64,000 nucleotides of DNA. Origin: Pseudoflavitalea sp. G-6-1-2. GTDB lineage: Bacteria > Bacteroidota > Bacteroidia > Chitinophagales > Chitinophagaceae. The stretch spans positions 806,001 to 870,000 of the forward strand of contig NZ_JABBGB010000003.1 in NCBI RefSeq assembly GCF_012927185.1. Direction: 5' to 3'. A program made the position numbers and the translations under genes. How positions within the stretch are numbered: the stretch's first letter is position 1; each line of letters opens with the position of its first letter. The notes under the pieces are model-generated. The model did no database searches, was not told the origin of the DNA, and saw only the letters and a list, made by a program, of their open reading frames with translations. Positions 1-64,000 of the stretch are shown here, piece by piece.

Positions 1-309
1 GATGATTGGAAGCTGCCTGGCAGTGGTTTCCTTCGGTTTCTGGAAAATATTGTTCACGCAGGTGGCTGCAATGGTGAGAGGGATGAGAAATTCAATCCAG
101 CTTCTGTCGAAATTTACATAACCCAGTGCGCTGAGTGCGAGTGTGATGGAGTGACCAATAGTGAAGGCCGTAACCAGTATCACCACTTTTTTCCAGTCGG
201 CCCACAGATAACGGAGGCAGAGGGCGGTTACAAAAAGAATATGGTCCATAGCATCCAGTGAAAGGATATGGCCTATTCCCAATTGAAAATATAAATTAAA
301 ATCCTGCAT
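1..309 (-). CDS. HupE/UreJ-like membrane protein, 3' end cut by window
   Basis: The reading frame opens with ATG at 309 and runs off the left edge, giving 103 residues. It begins MQDFNLYFQLGIGHILSLDA and contains the His/Asp-rich pattern LGIGHILSLDAMDHILF followed by hydrophobic helices and TIGHSITLALS. This pattern is typical of the HupE/UreJ family, whose members are small polytopic membrane proteins associated with nickel or cobalt enzymes in other bacteria; the Bacteroidota members have no settled role. It is divergent from the DUF6702 gene at 369 with about 60 bases between starts, and that pairing recurs in this phylum as far as I know. Family call is fairly sure, function is not. Confidence 0.75.
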   Translation of the reverse strand, partial: MQDFNLYFQLGIGHILSLDAMDHILFVTALCLRYLWADWKKVVILVTAFTIGHSITLALSALGYVNFDRSWIEFLIPLTIAATCVNNIFQKPKETTARQLPII

Positions 310-368
310 ACAAATCGGAGTGCTACAAAATAATTAAGAGATTTGTAATATAAAAATCAGAAGGTTTA

Positions 369-896
369 ATGGCGATACTACTGTATAAATGGCTCTGGGC
401 CGCTTCCTGCATCTTGTTTGCGCCTGCCGGCAAGTCCGTTGCACCTGCTGAGGTGCATCCTTTGTATATCAGCGTAACCGAGATCAATCACAATAATACG
501 GATAAAACTATCGAGATCAGCTGCAAAATTTTCACGGACGACTTCGAGAAAGGCATCTCCGAAGTACTCAAAAAGCATGTAGATCTCAGCAAACCTGCCA
601 ATCAGGAAGAAGCCAATAAACTGGTGGCTGAATACATCACGCGGCATCTGCAGCTCAGGGCCGATAACCGCGATCTGAAATATGAATTTGTAGGGTTTGA
701 AAGGGAGCGGGATGTGATCTGGAGCTACTTTCAGGTGAGTGGCGTTCCCAATCCTCCCAAAACCATAACAGTAAAGAATTCCATACTGTACGAGACTTAC
801 GATTCACAGATAAATATGATGCATGTAACGGTGTCGGGTAAGCGGAAAAGCTACAAGGTGAGCAATCCGAAACCCGATGCAAGTTTCGAGTTCTGA
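369..896 (+). CDS. DUF6702 family secreted protein
   Basis: A 175-residue protein with an N-terminal hydrophobic signal segment (about residues 5-25). After it comes HPLYISVTEINHN, the conserved opening of the Bacteroidota family DUF6702, and a beta-rich body with FTDDFEKGI. The protein is probably exported to the periplasm or outer envelope. No catalytic residues are recognisable. It lies head to head with the HupE/UreJ-like gene, which suggests a shared envelope function. The family assignment rests on motif recall and length; the biochemical role is unknown. Confidence 0.7.
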   Translation: MAILLYKWLWAASCILFAPAGKSVAPAEVHPLYISVTEINHNNTDKTIEISCKIFTDDFEKGISEVLKKHVDLSKPANQEEANKLVAEYITRHLQLRADNRDLKYEFVGFERERDVIWSYFQVSGVPNPPKTITVKNSILYETYDSQINMMHVTVSGKRKSYKVSNPKPDASFEF

Positions 897-1232
897 TATC
901 TCACAAATCATAATGCGATACTGAGTTTTACTGAACCGGCTGCATTCCGCGCGAATGTGTGCCTGCGGTCTGTGTGTTTTTCCATACCTGCGTAGGGGTA
1001 AGGCCTCACTTGATTGTTTATATAGCAAGTACTTTATGTTTTACACTTCCCGGAATGCGGGCGGCTGGAGGGCTGCTTGCATTTTCGGTTTTTATCACCA
1101 TCGTCCCCGTAATTTTTTAGTAGCCGGAATAGAAATGAATTCCTTGAAAACTGCTGTCGATAACAGCGCCATCCTCCGGATTATTCTGGTGGGTGGCGCC
1201 ATCACTGCGCTGTTATTCAGTAAGAGTGGGAA
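897..1232. other. 336-base intergenic gap, no convincing gene
   Basis: I see no RNA gene or terminator here. An in-frame ATG at 1135 opens a 33-residue frame (MNSLKTAVDNSAILRIILVG...) with one hydrophobic stretch that overlaps the convergent CNNM gene's stop by 4 bases. It could be a small membrane peptide, but there is no clear ribosome binding site and I have no family for it, so I do not call it. Confidence 0.4.
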
Positions 1233-2531
1233 TTAATTATCGTCCATATTCTCTTTGATCTCATCCGAAATGTGCACCAGCACTTTATCGATGCGCTGTG
1301 CATCCATGTCGATGATCTCAAATTTGAATCCCTGCCAGTCGAGGGTATCGCCGGTTTGCGGAATGCGTTCGAGTTTATGCAGAATAAATCCGGCGAGCGT
1401 ATCGAACTCCTGTTCGCCTTCATTCATCCATTCTGTTTTTTCGAAGTGTGTGAGGAAGTCGTAGAAAGGTATTTGTCCGTCTACAAGATAGGAGCCGTCT
1501 TCGCGTTCGCGCACTTCATAATCTTCGATATCCATCTGCGGCAGATCGCCCACGATGGCTTCGAGGATATCGTTGAGGGTGATCATTCCCTGCAATGTGC
1601 CGTACTCGTCCACAATAAAGCAGGCATGTATCTTCTGTTTCTTGAATTTCTCCAGAACAGTGTAAGCGGTAATGTTTTCGGGTACAAAGAGTGCTGGTTT
1701 CATGATAGCGCCGAACACGGTGAGATCATTGGTAACGTACAAATCTTTCAATGATACCACGCCTTTGAGGTTATCGAGGCTTCCTTCGCAGATGGGATAT
1801 ACCGAATGAGGTTCGCGAATAATCTTTTCCTTCATCTTCACTTCGTTGTCCGAACTGTCGAACCAGATGATGTCGCTGCGGTGCGTCATTATCGAAGTGA
1901 TATTGCGGTCTCCGAGATGGAAAACCCTTTCGATGATTTCCTGCTCAGCTTCTTCGATGGTGCCTTGTTCGGTTCCTTCGCTGATGATGGCTTTGATCTC
2001 TTCTTCCGTTACCTGTGTGTCTTTGGCTTTGATGCCTAAGAGTTTCACCAGCAGGTGGGTGCTTTTGGTAAGCAGCCAGATGAATGGATAGGTGGCGAGA
2101 CTGAGCAAACGCATGGGAGCCGCCACATTTTTTGCAATGGCTTCCGGGCGCGATAGCCCCAGTCTTTTGGGAACCAGCTCTCCGAGCACCAATGAAAAAT
2201 ACGTAACGGCCACTACGATGATGGCAGTGGCGAGTCCGCTTGAATATGGTCGTGTAAGGTCGAATTGCTGCAACCAGATAACGATACCTGATTTCAGTTT
2301 CTCACCGGAGAAGATACCGGTAAGGATACCTATGAGTGTGATTCCGATCTGTACTGTACTGAGGAACGTGTCGGGGTGACTGGCCAGTTCTAGTGCTTCC
2401 CTGGCTCTTTTGTCGCCCTTATTGGCCTGGGCTTCGAGCCTTGCCTTGCGTGCTGATACCAGGGCGATCTCTGCCATCGAAAATAATCCGTTCAGTAAAA
2501 TCAATCCCAGTATTATAAAAACTTCTCCCAT
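1233..2531 (-). CDS. CNNM/CBS-domain membrane protein (CorC/hemolysin family)
   Basis: At 432 residues this has the complete layout of the family: a CNNM (DUF21) membrane domain with about four helices (residues 1-190, including LFSMAEIALVSARKARLE and VLGELVPKRLGL), a CBS pair (about 210-335, with DEYGTLQGMITLNDILEAIVGD), and a C-terminal CorC/HlyC domain ending around 425 (DTLAGFILHKLERIP). Members are thought to take part in Mg2+ or Co2+ efflux or homeostasis; the name hemolysin is historical. The gene sits 8 bases upstream of nothing on its strand except the PAP2 gene (PAP2 stop at 2540, this start at 2531), so the two are probably cotranscribed. Confidence 0.9.
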   Translation of the reverse strand: MGEVFIILGLILLNGLFSMAEIALVSARKARLEAQANKGDKRAREALELASHPDTFLSTVQIGITLIGILTGIFSGEKLKSGIVIWLQQFDLTRPYSSGLATAIIVVAVTYFSLVLGELVPKRLGLSRPEAIAKNVAAPMRLLSLATYPFIWLLTKSTHLLVKLLGIKAKDTQVTEEEIKAIISEGTEQGTIEEAEQEIIERVFHLGDRNITSIMTHRSDIIWFDSSDNEVKMKEKIIREPHSVYPICEGSLDNLKGVVSLKDLYVTNDLTVFGAIMKPALFVPENITAYTVLEKFKKQKIHACFIVDEYGTLQGMITLNDILEAIVGDLPQMDIEDYEVREREDGSYLVDGQIPFYDFLTHFEKTEWMNEGEQEFDTLAGFILHKLERIPQTGDTLDWQGFKFEIIDMDAQRIDKVLVHISDEIKENMDDN

Positions 2532-2539
2532 TGCCGGCT

Positions 2540-3151
2540 TTATTTGTCTAGACTTAGCGTACCTATCTGTCGGTTAAACATTTTTCCTGTAAAATATCCT
2601 ATGCCACAGCCTAATAATGATCCACAAAATACGTCAAAAGGATAATGTACGCCTACATATATTTGAGTGTACCCGATAATAAAAGCCCAAAAGAAGAAAA
2701 TCCATGCGAATTTTCCTATAACCGGCCTCAATGTTAAGAAAAAGAACATAGCCTGCGCAAAATGGCTGGTGGCATGCGAAGAGGTGAAACTGGAGCTTCT
2801 GGGGCAATACTTGATGAAAAATCTTAATTGCTGAGACAGTTCCGGATCCTGACAGGGACGGGTACGCATTATAGTCTGTTTGATGATCTGACTGCTGAAC
2901 ACATCGGCCAGAGCCGCAGTAACAACAATGCCCAGAAACCACCACCAGCCCTTCACTTTGAAGTTGAAGGCCACAAAAAGCAGCAGGAAAAGATAGAGGG
3001 GAATCCAGAAAAGCGTTTCCCGCATATAGGGGAGAACGGTGTCGAAGAAGTTATTTCCCCAGTTCTGATTGATATGTTTGATCAGCCAGCTGTCTGCCGG
3101 CTGAATTAGTTTCCAGAATGTTAAGAAGCATGTGCCTGAGTCGAAAATCAT
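2540..3151 (-). CDS. PAP2 family phosphatase
   Basis: An integral membrane phosphatase, 203 residues from the ATG at 3151. The three PAP2 motifs are present: KQTIMRTRP (KX6RP), SSFTSSHATS (the PSGH position reads TSSH), and QIYVGVHYPFD (the histidine and aspartate of the third motif). The usual arginine of the third motif is Gln, a change I believe is common in Bacteroidota. Substrate could be undecaprenyl or phosphatidylglycerol phosphate. A longer frame from 3205 would overlap the divergent sulfatase start at 3197; I prefer 3151 because a TAnnTTTG element lies 5 bases upstream. Confidence 0.88.
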   Translation of the reverse strand: MIFDSGTCFLTFWKLIQPADSWLIKHINQNWGNNFFDTVLPYMRETLFWIPLYLFLLLFVAFNFKVKGWWWFLGIVVTAALADVFSSQIIKQTIMRTRPCQDPELSQQLRFFIKYCPRSSSFTSSHATSHFAQAMFFFLTLRPVIGKFAWIFFFWAFIIGYTQIYVGVHYPFDVFCGSLLGCGIGYFTGKMFNRQIGTLSLDK

Positions 3152-3156
3152 AACTA

Positions 3157-3164
3157 CAAAAATA
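3157..3164 (-). promoter_or_regulatory. -7 promoter element for PAP2 gene
   Basis: On the minus strand the sequence is TATTTTTG, an exact match to the Bacteroidota -7 consensus TAnnTTTG. It ends 5 bases before the ATG at 3151, so transcription would start at or beside the start codon. It supports the shorter PAP2 start. Confidence 0.5.
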
Positions 3165-3196
3165 AAAACTATAATTTTAGCGCCTATTTTCTTTCT

Positions 3197-5200
3197 ATGA
3201 AACAATTTATCAGAAGATTACCGGCCCTGGTTCGCTGGATCGGCTCGATCGGATTGATCTTTTTCATCCTCTTTACCCTCATGCGCCTGGGGATGTACCT
3301 CTTTTTCAATAAGCAGGGATACAGCCTCGGACAGCTTACGGATGCCTTTTTTCTCGGCGCCCGCTACGATCTCCGGATCATCAGCCTCGTACTTCTGATC
3401 ATTTTGCTGCTGGGCAGTCTTCCCTGGCTGCATCCGTTCAAAAGCAATTTCGGCAGGCGCTGGTGGAATGTAATATTAACGATTGTCTGCTTCTTCCTGT
3501 TGTTCTTCTTTGTAGTTGATTATGCGCACTATGCTTATCTCGTACAAAGATTGAATGCCAGTGTGCTCAATTACCTCGAAGATGCCGGCATCAGCACCAG
3601 CATGGTATGGCAGAGTTATCCCGTTATCAGACTGGTTCTTGGCCTGCTGATCGGAACCTGGTTCATCGTTTGGCTCATCAAACGCTCCTGGCGCAGGATT
3701 CAGGCCAGCGCCCAACCCGTAAGCAAGAAAATGCGCATCGGATCTTTCATCGGTTGCTTTCTGATCTTCGGTTTTCTGATCTTCGGAAAGTTCAATCAGT
3801 ATCCGCTTCGCTGGAGCGATGCATTTGCATTGGGCAGCGATTACAAAGCCAATCTCTCACTCAATCCATTCGAATCTTTCTTCAATACACTCAAGTTCCG
3901 CGCTAATCAGTACGATATCAAAAAGGTGAAGGAATTCTTCCCTGTGATAAAACAATACTACAACCTCGATGCCAATACTCCGGAGTTGCAGTACGAAAGA
4001 AAAGTGCTGCCGCGCACTACCAATACGCTCACATCGAAACCGAATATTGTTCTGGTGATCTGTGAATCGTTCAGCGGATACAAAAGTTCCATGTGGGGCA
4101 ATCCGCTCAATACTACACCTTTCTTCGATCAGATGTGTAAATCGGGGATGTTCTTCGAGCGCTGCTTCACGCCTACCTACGGCACTGCCCGCGGTGTATG
4201 GGCCACACTCACCGGAATGCCCGATGTGGAGATGCCGAAGACTGCCAGCCGCAACCCGTCTGCTGTGGATCAGCACATCATCATCAACGATTTCACCGAC
4301 TACGAAAAATTCTATCTCATCGGTGGCAGCACCAGCTGGGCCAATATGCGCGGACTGCTCACCAACAATATCCAGAACCTCCATCTCTACGAACAGGATG
4401 ATTACGAAGTGCCCAAAGTAGATGTGTGGGGAATCAGCGATAAGAATCTTTTCCTCGAATCGAACAAGATACTCGCAAAGCAAACCAGGCCGTTCTTTGC
4501 GGTGATCCAAACGGCCGATAACCATCGCCCGTACACCATTCCGGAAGAAGATCAGAAAGAATTCAAAACCATCAATGTTCCGCAGGATTCCCTTCGCAAA
4601 TACGGATTTGAATCGCTTCCCGAAGTGAATGCTTTCCGCTATACCGATTTCTGTTATCAGAAATTCATCGAAGCAGCGAGCAAGGAAAAATATTTCGATA
4701 ACACTTTATTCGTATTCATCGGCGATCACGGCATTCCCGGCAATGCAGGAACCATGTTCCCCGATGCATGGACGGAGCAGCGTCTCACATCTGAGCATGT
4801 GCCGCTGCTGTTCTACGCACCGAAACTGATTGCGCCCGAACGCCGTTCGCAATTATGTTCTCAGATGGATGTACTGCCCACTATCGCGGGTCTCAGCAAT
4901 ATCCCTTACGTGAACAGTTCATTGGGAAAAGATCTGCTGGATACCACTTCCAAAAAGTTTGCGTTTATCTTTGATCCGGACAATACCCTCATCGGTGCCG
5001 TGAAAGGAGATTATTTCTATCGCGAACAACTGAAAACGAAGAAAGCAGAATTCGTATCGGTGGTTAACAACAACAAACCCGGCACTGACGCTGCTACGAT
5101 GGCCGAGCGCGAGCAACTGAAGCAACTGAGCGAGGCCATTTACGAAACAGCGAAATATCTGTTGCTGAACAACAAGAAGAAAGTTCCGCCTGCGAAATAA
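3197..5200 (+). CDS. LTA synthase-like sulfatase/phosphatase family protein
   Basis: A 667-residue membrane-anchored enzyme of the alkaline phosphatase superfamily. About five transmembrane segments fill residues 1-200. The extracytoplasmic catalytic domain begins near KPNIVLVICESFSGY, has the nucleophile Thr region PTYGTARGVWATLTGMP and the metal-binding VFIGDHGIPGN. Relatives transfer glycerol-phosphate or phosphoethanolamine to envelope glycans or lipids. Bacteroidota do not make classical lipoteichoic acid, so a phosphoglycerol or phosphoethanolamine transferase acting on LPS or another envelope polymer is an inference. A strong hairpin terminator follows. Confidence 0.88.
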   Translation: MKQFIRRLPALVRWIGSIGLIFFILFTLMRLGMYLFFNKQGYSLGQLTDAFFLGARYDLRIISLVLLIILLLGSLPWLHPFKSNFGRRWWNVILTIVCFFLLFFFVVDYAHYAYLVQRLNASVLNYLEDAGISTSMVWQSYPVIRLVLGLLIGTWFIVWLIKRSWRRIQASAQPVSKKMRIGSFIGCFLIFGFLIFGKFNQYPLRWSDAFALGSDYKANLSLNPFESFFNTLKFRANQYDIKKVKEFFPVIKQYYNLDANTPELQYERKVLPRTTNTLTSKPNIVLVICESFSGYKSSMWGNPLNTTPFFDQMCKSGMFFERCFTPTYGTARGVWATLTGMPDVEMPKTASRNPSAVDQHIIINDFTDYEKFYLIGGSTSWANMRGLLTNNIQNLHLYEQDDYEVPKVDVWGISDKNLFLESNKILAKQTRPFFAVIQTADNHRPYTIPEEDQKEFKTINVPQDSLRKYGFESLPEVNAFRYTDFCYQKFIEAASKEKYFDNTLFVFIGDHGIPGNAGTMFPDAWTEQRLTSEHVPLLFYAPKLIAPERRSQLCSQMDVLPTIAGLSNIPYVNSSLGKDLLDTTSKKFAFIFDPDNTLIGAVKGDYFYREQLKTKKAEFVSVVNNNKPGTDAATMAEREQLKQLSEAIYETAKYLLLNNKKKVPPAK

Positions 5201-5229
5201 CAGCGGCATCAACTTCTATCAAAATATAT

Positions 5230-5259
5230 CCGGGTTTCGTGAAAGCGAAACCCGGTTTT
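5230..5259 (+). terminator. Rho-independent terminator after sulfatase gene
   Basis: A perfect 10-bp stem (CCGGGTTTCG paired with CGAAACCCGG) with a 6-base loop is followed by TTTT. It lies 30 bases after the sulfatase stop. Confidence 0.85.
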
Positions 5260-5330
5260 CCAATCCTGCAGAAGAGCCTCATACACATCCGGTATCCCTC
5301 ACTGCCCATGGCAACCCTAAACAAACCTGC

Positions 5331-7409
5331 ATGAAAAGTGGATTCACCGGATTACTGATCGCATTCGCATTCATCGCCTGCAATGATGCCGACAAGTCTG
5401 CATCGAAAAACGCATTGGCCGAAAATCGTCCTGCACCCTGCAATTCTTCTTCGAAGATCACCACCATCACTCCCGATGATGTGTATGACCTGAGTGGTTA
5501 TGCGCACATCTCGCGCGTGAGTCCTTACAATCTCTTCGACGAAAATTATTTCGATCCGAAGGATCGCTTTGCCACCGAATTCCCGAAAACTTCTCCGCAT
5601 CCGAAGAAGGGAATCAACTTATATTTCAAAGATGGCGGAAGCCGCATTGTAGTTGATCTCCGTGCGCCGCATAAATTATCGAACATCACGCTCTACGATC
5701 GTTCAAAACAATCCGACAGCGTATTCATCTACACTGGCACCATGCGCAACTGGAAACTCAAAGCAGCATTCAGTACCAAAGGAGATCCTGCAGGGTGGGG
5801 CTGGCGCAATATCAGTATTCAGGACAGCACTCAATACGTAATGTTCCGATTCAGCAGTCCGGAGGCCGACATCACCGAAGCAATTATGTACGGATGCCCG
5901 CTCGCAACGCTTCCTCCACCAGCACCAGCCGAGTACACCGGTCCGCGCCTCGAACCCAAAATGATGAAGGAATTCCTCGGCGTCAATTGCTACCAGGGCA
6001 CCGATATCCGCTGGATGAAACCATTCTACTACTCCCGCGTATACACCAGCATCAGCCGCATCGATGTAGACAACGTAGACAACTGGCCCAACATAAAATA
6101 TTTCATCACACCACATGGCTGGTGGAACAATGGCACCAACGATTACGTGCTGTATGCAGACAGCATCACCCGCGATGTGGGCAACAAAGTCTGGTATGCC
6201 TATCTCGGTGTACCTGCATGGATGGAGAAGAAGGGATTATGGAATGAAGACAGGCCCGTTACCAAAATCGGCATGAACCCCGAAGATCCGATGAGCTACG
6301 CACGGCATGCCAACATGATGTGGACCATGGCCGCCTGCTACGGCACCACCAAAGTAGACACCAATCTCATTCGCTCGATAGAACCACATCGATTCTCCGG
6401 CCGCAACATCATGACCATCTATGAAAACGGCAATGAAACCGATGCCGCCTGGGGAGGCAACAAATATTGCAATCCTGTTTCTTACTTCGCGCAAAGCACA
6501 GCAGATTACGATGGCAATGAAGGCCGCATGGGATCTACCTTCGGCATCAAGAATGCAGATCCCAACAGCAACCTCATGCTCGCCGGATTCACCAGCTTCG
6601 ATGTAGATCGACTGCGCGTATTGCAGTTCCTCTGCAACACACTTCGCGACGATAAAAAATTCCTCTGGAATGGGGGCATTCAATACCACTATTACTCCAG
6701 CAATGGAAAAGGCGATCACCCCACAGATATCTTCACCAGCGCCACAGCCGGCATAACACCTGAAGAAGATAGCCTGCGTCAGAAAATGACCAAAGCACGA
6801 AACGAAACCTACAAGCTGCAACCCAATGTAGAATGCATTCTCGGAGAATATGGATACGACAAAAGCCGCACCAGCAAGGTATCTGCGCCACTCGTTCCGG
6901 GCTACAACCAATCTGAAAGTCAGGGACTGATGCTGGTCCGCGCCATCAATCTCATTGCCTTCTCCGGCTTCGACAGGTACATCATCTATTGGGTGAAAGA
7001 CGATGCCGACGAAAATGATCCGGGCCTCTTCATCACCAGCGGTATCCTGCGACAGACGGGCAATTTCCAGTTCTCGCCATATCCCGCCTGGTTTTACATC
7101 AACACTTTTGTACATCATCTAGGCAACTACATTCCCGAAAAAATAATCAAAGAGCAGGGTGATGTATGGATCTACAAATATCGCAACAAAGTCTCTCCTG
7201 ATTCAGCAGCCTACTTCGTATACTGTCCAACGCGCAACGGAAAAAAAGTGAATGCATTCACCTTGCAAACCGGCGGAGTATCTGCTACTGAAGTATCACT
7301 GAAAGATAAAATGCCGGAAGGAATAATCACTCCGCTGCAAATCAGCAATGGCACTGTAAACATAAACGTTAGTGAGGCGCCAAAGCTAATACTGGTGAAG
7401 GAAAAATAG
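5331..7409 (+). CDS. lipoprotein, predicted clan GH-A glycosidase with N-terminal binding domain
   Basis: 692 residues. The N-terminus (MKSGFTGLLIAFAFIAC) is a lipoprotein signal with the lipid-accepting Cys at 17. Residues about 60-195 look like a discoidin (F5/8)-type jelly roll (GGSRIVVDLRAPHKLSNITLYD). Residues about 215-600 look like a TIM barrel with two glutamates placed as in clan GH-A: IYENGNETDAAW (acid/base E369 after Asn) and ILGEYGYD (nucleophile E506). A short beta domain ends the chain. I infer an envelope-anchored glycoside hydrolase; I cannot name the CAZy family or substrate. No SusC/SusD pair is adjacent. Confidence 0.65.
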   Translation: MKSGFTGLLIAFAFIACNDADKSASKNALAENRPAPCNSSSKITTITPDDVYDLSGYAHISRVSPYNLFDENYFDPKDRFATEFPKTSPHPKKGINLYFKDGGSRIVVDLRAPHKLSNITLYDRSKQSDSVFIYTGTMRNWKLKAAFSTKGDPAGWGWRNISIQDSTQYVMFRFSSPEADITEAIMYGCPLATLPPPAPAEYTGPRLEPKMMKEFLGVNCYQGTDIRWMKPFYYSRVYTSISRIDVDNVDNWPNIKYFITPHGWWNNGTNDYVLYADSITRDVGNKVWYAYLGVPAWMEKKGLWNEDRPVTKIGMNPEDPMSYARHANMMWTMAACYGTTKVDTNLIRSIEPHRFSGRNIMTIYENGNETDAAWGGNKYCNPVSYFAQSTADYDGNEGRMGSTFGIKNADPNSNLMLAGFTSFDVDRLRVLQFLCNTLRDDKKFLWNGGIQYHYYSSNGKGDHPTDIFTSATAGITPEEDSLRQKMTKARNETYKLQPNVECILGEYGYDKSRTSKVSAPLVPGYNQSESQGLMLVRAINLIAFSGFDRYIIYWVKDDADENDPGLFITSGILRQTGNFQFSPYPAWFYINTFVHHLGNYIPEKIIKEQGDVWIYKYRNKVSPDSAAYFVYCPTRNGKKVNAFTLQTGGVSATEVSLKDKMPEGIITPLQISNGTVNINVSEAPKLILVKEK

Positions 7410-7413
7410 TATG

Positions 7414-7569
7414 CAGCCGGAGGCGGGGCAGCAACGCGGCAGACAAATATGCCCGGCAGAGCAGTATCTCCGATGGGCGTTGGTCAAATCGGATTAAGCG
7501 ATAGTAATACTTTTCAGCTTTCGCGCAACATATTTGAAGGCCTGCGTTGCTGAACCCCGCCTCCGGCTG
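7414..7569 (-). repeat. covarying-stem element, copy 1
   Basis: First of four related elements. In element orientation (minus strand) a left arm at 7544-7569 is followed by a core that starts GGCCTTCAAATATG near 7541, and the right arm is 7414-7437. The two arms are complementary over 24 bases with a 2-base bulge (CAGCCGGAGGCGGGG then CAGCAACGC). The core carries GCGAAAGC, CATCGGAG and CTGCCGGGCATATTTG. It begins 4 bases after the preceding stop codon. A conserved outer motif TTGCACATTCAGCGA lies at 7571-7588 on the minus strand. It is not a simple terminator because there is no T run. Confidence 0.8.
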
Positions 7570-7704
7570 ATCGCTGAATGTGCAACAGTAAACTTTGAAA
7601 AGGTTCATGCTTCTTCTGTTGATCATGTGATGCATTGTGCTGCTCATTATTTTGACATTCATTCATCAGTTGCCTTTTATCTGCTGCACCTTCAGCGACG
7701 TGCA

Positions 7705-7845
7705 GCAAAGGGATATGCAACGTTGGCCTACAAATATGTTGTACTGCAGTTCAGCCTTGTGTCGAAGTTCCATCCGATTCGATAATGTCGATCGGAGATA
7801 CTGCTCTGCCGGGCATATTTGTCAGCCGCGTCTCATATCCCTTTG
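7705..7845 (+). repeat. covarying-stem element, copy 2
   Basis: Second copy, inverted relative to copy 1 and 135 bases from it. The arms are CAAAGGGATATG (7705-7716) and its exact complement at 7834-7845, unrelated in sequence to the arms of copy 1. The core runs from GGCCTACAAATATG (about 7725) to the CTGCCGGGCATATTTGTCAGCC block (7804-7827). Positions 7791-7830 match the reverse complement of 7435-7474 at 39 of 40 bases. Outer flanks CTGCTGCACCTTCAGCGA (7681-7698) and GAAACCATTCCTGCAAT (7847-7863) resemble the flanks of copy 3. Confidence 0.8.
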
Positions 7846-7863
7846 TGAAACCATTCCTGCAAT

Positions 7864-8066
7864 AGACATTCTAAACATGCCATTTAATGAGTCTGTAATT
7901 ACTCAGTAACTGATCATCCAAACAATCGATTGATAACATTTCTCATATCCGCCTGTTGCCTTCATCCGGGCCTCCAGCCGCAAAAAACAGGGAAATAGGG
8001 CATATTTAGGGCTCCAATGTTGGTAAAATACCCGGAACTGGTAATCAGAACCTGCTGGTAAACACT
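7864..8066. other. intergenic DNA upstream of glmM
   Basis: About 200 bases between the repeat cluster and the glmM promoter. I see no open frame of note, hairpin or repeat copy in it. Confidence 0.4.
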
Positions 8067-8088
8067 TATTTTTGTACCCTTAATTTTG
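8067..8088 (+). promoter_or_regulatory. two candidate -7 elements upstream of glmM
   Basis: TATTTTTG at 8067-8074 and TAATTTTG at 8081-8088 both match TAnnTTTG. The second ends 5 bases before the TTG start codon at 8094 and would give a leaderless mRNA; the first would give a leader of roughly a dozen bases. No convincing -33 TTG was found at the usual spacing. Confidence 0.45.
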
Positions 8089-8093
8089 GAACC

Positions 8094-9473
8094 TTGGCAT
8101 TGATAAAAAGCATATCAGGCATTCGCGGAACAATTGGCGGCAACCCTGGCGATAACCTGACACCACTCGACATCGTAAAGTTCACTGCTGCTTATGGCAA
8201 CTGGATTCTCAGCAAAGATCTTCCCAAAAAGATTGTGATTGGTCGTGATGGACGCATCAGCGGCGCTATGGTGCAGCAGCTGGTTGTGAACACACTCATC
8301 GGTCTGGGAATCGATGTGATCGATACAGGTCTCAGCACAACACCAACTGTTGAGCTCGCCGTTGTCTGGGAAAATGCAGGTGGTGGCATCATCATCACAG
8401 CAAGCCATAATCCCAAAGAATGGAATGCACTGAAACTGCTGAACAATGCAGGTGAATTCATCAGCGGAGAAGATGGAGCAATCATCCTCGAATCAGCTGC
8501 AAAAGAAGATTTCAAATTTGCAACGGTGGACAAACTCGGACAGTACACTGTTAACGAAACCACTTTGCAAAAACACATCGATACCATCCTCCACTATCCA
8601 CTGGTTGATGTAAATGCTATCCGCGAAAAGAACTACAAAGTAGTAGTGGATGTGATCAACTCCACCGGTGCACTGGTAGTACCCGATCTGCTCAAAGCAC
8701 TCGGCGTTGGCGAAGTGATTGTGCTCAACGGAGAAGTAACCGGAAAGTTTGCACACAATCCCGAACCATTGCCTGAAAATCTCACTGAACTTGCCAATGC
8801 CGTACGCTCACATAAAGCAGACCTGGGCATTGCAGTAGATCCGGATGTAGACAGACTCTGCTTCGTTTGTGAAGATGGCAGCATGTTCGGAGAAGAATAC
8901 ACGCTGGTTGCAGTGGCCGACTATGTGCTGAGCAAAAGACCCGGCAATACCGTGAGCAATATGAGCAGCACCAAGGCACTGAAAGAAGTGACCATCAAAC
9001 AGGGCGGCGAATATTTCCCCTCAGCAGTAGGAGAGGTGAATGTAGTGAAGAAGATGAAAGAGAAGAATGCTGTTATCGGTGGCGAAGGCAACGGAGGCAT
9101 CATTGTACCCGATCTGCATTACGGACGTGATGCACTGATCGGTATCGGTCTCTTCCTGAGCGCGCTGGCAGCACATAAGAATGGCATCAAATCGTTCCGT
9201 GCAAAATATCCCGATTACTATATCTCCAAGAATAAGATCGAGCTCACCAATGGCATCGATCTGAACGCCATTTTCGACAAGATCAAGGCGAAATACAAAA
9301 ATCAACCGGTAAACACTGAAGATGGACTGAAGATCGAATTCGACTCGGACTGGGTGCATCTCCGCAGTTCCAACACCGAGCCGATCATCCGGATCTATGC
9401 CGAAAGCAGCTTCGAAACAACGGCCAATAACATCGCTTTACGCCTCATGCAAGACATAAGGGAGTCAATCTAA
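8094..9473 (+). CDS. glmM: phosphoglucosamine mutase
   Basis: 459 residues, a full-length alpha-D-phosphohexomutase. It interconverts glucosamine-6-phosphate and glucosamine-1-phosphate in the cytoplasm on the way to UDP-GlcNAc for peptidoglycan and LPS. Visible signatures are the phosphoserine loop TASHNPKEWNA (Ser104), the metal-binding DPDVDRLCF, the sugar-binding GGEGNGG and the C-terminal phosphate-binding RSSNTEPIIRIYAES. The start is TTG at 8094, giving (M)ALIKSISGIRGTIGG, which fits the conserved N-terminus; no ATG is available nearby. A phosphomannomutase activity cannot be excluded by sequence alone. Confidence 0.92.
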   Translation: MALIKSISGIRGTIGGNPGDNLTPLDIVKFTAAYGNWILSKDLPKKIVIGRDGRISGAMVQQLVVNTLIGLGIDVIDTGLSTTPTVELAVVWENAGGGIIITASHNPKEWNALKLLNNAGEFISGEDGAIILESAAKEDFKFATVDKLGQYTVNETTLQKHIDTILHYPLVDVNAIREKNYKVVVDVINSTGALVVPDLLKALGVGEVIVLNGEVTGKFAHNPEPLPENLTELANAVRSHKADLGIAVDPDVDRLCFVCEDGSMFGEEYTLVAVADYVLSKRPGNTVSNMSSTKALKEVTIKQGGEYFPSAVGEVNVVKKMKEKNAVIGGEGNGGIIVPDLHYGRDALIGIGLFLSALAAHKNGIKSFRAKYPDYYISKNKIELTNGIDLNAIFDKIKAKYKNQPVNTEDGLKIEFDSDWVHLRSSNTEPIIRIYAESSFETTANNIALRLMQDIRESI

Positions 9474-9633
9474 GGCTATTAATGTACTCAAACTCCGGTT
9501 TTGTACAGGATAATTTCCTTTTCGTCATACCCTTTGATGTAATGAGTGTGGTTTAGAAATAATTTCGGAAATTTGCGCCGGAATTATAACGGGCAGTCAG
9601 CCGGAAGGTCAGCTGTCAAATAAACTACACGCA

Positions 9634-10764
9634 ATGACTCAACGTATCTATTTCGATAATGCGGCAACCACACCATTGGATGCTACTGTGCTGGAAGCAA
9701 TGATGCCTTACCTTACGGATAAGTTCGGTAACCCGAGTTCAATCTATTCATATGGACGAGAGAGCAGACTGGCTATCGAGAATGCCCGTAAATCCGTAGC
9801 AAAGATCCTCAATGCACATCCTGCAGAGATCTTCTTCACATCAGGCGGAACGGAAAGTTCCAATACCGCTATCTGTGCGGCAGTGAGAGACCTCGGATGC
9901 AAACATATCATCACATCACCTATCGAGCACCATGCTACACTCCATACAGTAGAAAATCTCTACCATCGCGGAGAAGCAGCGCTCAGTTATGTGAAACTCT
10001 TACCAAACGGACATATCGACCTGGAAGATCTGGAGCAGATCCTCGCGGGCAGCGAAGAGAAATGTGTGGTAACGCTGATGCATGCGAACAACGAGATCGG
10101 CAATATGCTCGACATAAATGCAGTAGGGGAGCTTTGTAAAATGTACAATGCCATTTTCCATTCAGATACTGTGCAGACAGTAGGGCATTTCCCTTTCGAT
10201 CTGCGCAATACACCAGTGCATTTCATCACCGGAGCCGGACATAAATTCCACGGACCCAAAGGAGTGGGCATTCTCTACATCAATGAGAATGTGAAGATCA
10301 AGCCTTTCATTCAGGGAGGAGGACAGGAGCGCAACATGCGTGCCGGTACCGAAAACCTGTATGGAGTGGTAGGTTTCGCGAAAGCGCTGGAAATGGCTAC
10401 CGAAGGATACGAAACAGAAAGCGCCCATATCAAGGGACTGAAATTATACATGATCGAGCAATTGAAGAAGAACATCAAAGGTGTTAGCTTCAATGGTGAT
10501 CCGCTTGGCCGCAGCCTTTACACGGTGGTGAGCGTATCATTCCCTAAAACAGAGAAATCTGAAATGATACTCTTCAATCTCGACATCAGCAATATCTGCG
10601 CAAGTGGCGGCAGCGCCTGCACCAGCGGAGCCGATGCCGGTTCGCATGTGATCCGCGCCATCAACAACAACCCTAATCAGGTTACCGTTCGTTTCTCGTT
10701 CAGCAAACAGAACACCAAAGAGGAGATCGACTTCGTAGTGGAGAAATTGAAGGAGATGATTTAA
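9634..10764 (+). CDS. cysteine desulfurase (NifS/IscS family)
   Basis: A 376-residue PLP-dependent class V aminotransferase fold enzyme. It removes sulfur from L-cysteine and carries it as a persulfide for Fe-S cluster or tRNA thiolation. The PLP lysine is in GAGHKFHGPKG (K204), the substrate loop cysteine is in GGSACTSGA (C329), and SGGTESSNTAI contacts the cofactor. The active-site loop resembles group I enzymes. Neighbours (glmM upstream, a GH13 lipoprotein 26 bases downstream) give no hint of a partner scaffold, so iscS or a tRNA-sulfur role cannot be separated here. Confidence 0.93.
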   Translation: MTQRIYFDNAATTPLDATVLEAMMPYLTDKFGNPSSIYSYGRESRLAIENARKSVAKILNAHPAEIFFTSGGTESSNTAICAAVRDLGCKHIITSPIEHHATLHTVENLYHRGEAALSYVKLLPNGHIDLEDLEQILAGSEEKCVVTLMHANNEIGNMLDINAVGELCKMYNAIFHSDTVQTVGHFPFDLRNTPVHFITGAGHKFHGPKGVGILYINENVKIKPFIQGGGQERNMRAGTENLYGVVGFAKALEMATEGYETESAHIKGLKLYMIEQLKKNIKGVSFNGDPLGRSLYTVVSVSFPKTEKSEMILFNLDISNICASGGSACTSGADAGSHVIRAINNNPNQVTVRFSFSKQNTKEEIDFVVEKLKEMI

Positions 10765-10790
10765 CTTGGTTGCTCTAATCTGAGCAAACC

Positions 10791-12182
10791 ATGACTTCAT
10801 TCATACAACGTATTCTGGCGATGACTGCAGTAACAAGCTGCTTCATCGCCAGTTGTGCTTCCGGCCCCGACAAAGAGAAAGCAACAGAAAACAACAGCGG
10901 GAAAGATACCATTGCCGTAGCGCCGCCTCCGGATTGGATAAAGCAATCCAACGTCTACGAAGTGAATGTGCGCCAGTACACCAAAGAAGGAACCTTCTCA
11001 GCGTTCTCCTCGTCTCTGCCCCGACTGAAAGAAATGGGGGTGGATGTTCTGTGGTTCATGCCCATAACACCCATCAGCAAAGCAGACCGCAAAGGAACGC
11101 TCGGCAGTTATTATGCAGTATCGGATTACACTGCTGTGAACCCTGATTTCGGTACATTGGAAGATTTCAAAAAGCTGGTGCGCGAAGCACATGCGATGGG
11201 CTTCAAAGTGATCACCGATTGGGTAGCCAACCACACCGGCGCCGATCACAAATGGCTGGCCACACATGCCGATTTCTACAACCGTGGTAAAGATGGTCAA
11301 CCCATCTACGCATTCGACTGGAGCGATACCCGCGATCTCAATTACGATAACAAAGAGCTGCGCGACAGCATGACCGCTGCCATGCAATTCTGGCTTCGCG
11401 AAACCGATATCGATGGCTTCCGCTGCGACGTAGCTGCTGAAGTGCCCGCCGATTTCTGGAAGCAATGCATCGCGGATCTGAAGAAAACAAAACCCGGTAT
11501 TTTCATGCTCGCCGAAGGCGATAATGGTGAATTGCACCGGGCAGGATTCGATGCGAGTTATGCATCGGATATGTTCCAGCATACCAAAATGATAGTGGCC
11601 GGAACCCGCGATGCACTTACCCTCGACTCTGTGCTTACCCGCGAAGATGAAGGTTTCCCCAAAGGTGCCATCCGCCTCTATTTCACCAGCAACCACGATG
11701 AGAACAGCTGGAACAAAAGCGATTTCGGCACTTATCCCGGTCAGTCACATTGGCCATTTATGGTATTCACGCAAACCATGCGCAACGGTGTTCCATTGAT
11801 CTACAGCGGACAGGAAGAACCGATCCTTCGTGCCATTCCTTTCTTCGAGAAAGACAATATGGATATGAAGCACTTCAGGCGTGCGAAGATTTACAAAACC
11901 CTGCTGGAACTTCGCAAGAGCAATCCTGCATTGAGTACCGATGCCAGTTTCAAAAAGATTTCTGTGGGGGATGATAAAGCTCTCTACGCATACGTACGCG
12001 AAAAAGACAATCGTAAAATTCTGGTGATACTCAATCTCTCTCCCAAAGAGCAGACGATCCAGATAAAAGATACTTCCCTGGCAGGCAACCCGATGAATAT
12101 TTTCATGGGCTCCAAAGAACCCATCAGTGTAGGGCTCAGCTTCGGCATCGAGCCCTGGGGATATATCGTGTACGAATATTAA
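10791..12182 (+). CDS. GH13 alpha-amylase family lipoprotein
   Basis: 463 residues. The signal peptide ends at a lipobox (CFIASC, Cys near 23), so the enzyme is anchored in the envelope. The (beta/alpha)8 barrel holds the GH13 conserved regions: DWVANHTG, DGFRCDVAAEVP (nucleophile D213), FMLAEGDNGE (acid/base E242) and FTSNHDENSW (D303). A short C-terminal beta domain follows. It should act on alpha-1,4 glucans or maltooligosaccharides; exact specificity is not readable. The stop is 17 bases before the FGGY kinase start, so the two likely form an operon. Confidence 0.9.
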   Translation: MTSFIQRILAMTAVTSCFIASCASGPDKEKATENNSGKDTIAVAPPPDWIKQSNVYEVNVRQYTKEGTFSAFSSSLPRLKEMGVDVLWFMPITPISKADRKGTLGSYYAVSDYTAVNPDFGTLEDFKKLVREAHAMGFKVITDWVANHTGADHKWLATHADFYNRGKDGQPIYAFDWSDTRDLNYDNKELRDSMTAAMQFWLRETDIDGFRCDVAAEVPADFWKQCIADLKKTKPGIFMLAEGDNGELHRAGFDASYASDMFQHTKMIVAGTRDALTLDSVLTREDEGFPKGAIRLYFTSNHDENSWNKSDFGTYPGQSHWPFMVFTQTMRNGVPLIYSGQEEPILRAIPFFEKDNMDMKHFRRAKIYKTLLELRKSNPALSTDASFKKISVGDDKALYAYVREKDNRKILVILNLSPKEQTIQIKDTSLAGNPMNIFMGSKEPISVGLSFGIEPWGYIVYEY

Positions 12183-12199
12183 TACAAGCTAACGCGTTC

Positions 12200-13732
12200 A
12201 TGCAATTCATTATCGGACTCGACATTGGAACAACGCATACCAAAGCAATCGCCCAGCAAAGCGATGGAGTTGTGGTGGCCGTAACATCCGCAGGATACCT
12301 GCCCATCACAGCCCCCGATGGACGGTATGAACTGGATTGCGAAGAGCTGTTGCAGGCCGTTACCAATGTATTGCAACAACTGATGCAGTCGCTGAAACAG
12401 CAGGGCATTGCGCAGGCCCCGTCTGCACTGGCTTTCAGCAGTGCCATGCATAGTCTCATTGCAGTGGATGCGCAACTGCATCCGCTTACCAACTGCATTA
12501 CCTGGGCCGATCTCAGAAGTATTGAACAGGCAGAACGGCTTCGTGCAACCGATATGGCGATGGAGCTGTATCGGAACACAGGTACTCCTGTGCATGCGAT
12601 GTCTCCGCTCTGCAAGCTCATCTGGATCGGAGAGACCATGCCGGAGCTTCATCGCAATGCAGCGTCTTTTATCGGCATCAAGGAATATGTGATGGCGCAT
12701 ATGACGGGTGAGCGCATAATCGATCACAGCATAGCTTCCGCAACTGGTTTATTCGATATCCATAACAGAAGCTGGTTCAGGCCAGCGCTTGCATTGGCAG
12801 GTATCGACGAAAATCGGTTGTTCGACCCAGTTAGTACCGATCATATCATACAGGGCATCACAGAAGAGTGGGCTACCTGCACGGGTCTGCCTCAGAATAT
12901 TAAGCTCATTGCAGGTGCCAGCGATGGCTGCCTCGCCAATATCGGTAGCAATGCACTCTATCCCGGCGATCTCAGTGTAACGGTGGGTACATCAGGTGCA
13001 GTACGGATGTTATCGGATACGCCTCAGACTCACCCGCAGGCCAGCGTGTTCAACTACATTCTCGATGATGAATATTTTGTCTGCGGAGGTCCGCTGAACA
13101 ATGGGGGAGCGCTGTTGCAATGGTATGCAAAACAATTGCTGCAACGCGATGTACAGGCAGATACAGACATGCAATGGTTCTTCGATGAAGCAGCCACTGT
13201 GCCTTCTGGTTCAGACGGATTACTTTTTCTTCCTTACGTGCGCGGAGAACGCGCACCCGTGTGGGATGCGGGCGCCAAAGCCGCATTCGTTGGTCTCGAT
13301 CACCGGCATACGCGTGCACACGAGATGCGTGCACTCATCGAAGGCATCAACTATTCCATCTGCGATATCACCGATGCAGTTGCACAAACTGCCGGCAGCA
13401 TTCAAAATGTATTTCTGAGTGGTGGCATCACCCGATCACCTCAATGGATGCAATGGCTGGCCAACGCGATGGGTAAGCCATTGCAGGTTTCCGGTAATGC
13501 CGATGCATCTGCACTTGGCGCGGCTATTCTAGGATGGAAAGCGCTAGGGCATCTGAAGTCCCTGACAGATGCGCGGGATTTTTTTCAGGTTGCTCACACC
13601 TATCAGCCGGATAGGCTCACCCACCAATTGCACCAACAATTTTTCAGCGTCTACCGCAACCTCTACACATCACTGCAAAGCAGCTTTAAAGCTTTGCAAA
13701 CTATCCGGCATACGCATAATGATTTTCTTTAA
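12200..13732 (+). CDS. FGGY-family sugar kinase, gluconokinase-like
   Basis: 510 residues. The N-terminal ATPase-fold signature MQFIIGLDIGTTHTKAIA and the C-terminal GTSGAVRML and FLSGGITRSPQWMQWLANAMG define the FGGY carbohydrate kinase family. Length and the sequence around SSAMHSLIAVD and LPYVRGERAPVWD resemble FGGY gluconokinases and xylulokinases; I favour gluconokinase but substrate is an inference. It follows the GH13 lipoprotein at 17 bases. The downstream region folds into several hairpins ending in a terminator. Confidence 0.85.
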   Translation: MQFIIGLDIGTTHTKAIAQQSDGVVVAVTSAGYLPITAPDGRYELDCEELLQAVTNVLQQLMQSLKQQGIAQAPSALAFSSAMHSLIAVDAQLHPLTNCITWADLRSIEQAERLRATDMAMELYRNTGTPVHAMSPLCKLIWIGETMPELHRNAASFIGIKEYVMAHMTGERIIDHSIASATGLFDIHNRSWFRPALALAGIDENRLFDPVSTDHIIQGITEEWATCTGLPQNIKLIAGASDGCLANIGSNALYPGDLSVTVGTSGAVRMLSDTPQTHPQASVFNYILDDEYFVCGGPLNNGGALLQWYAKQLLQRDVQADTDMQWFFDEAATVPSGSDGLLFLPYVRGERAPVWDAGAKAAFVGLDHRHTRAHEMRALIEGINYSICDITDAVAQTAGSIQNVFLSGGITRSPQWMQWLANAMGKPLQVSGNADASALGAAILGWKALGHLKSLTDARDFFQVAHTYQPDRLTHQLHQQFFSVYRNLYTSLQSSFKALQTIRHTHNDFL

Positions 13733-13789
13733 CATTTTATTCTGTTAAGTTATTGCCAACTGGCGTGGGGATTGAACTACGGGCTGCGT

Positions 13790-13894
13790 ACAAGAGCGGA
13801 GTTTTCCGCGTCTTACAATTCTGTGGTTAAGTTTGAATTGGTCATCGCGCAACGTGACCAGGACTGCCGGGCGAAAGTCCGGCAGTTTTCTTTT
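13790..13894 (+). ncRNA. possible structured 3' UTR or small RNA
   Basis: Between the kinase and the convergent T9SS gene there are consecutive small hairpins: GCGGA/TCCGC (13796-13809), CAATTC/GAATTG (13816-13840) and TGGTCA/TGACCA (13839-13860, competing by two bases), then a strong terminator hairpin. No promoter was identified, so a processed 3' UTR is at least as likely as an independent RNA. Confidence 0.3.
13864..13894 (+). terminator. Rho-independent terminator after FGGY kinase
   Basis: Stem CTGCCGG/CCGGCAG with loop GCGAAAGT followed by TTTTCTTTT. Confidence 0.85.
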
Positions 13895-13902
13895 GTCCAA
13901 TG

Positions 13903-13932
13903 CAAAAAGCAGCAGAGCCGAAGCTCCGCTGC
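13903..13932 (-). terminator. Rho-independent terminator for the T9SS-sorted protein gene
   Basis: On the minus strand GCAGCGGAGC, loop TTCG, GCTCTGCTGC (one G-T pair), then TTTTTG. The UUCG loop is a stable tetraloop. It lies 22 bases past the stop at 13955. Confidence 0.85.
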
Positions 13933-13954
13933 TATTCCACTTTTTTCCTGCTCC

Positions 13955-15469
13955 TTATGGCATCACGATCGCCTGTTTGAGCACCAGCTCATTACCGGCA
14001 AATACATGCACCACGTAGGTTCCTCTGGAGAGAGGCGTTTGTTGTAAAGGCAGGGTTGCTATCTGTCCACGGGCCATTGAGCCCAGATCTTTTTTCAGCA
14101 ATTGCTGTCCTGCAATATTTCTGATCACCACCTGCAACTGGCTATGATCTTTTTCTGATTGAATGAAAAGCTGTTTATGCTGATCGAGTAAGGTTGGGTA
14201 AATTTTTGCCGATGTGGAAAGTTTTGTGTTGATGTTTACGATGGCTGAATATTTTTCAGGACCATCCTTGTCGATGATCTTCAAACGATAGAAAGCTGAA
14301 CCTGATGGGGCATTGCGATCGTTGTAGCTGTATCGTCTGCCATTGGGTACCGCCACTGCTTCGGTTGATTTTACTTCTCCGATTGCATTGTATTGTCTGC
14401 CATCCGTACTGCGTTCGATCACAAAGCGGTCTTCAGTGCTTTCCTTGCTGGTGGTCCAGCTGAGGGTTGAGCCGCTGCCGGTATTCCTTCCGTCGAAACT
14501 GATGAGGTTAACGGGAAGGGTTGACCCATAATTGAAGAACACACGGTTAGGGCCATGATTGCCGTAATATTCAAGCACCATGTTGATGTAACCTCCGGTC
14601 AGTTTTATTGCTTTGGAAGTCATATTGAAAGCAGCCTGATCGGCCCATTTGTCGATGATCCAGGTTGCGCCACCATCAAGGCTGAGACGATAACCGTCGT
14701 CGCCACCGGCAGTGAAGAGGAACCAGCCTGCGGCGAAACTCTTTCTCAGCCTGAAGCGTACGCTGAAAGTTTCTGCAATAGGGCGGCATGCATTGGTGGG
14801 AATAGTGGCTGTGGGGCCTCCCCAGTCTTTATCGATCTTTGAATTGCCATCACTTCCCCAATCTTCACCCATGTAGGTGTTGAAATTCTTTCCATCGTAG
14901 TAATAAGCTTTCCAATAGGTATCCTGGCCGTAAGTTTCTGTAGGGATAGTGCTCATACAGCTGGAAACACTGTAGGCAAAACTTACCCTGTTGGTAGATT
15001 TATTGCCGTAGTATTCCACTACGAGATTATGCGCACCGGTGGTAAGCAATACAGGCATCGTATAAACAGTGTAGGTCTGATCGAGCCATTCGTCGATCAT
15101 CAGAATGCCATCGACATACAGCTTTACACCGCCACTGGAGCCAACTTTAAAGTCGTATGTACCTCCTGTAAAATTGTGTGTAAGCCTTGCGCGCATACTG
15201 AAATTACTGCCATTTGCAGGGCATGTAAAAGTTGATGGCGAAGGTTTGTAGTTTCCGCTGAGTGTGATGTCGAATGCAGGATTGCCGATGCTTGCGCGGG
15301 CGTGATAGTTGGTTAAATTAAGGTCGCGATAGAAGTAGGCGTACCATACATTGCCTGATGGTGAAACAGATTGGTTGTCGGATTGTGCTGGGCAGCTTTG
15401 GCCATGCACAGGAGTTAGGGCATAGAGCAACAATCCACTGATAAATACCAGCAGTAGTTTACTTTTCAT
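13955..15469 (-). CDS. secreted protein with two PA14-like domains and a T9SS sorting domain
   Basis: 504 residues with a cleavable signal peptide ending near VHGQ. Two homologous PA14-like beta barrels follow (about residues 40-165 and 180-310), each with the pattern GG(V/Y)(K/R)LxxDGxxxxIDxW and LVVEYYGN or MVLEYYGN. Residues 320-415 look like an Ig-like or FN3-type linker opening LPVNLISFDG and including FVIERSTDG. The last 80 residues (IYPTLLDQHK to YVVHVFAGNELVLKQAIVMP) match a type A T9SS C-terminal sorting domain. PA14 domains often bind glycans. There is no recognisable catalytic domain, so a surface adhesin or glycan-binding protein is the best guess. Confidence 0.85.
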   Translation of the reverse strand: MKSKLLLVFISGLLLYALTPVHGQSCPAQSDNQSVSPSGNVWYAYFYRDLNLTNYHARASIGNPAFDITLSGNYKPSPSTFTCPANGSNFSMRARLTHNFTGGTYDFKVGSSGGVKLYVDGILMIDEWLDQTYTVYTMPVLLTTGAHNLVVEYYGNKSTNRVSFAYSVSSCMSTIPTETYGQDTYWKAYYYDGKNFNTYMGEDWGSDGNSKIDKDWGGPTATIPTNACRPIAETFSVRFRLRKSFAAGWFLFTAGGDDGYRLSLDGGATWIIDKWADQAAFNMTSKAIKLTGGYINMVLEYYGNHGPNRVFFNYGSTLPVNLISFDGRNTGSGSTLSWTTSKESTEDRFVIERSTDGRQYNAIGEVKSTEAVAVPNGRRYSYNDRNAPSGSAFYRLKIIDKDGPEKYSAIVNINTKLSTSAKIYPTLLDQHKQLFIQSEKDHSQLQVVIRNIAGQQLLKKDLGSMARGQIATLPLQQTPLSRGTYVVHVFAGNELVLKQAIVMP

Positions 15470-15901
15470 AACGGTTTAGCGTTTTACGGGCACAAGGGTT
15501 TAAAAAAAGGGCATAACAATCCTTGTTGCTGTTTGCAGCATCAGTTTAAGGGCATAAACTAACGCATACGCAGCAACGCAGAATACGTTCGGTATCAGGT
15601 TTAAATGATCAATGCGGGTAAGTGCGCGTCAGGTGTAACCATGCGAGTGACCTATGCAGCAAACTGCTTAAATAGCACTACATGCCTGAACAACGTTCAA
15701 TAAGGTTATTGTGGTTAGCATCGCTGGTAAGCGGGCGATGTTTCAAAAGGGCAGCTTAGGGAATAATGGCAGTTATTATAAGCCAGGATATTAGTTATAA
15801 GTACGGTTGGAAGCACGAATGTAACGCACGGATTTTACTTTTTAGTATACCCATGCACTTAACTCTTTCATTTATTGAGATAAAGCAAGAAATGAAAAAA
15901 A
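15470..15901. other. 432-base intergenic region between two minus-strand genes
   Basis: It should contain the promoter of the PA14/T9SS gene (start 15469). I found two copies of AGGGCATAA (about 15505 and 15550) and a small inverted repeat GTTTA/TAAAC around the second, but no gene and no clear TAnnTTTG at a useful distance. No copy of the covarying-stem element is present. Confidence 0.4.
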
Positions 15902-18514
15902 TTAATTCACTTTGCTTTTAATTTCCTGCAATTTTAATAAGGCCTCTACGGGAGTGAGTCTGTTGATATCTATGTTAGCGAGTATTTGCCGTATATCGTC
16001 GAAGGTTTCGCTATGTGCATCGAAAATTGATAATTGGAATTTCTCAGTCGCTATGCTTTTTACCTTCTCATTGGTGGCTGCAACAGCAGGACCATTTCCA
16101 TCTACATGCTTTTCTTCGAGCTGATGCAATATCTCGTTTGCACGTTTGATCAGTGAAGGCGGCATACCGGCCATCTTGGCCACATGGATACCGAAGCTGT
16201 GCGTAGTGCCGCCCGGCGCCAGTTTGCGCAGGAAGATCACTTTATTGCCCACCTCTTTATTGGTGATATGATAATTGCGGATGCGGGGCAGTTTATTCTC
16301 CAGCTCATTCAGTTCGTGATAGTGTGTTGCGAACAGTGTACGTGGACGGAAATCCGAATTATGCAAATGCTCCGCAATACTCCATGCAATGGAGATACCA
16401 TCGTAGGTGCTGGTGCCTCTTCCGATCTCGTCGAGCAGAATCAGACTGCGTGCCGTGATATTGTTGATGATGCTGGCCGTTTCGTTCATCTCCACCATAA
16501 AAGTAGATTCGCCTCCGCTCAGGTTGTCGGATGCACCTACCCGTGTGAAAATTTTATCGGTCAATGGAATATGCGCACTGTCTGCCGGAACAAAACTTCC
16601 CATATGCGCCATCAATGTGATCAGTGCTGTCTGACGAAGTATCGCACTCTTACCGCTCATGTTCGGACCAGTAAGAATTATGATCTGTTTGCCTTCGGGA
16701 TCGAGCTCTATATCGTTGGCGATATACGGTTCTCCCACCGGCAGGTTTCTTTCAATCACCGGATGGCGGCTTTCTTTCAAGCTCAGCGAATGCCCTTCGT
16801 GCAGTTGCGGTTTTTTGTAGTTGTATTGCAAGGCATTGTTGGCAAAACAGATGAGGCAATCGAGTATGGCCAGCACACTGCCGTTGAGCTGCATCGCTGC
16901 GAGATGCGGTTGCAGCGCACTGAGCAGTTCGTCGTAAAGTGCGGCTTCGATGTTCAGTATCTTTTCTTCTGCACCTACGATCTTCTCTTCGTATTCTTTC
17001 AGCTCGGGAGTGATGTATCGCTCCGCACTGGTGAGTGTTTGCTTGCGGATCCAGTCGGCAGGCACTTTGTCTTTATGCGTGTGGGTTACTTCGAGGAAGT
17101 AGCCGAATACATTGTTGAATCCGATCTTCAGGGACGAGATGCCTGTTTTCTCTGCTTCTTTCTGTTGCAGGGCATTGAGGTAATCTTTTCCGCCGCTGGC
17201 AATGGCGCGCAGCTGATCGAGTTCAGCATGGATGCCTGCTGCAATTACACCTCCTTTGGCCGCAACGGCAGGTGGGTTCTCACCAATGGTATGGTTGATT
17301 CTGTCGCGGATAGCGGCGCAGGCATCGAGCGTTTCGCTTAGTCTTTTCAGATAGGCGTTGGGACTGTCGATGGTGAGCTGCTGCAGTTCTTCGATATGCT
17401 GCAATCCTCTTGCGAGCTGCAATACTTCACGTGGACCGATCTTTCTCGTCGGGATCTTGCTCACGAGGCGTTCTACGTCGCCGGTCTGTTTAATATGATG
17501 AGTGATCTTATTGCGCAGATCCACTTCTTTGATGAAGTGCTCCACCAGATCGAGTCGCTCATTGATGCGGCCCATATCTTTCAATGGCAGCAGTATCCAG
17601 CGTTTCAGCAGTCGTGCTCCCATAGGGCTCACGGTATGATCGAGTACTTTATGCAGACTGTTGCCCAGTTCGGGACCTCCGGTGAGTTCGAGGTTGCGGA
17701 TAGTGAAGCGATCCATCCAGAGATAATCTTCTCTGTCGATGCGCTGCACGCCGGTGATATGCTGCAGATTCGGATGTTCGGTATCGCGCAGGTAATGCAG
17801 CACTGCACCTGCAGCGATGAGTCCTTCGCGCATGCCTTCCACACCAAATCCTTTCAGTGAATGCGTTTGAAAATGTTTCAGCAAACTTTCCGTGGCATAC
17901 GCTTCGTCGAAGATCCAGCTCTCCATGGTGTAGGTGTAGAACCTGTTGGCGAATTGCTCTTTGAACATTTTCTGGTAACTGCGCTGGAAGATCACTTCGG
18001 CAGGTCTCAGCGTCTGCAGCAGCTTTTCGATATATTCCTGATTGCCTTCGGCAACATAGAATTCTCCGGTAGAGATATCCAGAAAGGCGATGCCGCTCTG
18101 TGTTTCGGTATAATGAATGCCTGCGAGGAAGTTATTGCTGTTATGCTCCAGCATCTTGTCGTTGGTAGCGATACCGGGGGTAACCAGTTCGGTTACACCA
18201 CGCTTCACGATGCCCTTGGCTGTTTTGGGATCTTCGAGCTGATCGCAGATGGCTACGCGATGGCCGGCCTTCACCAGTTTATGGAGATAGGTATCCAGTG
18301 AATGATGGGGGAAACCTGCCAGATCCAAAGCGTCGGGATCGCCGCTGTGGCGCTTGGTAAGCGTTATGCCCAACACCTGGGAAGCAACGATGGCGTCGTT
18401 GCCGAATGTTTCATAAAAATCACCTACGCGAAATAAAAGAACAGCATCAGGATACTTCTGTTTGATCGCTTTATGCTGTTGCATCATCGGGGAAACTGTG
18501 CCTGCTTTAGCCAT
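15902..18514 (-). CDS. mutS: DNA mismatch repair protein MutS
   Basis: 870 residues from the ATG at 18514, the expected length. Domain I carries the mismatch-reading FYE motif in VLLFRVGDFYETFGNDA; the C-terminal ATPase has Walker A GPNMSGKSA (Lys622), Walker B-like LILLDEIGRGTSTYDG and the ATHYHEL motif. It recognises mismatches and small loops and recruits MutL, which is not in this window. The open frame continues upstream to 19075, but that part is antisense to the SpoU methyltransferase and lacks homology; MAKAGTVSPMMQQHKAIKQKYP is the normal N-terminus. A -7 element sits 5 bases before this ATG. Confidence 0.96.
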   Translation of the reverse strand: MAKAGTVSPMMQQHKAIKQKYPDAVLLFRVGDFYETFGNDAIVASQVLGITLTKRHSGDPDALDLAGFPHHSLDTYLHKLVKAGHRVAICDQLEDPKTAKGIVKRGVTELVTPGIATNDKMLEHNSNNFLAGIHYTETQSGIAFLDISTGEFYVAEGNQEYIEKLLQTLRPAEVIFQRSYQKMFKEQFANRFYTYTMESWIFDEAYATESLLKHFQTHSLKGFGVEGMREGLIAAGAVLHYLRDTEHPNLQHITGVQRIDREDYLWMDRFTIRNLELTGGPELGNSLHKVLDHTVSPMGARLLKRWILLPLKDMGRINERLDLVEHFIKEVDLRNKITHHIKQTGDVERLVSKIPTRKIGPREVLQLARGLQHIEELQQLTIDSPNAYLKRLSETLDACAAIRDRINHTIGENPPAVAAKGGVIAAGIHAELDQLRAIASGGKDYLNALQQKEAEKTGISSLKIGFNNVFGYFLEVTHTHKDKVPADWIRKQTLTSAERYITPELKEYEEKIVGAEEKILNIEAALYDELLSALQPHLAAMQLNGSVLAILDCLICFANNALQYNYKKPQLHEGHSLSLKESRHPVIERNLPVGEPYIANDIELDPEGKQIIILTGPNMSGKSAILRQTALITLMAHMGSFVPADSAHIPLTDKIFTRVGASDNLSGGESTFMVEMNETASIINNITARSLILLDEIGRGTSTYDGISIAWSIAEHLHNSDFRPRTLFATHYHELNELENKLPRIRNYHITNKEVGNKVIFLRKLAPGGTTHSFGIHVAKMAGMPPSLIKRANEILHQLEEKHVDGNGPAVAATNEKVKSIATEKFQLSIFDAHSETFDDIRQILANIDINRLTPVEALLKLQEIKSKVN

Positions 18515-18519
18515 GGGGG

Positions 18520-18527
18520 CAAATATA
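18520..18527 (-). promoter_or_regulatory. -7 promoter element for mutS
   Basis: Minus-strand TATATTTG, exact TAnnTTTG, ending 5 bases before the mutS ATG at 18514. This fixes the start and predicts a leaderless or nearly leaderless mRNA. Confidence 0.55.
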
Positions 18528-18598
18528 AAGGCTTTGACGGCCTCCAAAAAATCCCGGAACCGGGTGTGGAGAATTCGTGGATTGTTTCTGACAACCAA

Positions 18599-18606
18599 TA
18601 TCTTTG
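18599..18606 (+). promoter_or_regulatory. -7 promoter element for SpoU methyltransferase operon
   Basis: TATCTTTG, exact TAnnTTTG, 4 bases before the ATG at 18611. Divergent from the mutS element with about 70 bases between them. Confidence 0.55.
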
Positions 18607-18610
18607 CAGG

Positions 18611-19159
18611 ATGCGTAAACTTGAAATGGATGAGCTCAACCGCCTGAGTGTAGACCAGTTCAGACAGAGTGAGAAAGTACCTGTGGTGGTGGTGCTCGAC
18701 AATATCCGCAGCATGCATAACGTGGGCAGTGTATTCCGTACCTGCGATGCTTTTCTGCTGCAGTGCGTGTACCTTTGCGGATATACACCGCAACCGCCGC
18801 ACCGCGATATCAATAAAACCGCGCTCGGCGCTACGGAGACCGTGGAATGGAAATATTTCGATACCACCATCGCTGCGGTAGAGCAGCTGAAAGAGCAGGG
18901 GTACAGCATCTGGGCCATCGAGCAGGTACAGGACAGTGTTCCGCTGCATCAGTTTACTTACGATGCTGAAAAACCACTGGCCATTGTATTCGGCAATGAA
19001 GTGGAAGGCGTGGATGCCGATGTGGTGAAAGCCTGCCATGGCAGCATTGAAATACCTCAGCTCGGCATGAAACATTCGCTCAATATTTCAGTAGCGGCCG
19101 GCATCGTGCTCTGGGAATTGGTGAGAAGCCGTAAAAACCTTTTTAGTTCAGACAAATGA
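18611..19159 (+). CDS. SpoU/TrmH-family RNA 2'-O-methyltransferase
   Basis: 182 residues from the ATG at 18611. The SPOUT motifs are intact: NVGSVFRTCDAF (motif 1), IVFGNEVEGV (motif 2) and IPQLGMKHSLNISVAAGIVLWE (motif 3 with the trefoil knot). The enzyme should transfer a methyl group from S-adenosylmethionine to a ribose 2'-OH of tRNA or rRNA; lack of an N-terminal extension fits a TrmH-like tRNA enzyme but the target base is unknown. The open frame extends back to 18473 over the mutS start; the -7 element rules that out. The stop overlaps the next start (ATGA at 19156), showing translational coupling. Confidence 0.9.
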   Translation: MRKLEMDELNRLSVDQFRQSEKVPVVVVLDNIRSMHNVGSVFRTCDAFLLQCVYLCGYTPQPPHRDINKTALGATETVEWKYFDTTIAAVEQLKEQGYSIWAIEQVQDSVPLHQFTYDAEKPLAIVFGNEVEGVDADVVKACHGSIEIPQLGMKHSLNISVAAGIVLWELVRSRKNLFSSDK

Positions 19160-20052
19160 CTACAGTAAAAAAATATCTCTCGCTCGTTAAGTTTTCGCAT
19201 ACCATTTTTGCGATGCCTTTTGCTATGATCGGATTGGTACTGGGCCTGGTATCGGAGGAATATGCACATCAGGCAAACCCCTCACCATGGTGGAGAACAT
19301 TCATTCTGGTGGTACTCTGTATGGTGTTTGCAAGAAGCGCTGCCATGGCCTTCAACCGCTGGCTCGATGCGAAATTCGACGCACTCAATCCGCGTACCGC
19401 CATTCGTGAAATTCCCGCAGGTATTCTGAAAGCCGACAGCGTACTCTGGTTCACCATCGCCTGCAGTCTGCTCTTTATGGCATGCACCTGGTTCATCAAT
19501 CCTATTTGTTTCTTCTTATCGCCGGTTGCGCTCTTTGTGGTACTGGGATACAGTTATACAAAACGATTCACTCCGCTTTGTCACCTGATACTCGGATTGG
19601 GATTGTCGCTGGCTCCCATCGGCGCCTATCTCGCCGTTACCGGAGTGTTCAGCATGCTTCCCATTTTCTTCTCCATTGCAGTGATCTGCTGGGTGAGCGG
19701 ATTCGATATCATCTATGCTTTGCAGGATGAAACCTTCGATAAGAACAACAATCTCCATTCCATCCCAGCTGCACTGGGCGGAGCCCGCGCGCTGCGCGTA
19801 TCAGAACTGCTGCACCTGATCAGCGCCGCCTGTGTGATCGCAGCCGGACTGTACGGCCATTTTGAAATGCTTTACTGGATTGGTGTTGCCGTGTTTGTGG
19901 GTATGCTCATTTATCAGCATTCCATTGTAAAACCAAACGATCTCCGCAGGGTAAATCTCGCATTCATGACGGCCAATGGCATCGCCAGCGTAGTGTTTGC
20001 GGTATTCGTAATTGCAGATCTCACCATCAGGCACGCATTGGCCTGCTGTTAA
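19156..20052 (+). CDS. UbiA-type polyprenyltransferase (MqnP-like)
   Basis: 298 residues with about eight transmembrane helices. Both aspartate-rich prenyl diphosphate and Mg2+ sites are present: AFNRWLDAKFDALNPRTAIREIPAG and FDIIYALQDETFDKNNNLHSIP. These variants match the subfamily annotated as putative 4-hydroxybenzoate polyprenyltransferase, which includes MqnP of the futalosine menaquinone pathway. Bacteroidota make menaquinone rather than ubiquinone, so menaquinone biosynthesis is the likely role (inference). It overlaps the upstream methyltransferase by 4 bases and is followed by ruvX after 18 bases. Confidence 0.85.
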   Translation: MTTVKKYLSLVKFSHTIFAMPFAMIGLVLGLVSEEYAHQANPSPWWRTFILVVLCMVFARSAAMAFNRWLDAKFDALNPRTAIREIPAGILKADSVLWFTIACSLLFMACTWFINPICFFLSPVALFVVLGYSYTKRFTPLCHLILGLGLSLAPIGAYLAVTGVFSMLPIFFSIAVICWVSGFDIIYALQDETFDKNNNLHSIPAALGGARALRVSELLHLISAACVIAAGLYGHFEMLYWIGVAVFVGMLIYQHSIVKPNDLRRVNLAFMTANGIASVVFAVFVIADLTIRHALACC

Positions 20053-20070
20053 TTCATTCAACAATATCTC

Positions 20071-20484
20071 ATGGCGCGCATACTGGCAATAGATTATGGT
20101 GGAAAGCGTACAGGGCTGGCCGTTACGGACCCTCTGCAAATAGTGGCAACCGGATTAACCACCGTTGAAACGCCGCAACTCTTCAAATACCTCAAAGATT
20201 ATATCAGCAAAGAACAGGTAGAGCTGATCCTCATCGGCATGCCCACCAACTGGGACGATTCCGATACCCACGCCACTCCGCTGGTGAAAAAAGCCATTGA
20301 AAGACTGAAAAAAGAATTTCCCGCAATACCCCTCAAAGAAGTGGATGAACGATACACTTCCAAAATGGCCAAACAGGCGATGATCCAGATGGGGCTTGGC
20401 AAAAAGCAACGTCAGAATAAAGCGCTGGTCGATGAAATTGCTGCCACCATCATGCTGCAGGAATATCTGCAACAGAACGTGTAG
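20071..20484 (+). CDS. ruvX: putative pre-16S rRNA nuclease / Holliday junction resolvase RuvX (YqgF)
   Basis: 137 residues, the usual size. RNase H-like fold with the catalytic aspartates in LAIDYGGKRTGLAVTD and ALVDEIAATIMLQEYL, plus GMPTNWDDSDTHA and DERYTSKMA. The family matures the 5' end of 16S rRNA in E. coli; a Holliday junction role was proposed earlier. Last gene of the run that starts at 18611. Confidence 0.92.
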   Translation: MARILAIDYGGKRTGLAVTDPLQIVATGLTTVETPQLFKYLKDYISKEQVELILIGMPTNWDDSDTHATPLVKKAIERLKKEFPAIPLKEVDERYTSKMAKQAMIQMGLGKKQRQNKALVDEIAATIMLQEYLQQNV

Positions 20485-20632
20485 CTTCTTCCTCATTCCT
20501 CAAGATTATTGAGCTGAAATCATGAGAATAGCCACTGGAAACCCCGCCTTTGCAATTCCATGACCGATGCGGCAATTATTTTGTTATCAACCACTTATCT
20601 CAATGTGGGTCTCAAAAGGAACCTCAATCCCC

Positions 20633-20662
20633 TTGCCGGTACTGAATTTTGGAGTAAATTTG
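20633..20662 (+). promoter_or_regulatory. promoter upstream of def
   Basis: TTG at 20633-20635, then 19 bases, then TAAATTTG at 20655-20662. Spacing and both boxes match the Bacteroidota primary sigma consensus (TTG-N19-TAnnTTTG). The leader to the ATG at 20704 is about 36 bases. Confidence 0.65.
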
Positions 20663-20703
20663 CAGGATTCACAAAAAACAAGCAATCAAGCAATTACTAT
20701 ACA

Positions 20704-21279
20704 ATGATTCTTCCAATTGTAGCTTACGGTGCGCCTATTCTGAGAGCAGTGGCGAAAGATATTGAACCTGATTATCCCGGTCTGCCAAAGCTGATCGAAG
20801 ATATGTGGGAGACCATGTATTCTTCCAATGGAGTAGGGCTGGCAGCTCCGCAAATAAATAAAGGCATCCGCATTTTCGTAGTGGACAGTGCGCAGATTTT
20901 CGAGAATCTCGAACCCGAAGACGAAAAATATCCCGATGCTCCAGGCATCAAGCAGGTGTTCATCAATGCACATATCAAATCGCTGGGTGGTGATGAATGG
21001 GCATACAACGAAGGTTGCCTCAGCATCCCCAAGATCCGCGAAGATGTTTACCGCTCGGAAGAAGTAACCCTCGAATATATGGATGAGAACTTCGTAGCAC
21101 ATACTCAAACATTCATTGGCGTTACTGCCCGTGTAATTCTGCACGAATACGATCACCTCGAAGGCAAACTCTTTATCGACTATCTGAAGCCGCTGAAAAA
21201 GCGCATGATCAAAGGCAAGCTCGACGATATCTCCAAAGGGAAAGTGCGCGTAGATTACAGAATGACTTTCCAGAAGTAG
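20704..21279 (+). CDS. def: peptide deformylase
   Basis: 191 residues from the ATG at 20704. It removes the formyl group from the N-terminal methionine of new proteins. The three metal-site motifs are GVGLAAPQI, EGCLSIP (metal-binding Cys) and HEYDHLEG (HEXXH). The frame is open from 20560, but the extra 48 residues precede the MILPIVAYGAPILR start typical of the family and contain the promoter, so 20704 is the start. Confidence 0.95.
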   Translation: MILPIVAYGAPILRAVAKDIEPDYPGLPKLIEDMWETMYSSNGVGLAAPQINKGIRIFVVDSAQIFENLEPEDEKYPDAPGIKQVFINAHIKSLGGDEWAYNEGCLSIPKIREDVYRSEEVTLEYMDENFVAHTQTFIGVTARVILHEYDHLEGKLFIDYLKPLKKRMIKGKLDDISKGKVRVDYRMTFQK

Positions 21280-21295
21280 CCGTCGGCAACACTGC

Positions 21296-22249
21296 ATGAA
21301 GTTACTCTACACAATATCCTTTCTTTGCATCGGTTCTGCTGCCATGTCGCAGCAGGATACGAGCCATGTAAAGAAAGACAGTGCCATCATCGGCAACAAG
21401 GCCGTTACGCTCAAAGAAGTGGTGGTGCGCAGCAATCTCAATGTGCCGGCCTTCATCAACCGGATAAAGGAAGACACCACTTTCTACAAAGCTTTCCGCA
21501 ATCTCAAAGTGCTGGGATACACTGCTCTCAACGATATCCGCATGGTAGACAAATCCGGTGAGCCCGTAGCTACCCTGTACAGCCGTACCATTCAGCAAAC
21601 CGGCAAAGGTTGCCGCTGGATGAATACCGTTGAAGAACAGACCACCGGCGATATGTACAACAAGAAGCACAGTTTCAATTACTATACCGCTGAAATGTAC
21701 GCCGGGCTTTTCTTTGCGCGCGATACCATCTGCGGCGAAAGCAATATCGTAAAAGGAACTTCCTTCACCATGGAAGGAAAATCCGGTATCGAAAAACACA
21801 AAGAGCAGTTGAAGATGCTGTTCTTCAATCCCGGCAAAAAGATCCCCGGCATTCCATTCATCGGCAACAAGATCGCCATCTTCGAAGAAGAAGCTGCCGC
21901 GCTATACGATTTCTCCATCGATATGCAGGAGTTCAAAGGGGAGATGTGTTACATCTTCAAAGTGATTCCCCGCGACAATCTCAGCAAATCTGAAAAGGAC
22001 CAGATAGTGATCAACGAAATGACCACCTGGTTCAATGTAAATACCTGGGATATCGTGGCAAGAAACTACGACCTCAGCTACAATACCGGGTTCTACAATT
22101 TCGATGTGCACATGGAAGTGGAAATGACAAAATTCGAAGACCTGATCGTGCCCCGCGTACTCCGCTACTACGGCGGCTGGAACGTAATATTGAAGAAACG
22201 CGAACGCGGCCTCTTCACTGCCACACTGTTCGATTTCAACAGAAAATAA
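21296..22249 (+). CDS. secreted protein of unknown function
   Basis: 317 residues with a signal peptide (MKLLYTISFLCIGSAAMSQQ). The mature part begins with a VTLKEVVVRSNLN segment resembling the entry to carboxypeptidase-regulatory or TonB-plug-like sequences, then a beta-rich body (LYDFSIDMQEFKGEMCYIFKV) that may be a periplasmic beta-sheet fold like outer-membrane lipoprotein carriers. No enzyme motif seen. It starts 16 bases after def and probably shares its transcript; a bidirectional terminator follows. Confidence 0.75.
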   Translation: MKLLYTISFLCIGSAAMSQQDTSHVKKDSAIIGNKAVTLKEVVVRSNLNVPAFINRIKEDTTFYKAFRNLKVLGYTALNDIRMVDKSGEPVATLYSRTIQQTGKGCRWMNTVEEQTTGDMYNKKHSFNYYTAEMYAGLFFARDTICGESNIVKGTSFTMEGKSGIEKHKEQLKMLFFNPGKKIPGIPFIGNKIAIFEEEAAALYDFSIDMQEFKGEMCYIFKVIPRDNLSKSEKDQIVINEMTTWFNVNTWDIVARNYDLSYNTGFYNFDVHMEVEMTKFEDLIVPRVLRYYGGWNVILKKRERGLFTATLFDFNRK

Positions 22250-22266
22250 TTTGCACCTGCATAAAA

Positions 22267-22297
22267 AAACGGAGCCCGCAATCTGCGCGCTCCGTTT
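22267..22297. terminator. bidirectional terminator between convergent genes
   Basis: AAACGGAGC and GCTCCGTTT form a 9-bp stem. An A run precedes it and a T run follows, so it can serve both the gene ending at 22249 and the rluA-type gene ending at 22318. Confidence 0.75.
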
Positions 22298-22317
22298 ACT
22301 ATTTTAATGAACCAGTG

Positions 22318-23391
22318 TTAGATGATATTCTTCACCTTCACATAGTTTCTCCATTTCTCTATCAGCGCCGTCATATCAGCCGGGATCTCACTTTCAAACT
22401 GCACATGCTTGCCTGTGCGCGGATGTTTGAATCCGATGGTTCTTGCATGCAGTGCATGTCTGGGGCAGAGTGCAAAACAATTGTCTACATACTGCTTGTA
22501 CTTGGTGAACACGGTTCCTTTCACGATGCGGTCGCCTCCGTATAATTCATCGCTGAACAATGGGTGGCCGATATGTTTCATGTGCACGCGGATCTGGTGT
22601 GTACGGCCTGTTTCCAGTTCGCACTGCACCATAGTTACGTAGCCCATGCGCTCCAGCACTTTGTAGTGGGTGATGGCTTCTTTTCCGTAATCGCCATCCG
22701 GGTAGGCGTCGAAGATCTTTCTGAAACGCTGGTGGCGGCCGATATGTGCGTTAACGGTGCCGCTTTCTTCAGCTACATCGCCCCATACCAATGCAACGTA
22801 CTGACGGTGGATAGTGTGATCGAAGAATTGTTTGGCGAGACTGCTGGCGGCTTTGCCGGTTTTGGCCAGTACCATCAGTCCGGATGTATTCTTATCGATG
22901 CGATGCACCAGACCGAAACGTGGAAGTTCGTCGGTGTTCAGATTTTTATTCTGCTGCAACAGGTACCAGGCCACTCCATTGATGAGCGTGCCGCTTGGGT
23001 TGCCGCTTGCAGGATGCACTACCAGACCAACAGGTTTGTTGATGATGAGGATATCGTCATCTTCAAAAACAATATTGAGCGGCATTTCCTGAGGAATGAT
23101 TTCTTCTCCCTGCACTTCTTTATCGGAATACACAACTATCTCTTCTCCGGGCTTGATCTTATGGTTGCTTTGAACCTGTTTTCCATTGATCAGCACACGG
23201 CCGTTTTCGATAGACTGCTGCACTTTGTTGCGGGAAGCGCCTTCGATGCGGGCCACGAGGAATTTATCGAGGCGCATCGGTTCCTGGCCACGGTCAACCA
23301 CCAGGCTCATCCGCTCATAGAGCTCTTCCTGGCCATCTTCCTGGTTGTCGTCGAGTTCATTCAGCGCATCATTATTGATATTCGTAGTCAT
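22318..23391 (-). CDS. RluA-family 23S rRNA pseudouridine synthase (RluD-like)
   Basis: 357 residues. An N-terminal S4 RNA-binding domain (residues about 40-100, RLDKFLVARIEGASRNKVQ) is followed by the catalytic domain with HRIDKNTSGLMVLAKT, in which the Asp is the nucleophile. The architecture is that of RluD, which modifies helix 69 of 23S rRNA; the short acidic N-terminal extension (DDNQEDGQEELYE) is lineage specific. Specificity is inferred from domain layout. Confidence 0.92.
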   Translation of the reverse strand: MTTNINNDALNELDDNQEDGQEELYERMSLVVDRGQEPMRLDKFLVARIEGASRNKVQQSIENGRVLINGKQVQSNHKIKPGEEIVVYSDKEVQGEEIIPQEMPLNIVFEDDDILIINKPVGLVVHPASGNPSGTLINGVAWYLLQQNKNLNTDELPRFGLVHRIDKNTSGLMVLAKTGKAASSLAKQFFDHTIHRQYVALVWGDVAEESGTVNAHIGRHQRFRKIFDAYPDGDYGKEAITHYKVLERMGYVTMVQCELETGRTHQIRVHMKHIGHPLFSDELYGGDRIVKGTVFTKYKQYVDNCFALCPRHALHARTIGFKHPRTGKHVQFESEIPADMTALIEKWRNYVKVKNII

Positions 23392-23414
23392 AGCGTGTAG
23401 AGGGCAAATTTCCG

Positions 23415-23422
23415 CAAAGGTA
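23415..23422 (-). promoter_or_regulatory. -7 element for the pseudouridine synthase gene
   Basis: Minus-strand TACCTTTG matches TAnnTTTG; 23 bases separate it from the ATG at 23391. No -33 TTG at the ideal distance. Confidence 0.4.
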
Positions 23423-23466
23423 AGGGATCGCGGGGAGGTGCCGAATTTTGCGTAGTTTGCTGCCCT

Positions 23467-24810
23467 ATGAAAGCTACCCTCATCCTGTGTTTGCTCATCG
23501 GAAGCCTGTTCTCAGCTCAGGCTCAGTCAGATCCGTGGACCGGCATCTGGCAATTCAGCCGTAAACCCTATGCAGGGGCATTAAAATCCATTGAGATGCA
23601 ATTGCATATCGGCAAACCCGAAATGGGCATTCTCTACCCGGCGGTTCTTACCCTCAAATTCGGAGAGTTCACCGGCATTTACGAACTGCTGCTGGCCCGC
23701 AAGAACGAATACCAGCTCGGCATCAGCCGCGCCAAATACCCGCTGAAACAATCTCCCTACAAACTCGGCATCTGGATGTGGTATCTCAATGGTACCCTCG
23801 ATATGAACAATAAGAAGATTTCCGTTAACCGCATGTACATCGATAAAAGCGATTTCTGGATGCGCGGTCTCTACGACGACGATGAGATCTACGTACACTC
23901 CAAAACTTTCCTGCGCGATTTTTTGTATCGCGACAGTATCACACTCAGCAAAACCGGCAATGGACAATTGCCCGATTCAAGTGTAAAACGCATTCTCGAT
24001 CCCGGTGTAAAAAAAGTGTACTTCGGCATCTATGATCCCATCGTTTCCAAACAGGCCAGCATTCCCATGAAAGTGGAAGACGACGAACGGTACGACAAAG
24101 ACACCGTAACACTCCTTCACAATGGCCGTGCTCTCTTCTCCAAAGAGCAGATCACAGACAGGAATCGCAGGATGGATATCAAACTCGATAGCGGCAGAAA
24201 TTTGTTCATCTTCTTTGCCGACAATTACGGGAACATACAACCGAATACGGGCTTGCTCCATGCCACTATCGATGGAAAAGAATATGGGTTTGGATTTGCC
24301 AACCGCTCCAATGCCTACGCTACTTTTCTGGTAGCGGATATCTTATACAAACCTTCGCAGGTTTCAGTTGCTAAGGCAATACCTCCTGTGTTGCCTAAAA
24401 CAATAGAACCCGCTCCGGCACCCGTTGTGGCTGCGCCACCGGTTGCAAAACTCACCGGAAAAGACACGATAACAAAACGCCTTACATCTTCTATTGCCAC
24501 CTTCAAAGTGGATACAGCTGATGTTGTACTCGAATTGCGTGATAAAGAAATTCAGGATGGAGACAGCATCTCACTCCGCCTCAACGGAGAATGGATACTG
24601 AAAGGATTTGCCGTGAAGAAGGCTGTTCAGTCGGTGAACATTCACCTCAAACGCGGAGAGAACAGATTGCTGTTCGTCGCGGATAATCTCGGAAGCATAC
24701 CGCCGAATACAGCGGAGTTGCGCATTCGTTACAAACGCGAAACGAAAGTATTGTCGCTGAGTACCGATCTCGCGAAGAACAATGAGATCATTATTGATTT
24801 TGTCCCTTAG
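23467..24810 (+). CDS. secreted protein with internal duplication, unknown function
   Basis: 447 residues with a signal peptide ending near SAQAQ. Residues about 20-170 form a beta-rich domain (DPWTGIWQFSRKPYAG, GIWMWYLNGTLDMNNKKISV). Two related modules follow: DIKLDSGRNLFIFFADNYGNIQPNTG and NIHLKRGENRLLFVADNLGS (then IPPNTAELRIRYKR), separated by a Pro/Ala-rich linker (about 300-325). They look like repeated beta-sandwich units. No catalytic residues. Its last 20 bases overlap the convergent PsbP-like gene, with no room for a terminator. Confidence 0.75.
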   Translation: MKATLILCLLIGSLFSAQAQSDPWTGIWQFSRKPYAGALKSIEMQLHIGKPEMGILYPAVLTLKFGEFTGIYELLLARKNEYQLGISRAKYPLKQSPYKLGIWMWYLNGTLDMNNKKISVNRMYIDKSDFWMRGLYDDDEIYVHSKTFLRDFLYRDSITLSKTGNGQLPDSSVKRILDPGVKKVYFGIYDPIVSKQASIPMKVEDDERYDKDTVTLLHNGRALFSKEQITDRNRRMDIKLDSGRNLFIFFADNYGNIQPNTGLLHATIDGKEYGFGFANRSNAYATFLVADILYKPSQVSVAKAIPPVLPKTIEPAPAPVVAAPPVAKLTGKDTITKRLTSSIATFKVDTADVVLELRDKEIQDGDSISLRLNGEWILKGFAVKKAVQSVNIHLKRGENRLLFVADNLGSIPPNTAELRIRYKRETKVLSLSTDLAKNNEIIIDFVP

Positions 24811-25444
24811 CAGGAGGTGTGTAATCCTGTACCATCACGGGTAGTGGCTCAGCGATAGTGTTTTCAAAAATGATTGATTTCATTATTTTGAGGCCAATGT
24901 CTTTGTACTTGTCATAGGTATCGATGCGGGTAGTAAGTGTCAACACATACGACATATTTCCTTTCGCAAAACAATGCTGTGTAATCCTGATATTGTGTAC
25001 GCCATATTTTCCCTGATAATCCAGAACATAGAAGGAGCGCCCATTCTCTGTTACGGTTTCACTTTTAAGAATAGTAACATCAGCCAGCATTTGGTTGATC
25101 TGGGTCAGGTTCGATGCTACGGCTTTTTCCAGATTGAAGGTAGTGCTGTCTATAGGTAACAAAACAACATTTACGTTTTCGCTAAAAGGGTCAGTTGCAT
25201 CCTCTTTAGGAGAAAAGAAGTAGAGATCGCAGCCTCTCGTTTGGGAACTGTCTACCCTCCATTCATGCGGAGCCAGAATGGAATACGTGGGCCTGAAAAT
25301 TCTGCTCCATCCACCATTGTTATTGGTTTTCTGCTGAGCATGCAGCAGGGCAGGGGTGGCCAGTAACAGTATCCATACACAAATGGAGGCTGAAAAAAAT
25401 CTGCTGGTTTTACTTGCAGAACTATGCAGAGAGAATGCTTTCAT
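24791..25444 (-). CDS. PsbP/DcrB-like secreted protein
   Basis: 217 residues. A long signal region ends at LLHAQ (about 37). The mature part reads YSILAPHEWRVDSS, then LYFFSPKEDATDPFSENVNV and VLLPIDSTTFNLEKAV, matching the PsbP/DcrB-type fold (a membrane-proximal alpha-beta domain seen in many periplasmic proteins of unknown role). It ends with a proline-rich tail. Its stop lies inside the end of the convergent gene (20-base overlap). Confidence 0.7.
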   Translation of the reverse strand: MKAFSLHSSASKTSRFFSASICVWILLLATPALLHAQQKTNNNGGWSRIFRPTYSILAPHEWRVDSSQTRGCDLYFFSPKEDATDPFSENVNVVLLPIDSTTFNLEKAVASNLTQINQMLADVTILKSETVTENGRSFYVLDYQGKYGVHNIRITQHCFAKGNMSYVLTLTTRIDTYDKYKDIGLKIMKSIIFENTIAEPLPVMVQDYTPPAKGQNQ

Positions 25445-25553
25445 AACTTCAATATTGAGCCAATATAGATCAAAACGTGAAAAACACCCTATACAGTTTC
25501 ACTATTTTTTTGTAAGCTGCACAACGAAATGCAAATAGCGATCCAACCAGCAA

Positions 25554-26096
25554 TTACTTCCGCCTGTGAATGATAGCCGCTAAAAATGCGATCAAAGCGG
25601 ATAATCCCCCCAATGAAAAAAGTACAGATTTGATAGTGGTGAAATTTGCCACTGCAACATTTACGTTACCCTGTGGGTGCCAGAGATACCATGCAAAACT
25701 GATATTCTCTCCGAGGTCGCAGGCTACGCAGATGATCATAGCTGCTCCGAGAGTTCTGTAAAACCCTGTACCCTTCCAGTATGCAGCGAGACCCAGAAAG
25801 AAAGCACAATAAATAAAAGGATAAAACAGATCGAGGAGGAAAAAGCTGCGCATGTAGAGCGACCTGTCGTATTGTGCAGATGCCAGTCTCACATAGTCGG
25901 CATCGAATAAACGCCGGCTCCAGTCACTGAAAGAGGCATCATTTTTTTCAGGCATCAGATGCGAGTCGATGATATGCGTTACTGTTTCTGTGGGGGTGAA
26001 GAATCCGTTCTTATGTATCAGCTGAAAGCCGGCAGTAGCAGCAATAAAGAACAATGTGTTGATCAGCAGCCGTCTGGTGAAGATGCTTTTTTTCAT
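25554..26096 (-). CDS. membrane protein of unknown function
   Basis: 180 residues with about four transmembrane segments (near 9-25, 86-106, 113-130, 155-175). The first loop (residues about 30-80) is hydrophilic and probably periplasmic. No recognised motif. It is divergent from the patatin-like gene at 26147, with only 50 bases between starts. Confidence 0.7.
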   Translation of the reverse strand: MKKSIFTRRLLINTLFFIAATAGFQLIHKNGFFTPTETVTHIIDSHLMPEKNDASFSDWSRRLFDADYVRLASAQYDRSLYMRSFFLLDLFYPFIYCAFFLGLAAYWKGTGFYRTLGAAMIICVACDLGENISFAWYLWHPQGNVNVAVANFTTIKSVLFSLGGLSALIAFLAAIIHRRK

Positions 26097-26146
26097 AAGC
26101 AGGTTGTTGATTCAAATTATCAAAACTTAACTAAAATTCAAATAGT

Positions 26147-28837
26147 ATGAGCAACGGTTTTCCCAATGCCAGCTTCAGGCAATACTGGTTATATCTGTAT
26201 GCCGAAATAAAAGAAGAGGATGATGGTTTCTTCCGAAAGATCTGGAAAGGCCTGCGGATACTGGGTAAACTAACTTCAGAAGTGCTTTGGGATGCCTGGC
26301 TCGAATTGCTCTTCCTCGCGCTGTTCTGGCTGGTGATCGCTAAAATGGGACAGGGAAGAGACCTGATCGTAAGCCTCTTTGAACCAGACGGACTCTATAC
26401 CGAAGTAAGGATCTTCTTTACCATCGTAACTGTGATCTTTTACTCGATGTCCATGTGGATCATCCCTGCGGTTTTCTTTCAGCAGAAAGATGATTATGCA
26501 GACAACAAACCTAATTATGAATCGAGCTTCCACAAACACCTTTTCTTTGCACATCGCATACTTCCGCTGATCCCTTTCTGGCTGATGTCTACAGTGCTGT
26601 TCAGACAAGCTTATGCCGACTGGATTTTCGCAGGTTTTGCGCTGATCGAGATAGTGATACTCACGCTTTTCAAGGGCTCGGAATATGAGCCCAGAAAGAA
26701 AGAGGGGCGTGATCTGCAAGCCGTAGAAAAGAAACGAAGAACCGGCCGGAAATGGCTGATGATCATCGTTATTGTTTTGCTGGCTGTTTCATTAGTTTGG
26801 TTTGCCATCATCTATCAGAAAAAATATACAGAAGCGAAGCGTGTGTTTGCGCTGATCCTCTACCTGATCTCTTTTCTCATGTACTTCTTCTACAATCGTA
26901 AAGATTCGCAGCTGATTGCAGTGGTGAAAGAACATGCAGGCCAGGAACCAAAACCTAAAACTAAAAGGTACAACTGGTGGGCAACTGTAAAAACATACAA
27001 AGCCAATAGTCTTTTCTTTGCGGGATATCTGATAATTCAGCTGGCTATTGTAGTATACATTTTCAAGTGGCGGCCGAATATCGATTTCGCTCCGGAATCA
27101 TTACTGCTATTTTTATTCTCCTTCTACGTACTCATCATCGATCTGTTCTTTTATTTCATCAACGTAAGCAATGCACGGAGATTTGTTGCCGGATTTGTTT
27201 TTGTAATACTGGTAGTGCTCTACAACAGCAGTGCCGGCATCAATCTTAATCTGCGGCATTACAAACTCGATCCGAATCCCGAAAGTTCATTGGTAAATCA
27301 GTATGAACGGCTCGATTTTCAGCACAGGTACGAAATGCTGAGAGACAGCATCAACAACAGAGACAGCATTGCGCCTTATCCCATCATCCTCGTAAGTGGC
27401 GAAGGTGGCGGATCGCGTGCAGGCATGTGGTTCAGCGAAAACCTCATTGCATTCGACTATCTCACAAAAGGAAAATTCAGAGACCATATCTTTTCTGTTT
27501 CTACAGTATCCGGAAGCTCCATCGGGCTGGGAACAGTGATGGCATTCTGGGAGCAACCGATGAAGGGCGACAGCATCGACAAACGATGGCTGAACCTTCC
27601 TGCCAAAGTATTCTGCAATAATTTCGTAGGAAGTTCCATCACCGGATCGTTGCTCACCGATCTCTGGAAAACCTTTATACCGGTGGACCTCAGTACCCAC
27701 GACAGAAACAATATTCTGCAGGATGAAGAAGCATTCTTTACACAGAAAGCACTCATGGAAGTTACGCAGGAGATCAGCACAGGATCGGATCAGGAGATCA
27801 AACTCCCCCGAAATATTCAAATTCCCGCAAACGAAAGAATACTCGCGCACGACTTCATGAGTTTTTTCTACGAGAAAGATCCTTACCATAACGGCATCCG
27901 TTTCAGAGCGCACATGCCACTTGTTTTTGTAAACACCTGCAGAAGCAACGACGGAAGAAGAGGCATCTTTTCTCCCATCAGATTAAGCGGAGATTATTTC
28001 AACGATGCAGTGGATATCACGGCATACCTGTACGATAAGGATGTGTATGATGAAGCCGGAAATAAAATTCCTGCATTCCGCAAACGAAATATTTCACTCG
28101 GACAGGCATGCAATACCAGCGAGCTTTTCCCGGTATTCAGCGCTTCCGCTTACATCGATAGTCTCGGTAATTTTGTAGATGGAGGCTATCACGAAAATTC
28201 AGGCCTCAAAACCACGCTCGATGTTTACCGCAAGCTCAGTGAGCAATTGGCGAATGATACTAAGATCAAAAAAGGGAGTTACAAAATCTATATCCTTTAC
28301 CTGAAAAACGGAGAAACAGACAGGGATCTCTATAAATCGCAAAGGGCCGAACCTCCTTTGTTGTCGCCAGTAAAAGCCTTCTTCAATCAGCCATTCACTG
28401 GCAGCGCTGCCTACTTTGAAGAGAAGGCCCGGCATATAGGACTCGATAGTTCTGTGGAGTTCGTAAATATAGCGCTGAGCAATAGGGTAGCGCTCGATAC
28501 ATCCATTACATCGCAGCGTAGCAAGAAGGTTGGACTGGAACTGGAAAAAGAAATGCTCAACGATCTGGTGATGGAAATAGACACTTCCAAAAAGCAGATG
28601 GAACTCAATTTTCCGCTTGCGCGATGGTTGTCCCACGCCGTGATACGAAGAATCAGAATGAGTGCTCAGATACCTTTGACCAATAATCCCAAGCTGATGC
28701 AGCTGCTGGGTGCAGTGAATGCTATTTACATACGCAAATCGCAGGAGAATCATTTTCAGGAACTGCAGCCAATGCAGATTGAAATAAACAGCGATACATT
28801 GTTGCCGCTGCCGGATAGGGCAGTGCCTGCAAACTGA
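26147..28837 (+). CDS. polytopic membrane protein with patatin-like phospholipase domain
   Basis: 896 residues. The first 370 residues hold about nine transmembrane helices. The C-terminal part has a patatin-like serine-aspartate site: oxyanion loop SGEGGGSRAGMW, nucleophile SGSSIGLG (GxSxG) and FVDGGYHENSG (DGG with the catalytic Asp). It should be a membrane-bound lipid acyl hydrolase, with the catalytic domain on the side that follows the ninth helix. The substrate is unknown. The length is far above soluble patatins (about 300). Confidence 0.78.
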   Translation: MSNGFPNASFRQYWLYLYAEIKEEDDGFFRKIWKGLRILGKLTSEVLWDAWLELLFLALFWLVIAKMGQGRDLIVSLFEPDGLYTEVRIFFTIVTVIFYSMSMWIIPAVFFQQKDDYADNKPNYESSFHKHLFFAHRILPLIPFWLMSTVLFRQAYADWIFAGFALIEIVILTLFKGSEYEPRKKEGRDLQAVEKKRRTGRKWLMIIVIVLLAVSLVWFAIIYQKKYTEAKRVFALILYLISFLMYFFYNRKDSQLIAVVKEHAGQEPKPKTKRYNWWATVKTYKANSLFFAGYLIIQLAIVVYIFKWRPNIDFAPESLLLFLFSFYVLIIDLFFYFINVSNARRFVAGFVFVILVVLYNSSAGINLNLRHYKLDPNPESSLVNQYERLDFQHRYEMLRDSINNRDSIAPYPIILVSGEGGGSRAGMWFSENLIAFDYLTKGKFRDHIFSVSTVSGSSIGLGTVMAFWEQPMKGDSIDKRWLNLPAKVFCNNFVGSSITGSLLTDLWKTFIPVDLSTHDRNNILQDEEAFFTQKALMEVTQEISTGSDQEIKLPRNIQIPANERILAHDFMSFFYEKDPYHNGIRFRAHMPLVFVNTCRSNDGRRGIFSPIRLSGDYFNDAVDITAYLYDKDVYDEAGNKIPAFRKRNISLGQACNTSELFPVFSASAYIDSLGNFVDGGYHENSGLKTTLDVYRKLSEQLANDTKIKKGSYKIYILYLKNGETDRDLYKSQRAEPPLLSPVKAFFNQPFTGSAAYFEEKARHIGLDSSVEFVNIALSNRVALDTSITSQRSKKVGLELEKEMLNDLVMEIDTSKKQMELNFPLARWLSHAVIRRIRMSAQIPLTNNPKLMQLLGAVNAIYIRKSQENHFQELQPMQIEINSDTLLPLPDRAVPAN

Positions 28838-28851
28838 TTCACCTGCATTGA

Positions 28852-29922
28852 TTACAGTTGAATATTGGCAGCAATCTTCGCCGCAAATTCATCGAGGCTG
28901 ATATTGCCCGTATTGCTGAGCAGTATAATGGTAGACCCTGTTCCTTCGATATGGAACAGCATGCTTTGTGCACCCATTATCATGCCCGGCCTTTTGATAA
29001 TGCGGTACATGGTTCCTTTGATATCATAATCTTCGTACACCCAAACGCCATAACCGTATTCTCCTTTTCCGGATAAAAACATCTTGTCGAGCGATGCGGC
29101 TTTCAACAGTTTAATTCCGAACAATGCATTGCTGAACTGAAGCAGGTCCGCAACAGTGGAGTACATGGAGCCGGCGCCATACCAGTTTTCGGGATACACC
29201 GGAAAGTCTGGTGCAAGCCTGCCGAGATCATCCCGATAGAAGTAAGTATCAGCAAGGCCTGCGGGCATATCCCGTTGATGCAGCACTCCGGTATTCTTCA
29301 GCTGCAATGGCTTCAGTATATTTTGTTGCAGCACCGAATCGTACGATTGGTTGTACAATTTCTCGATGATCCTGCTGAGAATAACATAATCTGCATTGTT
29401 GTAATCGAACCGGCTTCCCGGAGCCTTTACCAGTTTGCCGCTGCAGAATTTATCCATCACTTCTGTTAAGGTATAGGGATGCTGATAAGGAGGCAAACCA
29501 TTGTTCAACGCACTTTCAAAACTGGTGACGGTATCCATATTGCTGATACCCGAAGTATGATTCAGCAACTGATGAACAGTTACTTTATCCTTCGCCTCCC
29601 CTTTATATTCCGGAAGATATTTTCCGATAGTGCTGCTGAGCTCAAGCCTGCCCTGCTCGTACAGTTGCATAATCAGAACTGAGGTGAATAGTTTTGTTAT
29701 CGAAGCAATCTTATATTTTGTATCGACGGACGAAGGAATTTTAAACGAAAGATTCGCATAACCAAAACTCTTCTGATAACTCAGTTTGTTCTTTTCCTGA
29801 ATCAGCACTACGCCGTTGAAGCCTGCCGCTTTTGCAAAAGAATCGATGTACGTTACATACGACTGTGCCTGAGTGCAATGCAGGGCAATCAGCAAAAGCA
29901 TGCTGCAGAGTATTCTTTTCAT
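28852..29922 (-). CDS. serine hydrolase, beta-lactamase/class C-like family
   Basis: 356 residues with a signal peptide (ending near CTQAQ). SITKLFTSVLI supplies the SxxK nucleophile motif and FDYNNADYVILS the Tyr-x-Asn motif of the class C/PBP-like hydrolases (beta-lactamase-related Pfam family). Members include esterases, D-aminopeptidases and carboxypeptidases; beta-lactamase activity should not be assumed. It converges on the patatin-like gene with 14 bases between stops. Confidence 0.88.
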   Translation of the reverse strand: MKRILCSMLLLIALHCTQAQSYVTYIDSFAKAAGFNGVVLIQEKNKLSYQKSFGYANLSFKIPSSVDTKYKIASITKLFTSVLIMQLYEQGRLELSSTIGKYLPEYKGEAKDKVTVHQLLNHTSGISNMDTVTSFESALNNGLPPYQHPYTLTEVMDKFCSGKLVKAPGSRFDYNNADYVILSRIIEKLYNQSYDSVLQQNILKPLQLKNTGVLHQRDMPAGLADTYFYRDDLGRLAPDFPVYPENWYGAGSMYSTVADLLQFSNALFGIKLLKAASLDKMFLSGKGEYGYGVWVYEDYDIKGTMYRIIKRPGMIMGAQSMLFHIEGTGSTIILLSNTGNISLDEFAAKIAANIQL

Positions 29923-30036
29923 ATGCCGGATGGTTTAAAGGAGTAAATCAAAATATGACATAAATCCCGGAAAACCTACCTCGGCCCGCAGATTTGAACC
30001 ATTGTCAATTTCCTGTGTTTTATACAGTGTATACGC

Positions 30037-30044
30037 TATTTTTG
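30037..30044 (+). promoter_or_regulatory. -7 promoter element for lipB
   Basis: TATTTTTG, exact TAnnTTTG, ending 4 bases before the ATG at 30049; predicts a leaderless mRNA. Confidence 0.5.
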
Positions 30045-30048
30045 CAGC

Positions 30049-30777
30049 ATGAACACGCCACCCATCCCCGTAATTTTTGAAGATCTCGGCAATATGAGCT
30101 ACCAGGCCGCCTGGGATTACCAGGAGCAACTGCTGAAGCAGAAGGTAGAGCGTAAGTCGAGGGTATTCGCCAATTCAGGGGAGCCGGTGGTTGAAGAAGA
30201 CAATTCGCCGATTCCTCACCACCTGTTGTTCGTAGAACATCCGCCTGTGTACACGCTCGGAAAGAGCGGCAAGATGGAGCATGTGCTCATCAGCGAAGAA
30301 GAGCGCAACGCAAAAGGCATCGAATTCTTCAAGATCAATCGCGGTGGCGACATCACATTTCACGGCCCGCAACAATTGGTGGGTTATCCCATTTTCGACC
30401 TCGAACAATTCTATACCGATATCGGCAAGTATCTCCGCAATCTCGAAGAGGTATTCATCCTCACCATGGCAGAGTACGGTTTGAAAGGAGAGCGTTCGCC
30501 CGGAGAAACAGGCGTATGGCTCGATGCCGATGATTACACAAAAGCAAGGAAGATCTGCGCAATGGGCATCCGCTGCAGCCGCTGGATCACCATGCATGGA
30601 TTTGCTTTCAACGTAAACACCGATCTCGATTATTTCTCTTACATCGTTCCCTGTGGAATAGAAAACAAAGCCGTTACATCTTTACAAAAAGAAGTAGGCC
30701 ATGCGCTGGACATGGAGGAAGTAAAAGAAAAAGTAAAGAAGAATTTTGAAAAGGTCTTCAATATTACTGTAGGCTAG
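30049..30777 (+). CDS. lipB: lipoyl(octanoyl) transferase LipB
   Basis: 242 residues. It moves octanoyl from acyl carrier protein to the lipoyl domains of 2-oxo acid dehydrogenases and GcvH. Signature stretches: LLFVEHPPVYTLGKSGK, NRGGDITFHGPQQLVGYPI, and the catalytic lysine and cysteine in ARKICAMGIRCSRW (K168) and IVPCGI (C202). An insertion of about 20 residues (RKSRVFANSGEPVVEEDNS) near residue 40 is seen in Bacteroidota versions. A lipoylated E2 is encoded at 58872, a plausible substrate. Confidence 0.95.
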   Translation: MNTPPIPVIFEDLGNMSYQAAWDYQEQLLKQKVERKSRVFANSGEPVVEEDNSPIPHHLLFVEHPPVYTLGKSGKMEHVLISEEERNAKGIEFFKINRGGDITFHGPQQLVGYPIFDLEQFYTDIGKYLRNLEEVFILTMAEYGLKGERSPGETGVWLDADDYTKARKICAMGIRCSRWITMHGFAFNVNTDLDYFSYIVPCGIENKAVTSLQKEVGHALDMEEVKEKVKKNFEKVFNITVG

Positions 30778-30790
30778 AAAGCAGTATCCA

Positions 30791-31780
30791 TCAATCTTTC
30801 GGGATGAACACTTTGTGTGTTTCTTTCAGCTTCCCATCTTCATACAATTCAAATCTGAACCATCCTGAATGCAGGAAGGTTACTTTGTCGATGAGCAGCA
30901 TAGGATCGCGTACTTTCTTTATTTCGAACAGAAGACTCTGATCGTCTTCGAAGAATTTCACTTCGTAATCTTTTTTGAGTGCATCGTAGAGATCAATCAC
31001 CACATTGCCATCTCTGTCTGTAAACACAAAGCGCGATGGTTTGTAGATCTCGCGTGGTATATAGGGCCTCAGTACAATGGTGTCGAGGTTTTTGAAAGCG
31101 AGTGTGTCTTTGGTTTTGTACACGATGGAGTCGCGGAATTTTTTGAATCCTTTTTCGGGAATGGAGAACAGCAGGGAGTCGCGCTTCTTTACCACAAAAA
31201 ACTTCTCCGCCGGTTTTACAGGAGTGGCGGGCTTTGCAGCATTTTGCTTCAGCTCTGCCGGATCTTTGTAATAAGGATTGGTGGCCTTGATCGATTGCTT
31301 TTCCGATTCTTTGGTTGCTTCGCGCAGTTCTGTTTTCAGTTGCTCCACATCACGCTGGCTCATATTGTCTGCTACAACAATGCGGTGGTTGTTGTTCTCT
31401 CCGGTGAAATTGCCTTCTCTTGAATCGGGCCTTGCTCCGGCAACGGTATCCCAGTAAGGGCGTTTAACCGGACTAAAAACATACTGCCCGCCTTCGAGCA
31501 TAATGAAGAGACGATAGAAGAGATTGGGTGAATATGATTTTGTATCCACGAATCCGTTTTGCGGAACGGTGGGATCGGCAACATTCAGAATAGTGCGGAA
31601 ACCTTTTGTACTGTCTGTAGAACGCTGGATACTTATCTGCGCAACATTCCGGTAGTTGTTGGTCCAGCTGATGATAGCTTTATTATAACCCCTGGTGGTT
31701 ACGGTGAACCGGGGCAAAGTATCCTGTGCAAGGGAAGGAACGGAGATCAACAACAATAAACACACCCACAGCCTGTTCAT
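30791..31780 (-). CDS. secreted protein, FN3-like N-terminus, unknown function
   Basis: 329 residues with a signal peptide (ending SLAQ). Residues 25-120 have an FN3-like pattern (AIISWTNNYRNVAQISIQRSTDS, FVDTKSYSPNLFYRLF). A Lys/Pro/Ala-rich linker (about 155-195) leads to a C-terminal beta-rich domain with YEVKFFEDDQSLLFEIKKVRDPMLLIDK. I do not recognise a family. It converges with lipB with 13 bases between stops. Confidence 0.72.
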   Translation of the reverse strand: MNRLWVCLLLLISVPSLAQDTLPRFTVTTRGYNKAIISWTNNYRNVAQISIQRSTDSTKGFRTILNVADPTVPQNGFVDTKSYSPNLFYRLFIMLEGGQYVFSPVKRPYWDTVAGARPDSREGNFTGENNNHRIVVADNMSQRDVEQLKTELREATKESEKQSIKATNPYYKDPAELKQNAAKPATPVKPAEKFFVVKKRDSLLFSIPEKGFKKFRDSIVYKTKDTLAFKNLDTIVLRPYIPREIYKPSRFVFTDRDGNVVIDLYDALKKDYEVKFFEDDQSLLFEIKKVRDPMLLIDKVTFLHSGWFRFELYEDGKLKETHKVFIPKD

Positions 31781-31860
31781 GATAGCAATAACGATGTTTT
31801 TGTGTCTGTATTATTTAAGTTACAAATATAACGATCGTATCGTTGTCAAAATCCCTGCCA

Positions 31861-32787
31861 TTAATAACTCAGTAAACCGGCCGGGAGACTGCGATTCCCC
31901 TGTAATCCACCACTATGTATCATCAATACGCGGTTTCCGGATGTGAAGAAGTTTTTCTGCAGCAGGTCGTTTAATCCGAAAGCCATCTTGCCGGTGTACA
32001 CAATATCGGTGGGTATTTTGGTCTGCAGGTACAGTTCGCGCATGAAGCTGATCAGCTCCGGTTTATGTTTGCCGAAACCTCCGGAATGATAGTCGTAGAT
32101 GAGCTGATACCGGTCATTCAACGCATGTTTGCTGAGAAATTGCAGCAATGTGTTGTCGTTGGTATTGCTGAGTTTGAGGCTGCTGAAACCAAGTATCTGC
32201 TGATGCGGGAGGCTGCTGTTGATCAGTCCGGCCATCATGGTGGCAGTGCCCACTGCACAGGCGATATGCGAGTATCGGGCAAGATCGGGAACGAGTGTAA
32301 GTATCTCTGATGCGCCGAGAACGCCTTCGGCGCTTTGTCCACCTGAAGGGATCACCGCAAAATCCGGAAACTGTTCCTGCATTTTAATTTGCAGCATTTC
32401 TTCCTCACCATATTCAGTTCTGTTAACGAACAATAGTTCCATTCCGGCATTTTCTGCATCCTGCAAAGCGGGATTAAGGGGTTCATTTCTTTCGCCTCTT
32501 ACAATACCTTTGGCAGCAAAATTGTTAATCAATGCAGCTTCCGCTACTGCAACAAGGTGATTGCTCCAGGCGCCCCCGAAACTGAGGATGCCTTTGAAAC
32601 CCTTGCTCCGTGCGGATTGCAGGTGATATTTCAGTTTAAACCATTTGTTGCCGGAGATAACGGGATGAATGAGATCGAGGCGAAGCACATCAACAGGAAC
32701 AGCAATTGTTCCCCATTGTGAAAAATCCACCGGCTGAACAATTGCCCTGCTCAGATCAACTGTCTCGTATGGTGGTCTGGTGAACAA
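31861..32787 (-). CDS. PLP-dependent enzyme, ACC deaminase/D-cysteine desulfhydrase family
   Basis: 308 residues of the tryptophan synthase beta-like fold. The PLP lysine is in VISGNKWFKLKYHL, and FGGAWSNHLVAVA is the phosphate-binding neighbour. The family includes 1-aminocyclopropane-1-carboxylate deaminase and D-cysteine desulfhydrase; the two cannot be told apart here. The only suitable start is TTG at 32787 (MFTRPPYETVD); no in-frame ATG lies near it. Confidence 0.85.
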   Translation of the reverse strand: MFTRPPYETVDLSRAIVQPVDFSQWGTIAVPVDVLRLDLIHPVISGNKWFKLKYHLQSARSKGFKGILSFGGAWSNHLVAVAEAALINNFAAKGIVRGERNEPLNPALQDAENAGMELLFVNRTEYGEEEMLQIKMQEQFPDFAVIPSGGQSAEGVLGASEILTLVPDLARYSHIACAVGTATMMAGLINSSLPHQQILGFSSLKLSNTNDNTLLQFLSKHALNDRYQLIYDYHSGGFGKHKPELISFMRELYLQTKIPTDIVYTGKMAFGLNDLLQKNFFTSGNRVLMIHSGGLQGNRSLPAGLLSY

Positions 32788-32847
32788 GCGCCTAATATCG
32801 CATATTTTTATATTTTCGTGCGTGAATTTTTAAATCAAAACAGACAC

Positions 32848-33720
32848 ATGCAACCAACGCTCTTAATACTGGCAGCCGGGATGGCATCGCGGTATGGCAG
32901 TATGAAACAGATACAGTCTTTTGGACCTGGAGGCGAAACCATCATGGACTATTCGATTTATGATGCAATCCGTGCCGGTTACAAGAAAGTGGTGTTTATC
33001 ATCAGAAAGGAATTTCATCAGGATTTTGCTGATATTTTCGAGCCGAGGCTGAAGGGCAAAATTGAGATCGATTATGTGTATCAGGAAGTAACCGATGGCA
33101 GAACCAAACCATGGGGTACAGCACAGGCGGTTCTCTGCGCCAAAGACGCCATCAAAGAACCATTTGCCGTAATCAATGCAGATGATTTCTATGGCCGTGA
33201 TGCATTTGAGAAATCATACAAATTCCTCACATCCGATGTAAAGCCTGATGTATACAGCATTATCGGATATGAGTTGCTGAAAACATTGTCCGACAACGGA
33301 ACCGTAAACCGCGGTGTTTGTCAGGTGAATGCAGAGGGCAACCTGAGTTCTATCGCCGAGCGACTGAACATTGCCATGAAAGATGGAAAGATCCTTTGTG
33401 ACGACGATCAGCAGCCGAAAGAGCTGGATACAAACTCTAAAGTATCCATGAACTTCTGGTGCTTCGATGCATCTGTGTTCAGCTATACAGAAAACCTGTT
33501 CAATGAATTCAGAGCTGCCAATGCCGGCAATCCGAAAGCGGAATTCTTTATTCCGCTGATGGCCGATCAATACATTCAGGAAAAAGCGGGTGTTATCAAA
33601 GTGATCCCTACTTCATCCAAATGGTTTGGCGTAACGTACAAGGAAGATGCTCCTGAGGTGAAAGCTGCGCTGGAAGCGCTGGTGAATGCAGGTGAATATC
33701 CTCCTGCGCTCTGGAAATAA
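32848..33720 (+). CDS. sugar nucleotidyltransferase family protein
   Basis: 290 residues from the ATG at 32848. The N-terminus MQPTLLILAAGMASRYGSMKQ is the nucleoside triphosphate-binding signature with an unusually direct reading GMASRYGSMKQ instead of the common GxGTRLxP. VINADDFYGRDAFE holds the metal-binding aspartates. It should join NTP to a sugar phosphate or make a related activated product. The frame opens at GTG 32818, but the ATG gives the conserved start. A terminator follows. Confidence 0.85.
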   Translation: MQPTLLILAAGMASRYGSMKQIQSFGPGGETIMDYSIYDAIRAGYKKVVFIIRKEFHQDFADIFEPRLKGKIEIDYVYQEVTDGRTKPWGTAQAVLCAKDAIKEPFAVINADDFYGRDAFEKSYKFLTSDVKPDVYSIIGYELLKTLSDNGTVNRGVCQVNAEGNLSSIAERLNIAMKDGKILCDDDQQPKELDTNSKVSMNFWCFDASVFSYTENLFNEFRAANAGNPKAEFFIPLMADQYIQEKAGVIKVIPTSSKWFGVTYKEDAPEVKAALEALVNAGEYPPALWK

Positions 33721-33742
33721 TCAATTGATACAAGCATAAATA

Positions 33743-33775
33743 AAGCCCCGTGCAGAACTGCAACGGGGCTTTTTT
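33743..33775 (+). terminator. Rho-independent terminator after nucleotidyltransferase gene
   Basis: AAGCCCCGT pairs with ACGGGGCTT, with an inner GCAG/CTGC stem, followed by TTTTTT. Confidence 0.88.
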
Positions 33776-33826
33776 ACTATCAGAGCTAAAACGGAAACTT
33801 TACAAGAATGCAAACAGAGTTTTTGA

Positions 33827-34924
33827 TCAATAGCTTTTAACCATGAACACGCAGTCTTCGATCTTTTTGATCTGCTGAACCCGGTCCATGCCCTTTATCT
33901 GGGTATTGGAAGGCAGTTTCAGATTGCGAAACGTACTGTCTTCTTTTTTAATTGTCTCAAGTGTGCGGATAATGTTTTTTGCAGTGAGGGCAAACACCAC
34001 ACCTTCGGCCTGTTTGAGGCGGGTATTGATGATACCGATCACTTCGCCATTGCGGTTGAACACGGGGCCGCCTGAGTTGCCGGGATTGGCGGGTACACCA
34101 ATCTGGCAGGTGAGCGTATCGCCGTTGTATCCGGTCTTGGCGCTCATATATCCTTCGTTGTAAACGATCTCTTCGCGGGGGAAGCCCAGTGTGAACAGAG
34201 GCTCTCCGAGATCGGAACCTCCTTTGCGGAAGGAGTAGGGAAGAACGGAATGCACTTTAAAATCGTCGTCGCTGATTTTGAGGATCGCCACATCTGAATT
34301 GTAGTTCACGTAGGCGGTCTGAGCGCGGAATTCCTGTCCTTTATTATTCTGAACAATGAAGGTAGAACCTCCCTTAATAACGTGTGCGTTGGTAACGAGG
34401 TAACCTTTACCGTCGATAAGAAAGCCTGTACCTCCTGAAATGGGTTCGGCGTCGACCGGAGCTTTGGAGATTTTGGAAATCACTTCATCCAGTACTTCAT
34501 TCTTTTTATTGGCTACTTCTATTTTGAATTCGCGGCGGAGCTGTTGCAGCTCTGCATTGCTGGCCTGGCGTGTGTACCAGCTTACGCCACCGGCGATGAG
34601 CAGGGTAGTGATGCCGGCTATGGAAGCGGCAACACCCATTACTTTTTTGTATTTGCGGAAGATGGAAACCACTGTGGCTTTTGGAGCGGTTTCGGTGATC
34701 TCACCCGATTCGGTGAGTTGATGATGTACATCCTGCAGGGTGGATTTGAGATTTTTCCACTCACCGAACTGATCCATCTGCTGTAAGAACATGGTATGTT
34801 CCACTACCAGCTGGTCGATTTCGGGATTTGATTTCCGCAGTTGCTCAAAGTGCGCTTTTTCTTCCTGAGGCATTTCGTTTCTCAGGTAGCGTTCAATGGC
34901 ATCCATCAGTTGAAGATCTTCCAT
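33827..34924 (-). CDS. anti-sigma-like N-terminus fused to a membrane-anchored trypsin-like protease
   Basis: 365 residues from the ATG at 34924 (a GTG one codon upstream is also possible). Residues 1-75 are a helical cytoplasmic domain (DAIERYLRNEMPQEEKAHFEQ) like Bacteroidota anti-sigma factors. One transmembrane helix lies at about 96-115. A coiled stretch leads to an S1C/DegP-type protease domain with the full triad: VTNAHVI (H181), NSDVAILK (D211) and GVPANPGNSGGPV (S284). No PDZ domain is present. The start overlaps the stop of the sigma gene (TGATG), so they are translationally coupled. I infer that the protease domain acts in the periplasm and that the N-terminus may bind the sigma factor. 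Confidence 0.85.
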   Translation of the reverse strand: MEDLQLMDAIERYLRNEMPQEEKAHFEQLRKSNPEIDQLVVEHTMFLQQMDQFGEWKNLKSTLQDVHHQLTESGEITETAPKATVVSIFRKYKKVMGVAASIAGITTLLIAGGVSWYTRQASNAELQQLRREFKIEVANKKNEVLDEVISKISKAPVDAEPISGGTGFLIDGKGYLVTNAHVIKGGSTFIVQNNKGQEFRAQTAYVNYNSDVAILKISDDDFKVHSVLPYSFRKGGSDLGEPLFTLGFPREEIVYNEGYMSAKTGYNGDTLTCQIGVPANPGNSGGPVFNRNGEVIGIINTRLKQAEGVVFALTAKNIIRTLETIKKEDSTFRNLKLPSNTQIKGMDRVQQIKKIEDCVFMVKSY

Positions 34925-35496
34925 CACAGGTTATTATTGTTTTTGTATGCACTGAAAAACAGTTTTTTCAGGCGCATCAGACATTTGTATTTCTGGTTCT
35001 TGGCATTATCGGCATTGGTGTAGCCGAAGTTGCCTGCGATCTCGGTCATGCTTTTCTTCTGAAGGTAGAAGGCATCGATGAGGCTCCGGCATGGTTCGCC
35101 GAGGTTCATCATGGCTTTTTCCATCATCTGGTAGGCGATATTCCGTTGGCCGAGAGCATCGAGTTCTTCTTCAACGGGTACCAGTTCTTCCAGACCGTTT
35201 ACATCTGACACGAATTTCTGCTGCTGTTGCAACCTTTTGAGCCAGAGGCGTCTGCACACGGAGTACAGATAGGTTTTGAGCAGGCAGTTGAGCTCGAAGC
35301 TGTCGCTTTTTGCTTTTTCATACAGTACGATCATGGCTTCCTGGAAGATGTCCCTTGCGTCGTCTACACTGCCGTTGTTATTCAGTATCAGGGCCTGTAC
35401 CATATTATAATGTTGCTTATAAATGGTTTCAATGGCCTGTCTGTCGTTTTTTGCCAATCCTTCCAGTAATGCTATTTCTCTGGGGTCTGTTTTCAC
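34924..35496 (-). CDS. ECF-type RNA polymerase sigma factor
   Basis: 190 residues from the GTG at 35496 (VKTDPREIALLEGLAKNDRQ). Region 2 is seen in IYKQHYNMVQALILNNNGS and VDDARDIFQEAMIVLYEKA, and region 4 in FYLQKKSMTEIAGNFGYTNADNAKNQKYKCL. An AAGG lies about 8 bases upstream of the GTG; the frame can be read from TTG 35520 too. Cotranscribed with the coupled membrane protease gene, which is probably its regulator. Confidence 0.88.
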   Translation of the reverse strand: MKTDPREIALLEGLAKNDRQAIETIYKQHYNMVQALILNNNGSVDDARDIFQEAMIVLYEKAKSDSFELNCLLKTYLYSVCRRLWLKRLQQQQKFVSDVNGLEELVPVEEELDALGQRNIAYQMMEKAMMNLGEPCRSLIDAFYLQKKSMTEIAGNFGYTNADNAKNQKYKCLMRLKKLFFSAYKNNNNL

Positions 35497-35695
35497 GCGT
35501 AACCTTTTATTAATACCCAAAATGAGGAGAAGTAACCCACAAATTCCTTGTTTTTAAGGAGCTTTTCCCGCTCGCAAGATCGCTAATTCCGGGCCAAGGA
35601 AAAAAAATTACAATTTTTTTTAACGGGGCAGGTTACCTTTTGGGTGACCGGGGTATTAATCTTCAAATCATTCGATAACAAAACAAAAAGAAACA

Positions 35696-35896
35696 ATGAA
35701 AAAGCTCCTGTTTGTATTCGCTGTAGCTGCATTTGCTGCTTGTAACGATTCTGGTTCTGCTGAAGCTCCTAAAACTGATTCTCCTGCAGTAAACACTCCT
35801 GCTGTTGATACTACTCAGAAAGTTGACACTAGCGCTACTATCAAAGCTGACACTACTGTTAAAGCTGATACTACTGCTAAACCAGCAGCTCACTAA
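35696..35896 (+). CDS. small Thr/Asp/Ala-rich lipoprotein
   Basis: 66 residues. MKKLLFVFAVAAFAAC is a lipoprotein signal with Cys at 16. The remaining 50 residues are low-complexity with repeats of the type KADTT and VDTT (KADTTVKADTTAKPAAH). Such short disordered lipoproteins are frequent in this group and have no known role. A terminator about 100 bases downstream closes the unit. Divergent from the sigma/protease operon. Confidence 0.75.
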   Translation: MKKLLFVFAVAAFAACNDSGSAEAPKTDSPAVNTPAVDTTQKVDTSATIKADTTVKADTTAKPAAH

Positions 35897-35993
35897 GAGT
35901 TTAGTTCACTTTATTCATATGGCAAGCAATCGTTAGAGGCCATCCTGTTCGCAGGAGGGCTTTCTTCGATCGCTTGCCAATTTTGAGTAGAAT

Positions 35994-36023
35994 AGCCGTT
36001 TCAAAAGCTGAAACGGCTTTTTT
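35994..36023 (+). terminator. Rho-independent terminator downstream of small lipoprotein gene
   Basis: AGCCGTTTC pairs with GAAACGGCT around a 7-base loop, followed by six T. Confidence 0.88.
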
Positions 36024-36054
36024 GTGCCTGCACATTGCTGAATGGGTTTCTTCG

Positions 36055-36193
36055 TTGGGAGGAATTTTTCAGGGCTGCCAAATGTGCCGGCCAGTATTGT
36101 AACTCCGATGGACTTAGGTAGGTAGGATTGGGCGGTGGTGCTACACCGGGCTTTCGTGCAAAACATTCGAAGGCCCTGAAAAATTCCTCCCAA
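36055..36193 (-). repeat. covarying-stem element, copy 3
   Basis: The arms 36055-36075 and 36173-36193 are perfectly complementary over 21 bases and differ from the arms of every other copy. An outer GGGTTTC/GAAACCC stem continues at 36044-36050 and 36200-36206. In element orientation (minus strand) the core has GGCCTTCGAATGT, TTGCACGAAAGCC, CAATCCTACCTACCTAAG, CCATCGGAG and GGCCGGCACATTTGGCAGCC. Flanking motifs shared with copy 2 lie at 36211-36227 (TGCTGCACCTCCGGCGA) and 36034-36050 (GAAACCCATTCAGCAAT), both read on the minus strand. Confidence 0.85.
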
Positions 36194-36560
36194 CTCCGAA
36201 ACCCGCAGTTTCGCCGGAGGTGCAGCAAAAAAAGACCTGTTTGCAGCTTTTGTTTTTTGGGGAGGGAAGAGGTCTGGGAAGCATCATAAACTGCATAAAA
36301 ACTGCAGAGCAATACCTGAAGTATTGCTCTGTAATGGCACTGTACTGGCTGACTTCCCCTTTAAAAGCGCTGAAAATAGGCTGAATACTGGCTGAAAATA
36401 GGCTGAAATATGTATGTCAACGTATGGACTCTGTGAGTCCATCCATACAGCGGGTTCCACCCTCCATTCATTTCTTTTCCTCAATCGAAGCCGGTATAAA
36501 ATAATTGCAGAGTCGATTCCACTCAACCAGACTTTAAAACCAGCCCCCGCAGCGGGTGAG
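36194..36560. other. spacer between two inverted repeat copies, with short repeats
   Basis: 367 bases with no convincing gene. It contains a hairpin AGAGCAATAC/GTATTGCTCT (36306-36330), a run of four 11-base units near GCTGAAAATAG (36369-36412), and a TGGACTC/GAGTCCA hairpin (36425-36441). Confidence 0.6.
36369..36412. repeat. four tandem 11-base units
   Basis: GCTGAAAATAG, GCTGAATACTG, GCTGAAAATAG and GCTGAAATATG follow one another without gaps. Units 1 and 3 are identical. Confidence 0.75.
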
Positions 36561-36708
36561 GGGCAATGGGGTATGCCTTTGGTGGCCTTCGGGCATGGTG
36601 CACGAAAGCCTGGCATAGCACCACCGCCCAATCCTACCTACCTAAGTCCATCGGAGTCACAACACTGCCCGGCATGCCTGTCGACACCAAAGGCATACCC
36701 CTTTGCCC
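36561..36708 (+). repeat. covarying-stem element, copy 4
   Basis: Arms 36561-36584 and 36685-36708 are complementary at 23 of 24 bases (GGGGTATGCCTTTGGTG inside) and unlike those of copies 1-3. The core from GGCCTTCGGGCATGG (36584) to the CTGCCCGGCATGCCTG block (36665-36680) aligns with copy 3 without gaps; 42 consecutive bases from AGCACCACC on are identical. The inner stem GGGCATG/CATGCCT replaces AAATATG/CATATTT of copies 1 and 2. Confidence 0.85.
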
Positions 36709-36756
36709 AACAGAACAAAACAAAAACATCCACCACCCAATACCCCATCGCCCAAA

Positions 36757-36788
36757 AACAAAAAGTCTTTCTCACAGTGAGAAAGACT
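36757..36788 (-). terminator. Rho-independent terminator for the 43-residue lipoprotein gene
   Basis: Minus strand AGTCTTTCTCA, loop CTG, TGAGAAAGACT, then TTTTTG. It lies 34 bases past the stop at 36822. Confidence 0.85.
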
Positions 36789-36821
36789 CGCAAATATTTT
36801 ATAGCCCGGAGTTCGATTGCT

Positions 36822-36953
36822 CTATCTTCCGCTGCCGTAGCCGTAGCCAACGAGATTACGGGAAGAAGCGCATCCGCCCTTAGAAGCTGTGCATGAAGTG
36901 ATCAATACTCCCGCCAATAATACAACGGCCAGGATAACCAGTGTCCTTTTCAT
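36822..36953 (-). CDS. very small lipoprotein (43 residues)
   Basis: ATG at 36953 opens MKRTLVILAVVLLAGVLITSC, a textbook lipoprotein signal with the acylated Cys at 21. The mature part is only 23 residues and reads TASKGGCASSRNLVGYGYGS and then GR. A strong terminator follows directly, supporting a real transcription unit. Short Cys/Gly-rich lipoproteins like this recur in Chitinophagaceae in my experience, but I know no function. The gene lies beside copy 4 of the repeat element on the opposite strand. Confidence 0.72.
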   Translation of the reverse strand: MKRTLVILAVVLLAGVLITSCTASKGGCASSRNLVGYGYGSGR

Positions 36954-37198
36954 TTTTGTGGTATTTAGAATGTTTACAGATTGCCTGATGATGCGGATAA
37001 TCGATCTTCAGGTAATTCAGAGGTAGCGGATTCCGGTTAAAAGAGTTGTGGGGAGATTTTTAGAGGATTGGACGGGTTGATGGATCAAAATAACAACATA
37101 TTTCCGGCTTATGCAATACCCCCTGCAAAAAAACGTTACGGGCAAATCAGAAATGTTTTGAACACTGAAATTGCCTATTTTCGATCCTTATTTCCAGT

Positions 37199-38557
37199 AT
37201 GAACGTACATTTTATAGCCATCGGCGGCAGCGTAATGCACCAGCTTGCTCTTGCCCTCCATAAAAAAGGATACCGCGTTACCGGTAGTGATGATGAGATT
37301 TTTGAACCCGCCCGCGGCAACCTCCAACAGGCAGGCATTCTCCCCGCAGAAATGGGATGGTTCCCCGAAAAGATCACCGCTGATCTCGATGCCGTGATCC
37401 TCGGCATGCACGCCAAAGGAGACAATCCCGAATTGCTCCGCGCTAAAGAACTGCAGCTGAAGATCTATTCTTTCCCCGAATACATTTATCAGGAATCGAT
37501 CGGTAAAACCCGTGTAGTGGTAGGCGGCAGCCATGGCAAAACCACCACCACAGCCATGATTATGCATGTGCTGAACCAGTCAGGCAAAGATTTCGATTAT
37601 CTGGTTGGAGCAAGGCTCGAAGGTTTTGAGCAGTCCGTTCGCATCACCGATGCACCGATACTCATTGCAGAAGGAGATGAATATCCTGCAAGTGTAATCG
37701 AAAAACGCCCCAAATTCCATTTCCTCTTCCCGCAGATCGCCATCATTACCGGCATCGCCTGGGATCATATCAACGTATTTCCAACGTTTGAGATCTATCT
37801 CGAACAGTTTGTGATCTATATCAACAAAATTGAGCAGGGTGGACTGCTGATCTACAACGAATCCGATCCCGTTCTGAAAGAACTGGTGGAGAAGAATGCG
37901 CGTACCGATATTCGTTATCAGCCGTATTCCATTCCGCAGCATACCATTGAAAACGGACAAACCACCGTTACCATCGATGCGCAAACCACCCCGCTGGCAG
38001 TGTTCGGCGATCATAATCTGCTGAACCTCCATGCAGCCTGGTATGCCTGTGAAGAACTGGGCGTAGATGCAGCTGCATTCACTGCAGCCATTGCCAGCTT
38101 TACCGGTGCAGCAAAAAGACTCGAACTGATGGCAAAAAGCGCCGGCACAGCCGTGTACCGCGATTTTGCACACGCCCCCTCGAAAGTGAAAGCCACTATC
38201 GACGCAGTGAAACAGCAATATCCTGAGCGAACACTCATTGCCGTACTGGAACTGCATACCTACAGCAGCCTCAACGAGCAGTTCATGGAGCAGTACAACG
38301 GCGCCATGGAAAAAGCTGATAAAGCTGTGGTGTACTATTCCAATCACGCACTCGAATTGAAAAGACTGCCACCATTGGATGCGGCCCGCATCATAGCCGG
38401 TTTCGGTAAACCCGATCTGCAGGTGATGAACAACAAAGATGTGCTGATGAAATGGCTGGCAGAACAGCAATACCAGAACAGCAACCTGCTTTTGATGAGC
38501 TCCGGCAATTATGATGGAGCAGATATGCTTACATTTGCAAAGAACATAGTTGGCTAA
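37199..38557 (+). CDS. mpl: Mpl-type Mur ligase (UDP-MurNAc : tripeptide ligase)
   Basis: 452 residues with the three Mur-ligase domains. The N-terminal Rossmann domain reads MNVHFIAIGGSVMHQLALAL, the ATP site VVVGGSHGKTTTTAMIMH, and the central domain has LIAEGDEYPAS and ITGIAWDHINVFPT. The Mpl subfamily lacks the MurC features and re-attaches the recycled peptide L-Ala-gamma-D-Glu-mDAP to UDP-MurNAc. Cytoplasmic. Assignment to Mpl rather than MurC rests on the HGKTTT context and the FGDHNLLNLHAAW stretch; fairly sure. Confidence 0.87.
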   Translation: MNVHFIAIGGSVMHQLALALHKKGYRVTGSDDEIFEPARGNLQQAGILPAEMGWFPEKITADLDAVILGMHAKGDNPELLRAKELQLKIYSFPEYIYQESIGKTRVVVGGSHGKTTTTAMIMHVLNQSGKDFDYLVGARLEGFEQSVRITDAPILIAEGDEYPASVIEKRPKFHFLFPQIAIITGIAWDHINVFPTFEIYLEQFVIYINKIEQGGLLIYNESDPVLKELVEKNARTDIRYQPYSIPQHTIENGQTTVTIDAQTTPLAVFGDHNLLNLHAAWYACEELGVDAAAFTAAIASFTGAAKRLELMAKSAGTAVYRDFAHAPSKVKATIDAVKQQYPERTLIAVLELHTYSSLNEQFMEQYNGAMEKADKAVVYYSNHALELKRLPPLDAARIIAGFGKPDLQVMNNKDVLMKWLAEQQYQNSNLLLMSSGNYDGADMLTFAKNIVG

Positions 38558-38578
38558 ATAAATCAATCAAGAGTTTCG

Positions 38579-39346
38579 ATGTTACAGTTATCAAAACCAT
38601 TAGCAATCCTCGACCTGGAAACTACCGGCGTTAACCTGGGTGTTGACCGTATTGTAGAAATTGCAATCGTAAGGATCTCGCCCGACGGAACAAGGCAGGT
38701 AAAAAGAAAGTTGCTCAATCCTGAAATGCCTATCTCGGCTGTTTCAATTGACATACATGGTATCACCAACGAAATGGTGAAAGATGCGCCAACTTTCAGA
38801 CAGGCAGCCAACGAAATCAAGCAGTTTCTGGAGAATTGCGATCTGGCAGGCTACAACTCCAACCGTTTCGATATCCCGATGCTTGCAGAAGAATTCCTGC
38901 GGGTAGACCTCGATTTCGATTTCAAGGGCAGGAGACTGGTAGACGTTCAGAAAGTATATCACATGATGGAACAGCGCACACTCAGTGCCGCTTACAAATT
39001 CTACTGCAACAAAAATCTCGAAGACGCACACAGTGCAGAAGCCGATGCCAGCGCTACATGGGATGTACTGCAGGCGCAGGTGGAAAAATATCCGCAATTG
39101 GGAAATTCCGTGGAGAGCATCCTCAAAGTTCTGGGAGAAGATCCTGTGGTAGACTTTGCCCGTCGCATGATATTTGAAAACGGTGTGGAAGTATTCAATT
39201 TCGGTAAACACAAGGGAAGATCTGTTGCCCAGGTGTTAAAATCCGAACCCCAATATTATGATTGGATGATGAAAGGAGACTTTCCGCTTCATACCAAACA
39301 GAAACTCACTGAGATATTCAACAGAACCCTGTTAAAGAAGGGATAA
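38579..39346 (+). CDS. DnaQ-like 3'-5' exonuclease with C-terminal extra domain
   Basis: 255 residues. The DEDDh exonuclease core is complete: LAILDLETTGVN (Asp, Glu), AGYNSNRFDIPML (Asp) and DAHSAEADASATWDV (His, Asp). A C-terminal domain of about 55 residues (FGKHKGRSVAQVLKSEPQYYDWMMKGDF) resembles the small domain found after some DnaQ-like nucleases. It may proofread or process nucleic acid ends; a role as DNA polymerase III epsilon is possible but not shown. It starts 21 bases after mpl. Confidence 0.87.
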   Translation: MLQLSKPLAILDLETTGVNLGVDRIVEIAIVRISPDGTRQVKRKLLNPEMPISAVSIDIHGITNEMVKDAPTFRQAANEIKQFLENCDLAGYNSNRFDIPMLAEEFLRVDLDFDFKGRRLVDVQKVYHMMEQRTLSAAYKFYCNKNLEDAHSAEADASATWDVLQAQVEKYPQLGNSVESILKVLGEDPVVDFARRMIFENGVEVFNFGKHKGRSVAQVLKSEPQYYDWMMKGDFPLHTKQKLTEIFNRTLLKKG

Positions 39347-39422
39347 ATTGATCATGTGAGCAAGAAATGCTGGCCGTGAGGCCGAAAAATTGTACATTCG
39401 CTTATCTACAAGGGCCCTGATT

Positions 39423-40217
39423 TTGGAAAAGATAGTAATCATACCAACGTATAACGAGCGGGAGAATATTGCCAATATCATTGAAGCAATCATTTCCCTG
39501 CAACAGGGTTATCATATTCTTGTTATTGACGATGGTTCACCCGACGGAACCGCTGCCATCGTTAAAGAATTCCAGAAAAAATATTCCGGACAGGTATTTC
39601 TCGAAGAAAGAAAAGGCAAACTGGGCTTAGGCACTGCCTATATCCATGGTTTCAAATGGTCGCTCGCAAGAGGTTACCAGTTCATCTTCGAAATGGATGC
39701 CGATTTCTCTCATAATCCGCAGGATCTCGAAAGGCTGTACAATGCCTGTAAATCAGGCGGAGCAGCCATGGCCATCGGAAGCCGCTACGTAAAAGGTGGG
39801 GGAACCATCAACTGGCCATGGGATCGCATCTTTCTGTCAAAAGGCGGATCGCTCTATACGCGCATCATCACCTGGATGCCCGTAAAAGATACCACCGCCG
39901 GCTTCGTTTGCTACCGTCACGAAGTGCTCGAAGCCATCAATCTCGATCAGATTCACTTCCTCGGCTACGCCTTCCAGATAGAAATGAAATTCGCCACCTG
40001 GAAACTTGGTTTCAAGATCAAGGAAGTTCCCATCATCTTTCAGGACCGTAAATACGGCGCCTCCAAAATGCACAAAGGCATAGTGAAAGAAGGGATACTC
40101 GGCGTGCTCAAACTTCGCTGGTACAGCCTATTCAAAGATTACCACAATCGCGTGAAGAATACCAATCCTCCGCCTGCCTTTCGCTCGTTTACGAGAGACG
40201 AAGTGGTAAAATTATAG
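39423..40217 (+). CDS. GT2 polyprenol-phosphate mannose synthase-like glycosyltransferase
   Basis: 264 residues from the TTG at 39423, which gives (M)EKIVIIPTYNERENI; the frame also allows TTG 39390 but the extra residues are not conserved. The GT-A fold signatures are VIDDGSPDGTAAIV and EMDADFSHNPQDL (DxD-type). The absence of C-terminal membrane helices fits soluble Dpm1-like enzymes that load mannose or another sugar on a polyprenyl phosphate at the inner membrane. Donor and acceptor are inferred. Confidence 0.87.
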   Translation: MEKIVIIPTYNERENIANIIEAIISLQQGYHILVIDDGSPDGTAAIVKEFQKKYSGQVFLEERKGKLGLGTAYIHGFKWSLARGYQFIFEMDADFSHNPQDLERLYNACKSGGAAMAIGSRYVKGGGTINWPWDRIFLSKGGSLYTRIITWMPVKDTTAGFVCYRHEVLEAINLDQIHFLGYAFQIEMKFATWKLGFKIKEVPIIFQDRKYGASKMHKGIVKEGILGVLKLRWYSLFKDYHNRVKNTNPPPAFRSFTRDEVVKL

Positions 40218-40234
40218 TTGCCGTTAAGGCATAT

Positions 40235-40242
40235 TAACTTTG
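40235..40242 (+). promoter_or_regulatory. -7 element for the EamA transporter gene
   Basis: TAACTTTG matches TAnnTTTG; the ATG follows after 13 bases. The nearest upstream TTG is at a non-ideal spacing. Confidence 0.4.
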
Positions 40243-40255
40243 AATAATTATTCTC

Positions 40256-41143
40256 ATGCGAAAGGCATTCATTCAATTACATACAGCTGTTTTTATAGCT
40301 GGCTTTACAGCTATTTTAGGACGACTCATTACACTCAACGAAGGTTTACTGGTTTGGTATCGATTGCTCTTTACCATCATCACCATGTGGCCTCTCTTTG
40401 CATTTCAGAAAAAACTGCAACGCATTTCGTTTAAAGAAATGATGAAGATCGGTGGGGTAGGCGTTATTGCTGCGCTGCACTGGGCAACGTTCTATGCCAG
40501 CATCAAATACTCCAATGTATCCGTTGCACTGGTTTGTTTCTCTTCCATCGGTTTTTTCACTGCCATCTTTGAACCTATCATTACGCGCAGCAAATTCAAG
40601 ATCATCGAAATTCTGCTGGGACTGATAGCGGTAGTGGGCATTTCATTGATCTTCCATTTTGATCCGTCGTTCAAAGTGGGCATCATACTGGGCATTATCA
40701 CGGCTATGCTGGGCAGCCTCTTTCCCATTCTCAACAGAGGATTGCTGAAAACACATTCAACGGAAACGGTTACCGTGTACGAACTCACCGGAGGTTTTGT
40801 ATTTCTCACTCTGGTGATGCCGTTCTACCTGAATGTGTTCCCTACAGACAATCTGATACCTGGCTGGCAGGATCTCATATGGCTGCTGATTCTCGCATGG
40901 GTATGCACGGTACTCGCATTTCAGATGTCGATGGAAGCATTGAAAAAGATCTCCGCATTCACTGTGAACCTCACGTATAATCTGGAACCGATCTATGGCA
41001 TCTCACTGGCCTTTATCATGTTCAGGGAAGATAAGATGCTGACCAACGCATTTTATGTGGGACTGGCACTGATCGTTTGTTCGGTGCTGTTTCAATCTTT
41101 CCTGGTATACCGGTCTAACAGAAAACCGGTATACAGAAAGTAA
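40256..41143 (+). CDS. DMT-superfamily transporter (EamA family)
   Basis: 295 residues with ten predicted transmembrane helices arranged as two EamA repeats (about 5-140 and 150-288). ALHWATFYASIKYSNVSVALVCFSS and YNLEPIYGISLAFIMFREDK are typical EamA stretches. Probably exports or exchanges small metabolites across the inner membrane; substrate unknown. Confidence 0.88.
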   Translation: MRKAFIQLHTAVFIAGFTAILGRLITLNEGLLVWYRLLFTIITMWPLFAFQKKLQRISFKEMMKIGGVGVIAALHWATFYASIKYSNVSVALVCFSSIGFFTAIFEPIITRSKFKIIEILLGLIAVVGISLIFHFDPSFKVGIILGIITAMLGSLFPILNRGLLKTHSTETVTVYELTGGFVFLTLVMPFYLNVFPTDNLIPGWQDLIWLLILAWVCTVLAFQMSMEALKKISAFTVNLTYNLEPIYGISLAFIMFREDKMLTNAFYVGLALIVCSVLFQSFLVYRSNRKPVYRK

Positions 41144-41223
41144 AAGCGGCTGATTTGTCGATCTAACTTGAGTTGTGATGAAAGGTTGTTTAATTTTATA
41201 GGATAAACCTAATCACATTTCCA

Positions 41224-41871
41224 ATGAAAAAGATCCTAGCGTTAATGTTATGCGTTGCTGCATCAACCTCTGTTTATAGTCAGATTCGAATCGGAGTGAA
41301 AGGAGGTCCAAACCTTTCCAATCAGCGGACCCGCACCAGAGGCATGAACAGCGCCGGCAACCTCGATTACATAACAGGTTTTCAGACCGGATTAACCAGT
41401 GATATCAAACTCACCAGTACGCTTCACCTCAGACCGGAACTGCAGTATACAGCCAAAGGCAGTCAGGGAAAGGGGGATGGAATAAAAGTAAAATCCAATC
41501 CCGGTTATCTTGAACTGCCATTGAACCTGGTGGTTTATCGTGAGGGGGCGAAGCTCAGTTACTATGCAGGTGTTGGTCCGGTGCTTGCTTACGGGATATC
41601 AGGCAAATACAAATTCAACGACAGCAGCAACGATCTATTCGGTAAAGACGGAACGTACCGCCGGTTCGAGCTTGGGTTCAATATCGTTGCAGGCATCGAT
41701 CTGCCTGGTGGATTTACCGCAGCACTGAACTTCAACCGGGCAATAACGAAAGCATGGAGCAATACCATTCATGTTACCGATATGCAGGGAAATGACAGGG
41801 GTACATTGCATACGTATGCCAGGAATTTCTCATTAGGCATCAGCGTTGGATACTTCTTCTACAAAAAGTAG
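41224..41871 (+). CDS. outer membrane beta-barrel protein (PorT-like family)
   Basis: 215 residues with a signal peptide (ending SVYSQ). The mature part opens IRIGVKGGPNLSNQ and continues in alternating amphipathic strands (LHLRPELQYTAKGSQG, GYLELPLNLVVYREG) ending in an aromatic C-terminus, the pattern of the Bacteroidota outer-membrane beta-barrel family. An 8-stranded barrel is likely. A terminator follows. Confidence 0.87.
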   Translation: MKKILALMLCVAASTSVYSQIRIGVKGGPNLSNQRTRTRGMNSAGNLDYITGFQTGLTSDIKLTSTLHLRPELQYTAKGSQGKGDGIKVKSNPGYLELPLNLVVYREGAKLSYYAGVGPVLAYGISGKYKFNDSSNDLFGKDGTYRRFELGFNIVAGIDLPGGFTAALNFNRAITKAWSNTIHVTDMQGNDRGTLHTYARNFSLGISVGYFFYKK

Positions 41872-41886
41872 ATAACAGAACATACA

Positions 41887-41916
41887 GAAGGGCGGATTTT
41901 TCCGCCCTTCCTTTTT
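41887..41916 (+). terminator. Rho-independent terminator after beta-barrel gene
   Basis: GAAGGGCGGA, loop TTTT, TCCGCCCTTC, then CTTTTT. Confidence 0.9.
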
Positions 41917-41977
41917 GGTGCAACATTGACCTGAAAAAAGGTATATTTAGCCCATACTACTACTAAACATTCATGGT

Positions 41978-44932
41978 ATGACTAAAATGCCCCTTTTATT
42001 CATGGCAGTATTGTGTTCTACTGCCGCCCTGGCGCAGAAAAAGCCGCTGGATCATTCGGTATACGATGGCTGGCAAAGCATCAGCGAAAGGGTTATCAGC
42101 AACAATGGAAAATATGTGGCCTATACCATCACGCCACAGGAAGGCGATGGAACATTGGTGATCCAGGCAACAGACAAATCGTTCAAAAAGGAATTTCCGC
42201 GCGGAGCCAATCCCGTTATCACGCCGGATAACCGGTTTGTACTGTTCAGAGTGAAGCCCTTCTTCAAAGACACACGCGAAGCGCGCATCAAAAAGAAGAA
42301 ACCGGAGGATATGCCCAAAGACACATTGGTGGTCTTCGAATTCGGCAAGGACAGCATCCTTCGTGTACCCAATATCAAAGGTTTCAAAACGCCCGAAAAA
42401 GGAACAGGGCAATGGATGGCTTACCTGCTCGAAAAAGCGGCGCCACCCGTTCTTCCCAAACCTGCGCCTGATTCACTCGCACAGCTGAGCAATCTGGAGA
42501 AGATGGCCGACAGCCTCGTACGTGTGAGCGACAGCCTCCGCAAAAAAGCAACAGAAGCCCGCACGAAGGGCCTCAGCATATTGCAGCCTGCAAAAAAAGA
42601 AAGCAAGTCCGCACCTAAACCCGGCGATCCTGTTGAAGAAGGAACCGAACTGGTGCTGCGCAACCTCTACACCGGTGAAGAAAAAAGATACCAGTTGGTA
42701 TCCGACTACCTCTTCAGCGAAAAAGGAAATGTGCTGCTGATAGAAACAACCCGCAAAAATTCCGATACGCTCCGGCAGTCGCTGGTACTCTGGACGAAAC
42801 TTCCGGAAGGGACCACTGATACGGTTATGCGCAAATTCAACGAAGCACGCAACTACTCCTTCGACAAGGAAGGAACACAGTTATCCTTCATGGCGGAGCG
42901 CGACAGCGTTTCCAAAGCGCTCACCAAATTCTTCCGTCTCTGGTACTACAAACCTGGCTACGACAGTGCACGCATCCGTGCAGACCGCAGTACGGCGGGC
43001 GTTCCATCGGGATACACCGTAACGGAAAATTATCCTGCCACATTCAGCAGAGATGGAAAGAAACTGTATTTCGGATTATCGCCCATCCGCAAACCGAAAG
43101 ACACTTCGCTGGTAGACTTCGAAACAGCACGCCTCGATATCTGGCATTACAACGACGATTATCTGCAACCTCAGCAACTGGTGAATCTTTCCCGCGATCA
43201 GCGCAAAGCATATATGGCGGTACTGAATTCTCCGGAGGCAAGTACAGTGGTATCGTTATCGAATCCTGATTTTGATAATGCCGCATTGGTGGATGAAGGC
43301 AACGCAGACTATGTACTGGTTACCTCCACCAAAAACAATCGCGTAGCATCACAATGGCAGGGATTCACTATGTCTGATGCCTATATCGTATCAACACAGG
43401 ATGGATCGCGCAAACTGGTGAAACAGAAGATCCGCGGCGGTTACAGCGCATCACCCTCCGGTAAATTCATCATCTGGTACGATGCTGCTTCAAAACAATA
43501 TTTCACTTACGAAGTAGCTACCGGAACCACGCGCAATATCACACAGAAGATCACTACACATCTCTGGGACGATGAAGATGATCATCCCGATGATCCCGAT
43601 GATTTCGGTATTGCAGACTGGACAGAAAACGATGCAACCGTACTCATTTACGATCGTTACGATGTATGGCAATGCGATCCCACAGGCGCTGCGGCCCCCA
43701 TCAATGTAACGGACGGATATGGCAGAAAGAACAGAATCATACTTCGCATACAAAGCACAGATAAAGAAGCCAGATTTGTGAAGCGCGATGAGCAGCTCAT
43801 CATTGGTGGCCTCAACAGAAACAATAAGTACAACGGCATATTCACTAAAAAACTGGATGTAACCGGCGAGCCGGTACAACTGTATCAGGGCCCTAATGCA
43901 TTGGGGCTTGCAGGAAAAGCCAAAGATGCATCCATGTACATGCTCTCAGTAGCAAACGTGCAGGAACCTGCGAACATCAACGTTTCTGCTGATCTGAAAA
44001 CTTTCACCAAACTCAGTGATATCAATCCGCAACAAAAAGAATACAACTGGCTCACCGCCGAGCTGGTGAAATGGAAAATGTTCGACGGAAAAGAATCTGA
44101 AGGACTTCTCTTCAAACCCGAAAATTTCGATCCTAAGAAAAAGTATCCTGTGATTCTTTACTTCTACGAACGCGATGCAGATGGTTTGTACAATTACCGT
44201 AATCCGGCGCCAAGCGCCTCAACCATCAACATTCCATGGTTTGTGAGCAATGGCTATCTCGTATTCGATCCCAATATTTACTACAAGAACGGACAGCCGG
44301 GAGAAAGCGCTTACAACTCCGTTGTATCTGCAGCGAAGATGCTGGCCAAACTTGGGTATGTAGATTCAACCAAAATGGCCATACAAGGCCAGAGCTGGGG
44401 AGGATATCAGGTTTCTTATCTCGTAACAAGAACGAATATGTTTGCAGCTGCAGGCGCCGGCGCACCTGTAGCGAATATGACCAGTGCTTATGGTGGTATC
44501 AGATGGGGCAGTGGCATGAACAGACAGTTCCAGTACGAGCGCACGCAAAGCCGCATCGGCGCTACATTGTGGCAGAGACAGGATCTTTATCTGAAGAACT
44601 CTCCGCTTTTCCATGCACCGAAAGTAACAACGCCATTGCTGATTATGCACAACGATCAGGATGGAGCAGTGCCATGGTATCAGGGTATCGAATACTTCAC
44701 TGCACTGCGCAGACTGGGCAAAAAAGTATGGATGCTTCAGTATAACGGAGAAGATCACAACCTCGTAGAACGCAGGAACAGAAAGGATCTGAGCATTCGT
44801 CTCAGTCAGTTCTTCGATCATTACCTGAAAGGTGCGCCTGCAGCAAAATGGATTGCAGAAGGAGTACCTGCGATAGACAAAGGAATCGATTGGGGAACGG
44901 AAGTGAAGGGAGAAACGAAAGCGGGTTTCTGA
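41978..44932 (+). CDS. S9 family prolyl oligopeptidase-type peptidase
   Basis: 984 residues with a signal peptide (ending AALAQ). A beta-propeller-like N-terminal part spans about 30-680. The alpha/beta hydrolase domain at the C-terminus contains the nucleophile AIQGQSWGGYQVSYL, the acid MHNDQDGAVPW and the histidine EDHNLVE. Such periplasmic or outer-envelope enzymes cut oligopeptides. A lysine-rich insert (KKKKPEDMPK) and a helical Ala/Lys segment near 170-210 interrupt the propeller region, which accounts for the extra length over usual family members (about 650-750). Confidence 0.9.
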   Translation: MTKMPLLFMAVLCSTAALAQKKPLDHSVYDGWQSISERVISNNGKYVAYTITPQEGDGTLVIQATDKSFKKEFPRGANPVITPDNRFVLFRVKPFFKDTREARIKKKKPEDMPKDTLVVFEFGKDSILRVPNIKGFKTPEKGTGQWMAYLLEKAAPPVLPKPAPDSLAQLSNLEKMADSLVRVSDSLRKKATEARTKGLSILQPAKKESKSAPKPGDPVEEGTELVLRNLYTGEEKRYQLVSDYLFSEKGNVLLIETTRKNSDTLRQSLVLWTKLPEGTTDTVMRKFNEARNYSFDKEGTQLSFMAERDSVSKALTKFFRLWYYKPGYDSARIRADRSTAGVPSGYTVTENYPATFSRDGKKLYFGLSPIRKPKDTSLVDFETARLDIWHYNDDYLQPQQLVNLSRDQRKAYMAVLNSPEASTVVSLSNPDFDNAALVDEGNADYVLVTSTKNNRVASQWQGFTMSDAYIVSTQDGSRKLVKQKIRGGYSASPSGKFIIWYDAASKQYFTYEVATGTTRNITQKITTHLWDDEDDHPDDPDDFGIADWTENDATVLIYDRYDVWQCDPTGAAAPINVTDGYGRKNRIILRIQSTDKEARFVKRDEQLIIGGLNRNNKYNGIFTKKLDVTGEPVQLYQGPNALGLAGKAKDASMYMLSVANVQEPANINVSADLKTFTKLSDINPQQKEYNWLTAELVKWKMFDGKESEGLLFKPENFDPKKKYPVILYFYERDADGLYNYRNPAPSASTINIPWFVSNGYLVFDPNIYYKNGQPGESAYNSVVSAAKMLAKLGYVDSTKMAIQGQSWGGYQVSYLVTRTNMFAAAGAGAPVANMTSAYGGIRWGSGMNRQFQYERTQSRIGATLWQRQDLYLKNSPLFHAPKVTTPLLIMHNDQDGAVPWYQGIEYFTALRRLGKKVWMLQYNGEDHNLVERRNRKDLSIRLSQFFDHYLKGAPAAKWIAEGVPAIDKGIDWGTEVKGETKAGF

Positions 44933-44958
44933 TATCAGTAAAAATAAAACATAACACA

Positions 44959-44989
44959 ACGGGCAGACTGATTGGTCTGCCCGTTCTTA
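44959..44989. terminator. terminator between S9 peptidase and convergent gene
   Basis: ACGGGCAGAC and GTCTGCCCGT form a 10-bp stem with a 6-base loop. TTCTT follows on the plus strand; the minus side has only a weak T run. Confidence 0.8.
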
Positions 44990-45017
44990 TTGGTTGAAAG
45001 TATAAATTTATTGTGCA

Positions 45018-45734
45018 TCACGCTGCAGTGGACAAATACCTCACCAGACATCGCTTCGCAACGGGCAACAACGTCTCATCCAGCGGAAAACTCAGATCCG
45101 TTTCTATCGAATACACTGCCGGATTCGGAAGATCTTTTCTCAACCGCAACAACTCCGTCTTAATATTCTCATACGAATTCGAAATATTCCGCGTCCACTG
45201 ATCTAAATACTCTGTTCTGATGGCGCGGTATTTTTCTTCGTGATTCTCAAAGATACTGAGCTTGTACTGATACACACGCGTGATGCGGTAAGAGCCGTCG
45301 CTGAGAAAGAAATATCCTTCGTGGCTGTCGAGCGGAATAAGTCCAACAGGAAAGATCGTCAACTGATCTTCCACAAACTCATAAATGGCAGTTCCACTGC
45401 TGATGGTGGTTTGTATCTCTGCCGTTGCATAATTGATGATGTCTTCCAGCTCCTGCATCAGCTCATCGTCTTCAATGATCTGTTCGTACAGCAACTGCAA
45501 TTGTTTTATCTGAAAGCCGGTAAGTTTTTTGGGGAAATGCTCCTGCAAATACTTTTTGTTATTGCGCAGCGCAACAAGATTGTTGTAATGAAAGATCACA
45601 TCTGAAAGTTGCGGATAGAGCCGGTTCTCATTGAAATATTTATTCACTTCCTGCAGATAGGCGAGCAGGGTATATTTCTTCAGTTCAAAATCTACATATC
45701 CTTCGGCAAACCAGGTTTCGGAGAGTGTAACCAT
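45018..45734 (-). CDS. hypothetical cytoplasmic protein
   Basis: 238 residues without signal peptide or membrane segment. Charged and helical in the first half (LLYEQIIEDDELMQELEDII), with a beta-rich middle (IYEFVEDQLTIFPVGLIPLDSHEGYFFL). I do not recognise a family or catalytic motif. It lies between the S9 peptidase terminator and the fecR gene, reading in the same direction as fecR 52 bases away. Confidence 0.7.
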   Translation of the reverse strand: MVTLSETWFAEGYVDFELKKYTLLAYLQEVNKYFNENRLYPQLSDVIFHYNNLVALRNNKKYLQEHFPKKLTGFQIKQLQLLYEQIIEDDELMQELEDIINYATAEIQTTISSGTAIYEFVEDQLTIFPVGLIPLDSHEGYFFLSDGSYRITRVYQYKLSIFENHEEKYRAIRTEYLDQWTRNISNSYENIKTELLRLRKDLPNPAVYSIETDLSFPLDETLLPVAKRCLVRYLSTAA

Positions 45735-45786
45735 AAATAAAAGTTTTATGACGCTCTGCTATCCTGAATATACGAAGATTAACGGA

Positions 45787-46962
45787 TTATTCCTCTATCA
45801 GTTTTTTGCCTTCCACCTTCAGATTGATATTGCCGGAACTCAGTACGCGCAGGATGCTGCTGAGCGGAAGATTTCTTTCGATCTTTCCCGAAAAGATTTC
45901 GGATGAAGGATTGCTCTTGTACTCCAGCTCCAGATCGTACCAACGCGCAAGCTGACGCAATATGCTGCGGGTATCTGTTTTATCGAACTGAAAATATCCT
46001 TTCACCCAGGCGGTGGATAGTAACGGATCTACTTCTTTCACGCTGATATTTCCCTGGTTTTGCAATTGCGCCTGTCTCCCTGGTTCGAGCAGGACAGACT
46101 TCTGTGTATTGTTCACTTTAACGGATCCTTCGAGCAGTGTAACCAATGCCTGTGGTTCATCTTCATAATTCATCACATTGAAATGCGTGCCGAGCACCTG
46201 TATATTCATCTGATTGTTCTTCACAATAAAGGGCATGTCTTTATTGGCTTCGACCTCAAAATATGCTTCGCCCGTGAGTTCTACTCTTCGTTCACCGTCT
46301 TTGAACTGAACCGGATAACGAAGCGTGGATGCCACATTCAGCCAGACTCTTGAACCATCGGAAAGCGTGAGCTGATAAGGCCTTCCTCCACGCGGCACTA
46401 TCACTGTGTGCATGGCTGTAGTGGGTGTAATGGGGGATACGTTATATGCAATGGACCCATCCCGGAGTTTCTTTACTGTAGCATGGCCGGCTATTTGTCC
46501 ATTTGCCTGTTTATCGAGCGCAAGCTGCTGTCCGTCTTCAGTTACAAGGATGGTCTGAGCAGTATTTGGTTCTATCGCTGGTGGATTTTGCTGCTCCTTT
46601 TTTTCAGCAAGAGGAGTGGTGCTGGGGCGTTTCATCAACCAGAAAACAGCCAGTGCAGCTACAAGAAGTAGAGAAGCTGCAACAGCTGAAGGCCACCAGC
46701 GGCGTGCTTTTCCGATGGATGGTGTTTGCTCCTGATGCTGCACTATCTGTTGCAGCATCTGATCCCAGTTAACGGTTCGTGATTCATCGCGCAGCTCACC
46801 GGATTTGGCACGTTCCCATAACAACTGATACTCCTCCGGCAATGCAACATCCTCCTCATCCATGCCATGAACAAGTATCAGCAATTCATCCAGTTCTCCG
46901 GAGCTGATGGTTTTGTTCTGATAGCGGGATAGGAGATACCTTACCCTGTCTTGTATTTCCAT
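45787..46962 (-). CDS. FecR-family anti-sigma factor
   Basis: 391 residues. A cytoplasmic N-terminal domain (1-85) is followed by a single transmembrane helix (AVAASLLLVAALAVFWLMK, about 90-110) and a periplasmic FecR domain (VIVPRGGRPYQLTLSDGSRVWLN is its hallmark, ending before FEVEANKDMPFIV) and a C-terminal STN-contacting domain (FSGKIERNLPLSSILRVL). It should hold the divergent ECF sigma factor inactive until the STN domain of the SusC protein at 47869 signals ligand binding. Confidence 0.92.
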   Translation of the reverse strand: MEIQDRVRYLLSRYQNKTISSGELDELLILVHGMDEEDVALPEEYQLLWERAKSGELRDESRTVNWDQMLQQIVQHQEQTPSIGKARRWWPSAVAASLLLVAALAVFWLMKRPSTTPLAEKKEQQNPPAIEPNTAQTILVTEDGQQLALDKQANGQIAGHATVKKLRDGSIAYNVSPITPTTAMHTVIVPRGGRPYQLTLSDGSRVWLNVASTLRYPVQFKDGERRVELTGEAYFEVEANKDMPFIVKNNQMNIQVLGTHFNVMNYEDEPQALVTLLEGSVKVNNTQKSVLLEPGRQAQLQNQGNISVKEVDPLLSTAWVKGYFQFDKTDTRSILRQLARWYDLELEYKSNPSSEIFSGKIERNLPLSSILRVLSSGNINLKVEGKKLIEE

Positions 46963-47110
46963 ACAATAGGTTTTATTTGTTGTTATGGGGCCGTATGCAC
47001 AGTAAAGACAGTCGGCACTGTAATTATAACTATTGATCCAACATATTTTTTTTCATCACCTGTGTATATGATTTTTTTAGTAAACTTGCCCTGGAAGCCG
47101 CCCAACCAAA

Positions 47111-47677
47111 ATGAGTACTCACAACCATACTGCCCCCGGCTATTCAGAATTTCTGCACCTGTTCAACACATACAGGGAACCGGTACTGGCGTATATCCGT
47201 ACCATTACGGCAGATCATGATGTGGCGGAAGAACTCACACAAAACATCTTTCTCAAACTCTGGCTGAAACGCCTTCAATTCTCCGAAATAGAAAACAAAG
47301 ACCAGTACATTTTCCGCATGGCACACAATGCCAGCATGAACTGGTTCAAGAAGCTTGCACTCGATGCAAGGCTTGCCGGCGAAGTGAAACGCCGCATGAA
47401 GCTTGAGAACAATAATGTAGAAGACCATATCGCACACAGAGAAGCCAATGCGCTGCTCGAAAAAGCTTTGAACACTTTACCTCCTCAGCGCAGAAAGGTA
47501 TTCGAACTCAGCAGAAGACAGGGCATGAAACTTTCCGAGATTGCGAGCCATCTCAATATATCGAAACACACAGCCAACAATCATTTGGTTACTGCCTTAT
47601 CCCAGATCAGGGAATACTTCGCAATGCATTGCGGAGATACCGCCTTTCTTATCCTTGTATTGTCGCATGCATTATAG
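47111..47677 (+). CDS. ECF sigma factor of a FecIR-type system
   Basis: 188 residues. Region 2 spans YREPVLAYIRTITADHDVAEELTQNIFLKLW, and region 4 reads FELSRRQGMKLSEIASHLNIS followed by KHTANNHLVTALSQIREYF. Divergent from fecR with about 150 bases between starts. Predicted target is the SusC/SusD operon immediately downstream. The C-terminal tail (CGDTAFLILVLSHAL) is hydrophobic, unusual but seen in other members. Confidence 0.92.
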   Translation: MSTHNHTAPGYSEFLHLFNTYREPVLAYIRTITADHDVAEELTQNIFLKLWLKRLQFSEIENKDQYIFRMAHNASMNWFKKLALDARLAGEVKRRMKLENNNVEDHIAHREANALLEKALNTLPPQRRKVFELSRRQGMKLSEIASHLNISKHTANNHLVTALSQIREYFAMHCGDTAFLILVLSHAL

Positions 47678-47868
47678 TGCGCAGAAATTATTTTTCTTTC
47701 CCTTAGCTACAATTCTTTTCTCATGGGTCTATGTACGTAAAGAGGCCACGTTTTCGGATGCATCTGCAAGGCATCCGAAAAAAAGAACCGCCACAACTGT
47801 AATTGCGGCGGTATTGTTCCGGGGTCTCTGATAATAACTAGCAGGCTATTATTTAAAACCCAAAACTG

Positions 47869-50800
47869 GTGCAAATTATGCATTTCCTGAATTCCAGGGA
47901 ACGGCGCTTTTTCTGCATGCGCGCTGCCCCTGCCAAAACTATCTGGTTAGGTATGAGATTAACTGCCCTTCTGCTTACTGTACTTGTATGCCAGGTTGCT
48001 GCCAAAAGCTTCTCGCAACAGGTTACGTGGTCCGGAAAAAATGTTCCGCTGGAAAAACTCTTTCCGGTGATCGAACGGCAAACAGGCTACGTGGTATTTT
48101 ACAATTACAATGCTTTAAAACAGGCAAAACAGGTAACTGCCGAGGCGCATAACATGCCGCTGAAACAGTTTCTGGAACTCTGTTTCAAAGAACAGCCGCT
48201 CAGTTTTACCATCGAAGGCAAAACCATTGTGGTGGCGCCGAAGAAAGAACCGCAGCCCATTCTGCAATTGTTTCCCACACTGATCGATATCAGGGGAAAA
48301 GTGGTGAACGAATCCGGTGAACCCATCGATAATGTTACCGTTACCGTAAAGGGAACCAAAACAGCCACCACTACGGATGCCGATGGCATTTTCTGGCTGA
48401 GGAATGTAAAAGAGCAATGCATCATTGTTTTCTCCGGCGTAAATATCGAAGTGTATGAGCTGGAGATCAAAGGCAATCGTGACTTTGCCATTGTGCGGCT
48501 CAAAACAAAGATCACTGCACTCACCGAAGTGAGCATCAGCATCAACACCGGTTATCAGACAATCTCCAAAGAACGCAGTGCGGGCTCTTACTCTAAACCT
48601 GATATGAAAGTGCTGCGCGACAGATCGGGCACCATGAATATCCTGCAAAGACTCGATGGCCTTGTACCAGGGCTCACCATCAACAATGCTCCCGGCGCCA
48701 GACAAAACCCACTGCTGATACGCGGTCTCTCCACCATCGGCATACCCGACGGTGAAGGCGGTTATGCAGGCACCAACAGAAGTCCTTTGTATGTGGTGGA
48801 TGGTATTCCCATGGACGATGTATCTTCCATTAATCCGCAGGACGTTGCAGATATTACTGTTCTCAAAGATGCCACTGCTGCTTCCATCTGGGGCGCCAGA
48901 GCTTCCAACGGAGTGATTGTGATAGAAACAAAAAAAGCCGGAGAGAACGATAAACTCCGCATTCAGTACGATGCTTTCGTGAACTTTCAGGGCAAGCCCG
49001 ATCTCGGTTACATCCCCACCATGAACAGCCGCCAGTTCATCGAAACATCCAAAGAAATGTTCGCTCCGGAACTGAATCCATGGAACAGCCTCACAGGCGA
49101 TTCCGACAATGGAAGAACCGGCGTAGCGCCGCATCAGGTGATCATGTACAACCGGTACAGAGGATTGATCACCGAGGCGCAGGCCAACAAAAGTCTCGAT
49201 AGTCTGGCCAGCCTCGACAACAGAGGCCAGATCAAAGATCTCTGGTATCGCAATGCTCTGCTGATGAATCATACATTGTCCGTTTCAGGAGGAGGCAGAG
49301 TGCATTCGTTCTACGGATCTGTTGCCTATACCAACACACAATCCAACCGTCCCGGTGAAAAGAACAATGCCTATAAGATCAATCTTCGTCAGGATCTGCG
49401 TTTCAACAGACATATCAATTTCTTTCTCATCACAGATCTTACCAACACTGTAACGTCAGCGAAGAACAATCCTGCAATAGACAACCGTTTTTATCCTTAT
49501 CAGTTATTCAGAGATGGCAACGGAAAAAATCTGAGTGTGCCGTACATGGGTATGCTCAGCGATTCTGTACGCATATCCAATCAGGCAAGAAGCCGCATCG
49601 ATCTCGATTACAATCCGCTCGATGAAGTGGGCAGAGCAAAAACAGAAAGCAATGCACTGCTCGCCAGAATTACCGGAGGGGTTACAGCGAAGCTGCTGGA
49701 CGGACTGCGGTTCGAAGGTGTTTACGGCTATGTGCGAGGCGCAAACAAAACCACTTTTCTCGAAGACCTCAGCAACTATGGTGTGAGAACTGAAATAGTA
49801 CAGTTCACCAGCGCAGGTGCTCCGGGCTCGACACCTGTGTACTATCTTCCTATCAATGGCAGCAGGTACACGGCTTCGGAAGCATCTCAGCGAAACTACA
49901 CGGTTCGCAATCAGCTCATCTACGATCAGGGCTGGCAGAACAGGAAACATCAGTTGATAATGATGGCCGGACAGGAAGCGCAGGAGGCGCTCTCCATCTC
50001 CACCCGAAGCCTTGTGCGCGGATACAACGAACTGCTGCAAACCTACGGCTCAGTAGACTATCTGAAACTGGGATCACAAGGCGTGCCTTCACCTGTGATC
50101 GCCAACAACATCGGCAGAAGCGTACTCACCAATGATGCATTCCGCAAATCGGAAATACAAACCCGATTCACCAGCTGGTATGCAAACCTTGCTTACACAT
50201 TCGACAGAAAATATGCGCTCAACGCCAGCTGGCGTATCGATAAAAGCAATCTCTTCGGATTGCAGAAATCTGCGCAGAACCGCTCTGTATGGAGCGTTGG
50301 CGGAAAATGGACCATCAGCGACGAAGCCTTCATGCAGGACCAAAGCTGGCTCGATATGCTGGCATTGCGCGCTACCTACGGCATCACAGGAAACTCTCCT
50401 GCGCCAGGCACTGCATCGTCCTACGATATCCTCAGCGCACAGAGCAGCAATTTTCTGCCCGGCGGTGTTGGTCTGCGCATCACTACTCCCGGCAACGATA
50501 AACTCACATGGGAAAGCACGCAGACCATCAATGTCGGATTCGATTTCGGCATCTTCAACAACACCCTCACCGGTTCGGTTGACCTGTACAGTAAGAAAAC
50601 TGAAAACCTCATCGGCGATCTGGCCGTGAACGGATATACCGGTTATGCCTCCATCATCGGAAACTTCGGCGATATGCAGAACAGAGGAATCGAGTTGAGT
50701 CTCAACTCCTGCAACATCCGTTCAAAAGACTGGAAATGGAATACCATTTTCACCATGGCCTACAACAAAAATGAGATCACACGCCTGAACAGTGTAGCGC

Positions 50801-51561
50801 CGATCACCACCGGCGATCAGAAAGTGATGGAGTCTTACATGACGGGTTATGCAGCCTTCGCTGTATTTGCCTACAAGTACGCAGGTCTCGATGTTATGGG
50901 CGATCCGCAGATCTATGCAGGCGATAAATTAACCAAAGAAAGAAATGTTGCCAGCCTCGACGATATTCAATACGCAGGCACATTCCAGCCGATATGGAGT
51001 GGTGGCCTCAGCAATTCTGTTTCGTACAAAGCCATCAGACTTTCTGTAAATGCTGTGTACAATCTGGGGCATGTGATGCGCCGCGATGTGGATCCTTTCT
51101 ATGCTGTCAACTGGATCTATGCAGGTTGGGTAGATCATGGAAATGTACTGAGCCTGAGCAGCAACAGCGGTTTCACAGGAGGCAACTTCAGCCCCATATT
51201 CCTCAATCGCTGGAAGAAAGCCGGTGATGAAGCCATCACGGATATTCCTTCTTATGATCCGAATTCTTCGGAAGCCATGAGCAGACGCGACATCGAGTAT
51301 TTCAGAAAGGCCAACAAAAATGTTGTGAGTGCCTCCTACATCAAGATCAGGGATATCACACTGGCCTACAGTCTGCCGCAACAACTGATCCGCAGAATAA
51401 AAACGGATGATATTACGCTGCGGGTTCAGCTCTCCAACATCATGCTCTGGAAAGGAAACAAAGACGGCATCGATCCGGAGTTCCACAATGCTGCCTGGGG
51501 CGTAAGATCTGTGCCGGTAAATCAGGGATCTGTAACAGTTGGACTGAACGTCAGATTCTGA
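47869..51561 (+). CDS. SusC/RagA-family TonB-linked outer membrane transporter with STN domain
   Basis: 1230 residues. After a signal peptide, an STN signalling domain (about 55-125, VPLEKLFPVIERQTGYVVFYNY) precedes a carboxypeptidase-like domain (IDIRGKVVNESGEPIDNVTVTVKG), the plug (LQRLDGLVPGLTINNAPG, PLLIRGLSTIG, ATAASIWGARASNGVIVIETKK) and a barrel ending in an aromatic residue. The STN domain marks it as one that talks to FecR. Substrate unknown; loci of this kind import oligosaccharides, peptides or other large ligands. Confidence 0.95.
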   Translation: MQIMHFLNSRERRFFCMRAAPAKTIWLGMRLTALLLTVLVCQVAAKSFSQQVTWSGKNVPLEKLFPVIERQTGYVVFYNYNALKQAKQVTAEAHNMPLKQFLELCFKEQPLSFTIEGKTIVVAPKKEPQPILQLFPTLIDIRGKVVNESGEPIDNVTVTVKGTKTATTTDADGIFWLRNVKEQCIIVFSGVNIEVYELEIKGNRDFAIVRLKTKITALTEVSISINTGYQTISKERSAGSYSKPDMKVLRDRSGTMNILQRLDGLVPGLTINNAPGARQNPLLIRGLSTIGIPDGEGGYAGTNRSPLYVVDGIPMDDVSSINPQDVADITVLKDATAASIWGARASNGVIVIETKKAGENDKLRIQYDAFVNFQGKPDLGYIPTMNSRQFIETSKEMFAPELNPWNSLTGDSDNGRTGVAPHQVIMYNRYRGLITEAQANKSLDSLASLDNRGQIKDLWYRNALLMNHTLSVSGGGRVHSFYGSVAYTNTQSNRPGEKNNAYKINLRQDLRFNRHINFFLITDLTNTVTSAKNNPAIDNRFYPYQLFRDGNGKNLSVPYMGMLSDSVRISNQARSRIDLDYNPLDEVGRAKTESNALLARITGGVTAKLLDGLRFEGVYGYVRGANKTTFLEDLSNYGVRTEIVQFTSAGAPGSTPVYYLPINGSRYTASEASQRNYTVRNQLIYDQGWQNRKHQLIMMAGQEAQEALSISTRSLVRGYNELLQTYGSVDYLKLGSQGVPSPVIANNIGRSVLTNDAFRKSEIQTRFTSWYANLAYTFDRKYALNASWRIDKSNLFGLQKSAQNRSVWSVGGKWTISDEAFMQDQSWLDMLALRATYGITGNSPAPGTASSYDILSAQSSNFLPGGVGLRITTPGNDKLTWESTQTINVGFDFGIFNNTLTGSVDLYSKKTENLIGDLAVNGYTGYASIIGNFGDMQNRGIELSLNSCNIRSKDWKWNTIFTMAYNKNEITRLNSVAPITTGDQKVMESYMTGYAAFAVFAYKYAGLDVMGDPQIYAGDKLTKERNVASLDDIQYAGTFQPIWSGGLSNSVSYKAIRLSVNAVYNLGHVMRRDVDPFYAVNWIYAGWVDHGNVLSLSSNSGFTGGNFSPIFLNRWKKAGDEAITDIPSYDPNSSEAMSRRDIEYFRKANKNVVSASYIKIRDITLAYSLPQQLIRRIKTDDITLRVQLSNIMLWKGNKDGIDPEFHNAAWGVRSVPVNQGSVTVGLNVRF

Positions 51562-51586
51562 TCCATTCACTTCTAAAACCGAAACA

Positions 51587-53035
51587 ATGTTCAGAAACAT
51601 ACATAAGATCGTCGCATGCGTTGTGGTTGCTGCCACGATCACTTCCTGCAAAAAAGATTTTCTGGAGATCACGCCGAAGGGAAAACTCATTGCATCAACA
51701 GTATCGGATTACAATCTGCTGCTGAGTAATCTCGACCTGCTGAACATGAGCGCCGGCAGCGGTCTTGCGCAGGTTATCATGGGCGATGAAGTAGCAGCTG
51801 CTGCACCATATTTTGCAGGAGCAGATCTCCGCACGCAAAGACTCTTTCGTTGGGATGATGTGATCTATCAGCCAACAGAGATCGCTACCGAGATGAAGGT
51901 TTTCATGGAGAACCTGTATACCTACAACAAAATAATCCATGAGATCGATGATGCTACCGGTGGTTCGGAAGAGCAAAAAAAATCCATCAAAGCAGAGGCG
52001 CTGGCAAGCAGGGCATGGACCTACTTCTCACTGATCAACTACTATGGCAAGCCATACGATGCGGCAACTGCTGCCAGTGATCCGGGTTATCCCATCATTA
52101 CTGTGGCAGATGTTACGGAGAGCAAATTCACGCGCGCGAGTGTGAAAGAAGTATATGATTTTATTGTGAGCGATCTTCAGGCGGCCATTCCGCAACTGCC
52201 TGCTAAAACAACACACCGGCTCAGAATGTCCAAAGCCACCGGAGAAGCCCTGCTCGGAAAAGTATGGATGTTCATGGGTAAGTTCGATGCCGCAGAACCA
52301 TTGCTGGCCGCAGCTTTGACGGGTATTGCCAATGCAGAGATATCCGTTCAGTTATATGATTACAATGTTACGTTTGGGCCCAATGGCGAGTTTATGCCGG
52401 TTGGCTTTTTCGGTCCGAATTATCCTACTGCTCCGAATATCAAAGAGAACCTGTTTGCCAAGCAATTCATGAACAACTGGACGTTCACCAACTCCGAACT
52501 GGTGCTACATCCGCAGGCGGTGGCCTTGTACAAACCATCGGATCTGAGATTGAATTTCTATTCAACACAACCATTTCCCAGTGGAGACGATTACAAAGGC
52601 GGAGCACTCAGAAAAATGGGTCCCATCAGTGCACAGTTCGGCATCACGGTTCCCGATATCTATCTCCTGCTGGCAGAATGCAAAGCCCGCAACAACGATC
52701 TCAGCGGAGCAGTGACCACTACTGAAACACTTCGCAAAAACAGAATGCCTGCGCAGGATGTTGCCATCCCGGCAAATATCGCTACCAACAAAATATCGCT
52801 GGTGAAATTCATTCTCGAAGAGAGGATCAGAGAGTTTGCCATGCAGGGATACCGTTGGTTCGATATGCGCAGACTGTCTGTAGATCCCGATTACAAAAAC
52901 ACCGTAAAATACACGCACACATTATTCGACGAAGCTGGAAATGCCAGCTCATTTACACTCAGACCCGAAAGGCTGGTGATGCGGCTTCCGCAGCTGATCA
53001 TTACACAGAATCCGGGAATGCAAAACAATCCATAA
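51587..53035 (+). CDS. SusD/RagB-family outer membrane lipoprotein
   Basis: 482 residues. The signal ends at a lipobox (ATITSC, Cys near 21), then KKDFLEITPKG, the usual SusD start. TPR-like helices follow (SRAWTYFSLINYYGKPYDAA and LLAECKARNNDLSGAVTT), and the C-terminal RIREFAMQGYRWFDMRRL is the family's conserved stretch. It forms the surface lid of the SusC transporter and binds the ligand. It starts 26 bases after susC. Confidence 0.95.
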   Translation: MFRNIHKIVACVVVAATITSCKKDFLEITPKGKLIASTVSDYNLLLSNLDLLNMSAGSGLAQVIMGDEVAAAAPYFAGADLRTQRLFRWDDVIYQPTEIATEMKVFMENLYTYNKIIHEIDDATGGSEEQKKSIKAEALASRAWTYFSLINYYGKPYDAATAASDPGYPIITVADVTESKFTRASVKEVYDFIVSDLQAAIPQLPAKTTHRLRMSKATGEALLGKVWMFMGKFDAAEPLLAAALTGIANAEISVQLYDYNVTFGPNGEFMPVGFFGPNYPTAPNIKENLFAKQFMNNWTFTNSELVLHPQAVALYKPSDLRLNFYSTQPFPSGDDYKGGALRKMGPISAQFGITVPDIYLLLAECKARNNDLSGAVTTTETLRKNRMPAQDVAIPANIATNKISLVKFILEERIREFAMQGYRWFDMRRLSVDPDYKNTVKYTHTLFDEAGNASSFTLRPERLVMRLPQLIITQNPGMQNNP

Positions 53036-53048
53036 ACAAATACACGTC

Positions 53049-54167
53049 ATGAAACAGAAACTTGTTATGCTGTCGCTCTGCGCCGCAGCATTCAGCCAGC
53101 TCCATGCCCAGGAGAAATTCACCATCAAAGGAAAGATGGCAGGATGGAAAGGGAACACCAAAATATTTCTCGAATACAGAGATGGGGGAGACGGAACAAA
53201 AGATTCCACCATCGCCAGAAATGGTGTGTTCGAGCTGAAAGGATCAGTTGCTAATCCTACCAGAGCCACGCTGCTGGCGGCACCCATGAAAGACGATGGG
53301 CCTATGACCATAGAGAAATACATGAACCGCGACCTGCAGGAGTTCTTTCTCGAAAAAGGAACCATCACTGTAAAAGGCGCCAAAATTAAGAAGGCGATCA
53401 TCACCGGTGGCAGCACGCAAAAAGACCTCGCATTGCTGCAGCAGCAACTGAAGCCATTGGAAGATAAAATGCGTCCATTGAGTGAGAAAATGCAGAAGCT
53501 GAAAACTGAGAAAGAAAGAGATGAGCTCTTTCCGCAATTGCGCGCCATCAGATTAGAGATGAACAAAGTGGAGGAAAAATTCTACGAAGATCATCCGGAT
53601 TCTTATGTAAGCCTCGATATGCTGGAAAGCAGATCAGCAATGATCGATGTAGAAACTTTTGAGCCCCAGTTCAACCACCTGAGCGATCGCCTTCGCAGTT
53701 CAGCAGCCGGAAAAGAGCTGGCAGAGCGGCTTAGCATCGCCAGAAAATCTGCAGTAGGAAGAACAGCTGCCGACTTTACGCAAAACAATACAGAAGGCAA
53801 ACCTTTCACGCTGTCTTCACTCAGAGGCAAATATGTGTTGCTCGATTTCTGGGCAAGCTGGTGCGGTCCTTGCCGTGCAGAGAATCCCAATGTACTGAAG
53901 GCATACAATCGGATGAAGGGAAAGAATTTCGAGATCGTAGGTGTATCGCTCGACGATAAATTGGCCAACTGGAAAAAAGCCATTGCCGACGACGGACTTC
54001 CATGGATCCACGTAAGCGATCTCAAAGGATGGAAGAACGACGTAGCCATCGAGTATGGCGTAAAAGCTGTTCCTCAGAACCTGCTCATCGATCCCAACGG
54101 GGTGATCATTGCAAAAGATCTTCGCGGCGAAGAGCTGGCTCAGAAACTCGAATCACTGATCAAATAA
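53049..54167 (+). CDS. TlpA-like thiol-disulfide oxidoreductase with DUF4369
   Basis: 372 residues with a signal peptide (ending LHAQE). Residues about 20-115 form the N-terminal DUF4369 domain (FTIKGKMAGWKGNTKIFLEYRDG), a helical linker covers 140-210, and the C-terminal thioredoxin fold (about 235-372) has the redox pair in FWASWCGPCRAENP and the cis-proline in KAVPQNL. It should reduce or exchange disulfides in the periplasm. It lies 14 bases after susD and belongs to the same operon. Confidence 0.92.
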   Translation: MKQKLVMLSLCAAAFSQLHAQEKFTIKGKMAGWKGNTKIFLEYRDGGDGTKDSTIARNGVFELKGSVANPTRATLLAAPMKDDGPMTIEKYMNRDLQEFFLEKGTITVKGAKIKKAIITGGSTQKDLALLQQQLKPLEDKMRPLSEKMQKLKTEKERDELFPQLRAIRLEMNKVEEKFYEDHPDSYVSLDMLESRSAMIDVETFEPQFNHLSDRLRSSAAGKELAERLSIARKSAVGRTAADFTQNNTEGKPFTLSSLRGKYVLLDFWASWCGPCRAENPNVLKAYNRMKGKNFEIVGVSLDDKLANWKKAIADDGLPWIHVSDLKGWKNDVAIEYGVKAVPQNLLIDPNGVIIAKDLRGEELAQKLESLIK

Positions 54168-54186
54168 TGTTTTAACTCATTCACAG

Positions 54187-55581
54187 ATGAAAAAAATAGT
54201 ATGGTTGTTGCTGCTGTGTTTCTCCATGCTGCAATTGCTGGCGCAGGATGGAATACAGTTTGAACATGGCAGCTGGAAGGCAGTGCTGGCAAAAGCCAGG
54301 CAGGAAAACAAACTGGTGTTTATCGATGTATACACCAGCTGGTGCGGTCCCTGTAAAAAAATGGTGAACGAAGTATTCCCCCGCAAAGATGTAGGGGAGA
54401 AATTCAATGCCTCTTTCATCAATTACAAACTCGATGCAGAAAAAGGAGAGGGAATCGATATCGCAAAATCCTTCGACGTTAAAGCATATCCTACCTATCT
54501 CTTCGTTAACGGAGATGGTGAACTGATCTATCGTTTCGGTGGATACAACGAACCCACTGCATTTCTGAAAGAAGCATCAGTGGCACTGGCAGAACAGAAC
54601 TCTCCCAAACCACTGGCAAAATGGATCGCAGAATATGAATCAGGAAAACGCGATAAAGAATTTCTGTTGGGGTATCTTAAAAAAAGAGCCGTAGTGAAAA
54701 TGCCCTCCGCCGCTATTATTGAAGAGCTGATGCCGATGCTGAGTACGGCAGAACTGGAGAGTAAAGAGGTGTTGGCAGTTATCGCCTATTACGATACCAA
54801 TATCGAATATGTTCCCGGAGGAAAGTTCTACAACTACATTACAGCATCGCATGCAAAAACAGATGCGGCAATAGGCGAGCAATCCGGCTATGCATTGCAG
54901 TTGCTGCAGTTCGGCATAGGCAATTATTTCAAGAAGCAATTGATCCCTGCAAAGAACGAAGCAAAGGCTGCGGCTGCAGTAACCGCTGCCAGAAAACTGG
55001 CGGATCTGATGAAGGATGAAAACGCCGATGCAGCTTCGAAAAGAATGTGGATGAATTTCTATGCATCCTTCGGTGATGAACAGAAACTGATCAAAGCCTC
55101 CAATGATTATGTGGAGAATGGATTGCTGAAAATGAATATTCAGAAGATGCGCGATTCTGCAAAGGCGGCATACGACAGGTTCATGCAGCCATTTATTACG
55201 GGCAAAGAAGATTCTGTGAACAACGAAAATTTCACATTCTCCAAACGCTTGATGCAGGCAGGAGATCTTATCGAGCTTTCCTACAATATGCGCGATGCTG
55301 CCGAAACTGTGTTCTTCCATGTAGAAAATAAAGCAGCTGTTGCAAAAGCCATCGGTTGGGCAAAGCAGGCGAATGCTTTCTTTCCGCATTTCTCCACGCA
55401 GGCTGTGTATGCAGCGCTGCTGTATAAATCAGCCGATGCAAAACAGGCTGCTGCCTGGATGAACAAGGCGGCAACAGATTCTTTTCTGGCCGGTCAACCT
55501 GATTTGAAGGGTTTATTGATGGCCAATGCCGGTAAAATCGGCAAAGGAGAAGCCCTTACTGAAATCTGGCATAGGAAGTAA
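54187..55581 (+). CDS. thioredoxin-domain protein with long helical C-terminus
   Basis: 464 residues with a signal peptide (ending LLAQ). The thioredoxin domain (about 20-140) contains DVYTSWCGPCKKMVNEVF and YPTYLFVNGDGELIYRFGG. The remaining 320 residues are alpha-helical (LADLMKDENADAASKRMWMNF, LLYKSADAKQAAAWMNKAA) and probably TPR-like. Twenty bases separate it from the TlpA-like gene. Two different thioredoxin-fold proteins in one SusCD operon suggest that the cargo or its handling involves thiols. Confidence 0.88.
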   Translation: MKKIVWLLLLCFSMLQLLAQDGIQFEHGSWKAVLAKARQENKLVFIDVYTSWCGPCKKMVNEVFPRKDVGEKFNASFINYKLDAEKGEGIDIAKSFDVKAYPTYLFVNGDGELIYRFGGYNEPTAFLKEASVALAEQNSPKPLAKWIAEYESGKRDKEFLLGYLKKRAVVKMPSAAIIEELMPMLSTAELESKEVLAVIAYYDTNIEYVPGGKFYNYITASHAKTDAAIGEQSGYALQLLQFGIGNYFKKQLIPAKNEAKAAAAVTAARKLADLMKDENADAASKRMWMNFYASFGDEQKLIKASNDYVENGLLKMNIQKMRDSAKAAYDRFMQPFITGKEDSVNNENFTFSKRLMQAGDLIELSYNMRDAAETVFFHVENKAAVAKAIGWAKQANAFFPHFSTQAVYAALLYKSADAKQAAAWMNKAATDSFLAGQPDLKGLLMANAGKIGKGEALTEIWHRK

Positions 55582-55717
55582 TAAAGGTTGATAAACACAT
55601 TTGTAACATGCGCGGATATTATCAAATAGTTATACGTGCATGTTTTGTTTTTTATATACGTAATCCGCCGCAGTTTTGCTAAATTCAGGAAGAATAACCC
55701 TGAATTAAATACATACC

Positions 55718-56221
55718 ATGAGAATTGTTACATTGCTGACTGCTGCTGTACTTGTTTTGTCGTCCTGCTCACACACTTACTATGTGGTAAGGCATGCTGA
55801 AAAAAATGTTCCTGCTGAAGGAACCGTGATGAATACACCTAAAGATCCTCCGCTCAGCAAGGTCGGCGAACAACGCGCCATTGCACTGAAAGAACTGATG
55901 CACGATAAAGGGATCAGGTACATTTATTCTACCAATACCATCCGAACAAAGTCTACTGTGGAGCCAACGCGCGCGCTGCTGGGGTTAACAGTACAGACCT
56001 ATGGACCGAAGCCCGATAGCGCGTTTATCAATCAATTGAAGCAGTTGAAAAAGAATACACTGATTGTAGGGCATAGCAATACCATCGATGATATTGCCAA
56101 TGGATTGGCAGGTGAGCAGAAGGTGGAGGGCGATCTGGATGAATCGGTGTATGATCAGGTGTTTATCATTCACTATAGAAAGGGCGGGAAGAAGATTGTG
56201 TTTGAGAGAGTGAGTTATTAA
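55718..56221 (+). CDS. lipoprotein histidine phosphatase (SixA/phosphoglycerate mutase-like)
   Basis: 167 residues. MRIVTLLTAAVLVLSSC is a lipoprotein signal (Cys17). The phosphohistidine comes right after it in YYVVRHAEKN, the Arg in YIYSTNTIRTKSTVEPTRAL, and the second catalytic histidine in LIVGHSNTIDDIA. This is a compact histidine phosphatase placed in the envelope rather than the cytosol. Substrate unknown. It overlaps the end of the convergent YhcG-type gene by 4 bases. Confidence 0.87.
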   Translation: MRIVTLLTAAVLVLSSCSHTYYVVRHAEKNVPAEGTVMNTPKDPPLSKVGEQRAIALKELMHDKGIRYIYSTNTIRTKSTVEPTRALLGLTVQTYGPKPDSAFINQLKQLKKNTLIVGHSNTIDDIANGLAGEQKVEGDLDESVYDQVFIIHYRKGGKKIVFERVSY

Positions 56222-57828
56222 TTCAGGCGAGCATCAGCACTTTTCTCAATATCACTCAGAATCTGCTCTGCAATGGTGGTTGAAATATCCTCTATTTCAG
56301 GTTCAGTAAGATATTGATTGCACAATTTCTTGTAAAAGACCTCATTGTTATTGTAGCCGCCCAACTTCAGGCCGTACCAGTATTTTTCCACTACAAGGTG
56401 AAGAGTTATATTAATGTCAAAGGTTTCAGTGCCTGCAAATTTGAATCCATTAAGCTGATAATAATATTGAACTCCTCTGAATGTATCAAAGGCACTTTCT
56501 GTTTTCCACCTTTGTTCGAGGGTTGATAGATCATTGACAGTATTGGTTCCTGTGAACCAACTGTAATTGTGAGAAACAAAGCTTGGGTTGAATTCTTTTA
56601 GAGTTGCTGTGAGTTTTTCCATCAATGGTCTAAAACTATTATCAAATATTTTACAACAGCCAGCAAAATCAAGGGCTGCTTCAATTTCTCCAGCACTTCT
56701 GACCGCCAGTTTTTGTTTCACTTTTTCCAATCTTTGTGCAATGGGATCGGCTACCGCTTCAATTTCCAACCCCAGATTTTGTTCGATTTCTTCAATGCTG
56801 GGAAGCTCTCTTTGGATATGTTCCGGAAGCTCTCTTTGGATATGTTCCGGAAGCAACTCATTTATCTTGTATTCTGCTATTCCGATTGGAAGCTTGGAAT
56901 CTCGTAAAGCATATTCCGCAATAACTCCATCCTTGGTTTTGCATAGTATCAAACCAATACTGTTCCCATCATTTTTATCCCGCAAAAGATCATCTGCCAG
57001 CTTCAGATAGAAGTCCATCTTGCCAATATGTTCGGGTTGAAAATCGCCGATTTTCAACTCTACTATTACATACCGTTTGAGTTTTGTATGATAGAAGAGC
57101 AGGTCATAGAAAAACTCTCTATCCCTCAGGTTCACTTTATATTGCCGCCCAAGGAAGGCGAACCATTGGCCCAGCTCCAGCAAGAATTTTGTGATTTGTT
57201 TTGTCAGCGCTTCTTCGAGGTCCTTTTCTCTGGATGCATCTCCCTGATAAATGAATTCAAAAAAATAGGGGTCTTTGAAAATCTGCTGAACAAGTTCCGA
57301 TTCTTCGGGCGGGAGAGCAGTAGCAAAATTTGAAGGTAAATTTCCCTGTCTCTTAAATAGATTGGCTTCTATCTGATGTACCATTACATTTCTGCTCCAC
57401 CCTCTTTCAGCTGTTGTACAAATGTAATAGGCGCGTTCATTACTATCTTTTACCTTGTCCAGCAAGGTGATATGATGATACCAACTCAATTTTGCAAGTG
57501 GTACTTGCAAAATTGTCTGACCAACCGAATAATTAATAACGGGGAATTCCGGATATGCTGTAAAGAAATCACGCATATAACGCAGGTTGCGTGGCGAAAA
57601 GCCTTTCATATCATTGAATTCCGATTTCAGATCTTTTGAAAGCTTATCAATTACCTTTGATCCCCAGCCTTCATTGATCTCCTGTTCTGCAATAATCTTC
57701 CCTGTCTCCCAATGTATTTTCAACAATTCGGTATTTACCGTATCAGTGGCTCGCCGTCTAGCTTCTCTGATTTTCTCTTTTAGTATACTCAGTACCGTTT
57801 GATATTTTTCTATGGCAGCTTGATTCAT
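56218..57828 (-). CDS. YhcG/DUF1016-type PD-(D/E)XK nuclease protein
   Basis: 536 residues from the ATG at 57828 (the frame also includes a TTG at 57837). The N-terminal DUF1016 helical domain (WETGKIIAEQEINEGWGSKVIDKLSKDL) leads to the nuclease domain, with FFYDLLFYHTKLKRYVIVEL and ELKIGDFQPEHIGKMDFYL supplying D, ExK and downstream residues of the PD-(D/E)XK site. About 190 further residues (from SAGEIEAALDFAG on) form an extension not usual in YhcG (about 350). A 24-base tandem duplication lies in the linker. Members are linked with DNA processing and sometimes defence loci; no restriction partner is near. Confidence 0.85.
   Translation of the reverse strand: MNQAAIEKYQTVLSILKEKIREARRRATDTVNTELLKIHWETGKIIAEQEINEGWGSKVIDKLSKDLKSEFNDMKGFSPRNLRYMRDFFTAYPEFPVINYSVGQTILQVPLAKLSWYHHITLLDKVKDSNERAYYICTTAERGWSRNVMVHQIEANLFKRQGNLPSNFATALPPEESELVQQIFKDPYFFEFIYQGDASREKDLEEALTKQITKFLLELGQWFAFLGRQYKVNLRDREFFYDLLFYHTKLKRYVIVELKIGDFQPEHIGKMDFYLKLADDLLRDKNDGNSIGLILCKTKDGVIAEYALRDSKLPIGIAEYKINELLPEHIQRELPEHIQRELPSIEEIEQNLGLEIEAVADPIAQRLEKVKQKLAVRSAGEIEAALDFAGCCKIFDNSFRPLMEKLTATLKEFNPSFVSHNYSWFTGTNTVNDLSTLEQRWKTESAFDTFRGVQYYYQLNGFKFAGTETFDINITLHLVVEKYWYGLKLGGYNNNEVFYKKLCNQYLTEPEIEDISTTIAEQILSDIEKSADARLN
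56801..56848. repeat. 24-base perfect tandem duplication in the nuclease gene
   Basis: Two identical 24-base units lie at 56801-56824 and 56825-56848, encoding a repeated LPEHIQRE in the linker after the nuclease domain. A third partial unit (six bases) follows. The reading frame is kept. Confidence 0.9.
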
Positions 57829-57959
57829 AAGCCGCAAATGTATCTTACAATACCATACGTGAAGTAAACATTTATCTACAAATAGGGCTTGGATATATGA
57901 TTGTCTTTATATAGAAAAGGGTACTGTTTTTATCCAATAAATAAGTTTGGCAAGTTAGT

Positions 57960-58344
57960 TTATTCAAAAAAATACTCTCCGTTGCGTAACTCATAGATAT
58001 ACTCACTGGCAGTAATACCATTGACATCAAGAATTCTAACCTGTACGGCCGATTTCTTCATTGCTTCAGACTCTGTAGTAATATTTACATCAACACCAAT
58101 AGCTGCCATTGAATACTCTTTATCGAGAATTCCTTTTCTGATTCTTTCTTCCAGCAGTCTGAGCACTTCACTTGCATCCGGGTATTCTTCTCCAGTGAAA
58201 AAGCCGATAGGCCTTAACTCCTGATGCATATTGATAGCAGCGCCGAATGGATAGAATTCTCCGGCCTCAGCGAGAAAGTATTTTTGCCTGAGATAAAATG
58301 TTATTGGTGAGTGCAGTTCGCTTTTCTTCTAATGTGTTATACAT
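57960..58344 (-). pseudogene. frameshifted small conserved-looking gene
   Basis: An ATG at 58344 opens MYNTLEEKRTALTNNILSQA, which then hits a stop after KILSR. The next frame, from about 58280 to 57960, reads KYFLAEAGEFYPFGAAINM, then HQELRPIGFFTG, and continues to YELRNGEYFFE. Removing one A from the five-A run at 58281-58285 (minus strand) joins the two frames into one 127-residue protein. It could be a true pseudogene, a sequencing error at a homopolymer, or programmed frameshifting. An annotation of only the 3' frame from 58229 (89 residues) would miss the start. I do not know the family. Confidence 0.72.
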
Positions 58345-58365
58345 CCGTATGAGATTACTTATTTT

Positions 58366-58770
58366 CTAAAATACTTTCAGGCATTTAATGCTATCGAGGG
58401 CACCGAGGTAAAATTCCCAATGCCCTTTGTCTTTCAGATTAAGCCTGCCAATTATCTGCACTTTCTTATCATGCAGTGAATCCAGTTTTTGAGAAGGTAT
58501 ATTCCCGAATTCACATCCTAACCATATCGCTTCTTTGGAAGGTGCATGCTGTGCGGGATAAATAGCTACATCTTCAAAATTGGTATGCAGGTATCCTTCA
58601 AGCTGTACCCATTTCCCATCGAGGTTTTTGATCCGCTCAACATCTTTCAGCGATACAATTTCTACCGGTTCGGGAGCTGGATCACAGATGATTGTTACAG
58701 GTTCTCTTGTCGCAGATTTGCAACCAGTGATCGCCAGCAATAAAAGAATGGATAAGGCCTTGGTTTTCAT
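58366..58770 (-). CDS. small lipoprotein of unknown function
   Basis: 134 residues. MKTKALSILLLLAITGC is a lipoprotein signal with Cys17. The mature part (VSLKDVERIKNLDGKWVQLEGYL, KKVQIIGRLNLKDKGHWEFYLG) has a beta-strand pattern like an OB-fold domain. No motif for enzymatic activity. It lies upstream of the frameshifted gene on the same strand. Confidence 0.7.
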   Translation of the reverse strand: MKTKALSILLLLAITGCKSATREPVTIICDPAPEPVEIVSLKDVERIKNLDGKWVQLEGYLHTNFEDVAIYPAQHAPSKEAIWLGCEFGNIPSQKLDSLHDKKVQIIGRLNLKDKGHWEFYLGALDSIKCLKVF

Positions 58771-58820
58771 CGCATCAAATTATGCATTTTTGGGAAGCTG
58801 GCATAACGCCGGCTACTCAT

Positions 58821-58846
58821 AAAAAAAGCTGCCTTTGCAGGCAGCT
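58821..58846 (-). terminator. Rho-independent terminator for the E2 gene
   Basis: Minus strand AGCTGCC, loop TGCAAA, GGCAGCT, then seven T. Confidence 0.85.
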
Positions 58847-58871
58847 CTTATAGCAAGTAACACAAACATTT

Positions 58872-60224
58872 CTATACTGTTCTCGCCGGATCGAATTGCT
58901 CCAGCTCTTTTGCCACAGCATTCAGGAACGTGGCGCCAAGCGCTCCATCCACAATTCTGTGATCGTAGCTCATGCTGAGATACATCATATGCCTGATGGC
59001 AATGCTGTCTCCCTGCTCTGTCTCGATCACTACCGGGCGTTTTTTGATCGCACCAACAGCGAGTATCGCTACCTGTGGCTGATTGATGATCGGTGTTCCC
59101 ATCAGACTGCCGAATGTTCCCACATTCGTGAGCGTAAATGTTCCGCCCTGCGTATCATCTGGTTTCAGTTTATTGTTGCGGGCTGAATTGGCCAGTCCGT
59201 TCACCTGCTTGCTCAGTCCTACCAGGTTCAGCTGATCTGCATTCTTGATCACCGGAACAATCAGGTTTCCCGAAGGCAGGGCAGTGGCCATACCGATATT
59301 GATATCTTTCTTGATGATGATGTTATTGCCATCCAGACTGCAGTTCAGCAGCGGATATTTCTTCAGGCAACGTACAATCGCTTCTACGAACAGCGGAGTG
59401 AACGTGAGTTTTTCTCCTTCTCTCTTCTCGAAATCTTTTTTCACGCGATCTCTCCACAGCACCATATTGGTAACGTCTGCTTCGGTGAAGCTGGTTACGT
59501 GCGGACTGGTGTGTTTGCTGCGCACCATGTGATCTGCGATCAGTTTGCGCATGCGGTCCATCTCGATGATCTCCACATTGCCGCCATAAGATGCAGCGGG
59601 CGTTGAAGTGGTTGCTGGTGTGCTGATCACATCGGCTTTCGAAGCAGGCTGAGCAGCAACCGGGCGTGTTTCAGTTACTGTAGAAGGAGCAACAGCAGGT
59701 GTTTTTCCTGATTTGCGACCTTCAACATAAGCGAGAATATCTTTCTTGGTTACGCGGCCTTCGTTGCCGGAACCGGGGATGTTTTCGAGTTCGCTCATGC
59801 TTACTCCTTCACCGGCTGCGATATTCAGTACCAGCGGAGAGTAAAAACGATTGGCTGTTCCGTTTACAACAGGGCGGGCAGCAGTGCTGGTCTCTACCTG
59901 TGCAACGGCAGCGGGTGCAGTTTCTGCAACAGTGGCAGCTGGCGCTGTAACCGGAGCAGCAGCAGGGGCAGCAGACTCGGCAGCTCCCGTACGAATGCGC
60001 GCAATCGGCGTTCCGATCGGCACCACATCGTTCACATTAAATAGTATCGCTTCAATCACACCTTCGGCAGTGGATGGTACTTCGCTGTCTACCTTGTCGG
60101 TAGCGATCTCCAGGATCGTCTCATCCATTTTCACCGGGTCGCCGGGTTGCTTATGCCATTTGAGGATGGTGGCTTCCATAATACTTTCACCCAGTTTAGG
60201 CATTATTAAGTCAACAACTGCCAT
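58872..60224 (-). CDS. 2-oxo acid dehydrogenase E2 (dihydrolipoyl acyltransferase)
   Basis: 450 residues. An N-terminal lipoyl domain (1-80) carries the lipoylated lysine in EIATDKVDSEVPS. An Ala/Pro-rich linker follows, then the E1/E3-binding domain (YSPLVLNIAAGEGVSMSELE, about 130-165), and the catalytic domain with MSYDHRIVDGALGATF (His and Asp of HxxxDG). It transfers acyl groups to CoA. Ambiguous between pyruvate, 2-oxoglutarate and branched-chain complexes; the single lipoyl domain and the sequence DLIMPKLGESIMEATILKW fit the branched-chain or generic type. No E1 or E3 gene is adjacent. Confidence 0.9.
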   Translation of the reverse strand: MAVVDLIMPKLGESIMEATILKWHKQPGDPVKMDETILEIATDKVDSEVPSTAEGVIEAILFNVNDVVPIGTPIARIRTGAAESAAPAAAPVTAPAATVAETAPAAVAQVETSTAARPVVNGTANRFYSPLVLNIAAGEGVSMSELENIPGSGNEGRVTKKDILAYVEGRKSGKTPAVAPSTVTETRPVAAQPASKADVISTPATTSTPAASYGGNVEIIEMDRMRKLIADHMVRSKHTSPHVTSFTEADVTNMVLWRDRVKKDFEKREGEKLTFTPLFVEAIVRCLKKYPLLNCSLDGNNIIIKKDINIGMATALPSGNLIVPVIKNADQLNLVGLSKQVNGLANSARNNKLKPDDTQGGTFTLTNVGTFGSLMGTPIINQPQVAILAVGAIKKRPVVIETEQGDSIAIRHMMYLSMSYDHRIVDGALGATFLNAVAKELEQFDPARTV

Positions 60225-60295
60225 AGTTGATCGGAGGTTTTATTGTTTTTGTGTACTTGATTTGATCTGATAACGGGCCAAAGGTAATGATTTTA

Positions 60296-61564
60296 CTAAC
60301 AACCGTTCGCACTCTGCTCAATGATAAACTTTCTCAGCAGATTCAGTGCATTGATTGCCGTCATTTCTATGTTTCTGGCCCGGTCGAACCGGAAATGGAA
60401 CTCCTGCGTAACTAGCGCATGTTTATTGCCTGCCGCCACCCATACCGTTCCTACCGGTTTTTGTTCTGATCCGCCCGAAGGGCCCATGATCCCGGAGGTG
60501 GCCAGTGCAAAATCGGTCTTCAGGGTGCTGAGCGCTCCTTCTACCATCTGCATCACGGTGGCTTCGCTCACTGCACCATATTTTTGCAGGGTTTCGGGCG
60601 ATACATGCAGCACATTTTCTTTCACTTCATTGGCATAACTCACTACCGATCCCTTGTAAAAATCGCTGCTGCCGGATATGCTGGTGATCAGGTGAGCGAT
60701 GTACCCGCCTGTGCAGCTTTCTGCGGTAGCCATGGTGGAATTGGTTTTCCGGAGCAGATCGCCGATGGCTTCCTGCATGGGCTTGTCTTCATCCACCACT
60801 ATATAGGCAGCAACCAGTTGCTTCAGTTTGCTGAACTCGTTATCGAGCTCCTGCTCCAGTTGATTTTTGTCGGCGCCCGATCCCGTGATCCGCAGACGCA
60901 CCATGCTGTAGTGCGGAAGATACGCCAGTTTTATATGTGCAGGAAGTTTTGCTTCCCAGTCTTTGATGATCTCCGCCAGAAAGCTTTCTCCGACCCCCGC
61001 AGTGAGCAGGGTACGATGGCTGATCACCGGCATCGTAAAATGCTGCTGCAGTCTCGGCAGTACTTCTTTCTGCATCAGTCCTTTCATCTCGTGGGGTACG
61101 CCGGGAAGGGAGACAAATATTGTTCCGTCCTTTTCGAACCACATGCCCGGTGCGGATCCGCGTTCGTTGAAGAGTACGGTACATACATCCGGAACCAGTG
61201 CCTGATCGAGATTACGTTGAATGATGGGCCGGCGGTATACCTGCTCGAACAGATGATAGATATGCGCCAATACTTTTTGGTCCATCACCATCTTTCCGCC
61301 GAAATAATCATTGAGTACTTCTTTGGTGATATCGTCGTTGGTAGGGCCGAGGCCGCCGGTCATGATAACGATCTGCGTATCTTTTTTCTGTTCATCGAGT
61401 GCATGTACGATCTCTTCGCGGAGATCACCCACAGCCACTCTTCGCTTCAGCCATACGCCGATCTTGTTCAGTTCCTGTGCCATCCACGGACTGTTGGTGT
61501 CCGTTACCTGTCCTATCAGTAATTCATCTCCGATTGTTATGATGCTCGCAAATACCTGCTGCAT
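60296..61564 (-). CDS. cinA: CinA family nicotinamide mononucleotide deamidase-related protein
   Basis: 422 residues from the ATG at 61564. The N-terminal molybdopterin-binding-like (COG1058) domain reads SIITIGDELLIGQVTDTNSPWM and MTGGLGPTNDDIT; the C-terminal deamidase-like domain (COG1546) reads ATAESCTGGYIAHLITSISGSS and ALATSGIMGPSGG. The two-domain form hydrolyses ADP-ribose and deamidates NMN in other bacteria. A TTG at 61585 gives a longer frame but lies inside the -7 element. Confidence 0.92.
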   Translation of the reverse strand: MQQVFASIITIGDELLIGQVTDTNSPWMAQELNKIGVWLKRRVAVGDLREEIVHALDEQKKDTQIVIMTGGLGPTNDDITKEVLNDYFGGKMVMDQKVLAHIYHLFEQVYRRPIIQRNLDQALVPDVCTVLFNERGSAPGMWFEKDGTIFVSLPGVPHEMKGLMQKEVLPRLQQHFTMPVISHRTLLTAGVGESFLAEIIKDWEAKLPAHIKLAYLPHYSMVRLRITGSGADKNQLEQELDNEFSKLKQLVAAYIVVDEDKPMQEAIGDLLRKTNSTMATAESCTGGYIAHLITSISGSSDFYKGSVVSYANEVKENVLHVSPETLQKYGAVSEATVMQMVEGALSTLKTDFALATSGIMGPSGGSEQKPVGTVWVAAGNKHALVTQEFHFRFDRARNIEMTAINALNLLRKFIIEQSANGC

Positions 61565-61582
61565 AGAATTTGAAATTGGGTT

Positions 61583-61590
61583 CAAAGGTA
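61583..61590 (-). promoter_or_regulatory. -7 promoter element for cinA
   Basis: Minus-strand TACCTTTG matches TAnnTTTG, 18 bases before the cinA ATG. It overlaps the TTG at 61585, which excludes that codon as the start. Confidence 0.5.
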
Positions 61591-61629
61591 GTCACAAATA
61601 TGTATTTTCATGGTGTAATCGAACATCGC

Positions 61630-63018
61630 ATGAAGAAGATCCTCTACGTACCGTTTTTATTGCTTTTTGCCATTCGCGTAAACGCTCAGGTGGCGCAGAA
61701 ACTGGAAGAAGCCATTGTGCAGCTCGAAGCCGATCCTGTGTTCAAACATGCTACCATCAGTCTCTGTGTGGTGAATACAGCTACCGGAGAACAGGTGTTC
61801 GGGCGCAATGAACAAACCGGACTTGCACCGGCCAGCACACAGAAACTCTTTACCAGCGCAGCTGCTTACGAATTGCTGGGGCAATTGTTCAAGTTCCACA
61901 CCGCAATCGGCCGCGATCAGCAGGGTAATATCTTCATCACAGGTGGAGGTGATCCCACACTCGGAAGCTGGCGCTGGGCCGCTACCAGAGAGAAAGTTAT
62001 TCTTCAACGCATCACCGATGTGCTCAAAAAACAAAAGATACAGGAAATAAAAGGTGATATCTGGATCGACGATCTCACTTTCACCAAAGATCCTATGCCC
62101 GGTGGCTGGATCTGGACCGATATCGGCAACTACTACGGAGCAGGATGCTGGGGACTCAACTGGCACGAAAATCAGTACGATCTCACATTGTCCGCCGGTG
62201 ATTGCTGCGGTGGTCTCACTACCATCAAAAGCATTTCACCTGCCATCCCTGATTTTACCATCAGCAACGATATCAAAGCAGGGAAGAAGGGCAGTGGTGA
62301 CAACGGTTATATTTTTTCCGCACCGTTCAGCACCAAAGCATACACATCCGGCACCATCCCTGCCAACGAAAATAATTTCACCATCTCCGGTTCCATGCCG
62401 CAACCTGCTGCTGTTTTCGGAGCCGCACTGAAGAGCGCAATCGTTCAGGCCGGCATCAAATTCTCCGGTAAAGTGCAAACCTCTGCTGGTGCTATGATCA
62501 ATCAGCAAACAATCCGCAAACCTTCTGCGATACTCGACATACTCGCTTCGCCTACACTTGATAGCCTCAATTACTGGTTCCTTCAGAAAAGCATCAACCT
62601 CTATGGCGAAGCGCTCGTAAAACAATTTTCTTTTAAACAGGGAGGCGATGGCAGCACCGAGGAAGGTGTTGAACTGCTTCGCAAATTCTGGGAATCGAAA
62701 GGCATCGATAAAGGCGCTGTGAACATTATGGATGGAAGCGGACTATCCCCTCAAAATCGTGTAACAACAGACGCACTGGTGCGCGTACTGCAGTATGCGA
62801 AGTCTCAACCCTGGTATGCATCGTTCTACAATGCCTTGCCGCAATACAATGGCATGAAGATGAAAAGCGGCTCCATCGGCGGTTCCCGTGCGTATGCGGG
62901 CTATCATACAGCAAAAGATGGAGCGCAGTATTCATATGCCATCATCGTCAACAATTACAACGGATCTGCAGGAGATGTAGTGAAGAAAATGTACAAAGTG
63001 CTGGATAATCTCAAGTAG
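61630..63018 (+). CDS. dacB: D-alanyl-D-alanine carboxypeptidase/endopeptidase (PBP4/DacB type)
   Basis: 462 residues from the ATG at 61630, with a signal peptide (ending RVNAQ). The S13 family motifs are LAPASTQKLFT (SxxK, nucleophile Ser), QKSINLYGEAL (SxN) and MKMKSGSIGG (KSG instead of the more common KTG). It trims or cleaves peptidoglycan crosslinks in the periplasm. The frame is open from 61570, but the extra residues precede the signal peptide and overlap the divergent cinA 5' region. A terminator follows. Confidence 0.92.
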   Translation: MKKILYVPFLLLFAIRVNAQVAQKLEEAIVQLEADPVFKHATISLCVVNTATGEQVFGRNEQTGLAPASTQKLFTSAAAYELLGQLFKFHTAIGRDQQGNIFITGGGDPTLGSWRWAATREKVILQRITDVLKKQKIQEIKGDIWIDDLTFTKDPMPGGWIWTDIGNYYGAGCWGLNWHENQYDLTLSAGDCCGGLTTIKSISPAIPDFTISNDIKAGKKGSGDNGYIFSAPFSTKAYTSGTIPANENNFTISGSMPQPAAVFGAALKSAIVQAGIKFSGKVQTSAGAMINQQTIRKPSAILDILASPTLDSLNYWFLQKSINLYGEALVKQFSFKQGGDGSTEEGVELLRKFWESKGIDKGAVNIMDGSGLSPQNRVTTDALVRVLQYAKSQPWYASFYNALPQYNGMKMKSGSIGGSRAYAGYHTAKDGAQYSYAIIVNNYNGSAGDVVKKMYKVLDNLK

Positions 63019-63028
63019 GCATAAAACA

Positions 63029-63053
63029 GAAAAACATCCGAAAGGATGTTTTT
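63029..63053 (+). terminator. Rho-independent terminator after dacB
   Basis: AAAACATCC, loop GAAA, GGATGTTTT, then TC. The GNRA loop is stable. Confidence 0.8.
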
Positions 63054-63263
63054 CAAAGGACGTTTTGGACAAAAGCTTGTTTCCAAGGTCCGGTTTTTGG
63101 ACGGTCTTCTTCTAGGATTGGACAGGTTTTTCGTTTGGACTGGATCGTTTGGTTTTTCAGGAATTGGACAGTGCAAAGAAATTGTTTTGTTGGCTTCTTT
63201 CGGACATTACCCGGTTAAGTAAATATTAATTCGGACGTCCGCAGTATCGATGATAAAAATCAA
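63054..63263. other. intergenic region with repeated TTGGAC
   Basis: 210 bases without a gene. TTGGAC occurs at 63065, 63097, 63118, 63135 and 63164, and TCGGAC at 63200 and 63231, all in the plus orientation. No known operator was recognised. Confidence 0.5.
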
Positions 63264-63683
63264 CTAAGCTTCTACGTTAAAGAAAGGTTCGAGCCTTTCG
63301 CGCAATGGTGCAGGCATCAGAGTGCGTTCTCTCGTTTTCGAATCGAGAAAATACAGCACCACATGCCCAACAGTAAGCAGTTTGCCTGCTTCATTGAAAA
63401 CTTCCTGATGAAATTCAATTCTGTGATTGGATGGCAACTCGCGCAGAGTGGTCTTTACGGAGATGAGATCATCATAATGGGCGGGACGTAAGAACTTGAA
63501 CTGTATTTCTACAATCGGCATTATTACGCCCGCCGCTTCCATGTCTTTATACGTAAACCCCAATTGCCGGATGCTTTCTGCTCTGGCCACTTCAAAATAC
63601 TGGGCATAGTTACCGTGGTAGACGATGTCCATCTGATCGGTCTCGGCATATCGCACACGGATAGGAGTTGTAGTGATGTACAT
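63264..63683 (-). CDS. acyl-CoA thioesterase, 4HBT hot-dog fold
   Basis: 139 residues. RVRYAETDQMDIVYHGNYAQYF is the signature of the YbgC/FadM branch; the catalytic acid is the Asp in ETDQMD. It hydrolyses an acyl-CoA thioester; the acyl group is unknown. It follows the DoxX gene by 14 bases on the same strand, so the two are probably one transcript. Confidence 0.9.
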   Translation of the reverse strand: MYITTTPIRVRYAETDQMDIVYHGNYAQYFEVARAESIRQLGFTYKDMEAAGVIMPIVEIQFKFLRPAHYDDLISVKTTLRELPSNHRIEFHQEVFNEAGKLLTVGHVVLYFLDSKTRERTLMPAPLRERLEPFFNVEA

Positions 63684-63697
63684 AGGAAGATGTTCTC

Positions 63698-64000
63698 TTA
63701 TTTTCCGGCCATTCCGTCAACACTGATTTTACCAGGTCCCATAATGATGAGCGCGAGGTAACCTGAGAGATAAAGAGCAGCCATTTCGCCTTCTCCGAAG
63801 ATCTGTCCGCCATGCGCTTTGAACAGTGCCACGCACATAGTGATGATCAGCGGAACACAGGCCAATCTTGAAAATAATCCGATCAGCAGCAACGCGCCAC
63901 AAACCAGCTCGGCAAAAATTACCAGGCCAAGAGTGGTGGACTGGCCAATACCGAGAAAGCTCATGAATTGTCCTTTATACGTTGCGAAATTCACCAGTTT
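63698..64000 (-). CDS. DoxX family membrane protein, 5' end cut by window
   Basis: 101 codons are visible and the frame is open at the right edge; the GTG at 63994 is probably internal. About three transmembrane helices remain, with LGLVIFAELVCGALLLIGLFSRLACVPLI, GQIFGEGEMAALYLSGYLAL and IIMGPGKISVDG typical of DoxX/DoxD-like proteins, some of which belong to thiol or quinone redox systems. Full proteins are about 130-150 residues. Confidence 0.85.
   Translation of the reverse strand, partial: KLVNFATYKGQFMSFLGIGQSTTLGLVIFAELVCGALLLIGLFSRLACVPLIITMCVALFKAHGGQIFGEGEMAALYLSGYLALIIMGPGKISVDGMAGK

Follow-up and report, generated by a model that had tools for sequence, protein, structure and literature searches.

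Hairpin Pairs in the Window

The window, a 64,000-nucleotide stretch of the genome of Pseudoflavitalea sp. G-6-1-2 (the host genome, G000), contains four copies of a hairpin element arranged as two pairs. Pair 1 consists of a left member, c1 (7414–7569, minus strand), and a right member, c2 (7705–7845, plus strand), separated by a spacer at 7570–7704. Pair 2 is formed by c3 (36055–36193, minus strand) and c4 (36561–36708, plus strand), with a spacer at 36194–36560. These coordinates and strands agree with the preliminary description, which had counted four copies. The four copies are real, but the family has at least 59 members in the host genome. The 3′ end of c1 begins 4 bases past the stop codon of a plus-strand open reading frame (5331–7409), which has an orthologue in all five other genus genomes.

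From GGCCT to the end of CGGAG, c1 measures 75 bases and each of the other three copies 73 (the motif starts lie 68, 68, 68 and 70 bases apart), and the 30 bases after CGGAG align without gaps across all four copies, as first described. The arms pair within each copy, as had also been proposed. The accompanying statement that they differ completely between copies is slightly too strong, since many of the arms listed have a loose GGG-(A/G)TATG stretch in common.

The spacer of pair 1 has only short matches with other spacers, mainly inverted GTGCA/TGCAC boxes at the spacer edges. The pair 2 element is flanked on the outside by stems with T runs that look by eye like terminators. The stretch 36026–36832, which includes both hairpins and the spacer of pair 2, is absent as a whole from the congeners G002, G060 and G062, where the empty sites measure 84–90 bp between the same two terminator-like stems, compared with approximately 810 bp in the host. 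At the pair 1 locus, comparison of G062 with G002 and G060 likewise finds both hairpins and the spacer jointly present or absent.

Family Size, Distribution and Fold

Covariance-model searches identify a hairpin family with a unit of approximately 145 nt. Besides the host copies, at least 79–90 copies are found in three of the five other genomes of the Pseudobacter/Pseudoflavitalea group (Chitinophagaceae), and none in the remaining two by the same genus searches; the copies are confined to four of the six genus genomes. The copy numbers are lower bounds, as 150 candidates were scored per genome in the host and genus searches, while the family search of 58 genomes used fewer candidates per genome and stricter filters. 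The copies analyzed below are those in fetched loci (59 in G000, 57 in G002, 40 in G060 and 34 in G062).

In the predicted fold, the outer stem, whose sequence is particular to each copy, has a median of 24 Watson–Crick pairs; inward of it follow a conserved internal loop, the inner stem and finally the large loop. The conserved interior spans approximately 100 nt. The stem of the predicted single-strand hairpin is interrupted by an unpaired spacer, a defining trait of attC sites. Additional structure within the large loop was rejected, since pairs outside the inner stem show little covariation (no more than 15 and 6 double-changed cells among 91 sequences, read on the other strand). G-quadruplex patterns in the opposite-strand loop occur in 15 of 59, 28 of 57, 16 of 40 and 21 of 34 copies, against 10.4, 15.3, 10.7 and 11.4 in shuffled sequences; they are enriched, yet not a defining feature. 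The GCAC box, striking by eye, follows a strict pattern in only 19/59 and 18/57 copies (2 and 0 in controls). A motif in some G002 spacers proved to be a second copy of this box together with a pyrimidine tract, for which no meaning was found.

Pairing and Compensatory Change in the Arms

The pairing of the arms is not due to chance. Among 22 copies, standard pairs occupy 80.6% of 612 pair cells, compared with 60.5% after shuffling, and none of 500 shuffles reaches the observed value; 25 of 28 pairs changed on both sides. The pairing score of an arm with its own partner has a median of 57 in G000 and 60 in G002, against 21 with the partner arm of another copy, although the two ranges meet (lowest own score 36 in G000 and 27 in G002, against highest swapped scores of 36 and 48).

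Further evidence comes from orthologous loci. Between G002 and G060, 19 re-paired double changes are found in 611 pairs where 0.7 would be expected; the corresponding values are 40 against 5.0 for G002–G062 and 26 against 4.8 for G000–G002, with all expectations computed on the assumption of independent sites. The arms at these loci thus change in step far beyond chance, so that folding is maintained locus by locus. Compensatory evolution is unusually strong in these hairpins, and the proposed selection on a folded strand, whether RNA or single-stranded DNA, is well supported by it. A search for more copies with covarying pairs, which the preliminary description had recommended, yielded many in the host and genus genomes. 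Its other suggestion, a wholesale copying process rebuilding both arms together, is not needed, because most compensated pairs stand alone or next to one other (runs of at most 3 within G002, G060 and G062, and of at most 5 against G000), although template switching may have contributed.

Integron attC sites are used preferentially as one strand, the bottom strand; for the present family, evidence on which strand folds is conflicting. In the arms, isolated G·T outnumber A·C mismatches 47:18 across four genomes, a count in which orthologous copies enter more than once, and this favors the sense strand of the element, as does the inner stem in G000 (15:1). The inner stems of G002, G060 and G062 give the opposite result (0:4, 0:3 and 0:1), and RNA folding energies also favor the opposite strand, the sense strand being lower in 0/57 copies of G002, 0/34 of G062 and 17/59 of G000.

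Placement at Gene Ends

Close neighbors always point outward: of those at most 2.5 kb apart in the fetched loci, all 71 are divergent, with no tandem and no convergent arrangement. In G000, 42 of the 59 copies belong to such outward-pointing pairs and 17 are single; a long inverted repeat that could represent a partner hairpin lies within 700 bp of only one of 28 single copies. According to mechanically called, uncurated open reading frames, the gene on the 3′ side lies on the opposite strand in 79 of the 113 copies that have one (116 examined), usually ending close by. Half of the close pairs (20/40) are located between convergent genes and 2/40 between divergent genes. Many copies occupy orthologous places in species with 80–92% flank identity. 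The possibility of invertible spacers was discarded, as orthologous spacers keep their orientation in 5/5 G002–G060 comparisons, one of them after allowing for the orientation of the locus.

Hairpins near stop codons, often between convergent genes, recall bidirectional terminators. The present elements differ in being 145-nt hairpins with a conserved interior, and at pair 2 the terminator-like stems lie outside the element.

Comparison with Integron-like Array Sites

The preliminary description knew of no named family with this form. This is answered in part: the nearest known kind, which it had not considered, is the integron attC site. Both are long imperfect palindromes whose arms vary in sequence while pairing is kept, and both are placed directly behind a gene in the opposite orientation. 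In the same bacterial family, hairpins similar in fold and loop to those of the window stand between the genes of integron-like arrays found in other genera. A covariance model built from host copies only (R1) was applied to 190 kb of array loci; 25/25 matches at E ≤ 1 fall on array hairpins (best 2.6 × 10⁻⁵), and 22 of 41 full-length array sites are recovered together with 3 partial ones. These loci had been picked via L054, itself an R1 match, in a search that scored four candidates per genome. In the unselected family search, the sole matches beyond the genus come from 2 of the 58 genomes and are array hairpins of this type. Profiles of the loop alone suggest a weak sequence similarity: with G000 copies, 19 of 23 matches (best E 0.0097) fall on array sites, whose share of the strand-wise sequence is 2.6%, and with G002 copies 5 of 9. 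The reverse model, built from array sites (R2), gives no significant match on host loci, its best match being an element at E 3.5. Common descent of the two kinds of site is probable, not proven, given the L054-based choice of loci, the partial recovery by R1 and the null result of R2.

Array sites run in one orientation, with 25/25 successive sites on the same strand and 38/40 having the 3′-side gene on the other strand, the orientation to the nearest gene that window-type sites also prefer. Their sense strand is the more stable by RNA folding energy in 28/41, and their arm G·T:A·C ratio is 62:16. Rfam gives no match at gathering score in four array loci.

Window-type sites are nevertheless not attC by definition, because the core triplets are unconserved, arrays are lacking and no cognate integrase was found. 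AAC and GTT are near-invariant in 37 aligned array sites, whereas both occur in only 13/59 (G000), 14/57 (G002) and 7/34 (G062) window-type copies. The latter also have longer variable outer arms, are kept at fixed chromosomal loci, and have no tandem neighbors that could form a one-orientation cassette array. Of the 14 genomes with array sites, 9 encode the array recombinase (the source genome and eight others at 44–59% identity); the six genus genomes contain only matches of 27–37%, to Xer-like genes, and none has an integron integrase (TIGR02249) above the cut-off.

Origin and Function of the Hairpins

With a probability of about 0.5, the hairpins are attC-related, dispersed single-strand sites that are kept as gene-end structures. 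This reading builds on their fold, copy number, placement and in-place compensatory evolution, together with their likeness to array sites in fold and, weakly, in loop. The sites would be related to the attC-like sites of a Chitinophagaceae integron-like cassette system. In the Pseudobacter/Pseudoflavitalea lineage they are spread over the 3′ ends of genes, and the commonest arrangement is a pair between convergent genes in which each site faces one of the two genes. Descent may have run in either direction, from arrays to scattered sites or the reverse. Because searches of the genus did not find the array integrase and the core triplets are unconserved, we infer a host function for each folded site, which could be to stop or insulate convergent transcription or to protect the 3′ end. 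Besides the limits on common descent given above, this explanation has against it the conflict over the strand and the joint presence or absence of hairpins and spacer, which is not expected from one site per gene alone.

That joint behavior would be accounted for if the hairpin–spacer–hairpin unit were still mobile, moved between convergent genes as folded single-stranded DNA by a recombinase such as the host Xer. Congeners indeed differ in having or lacking whole units between the same genes, the copies are numerous and restricted to part of the genus, and their neighbors consistently point outward. We consider continued mobility unlikely, since many positions are orthologous in diverged species, the spacers of different units share matches of at most 59 bp, and searches of the six genus genomes gave no dedicated recombinase. 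The 14 loci examined around genes of the Xer-like or Y1 kind (two from element-free genomes) are likewise devoid of elements. An XerC-type recombinase was rejected as a partner specific to the genus: in G000 and G002 the genes, named by eye, look like ordinary XerC and adjoin a riboflavin-synthase-like gene (also by eye), with no element in the fetched loci.

Spread as a REPIN/BIME-like miniature element by a Y1 (RAYT-type) transposase appears improbable. In their arrangement as inverted doublets, with spacers that vary, at the ends of genes and in many extragenic copies, the hairpins resemble REPINs (PMC3116915; PMC3733652). However, the unit of about 145 nt exceeds the longest REPs (range about 20–60 bp) by a factor of two or more, and its arms are unconserved in sequence. 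Y1_Tnp genes occur in all six genus genomes, including the two element-free ones, and five Y1 loci checked in G000, G002 and G060 contain no element; the transposase was therefore rejected as a partner.

It is similarly doubtful that DNA template switching (palindrome correction), a mechanism described for RNA genes (PMC8794818), mainly keeps the arms paired, with little or no function. The long arms and the few wobbles (47 isolated G·T in 3469 interior positions) would fit such a process. The compensated pairs, however, are mostly single, one-sided changes are common (33 against the 19 re-paired double changes between G002 and G060), and neither the conservation of inner stem and loop motifs nor the placement is explained by a mutational drive.

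Least plausible are regulatory RNAs transcribed from divergent promoters in the spacers: the outward orientation from a common spacer and the sense-strand wobble excess in the arms would suit them, but TAnnTTTG, the Bacteroidetes −7 motif, is found upstream of 190 copies (150 nt each) 3 times on the sense strand against 7 times on the other, and the window has no Rfam match at gathering score.

Biological Significance

Even if the hairpins are mere gene-end structures, they constitute an abundant structural element for which no family name was found, and they can be used to test template switching against stepwise compensation. To our knowledge, the origin of attC sites on integron cassettes is unsettled. 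More speculatively, and with little probability, the scattered hairpins might form a chromosomal, gene-by-gene reservoir of attC-like sites, a missing stage between chromosomal genes and integron cassettes, whose genes could enter, or have come from, Chitinophagaceae arrays while the host keeps the folds for gene-end duties. If the attC-related reading is true, a genus with dozens of co-varying, in-place-conserved attC-like hairpins at gene ends would offer a direct view of how cassettes acquire their attC sites.

Hairpin structure and copy number

The four copies in the window lie at 7414-7569 (-) and 7705-7845 (+), forming pair 1, and at 36055-36193 (-) and 36561-36708 (+), forming pair 2, exactly where the preliminary description had placed them. 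According to predicted folding, the variable arms form the outer stem in each of the four copies, next to a conserved internal loop with GGCCTT on its 5' side; in most host copies, an inner stem (CAAATATG/CATATTTG) is predicted, with a large loop beyond it. The number of Watson-Crick arm pairs per copy has a median of 24, ranging from 15 to 37 in the host (G000) and from 13 to 40 in G002, another genome of the Pseudobacter/Pseudoflavitalea genus. The loops of the two pair 2 copies also carry GGTAGGTAGGATTGGG on the strand opposite each element, a possible two-tier G-quadruplex; 15 of the 59 host copies have putative motifs of this type.

In the host genome, BLAST returned 18 matching stretches, and a profile search run against the window and 11 loci (12 sequences) identified 22 copies at E<=1e-3 after omission of one weaker row. 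Built on these 22 copies, a covariance model (R1) was used to score 150 of 1391 candidates from the 6.1-Mb genome and identified at least 59 copies at E<=0.01. Across six genomes of the genus, the counts at E<=0.001 were at least 59, at least 90, at least 85, at least 79, 0 and 0. Among the candidates scored in 60 family genomes, matches were confined to G000 and G002, plus weak ones in G052 and G023; those scored in 149 order genomes yielded matches in G000 and candidate matches in G084 and G234.

Covariation and evolution in place

Among the 22 copies, both sides had changed in 25 of 28 pairs, and pairing cells amounted to 80.6%, compared with 60.5% after shuffling and 37-51% after sliding. 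Own-arm scores had medians of 57 (G000) and 60 (G002), against 21 for swapped arms, although the tails of the distributions touch. Orthologous copies were identified for 30 of the 57 G002 copies among 40 fetched copies of the congener G060 (flank identity 91.5%), for 20 between G002 and the congener G062 (among 34 G062 copies), and for 13 of the 59 host copies among the 57 of G002. In the G002-G060 comparison, 558 arm pairs were unchanged, 19 had changed on both sides and re-paired, and one had changed on both sides and was broken; one-sided changes led to G.T in 13 cases and to a broken pair in 20, and gaps were present in 14. The 19 re-paired double changes compare with 0.7 expected by chance from the per-site change rate. 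This excess indicates that the arms drift while pairing is kept, and consequently they differ between copies. The hairpins are selected for folding.

In one G002 copy (L128:2025-2169), the 3' arm and a bit of the 3' side are tandemly repeated, extending just past the 3' end, a pattern that slippage during replication or a template switch could have left. Template switching as a process that maintains hairpins is treated in PMC8794818, and REPINs and REPs in PMC3116915 and PMC3733652, respectively.

Arrangement and empty sites

The hairpins are mostly attached to gene ends. In G000 and G002 together, 113 copies have a called 3'-side ORF (three further copies have none). This ORF is on the strand opposite to the hairpin in 79 of them and ends 8-125 bp from it in 71 of these 79; the other 34 copies fall outside this placement. 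Neighbouring copies less than 2.5 kb apart are divergent in all 71 cases among the fetched loci. Where ORFs were called on both sides of a close pair (40 pairs, G000 and G002), the flanking genes are convergent for 20 pairs, run in the same direction for 18 and are divergent for two. Spacer lengths range from 61 to 2388 bp in G000 and from 66 to 1886 bp in G002, and spacers of unlike loci share short matches only. A TGACGCACTCTTTCCCCATCCC-like motif, resembling the GCAC box that precedes the hairpins, recurs in either orientation in some G002 spacers (e.g., L098, L105, L124, L127). Loop similarity within pairs is above average (0.668 vs 0.594 in G000; 0.738 vs 0.671 in G002), the partner being the top-ranked loop in 11 of 42 comparisons in G000 and 10 of 46 in G002; arms within a pair are no more alike than average in either genome.

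The pair 2 locus spans 84-90 bp in G002, G060 and G062, compared with about 810 bp in the window, and is flanked by the same two terminator-like stems; both hairpins and their spacer are jointly absent there. The congeners G061 and G063 have a different, longer sequence without the element. At the pair 1 locus, G061 and G063 contain neither the element nor an extra gene, G002 and G060 contain a methyltransferase-like gene (named by eye) without the element, and G062 contains both that gene and an element pair. Compared with these three gene-bearing loci (L151, L153, L157), the host is missing the gene at window positions 7846-8094.

A short Y1_Tnp gene is present in all six genus genomes (L020, L174, L175; G000:C3:744654 and relatives). 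Since it sits inside an apparent aromatic-amino-acid gene cluster in G000, as judged by eye, it may have been domesticated.

Relation to integron-like arrays

The weak matches in G052 and G023 are hairpins with long stems of their own. With the G023 hairpin as query, matches were obtained in at least 57 of 195 family genomes and in at least 40 of 101 genera, and none in G000, G002, G060 or G063, with four candidates scored per genome. Integron-like gene-cassette arrays were observed in Chitinophagaceae at L246 (G084:C4:438000-450000), L248, L252, L257 and others among L244-L259. In 16 fetched regions, array sites are located between genes, with successive full-length sites on the same strand in 25 of 25 cases and near-invariant AAC and GTT at the site ends. 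The 3'-side ORF is on the opposite strand for 38 of 40 sites and ends within 20 bp in 28 of these 38. Three genomes (G084, G190, G072) have a XerA/IntI-related tyrosine recombinase no more than about 4 kb from an array. With the integron-integrase model, two of these recombinases scored 182 and 188 bits, below its curated cut-off of 265; with the XerA/integron model (cut-off 220) they scored 211 and 206 bits.

When R1 was applied to the array loci, all 25 matches at E<=1 fell on array sites, recovering 22 of 41 full-length sites and three partial ones. Loop-only profiles directed at the arrays matched sites in 19 of 23 cases from G000, 5 of 9 from G002 and 21 of 26 from three genomes; in the opposite direction, starting from arrays, matches fell on elements in 11 of 24 cases and in 10 of 17. 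Both directions are enriched, and single matches are weak. The reverse model built from array sites (R2) gave no significant match on host copies. On these results, the window family is classed, with moderate confidence, as attC-related and not as attC.

Among isolated mismatches in the arms, counted across four genomes, 47 are G.T and 18 are A.C (p=4e-4, with orthologues counted more than once), compared with 62 to 16 in array sites. In the inner stem, the ratio of G.T to A.C is 15 to 1 in the host, 0 to 4 in G002, 0 to 3 in G060 and 0 to 1 in G062. By predicted energy, the opposite strand folds more stably in the dispersed sites of the host genus, whereas the sense strand is more stable in array sites. 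Recombination of attC via the bottom strand and attC structure are covered in PMC2727003 and PMC8352920, and PMC9024848 lists Salinibacter ruber as the Bacteroidetes genome that carries a complete integron in that study's data set. Among the papers listed by our search, which covered part of the literature, none dealt with dispersed attC-like hairpins or with integrons of Chitinophagaceae. The hairpins are real and abundant and resemble integron-like sites in fold and loop, and their present-day function is something that we infer.
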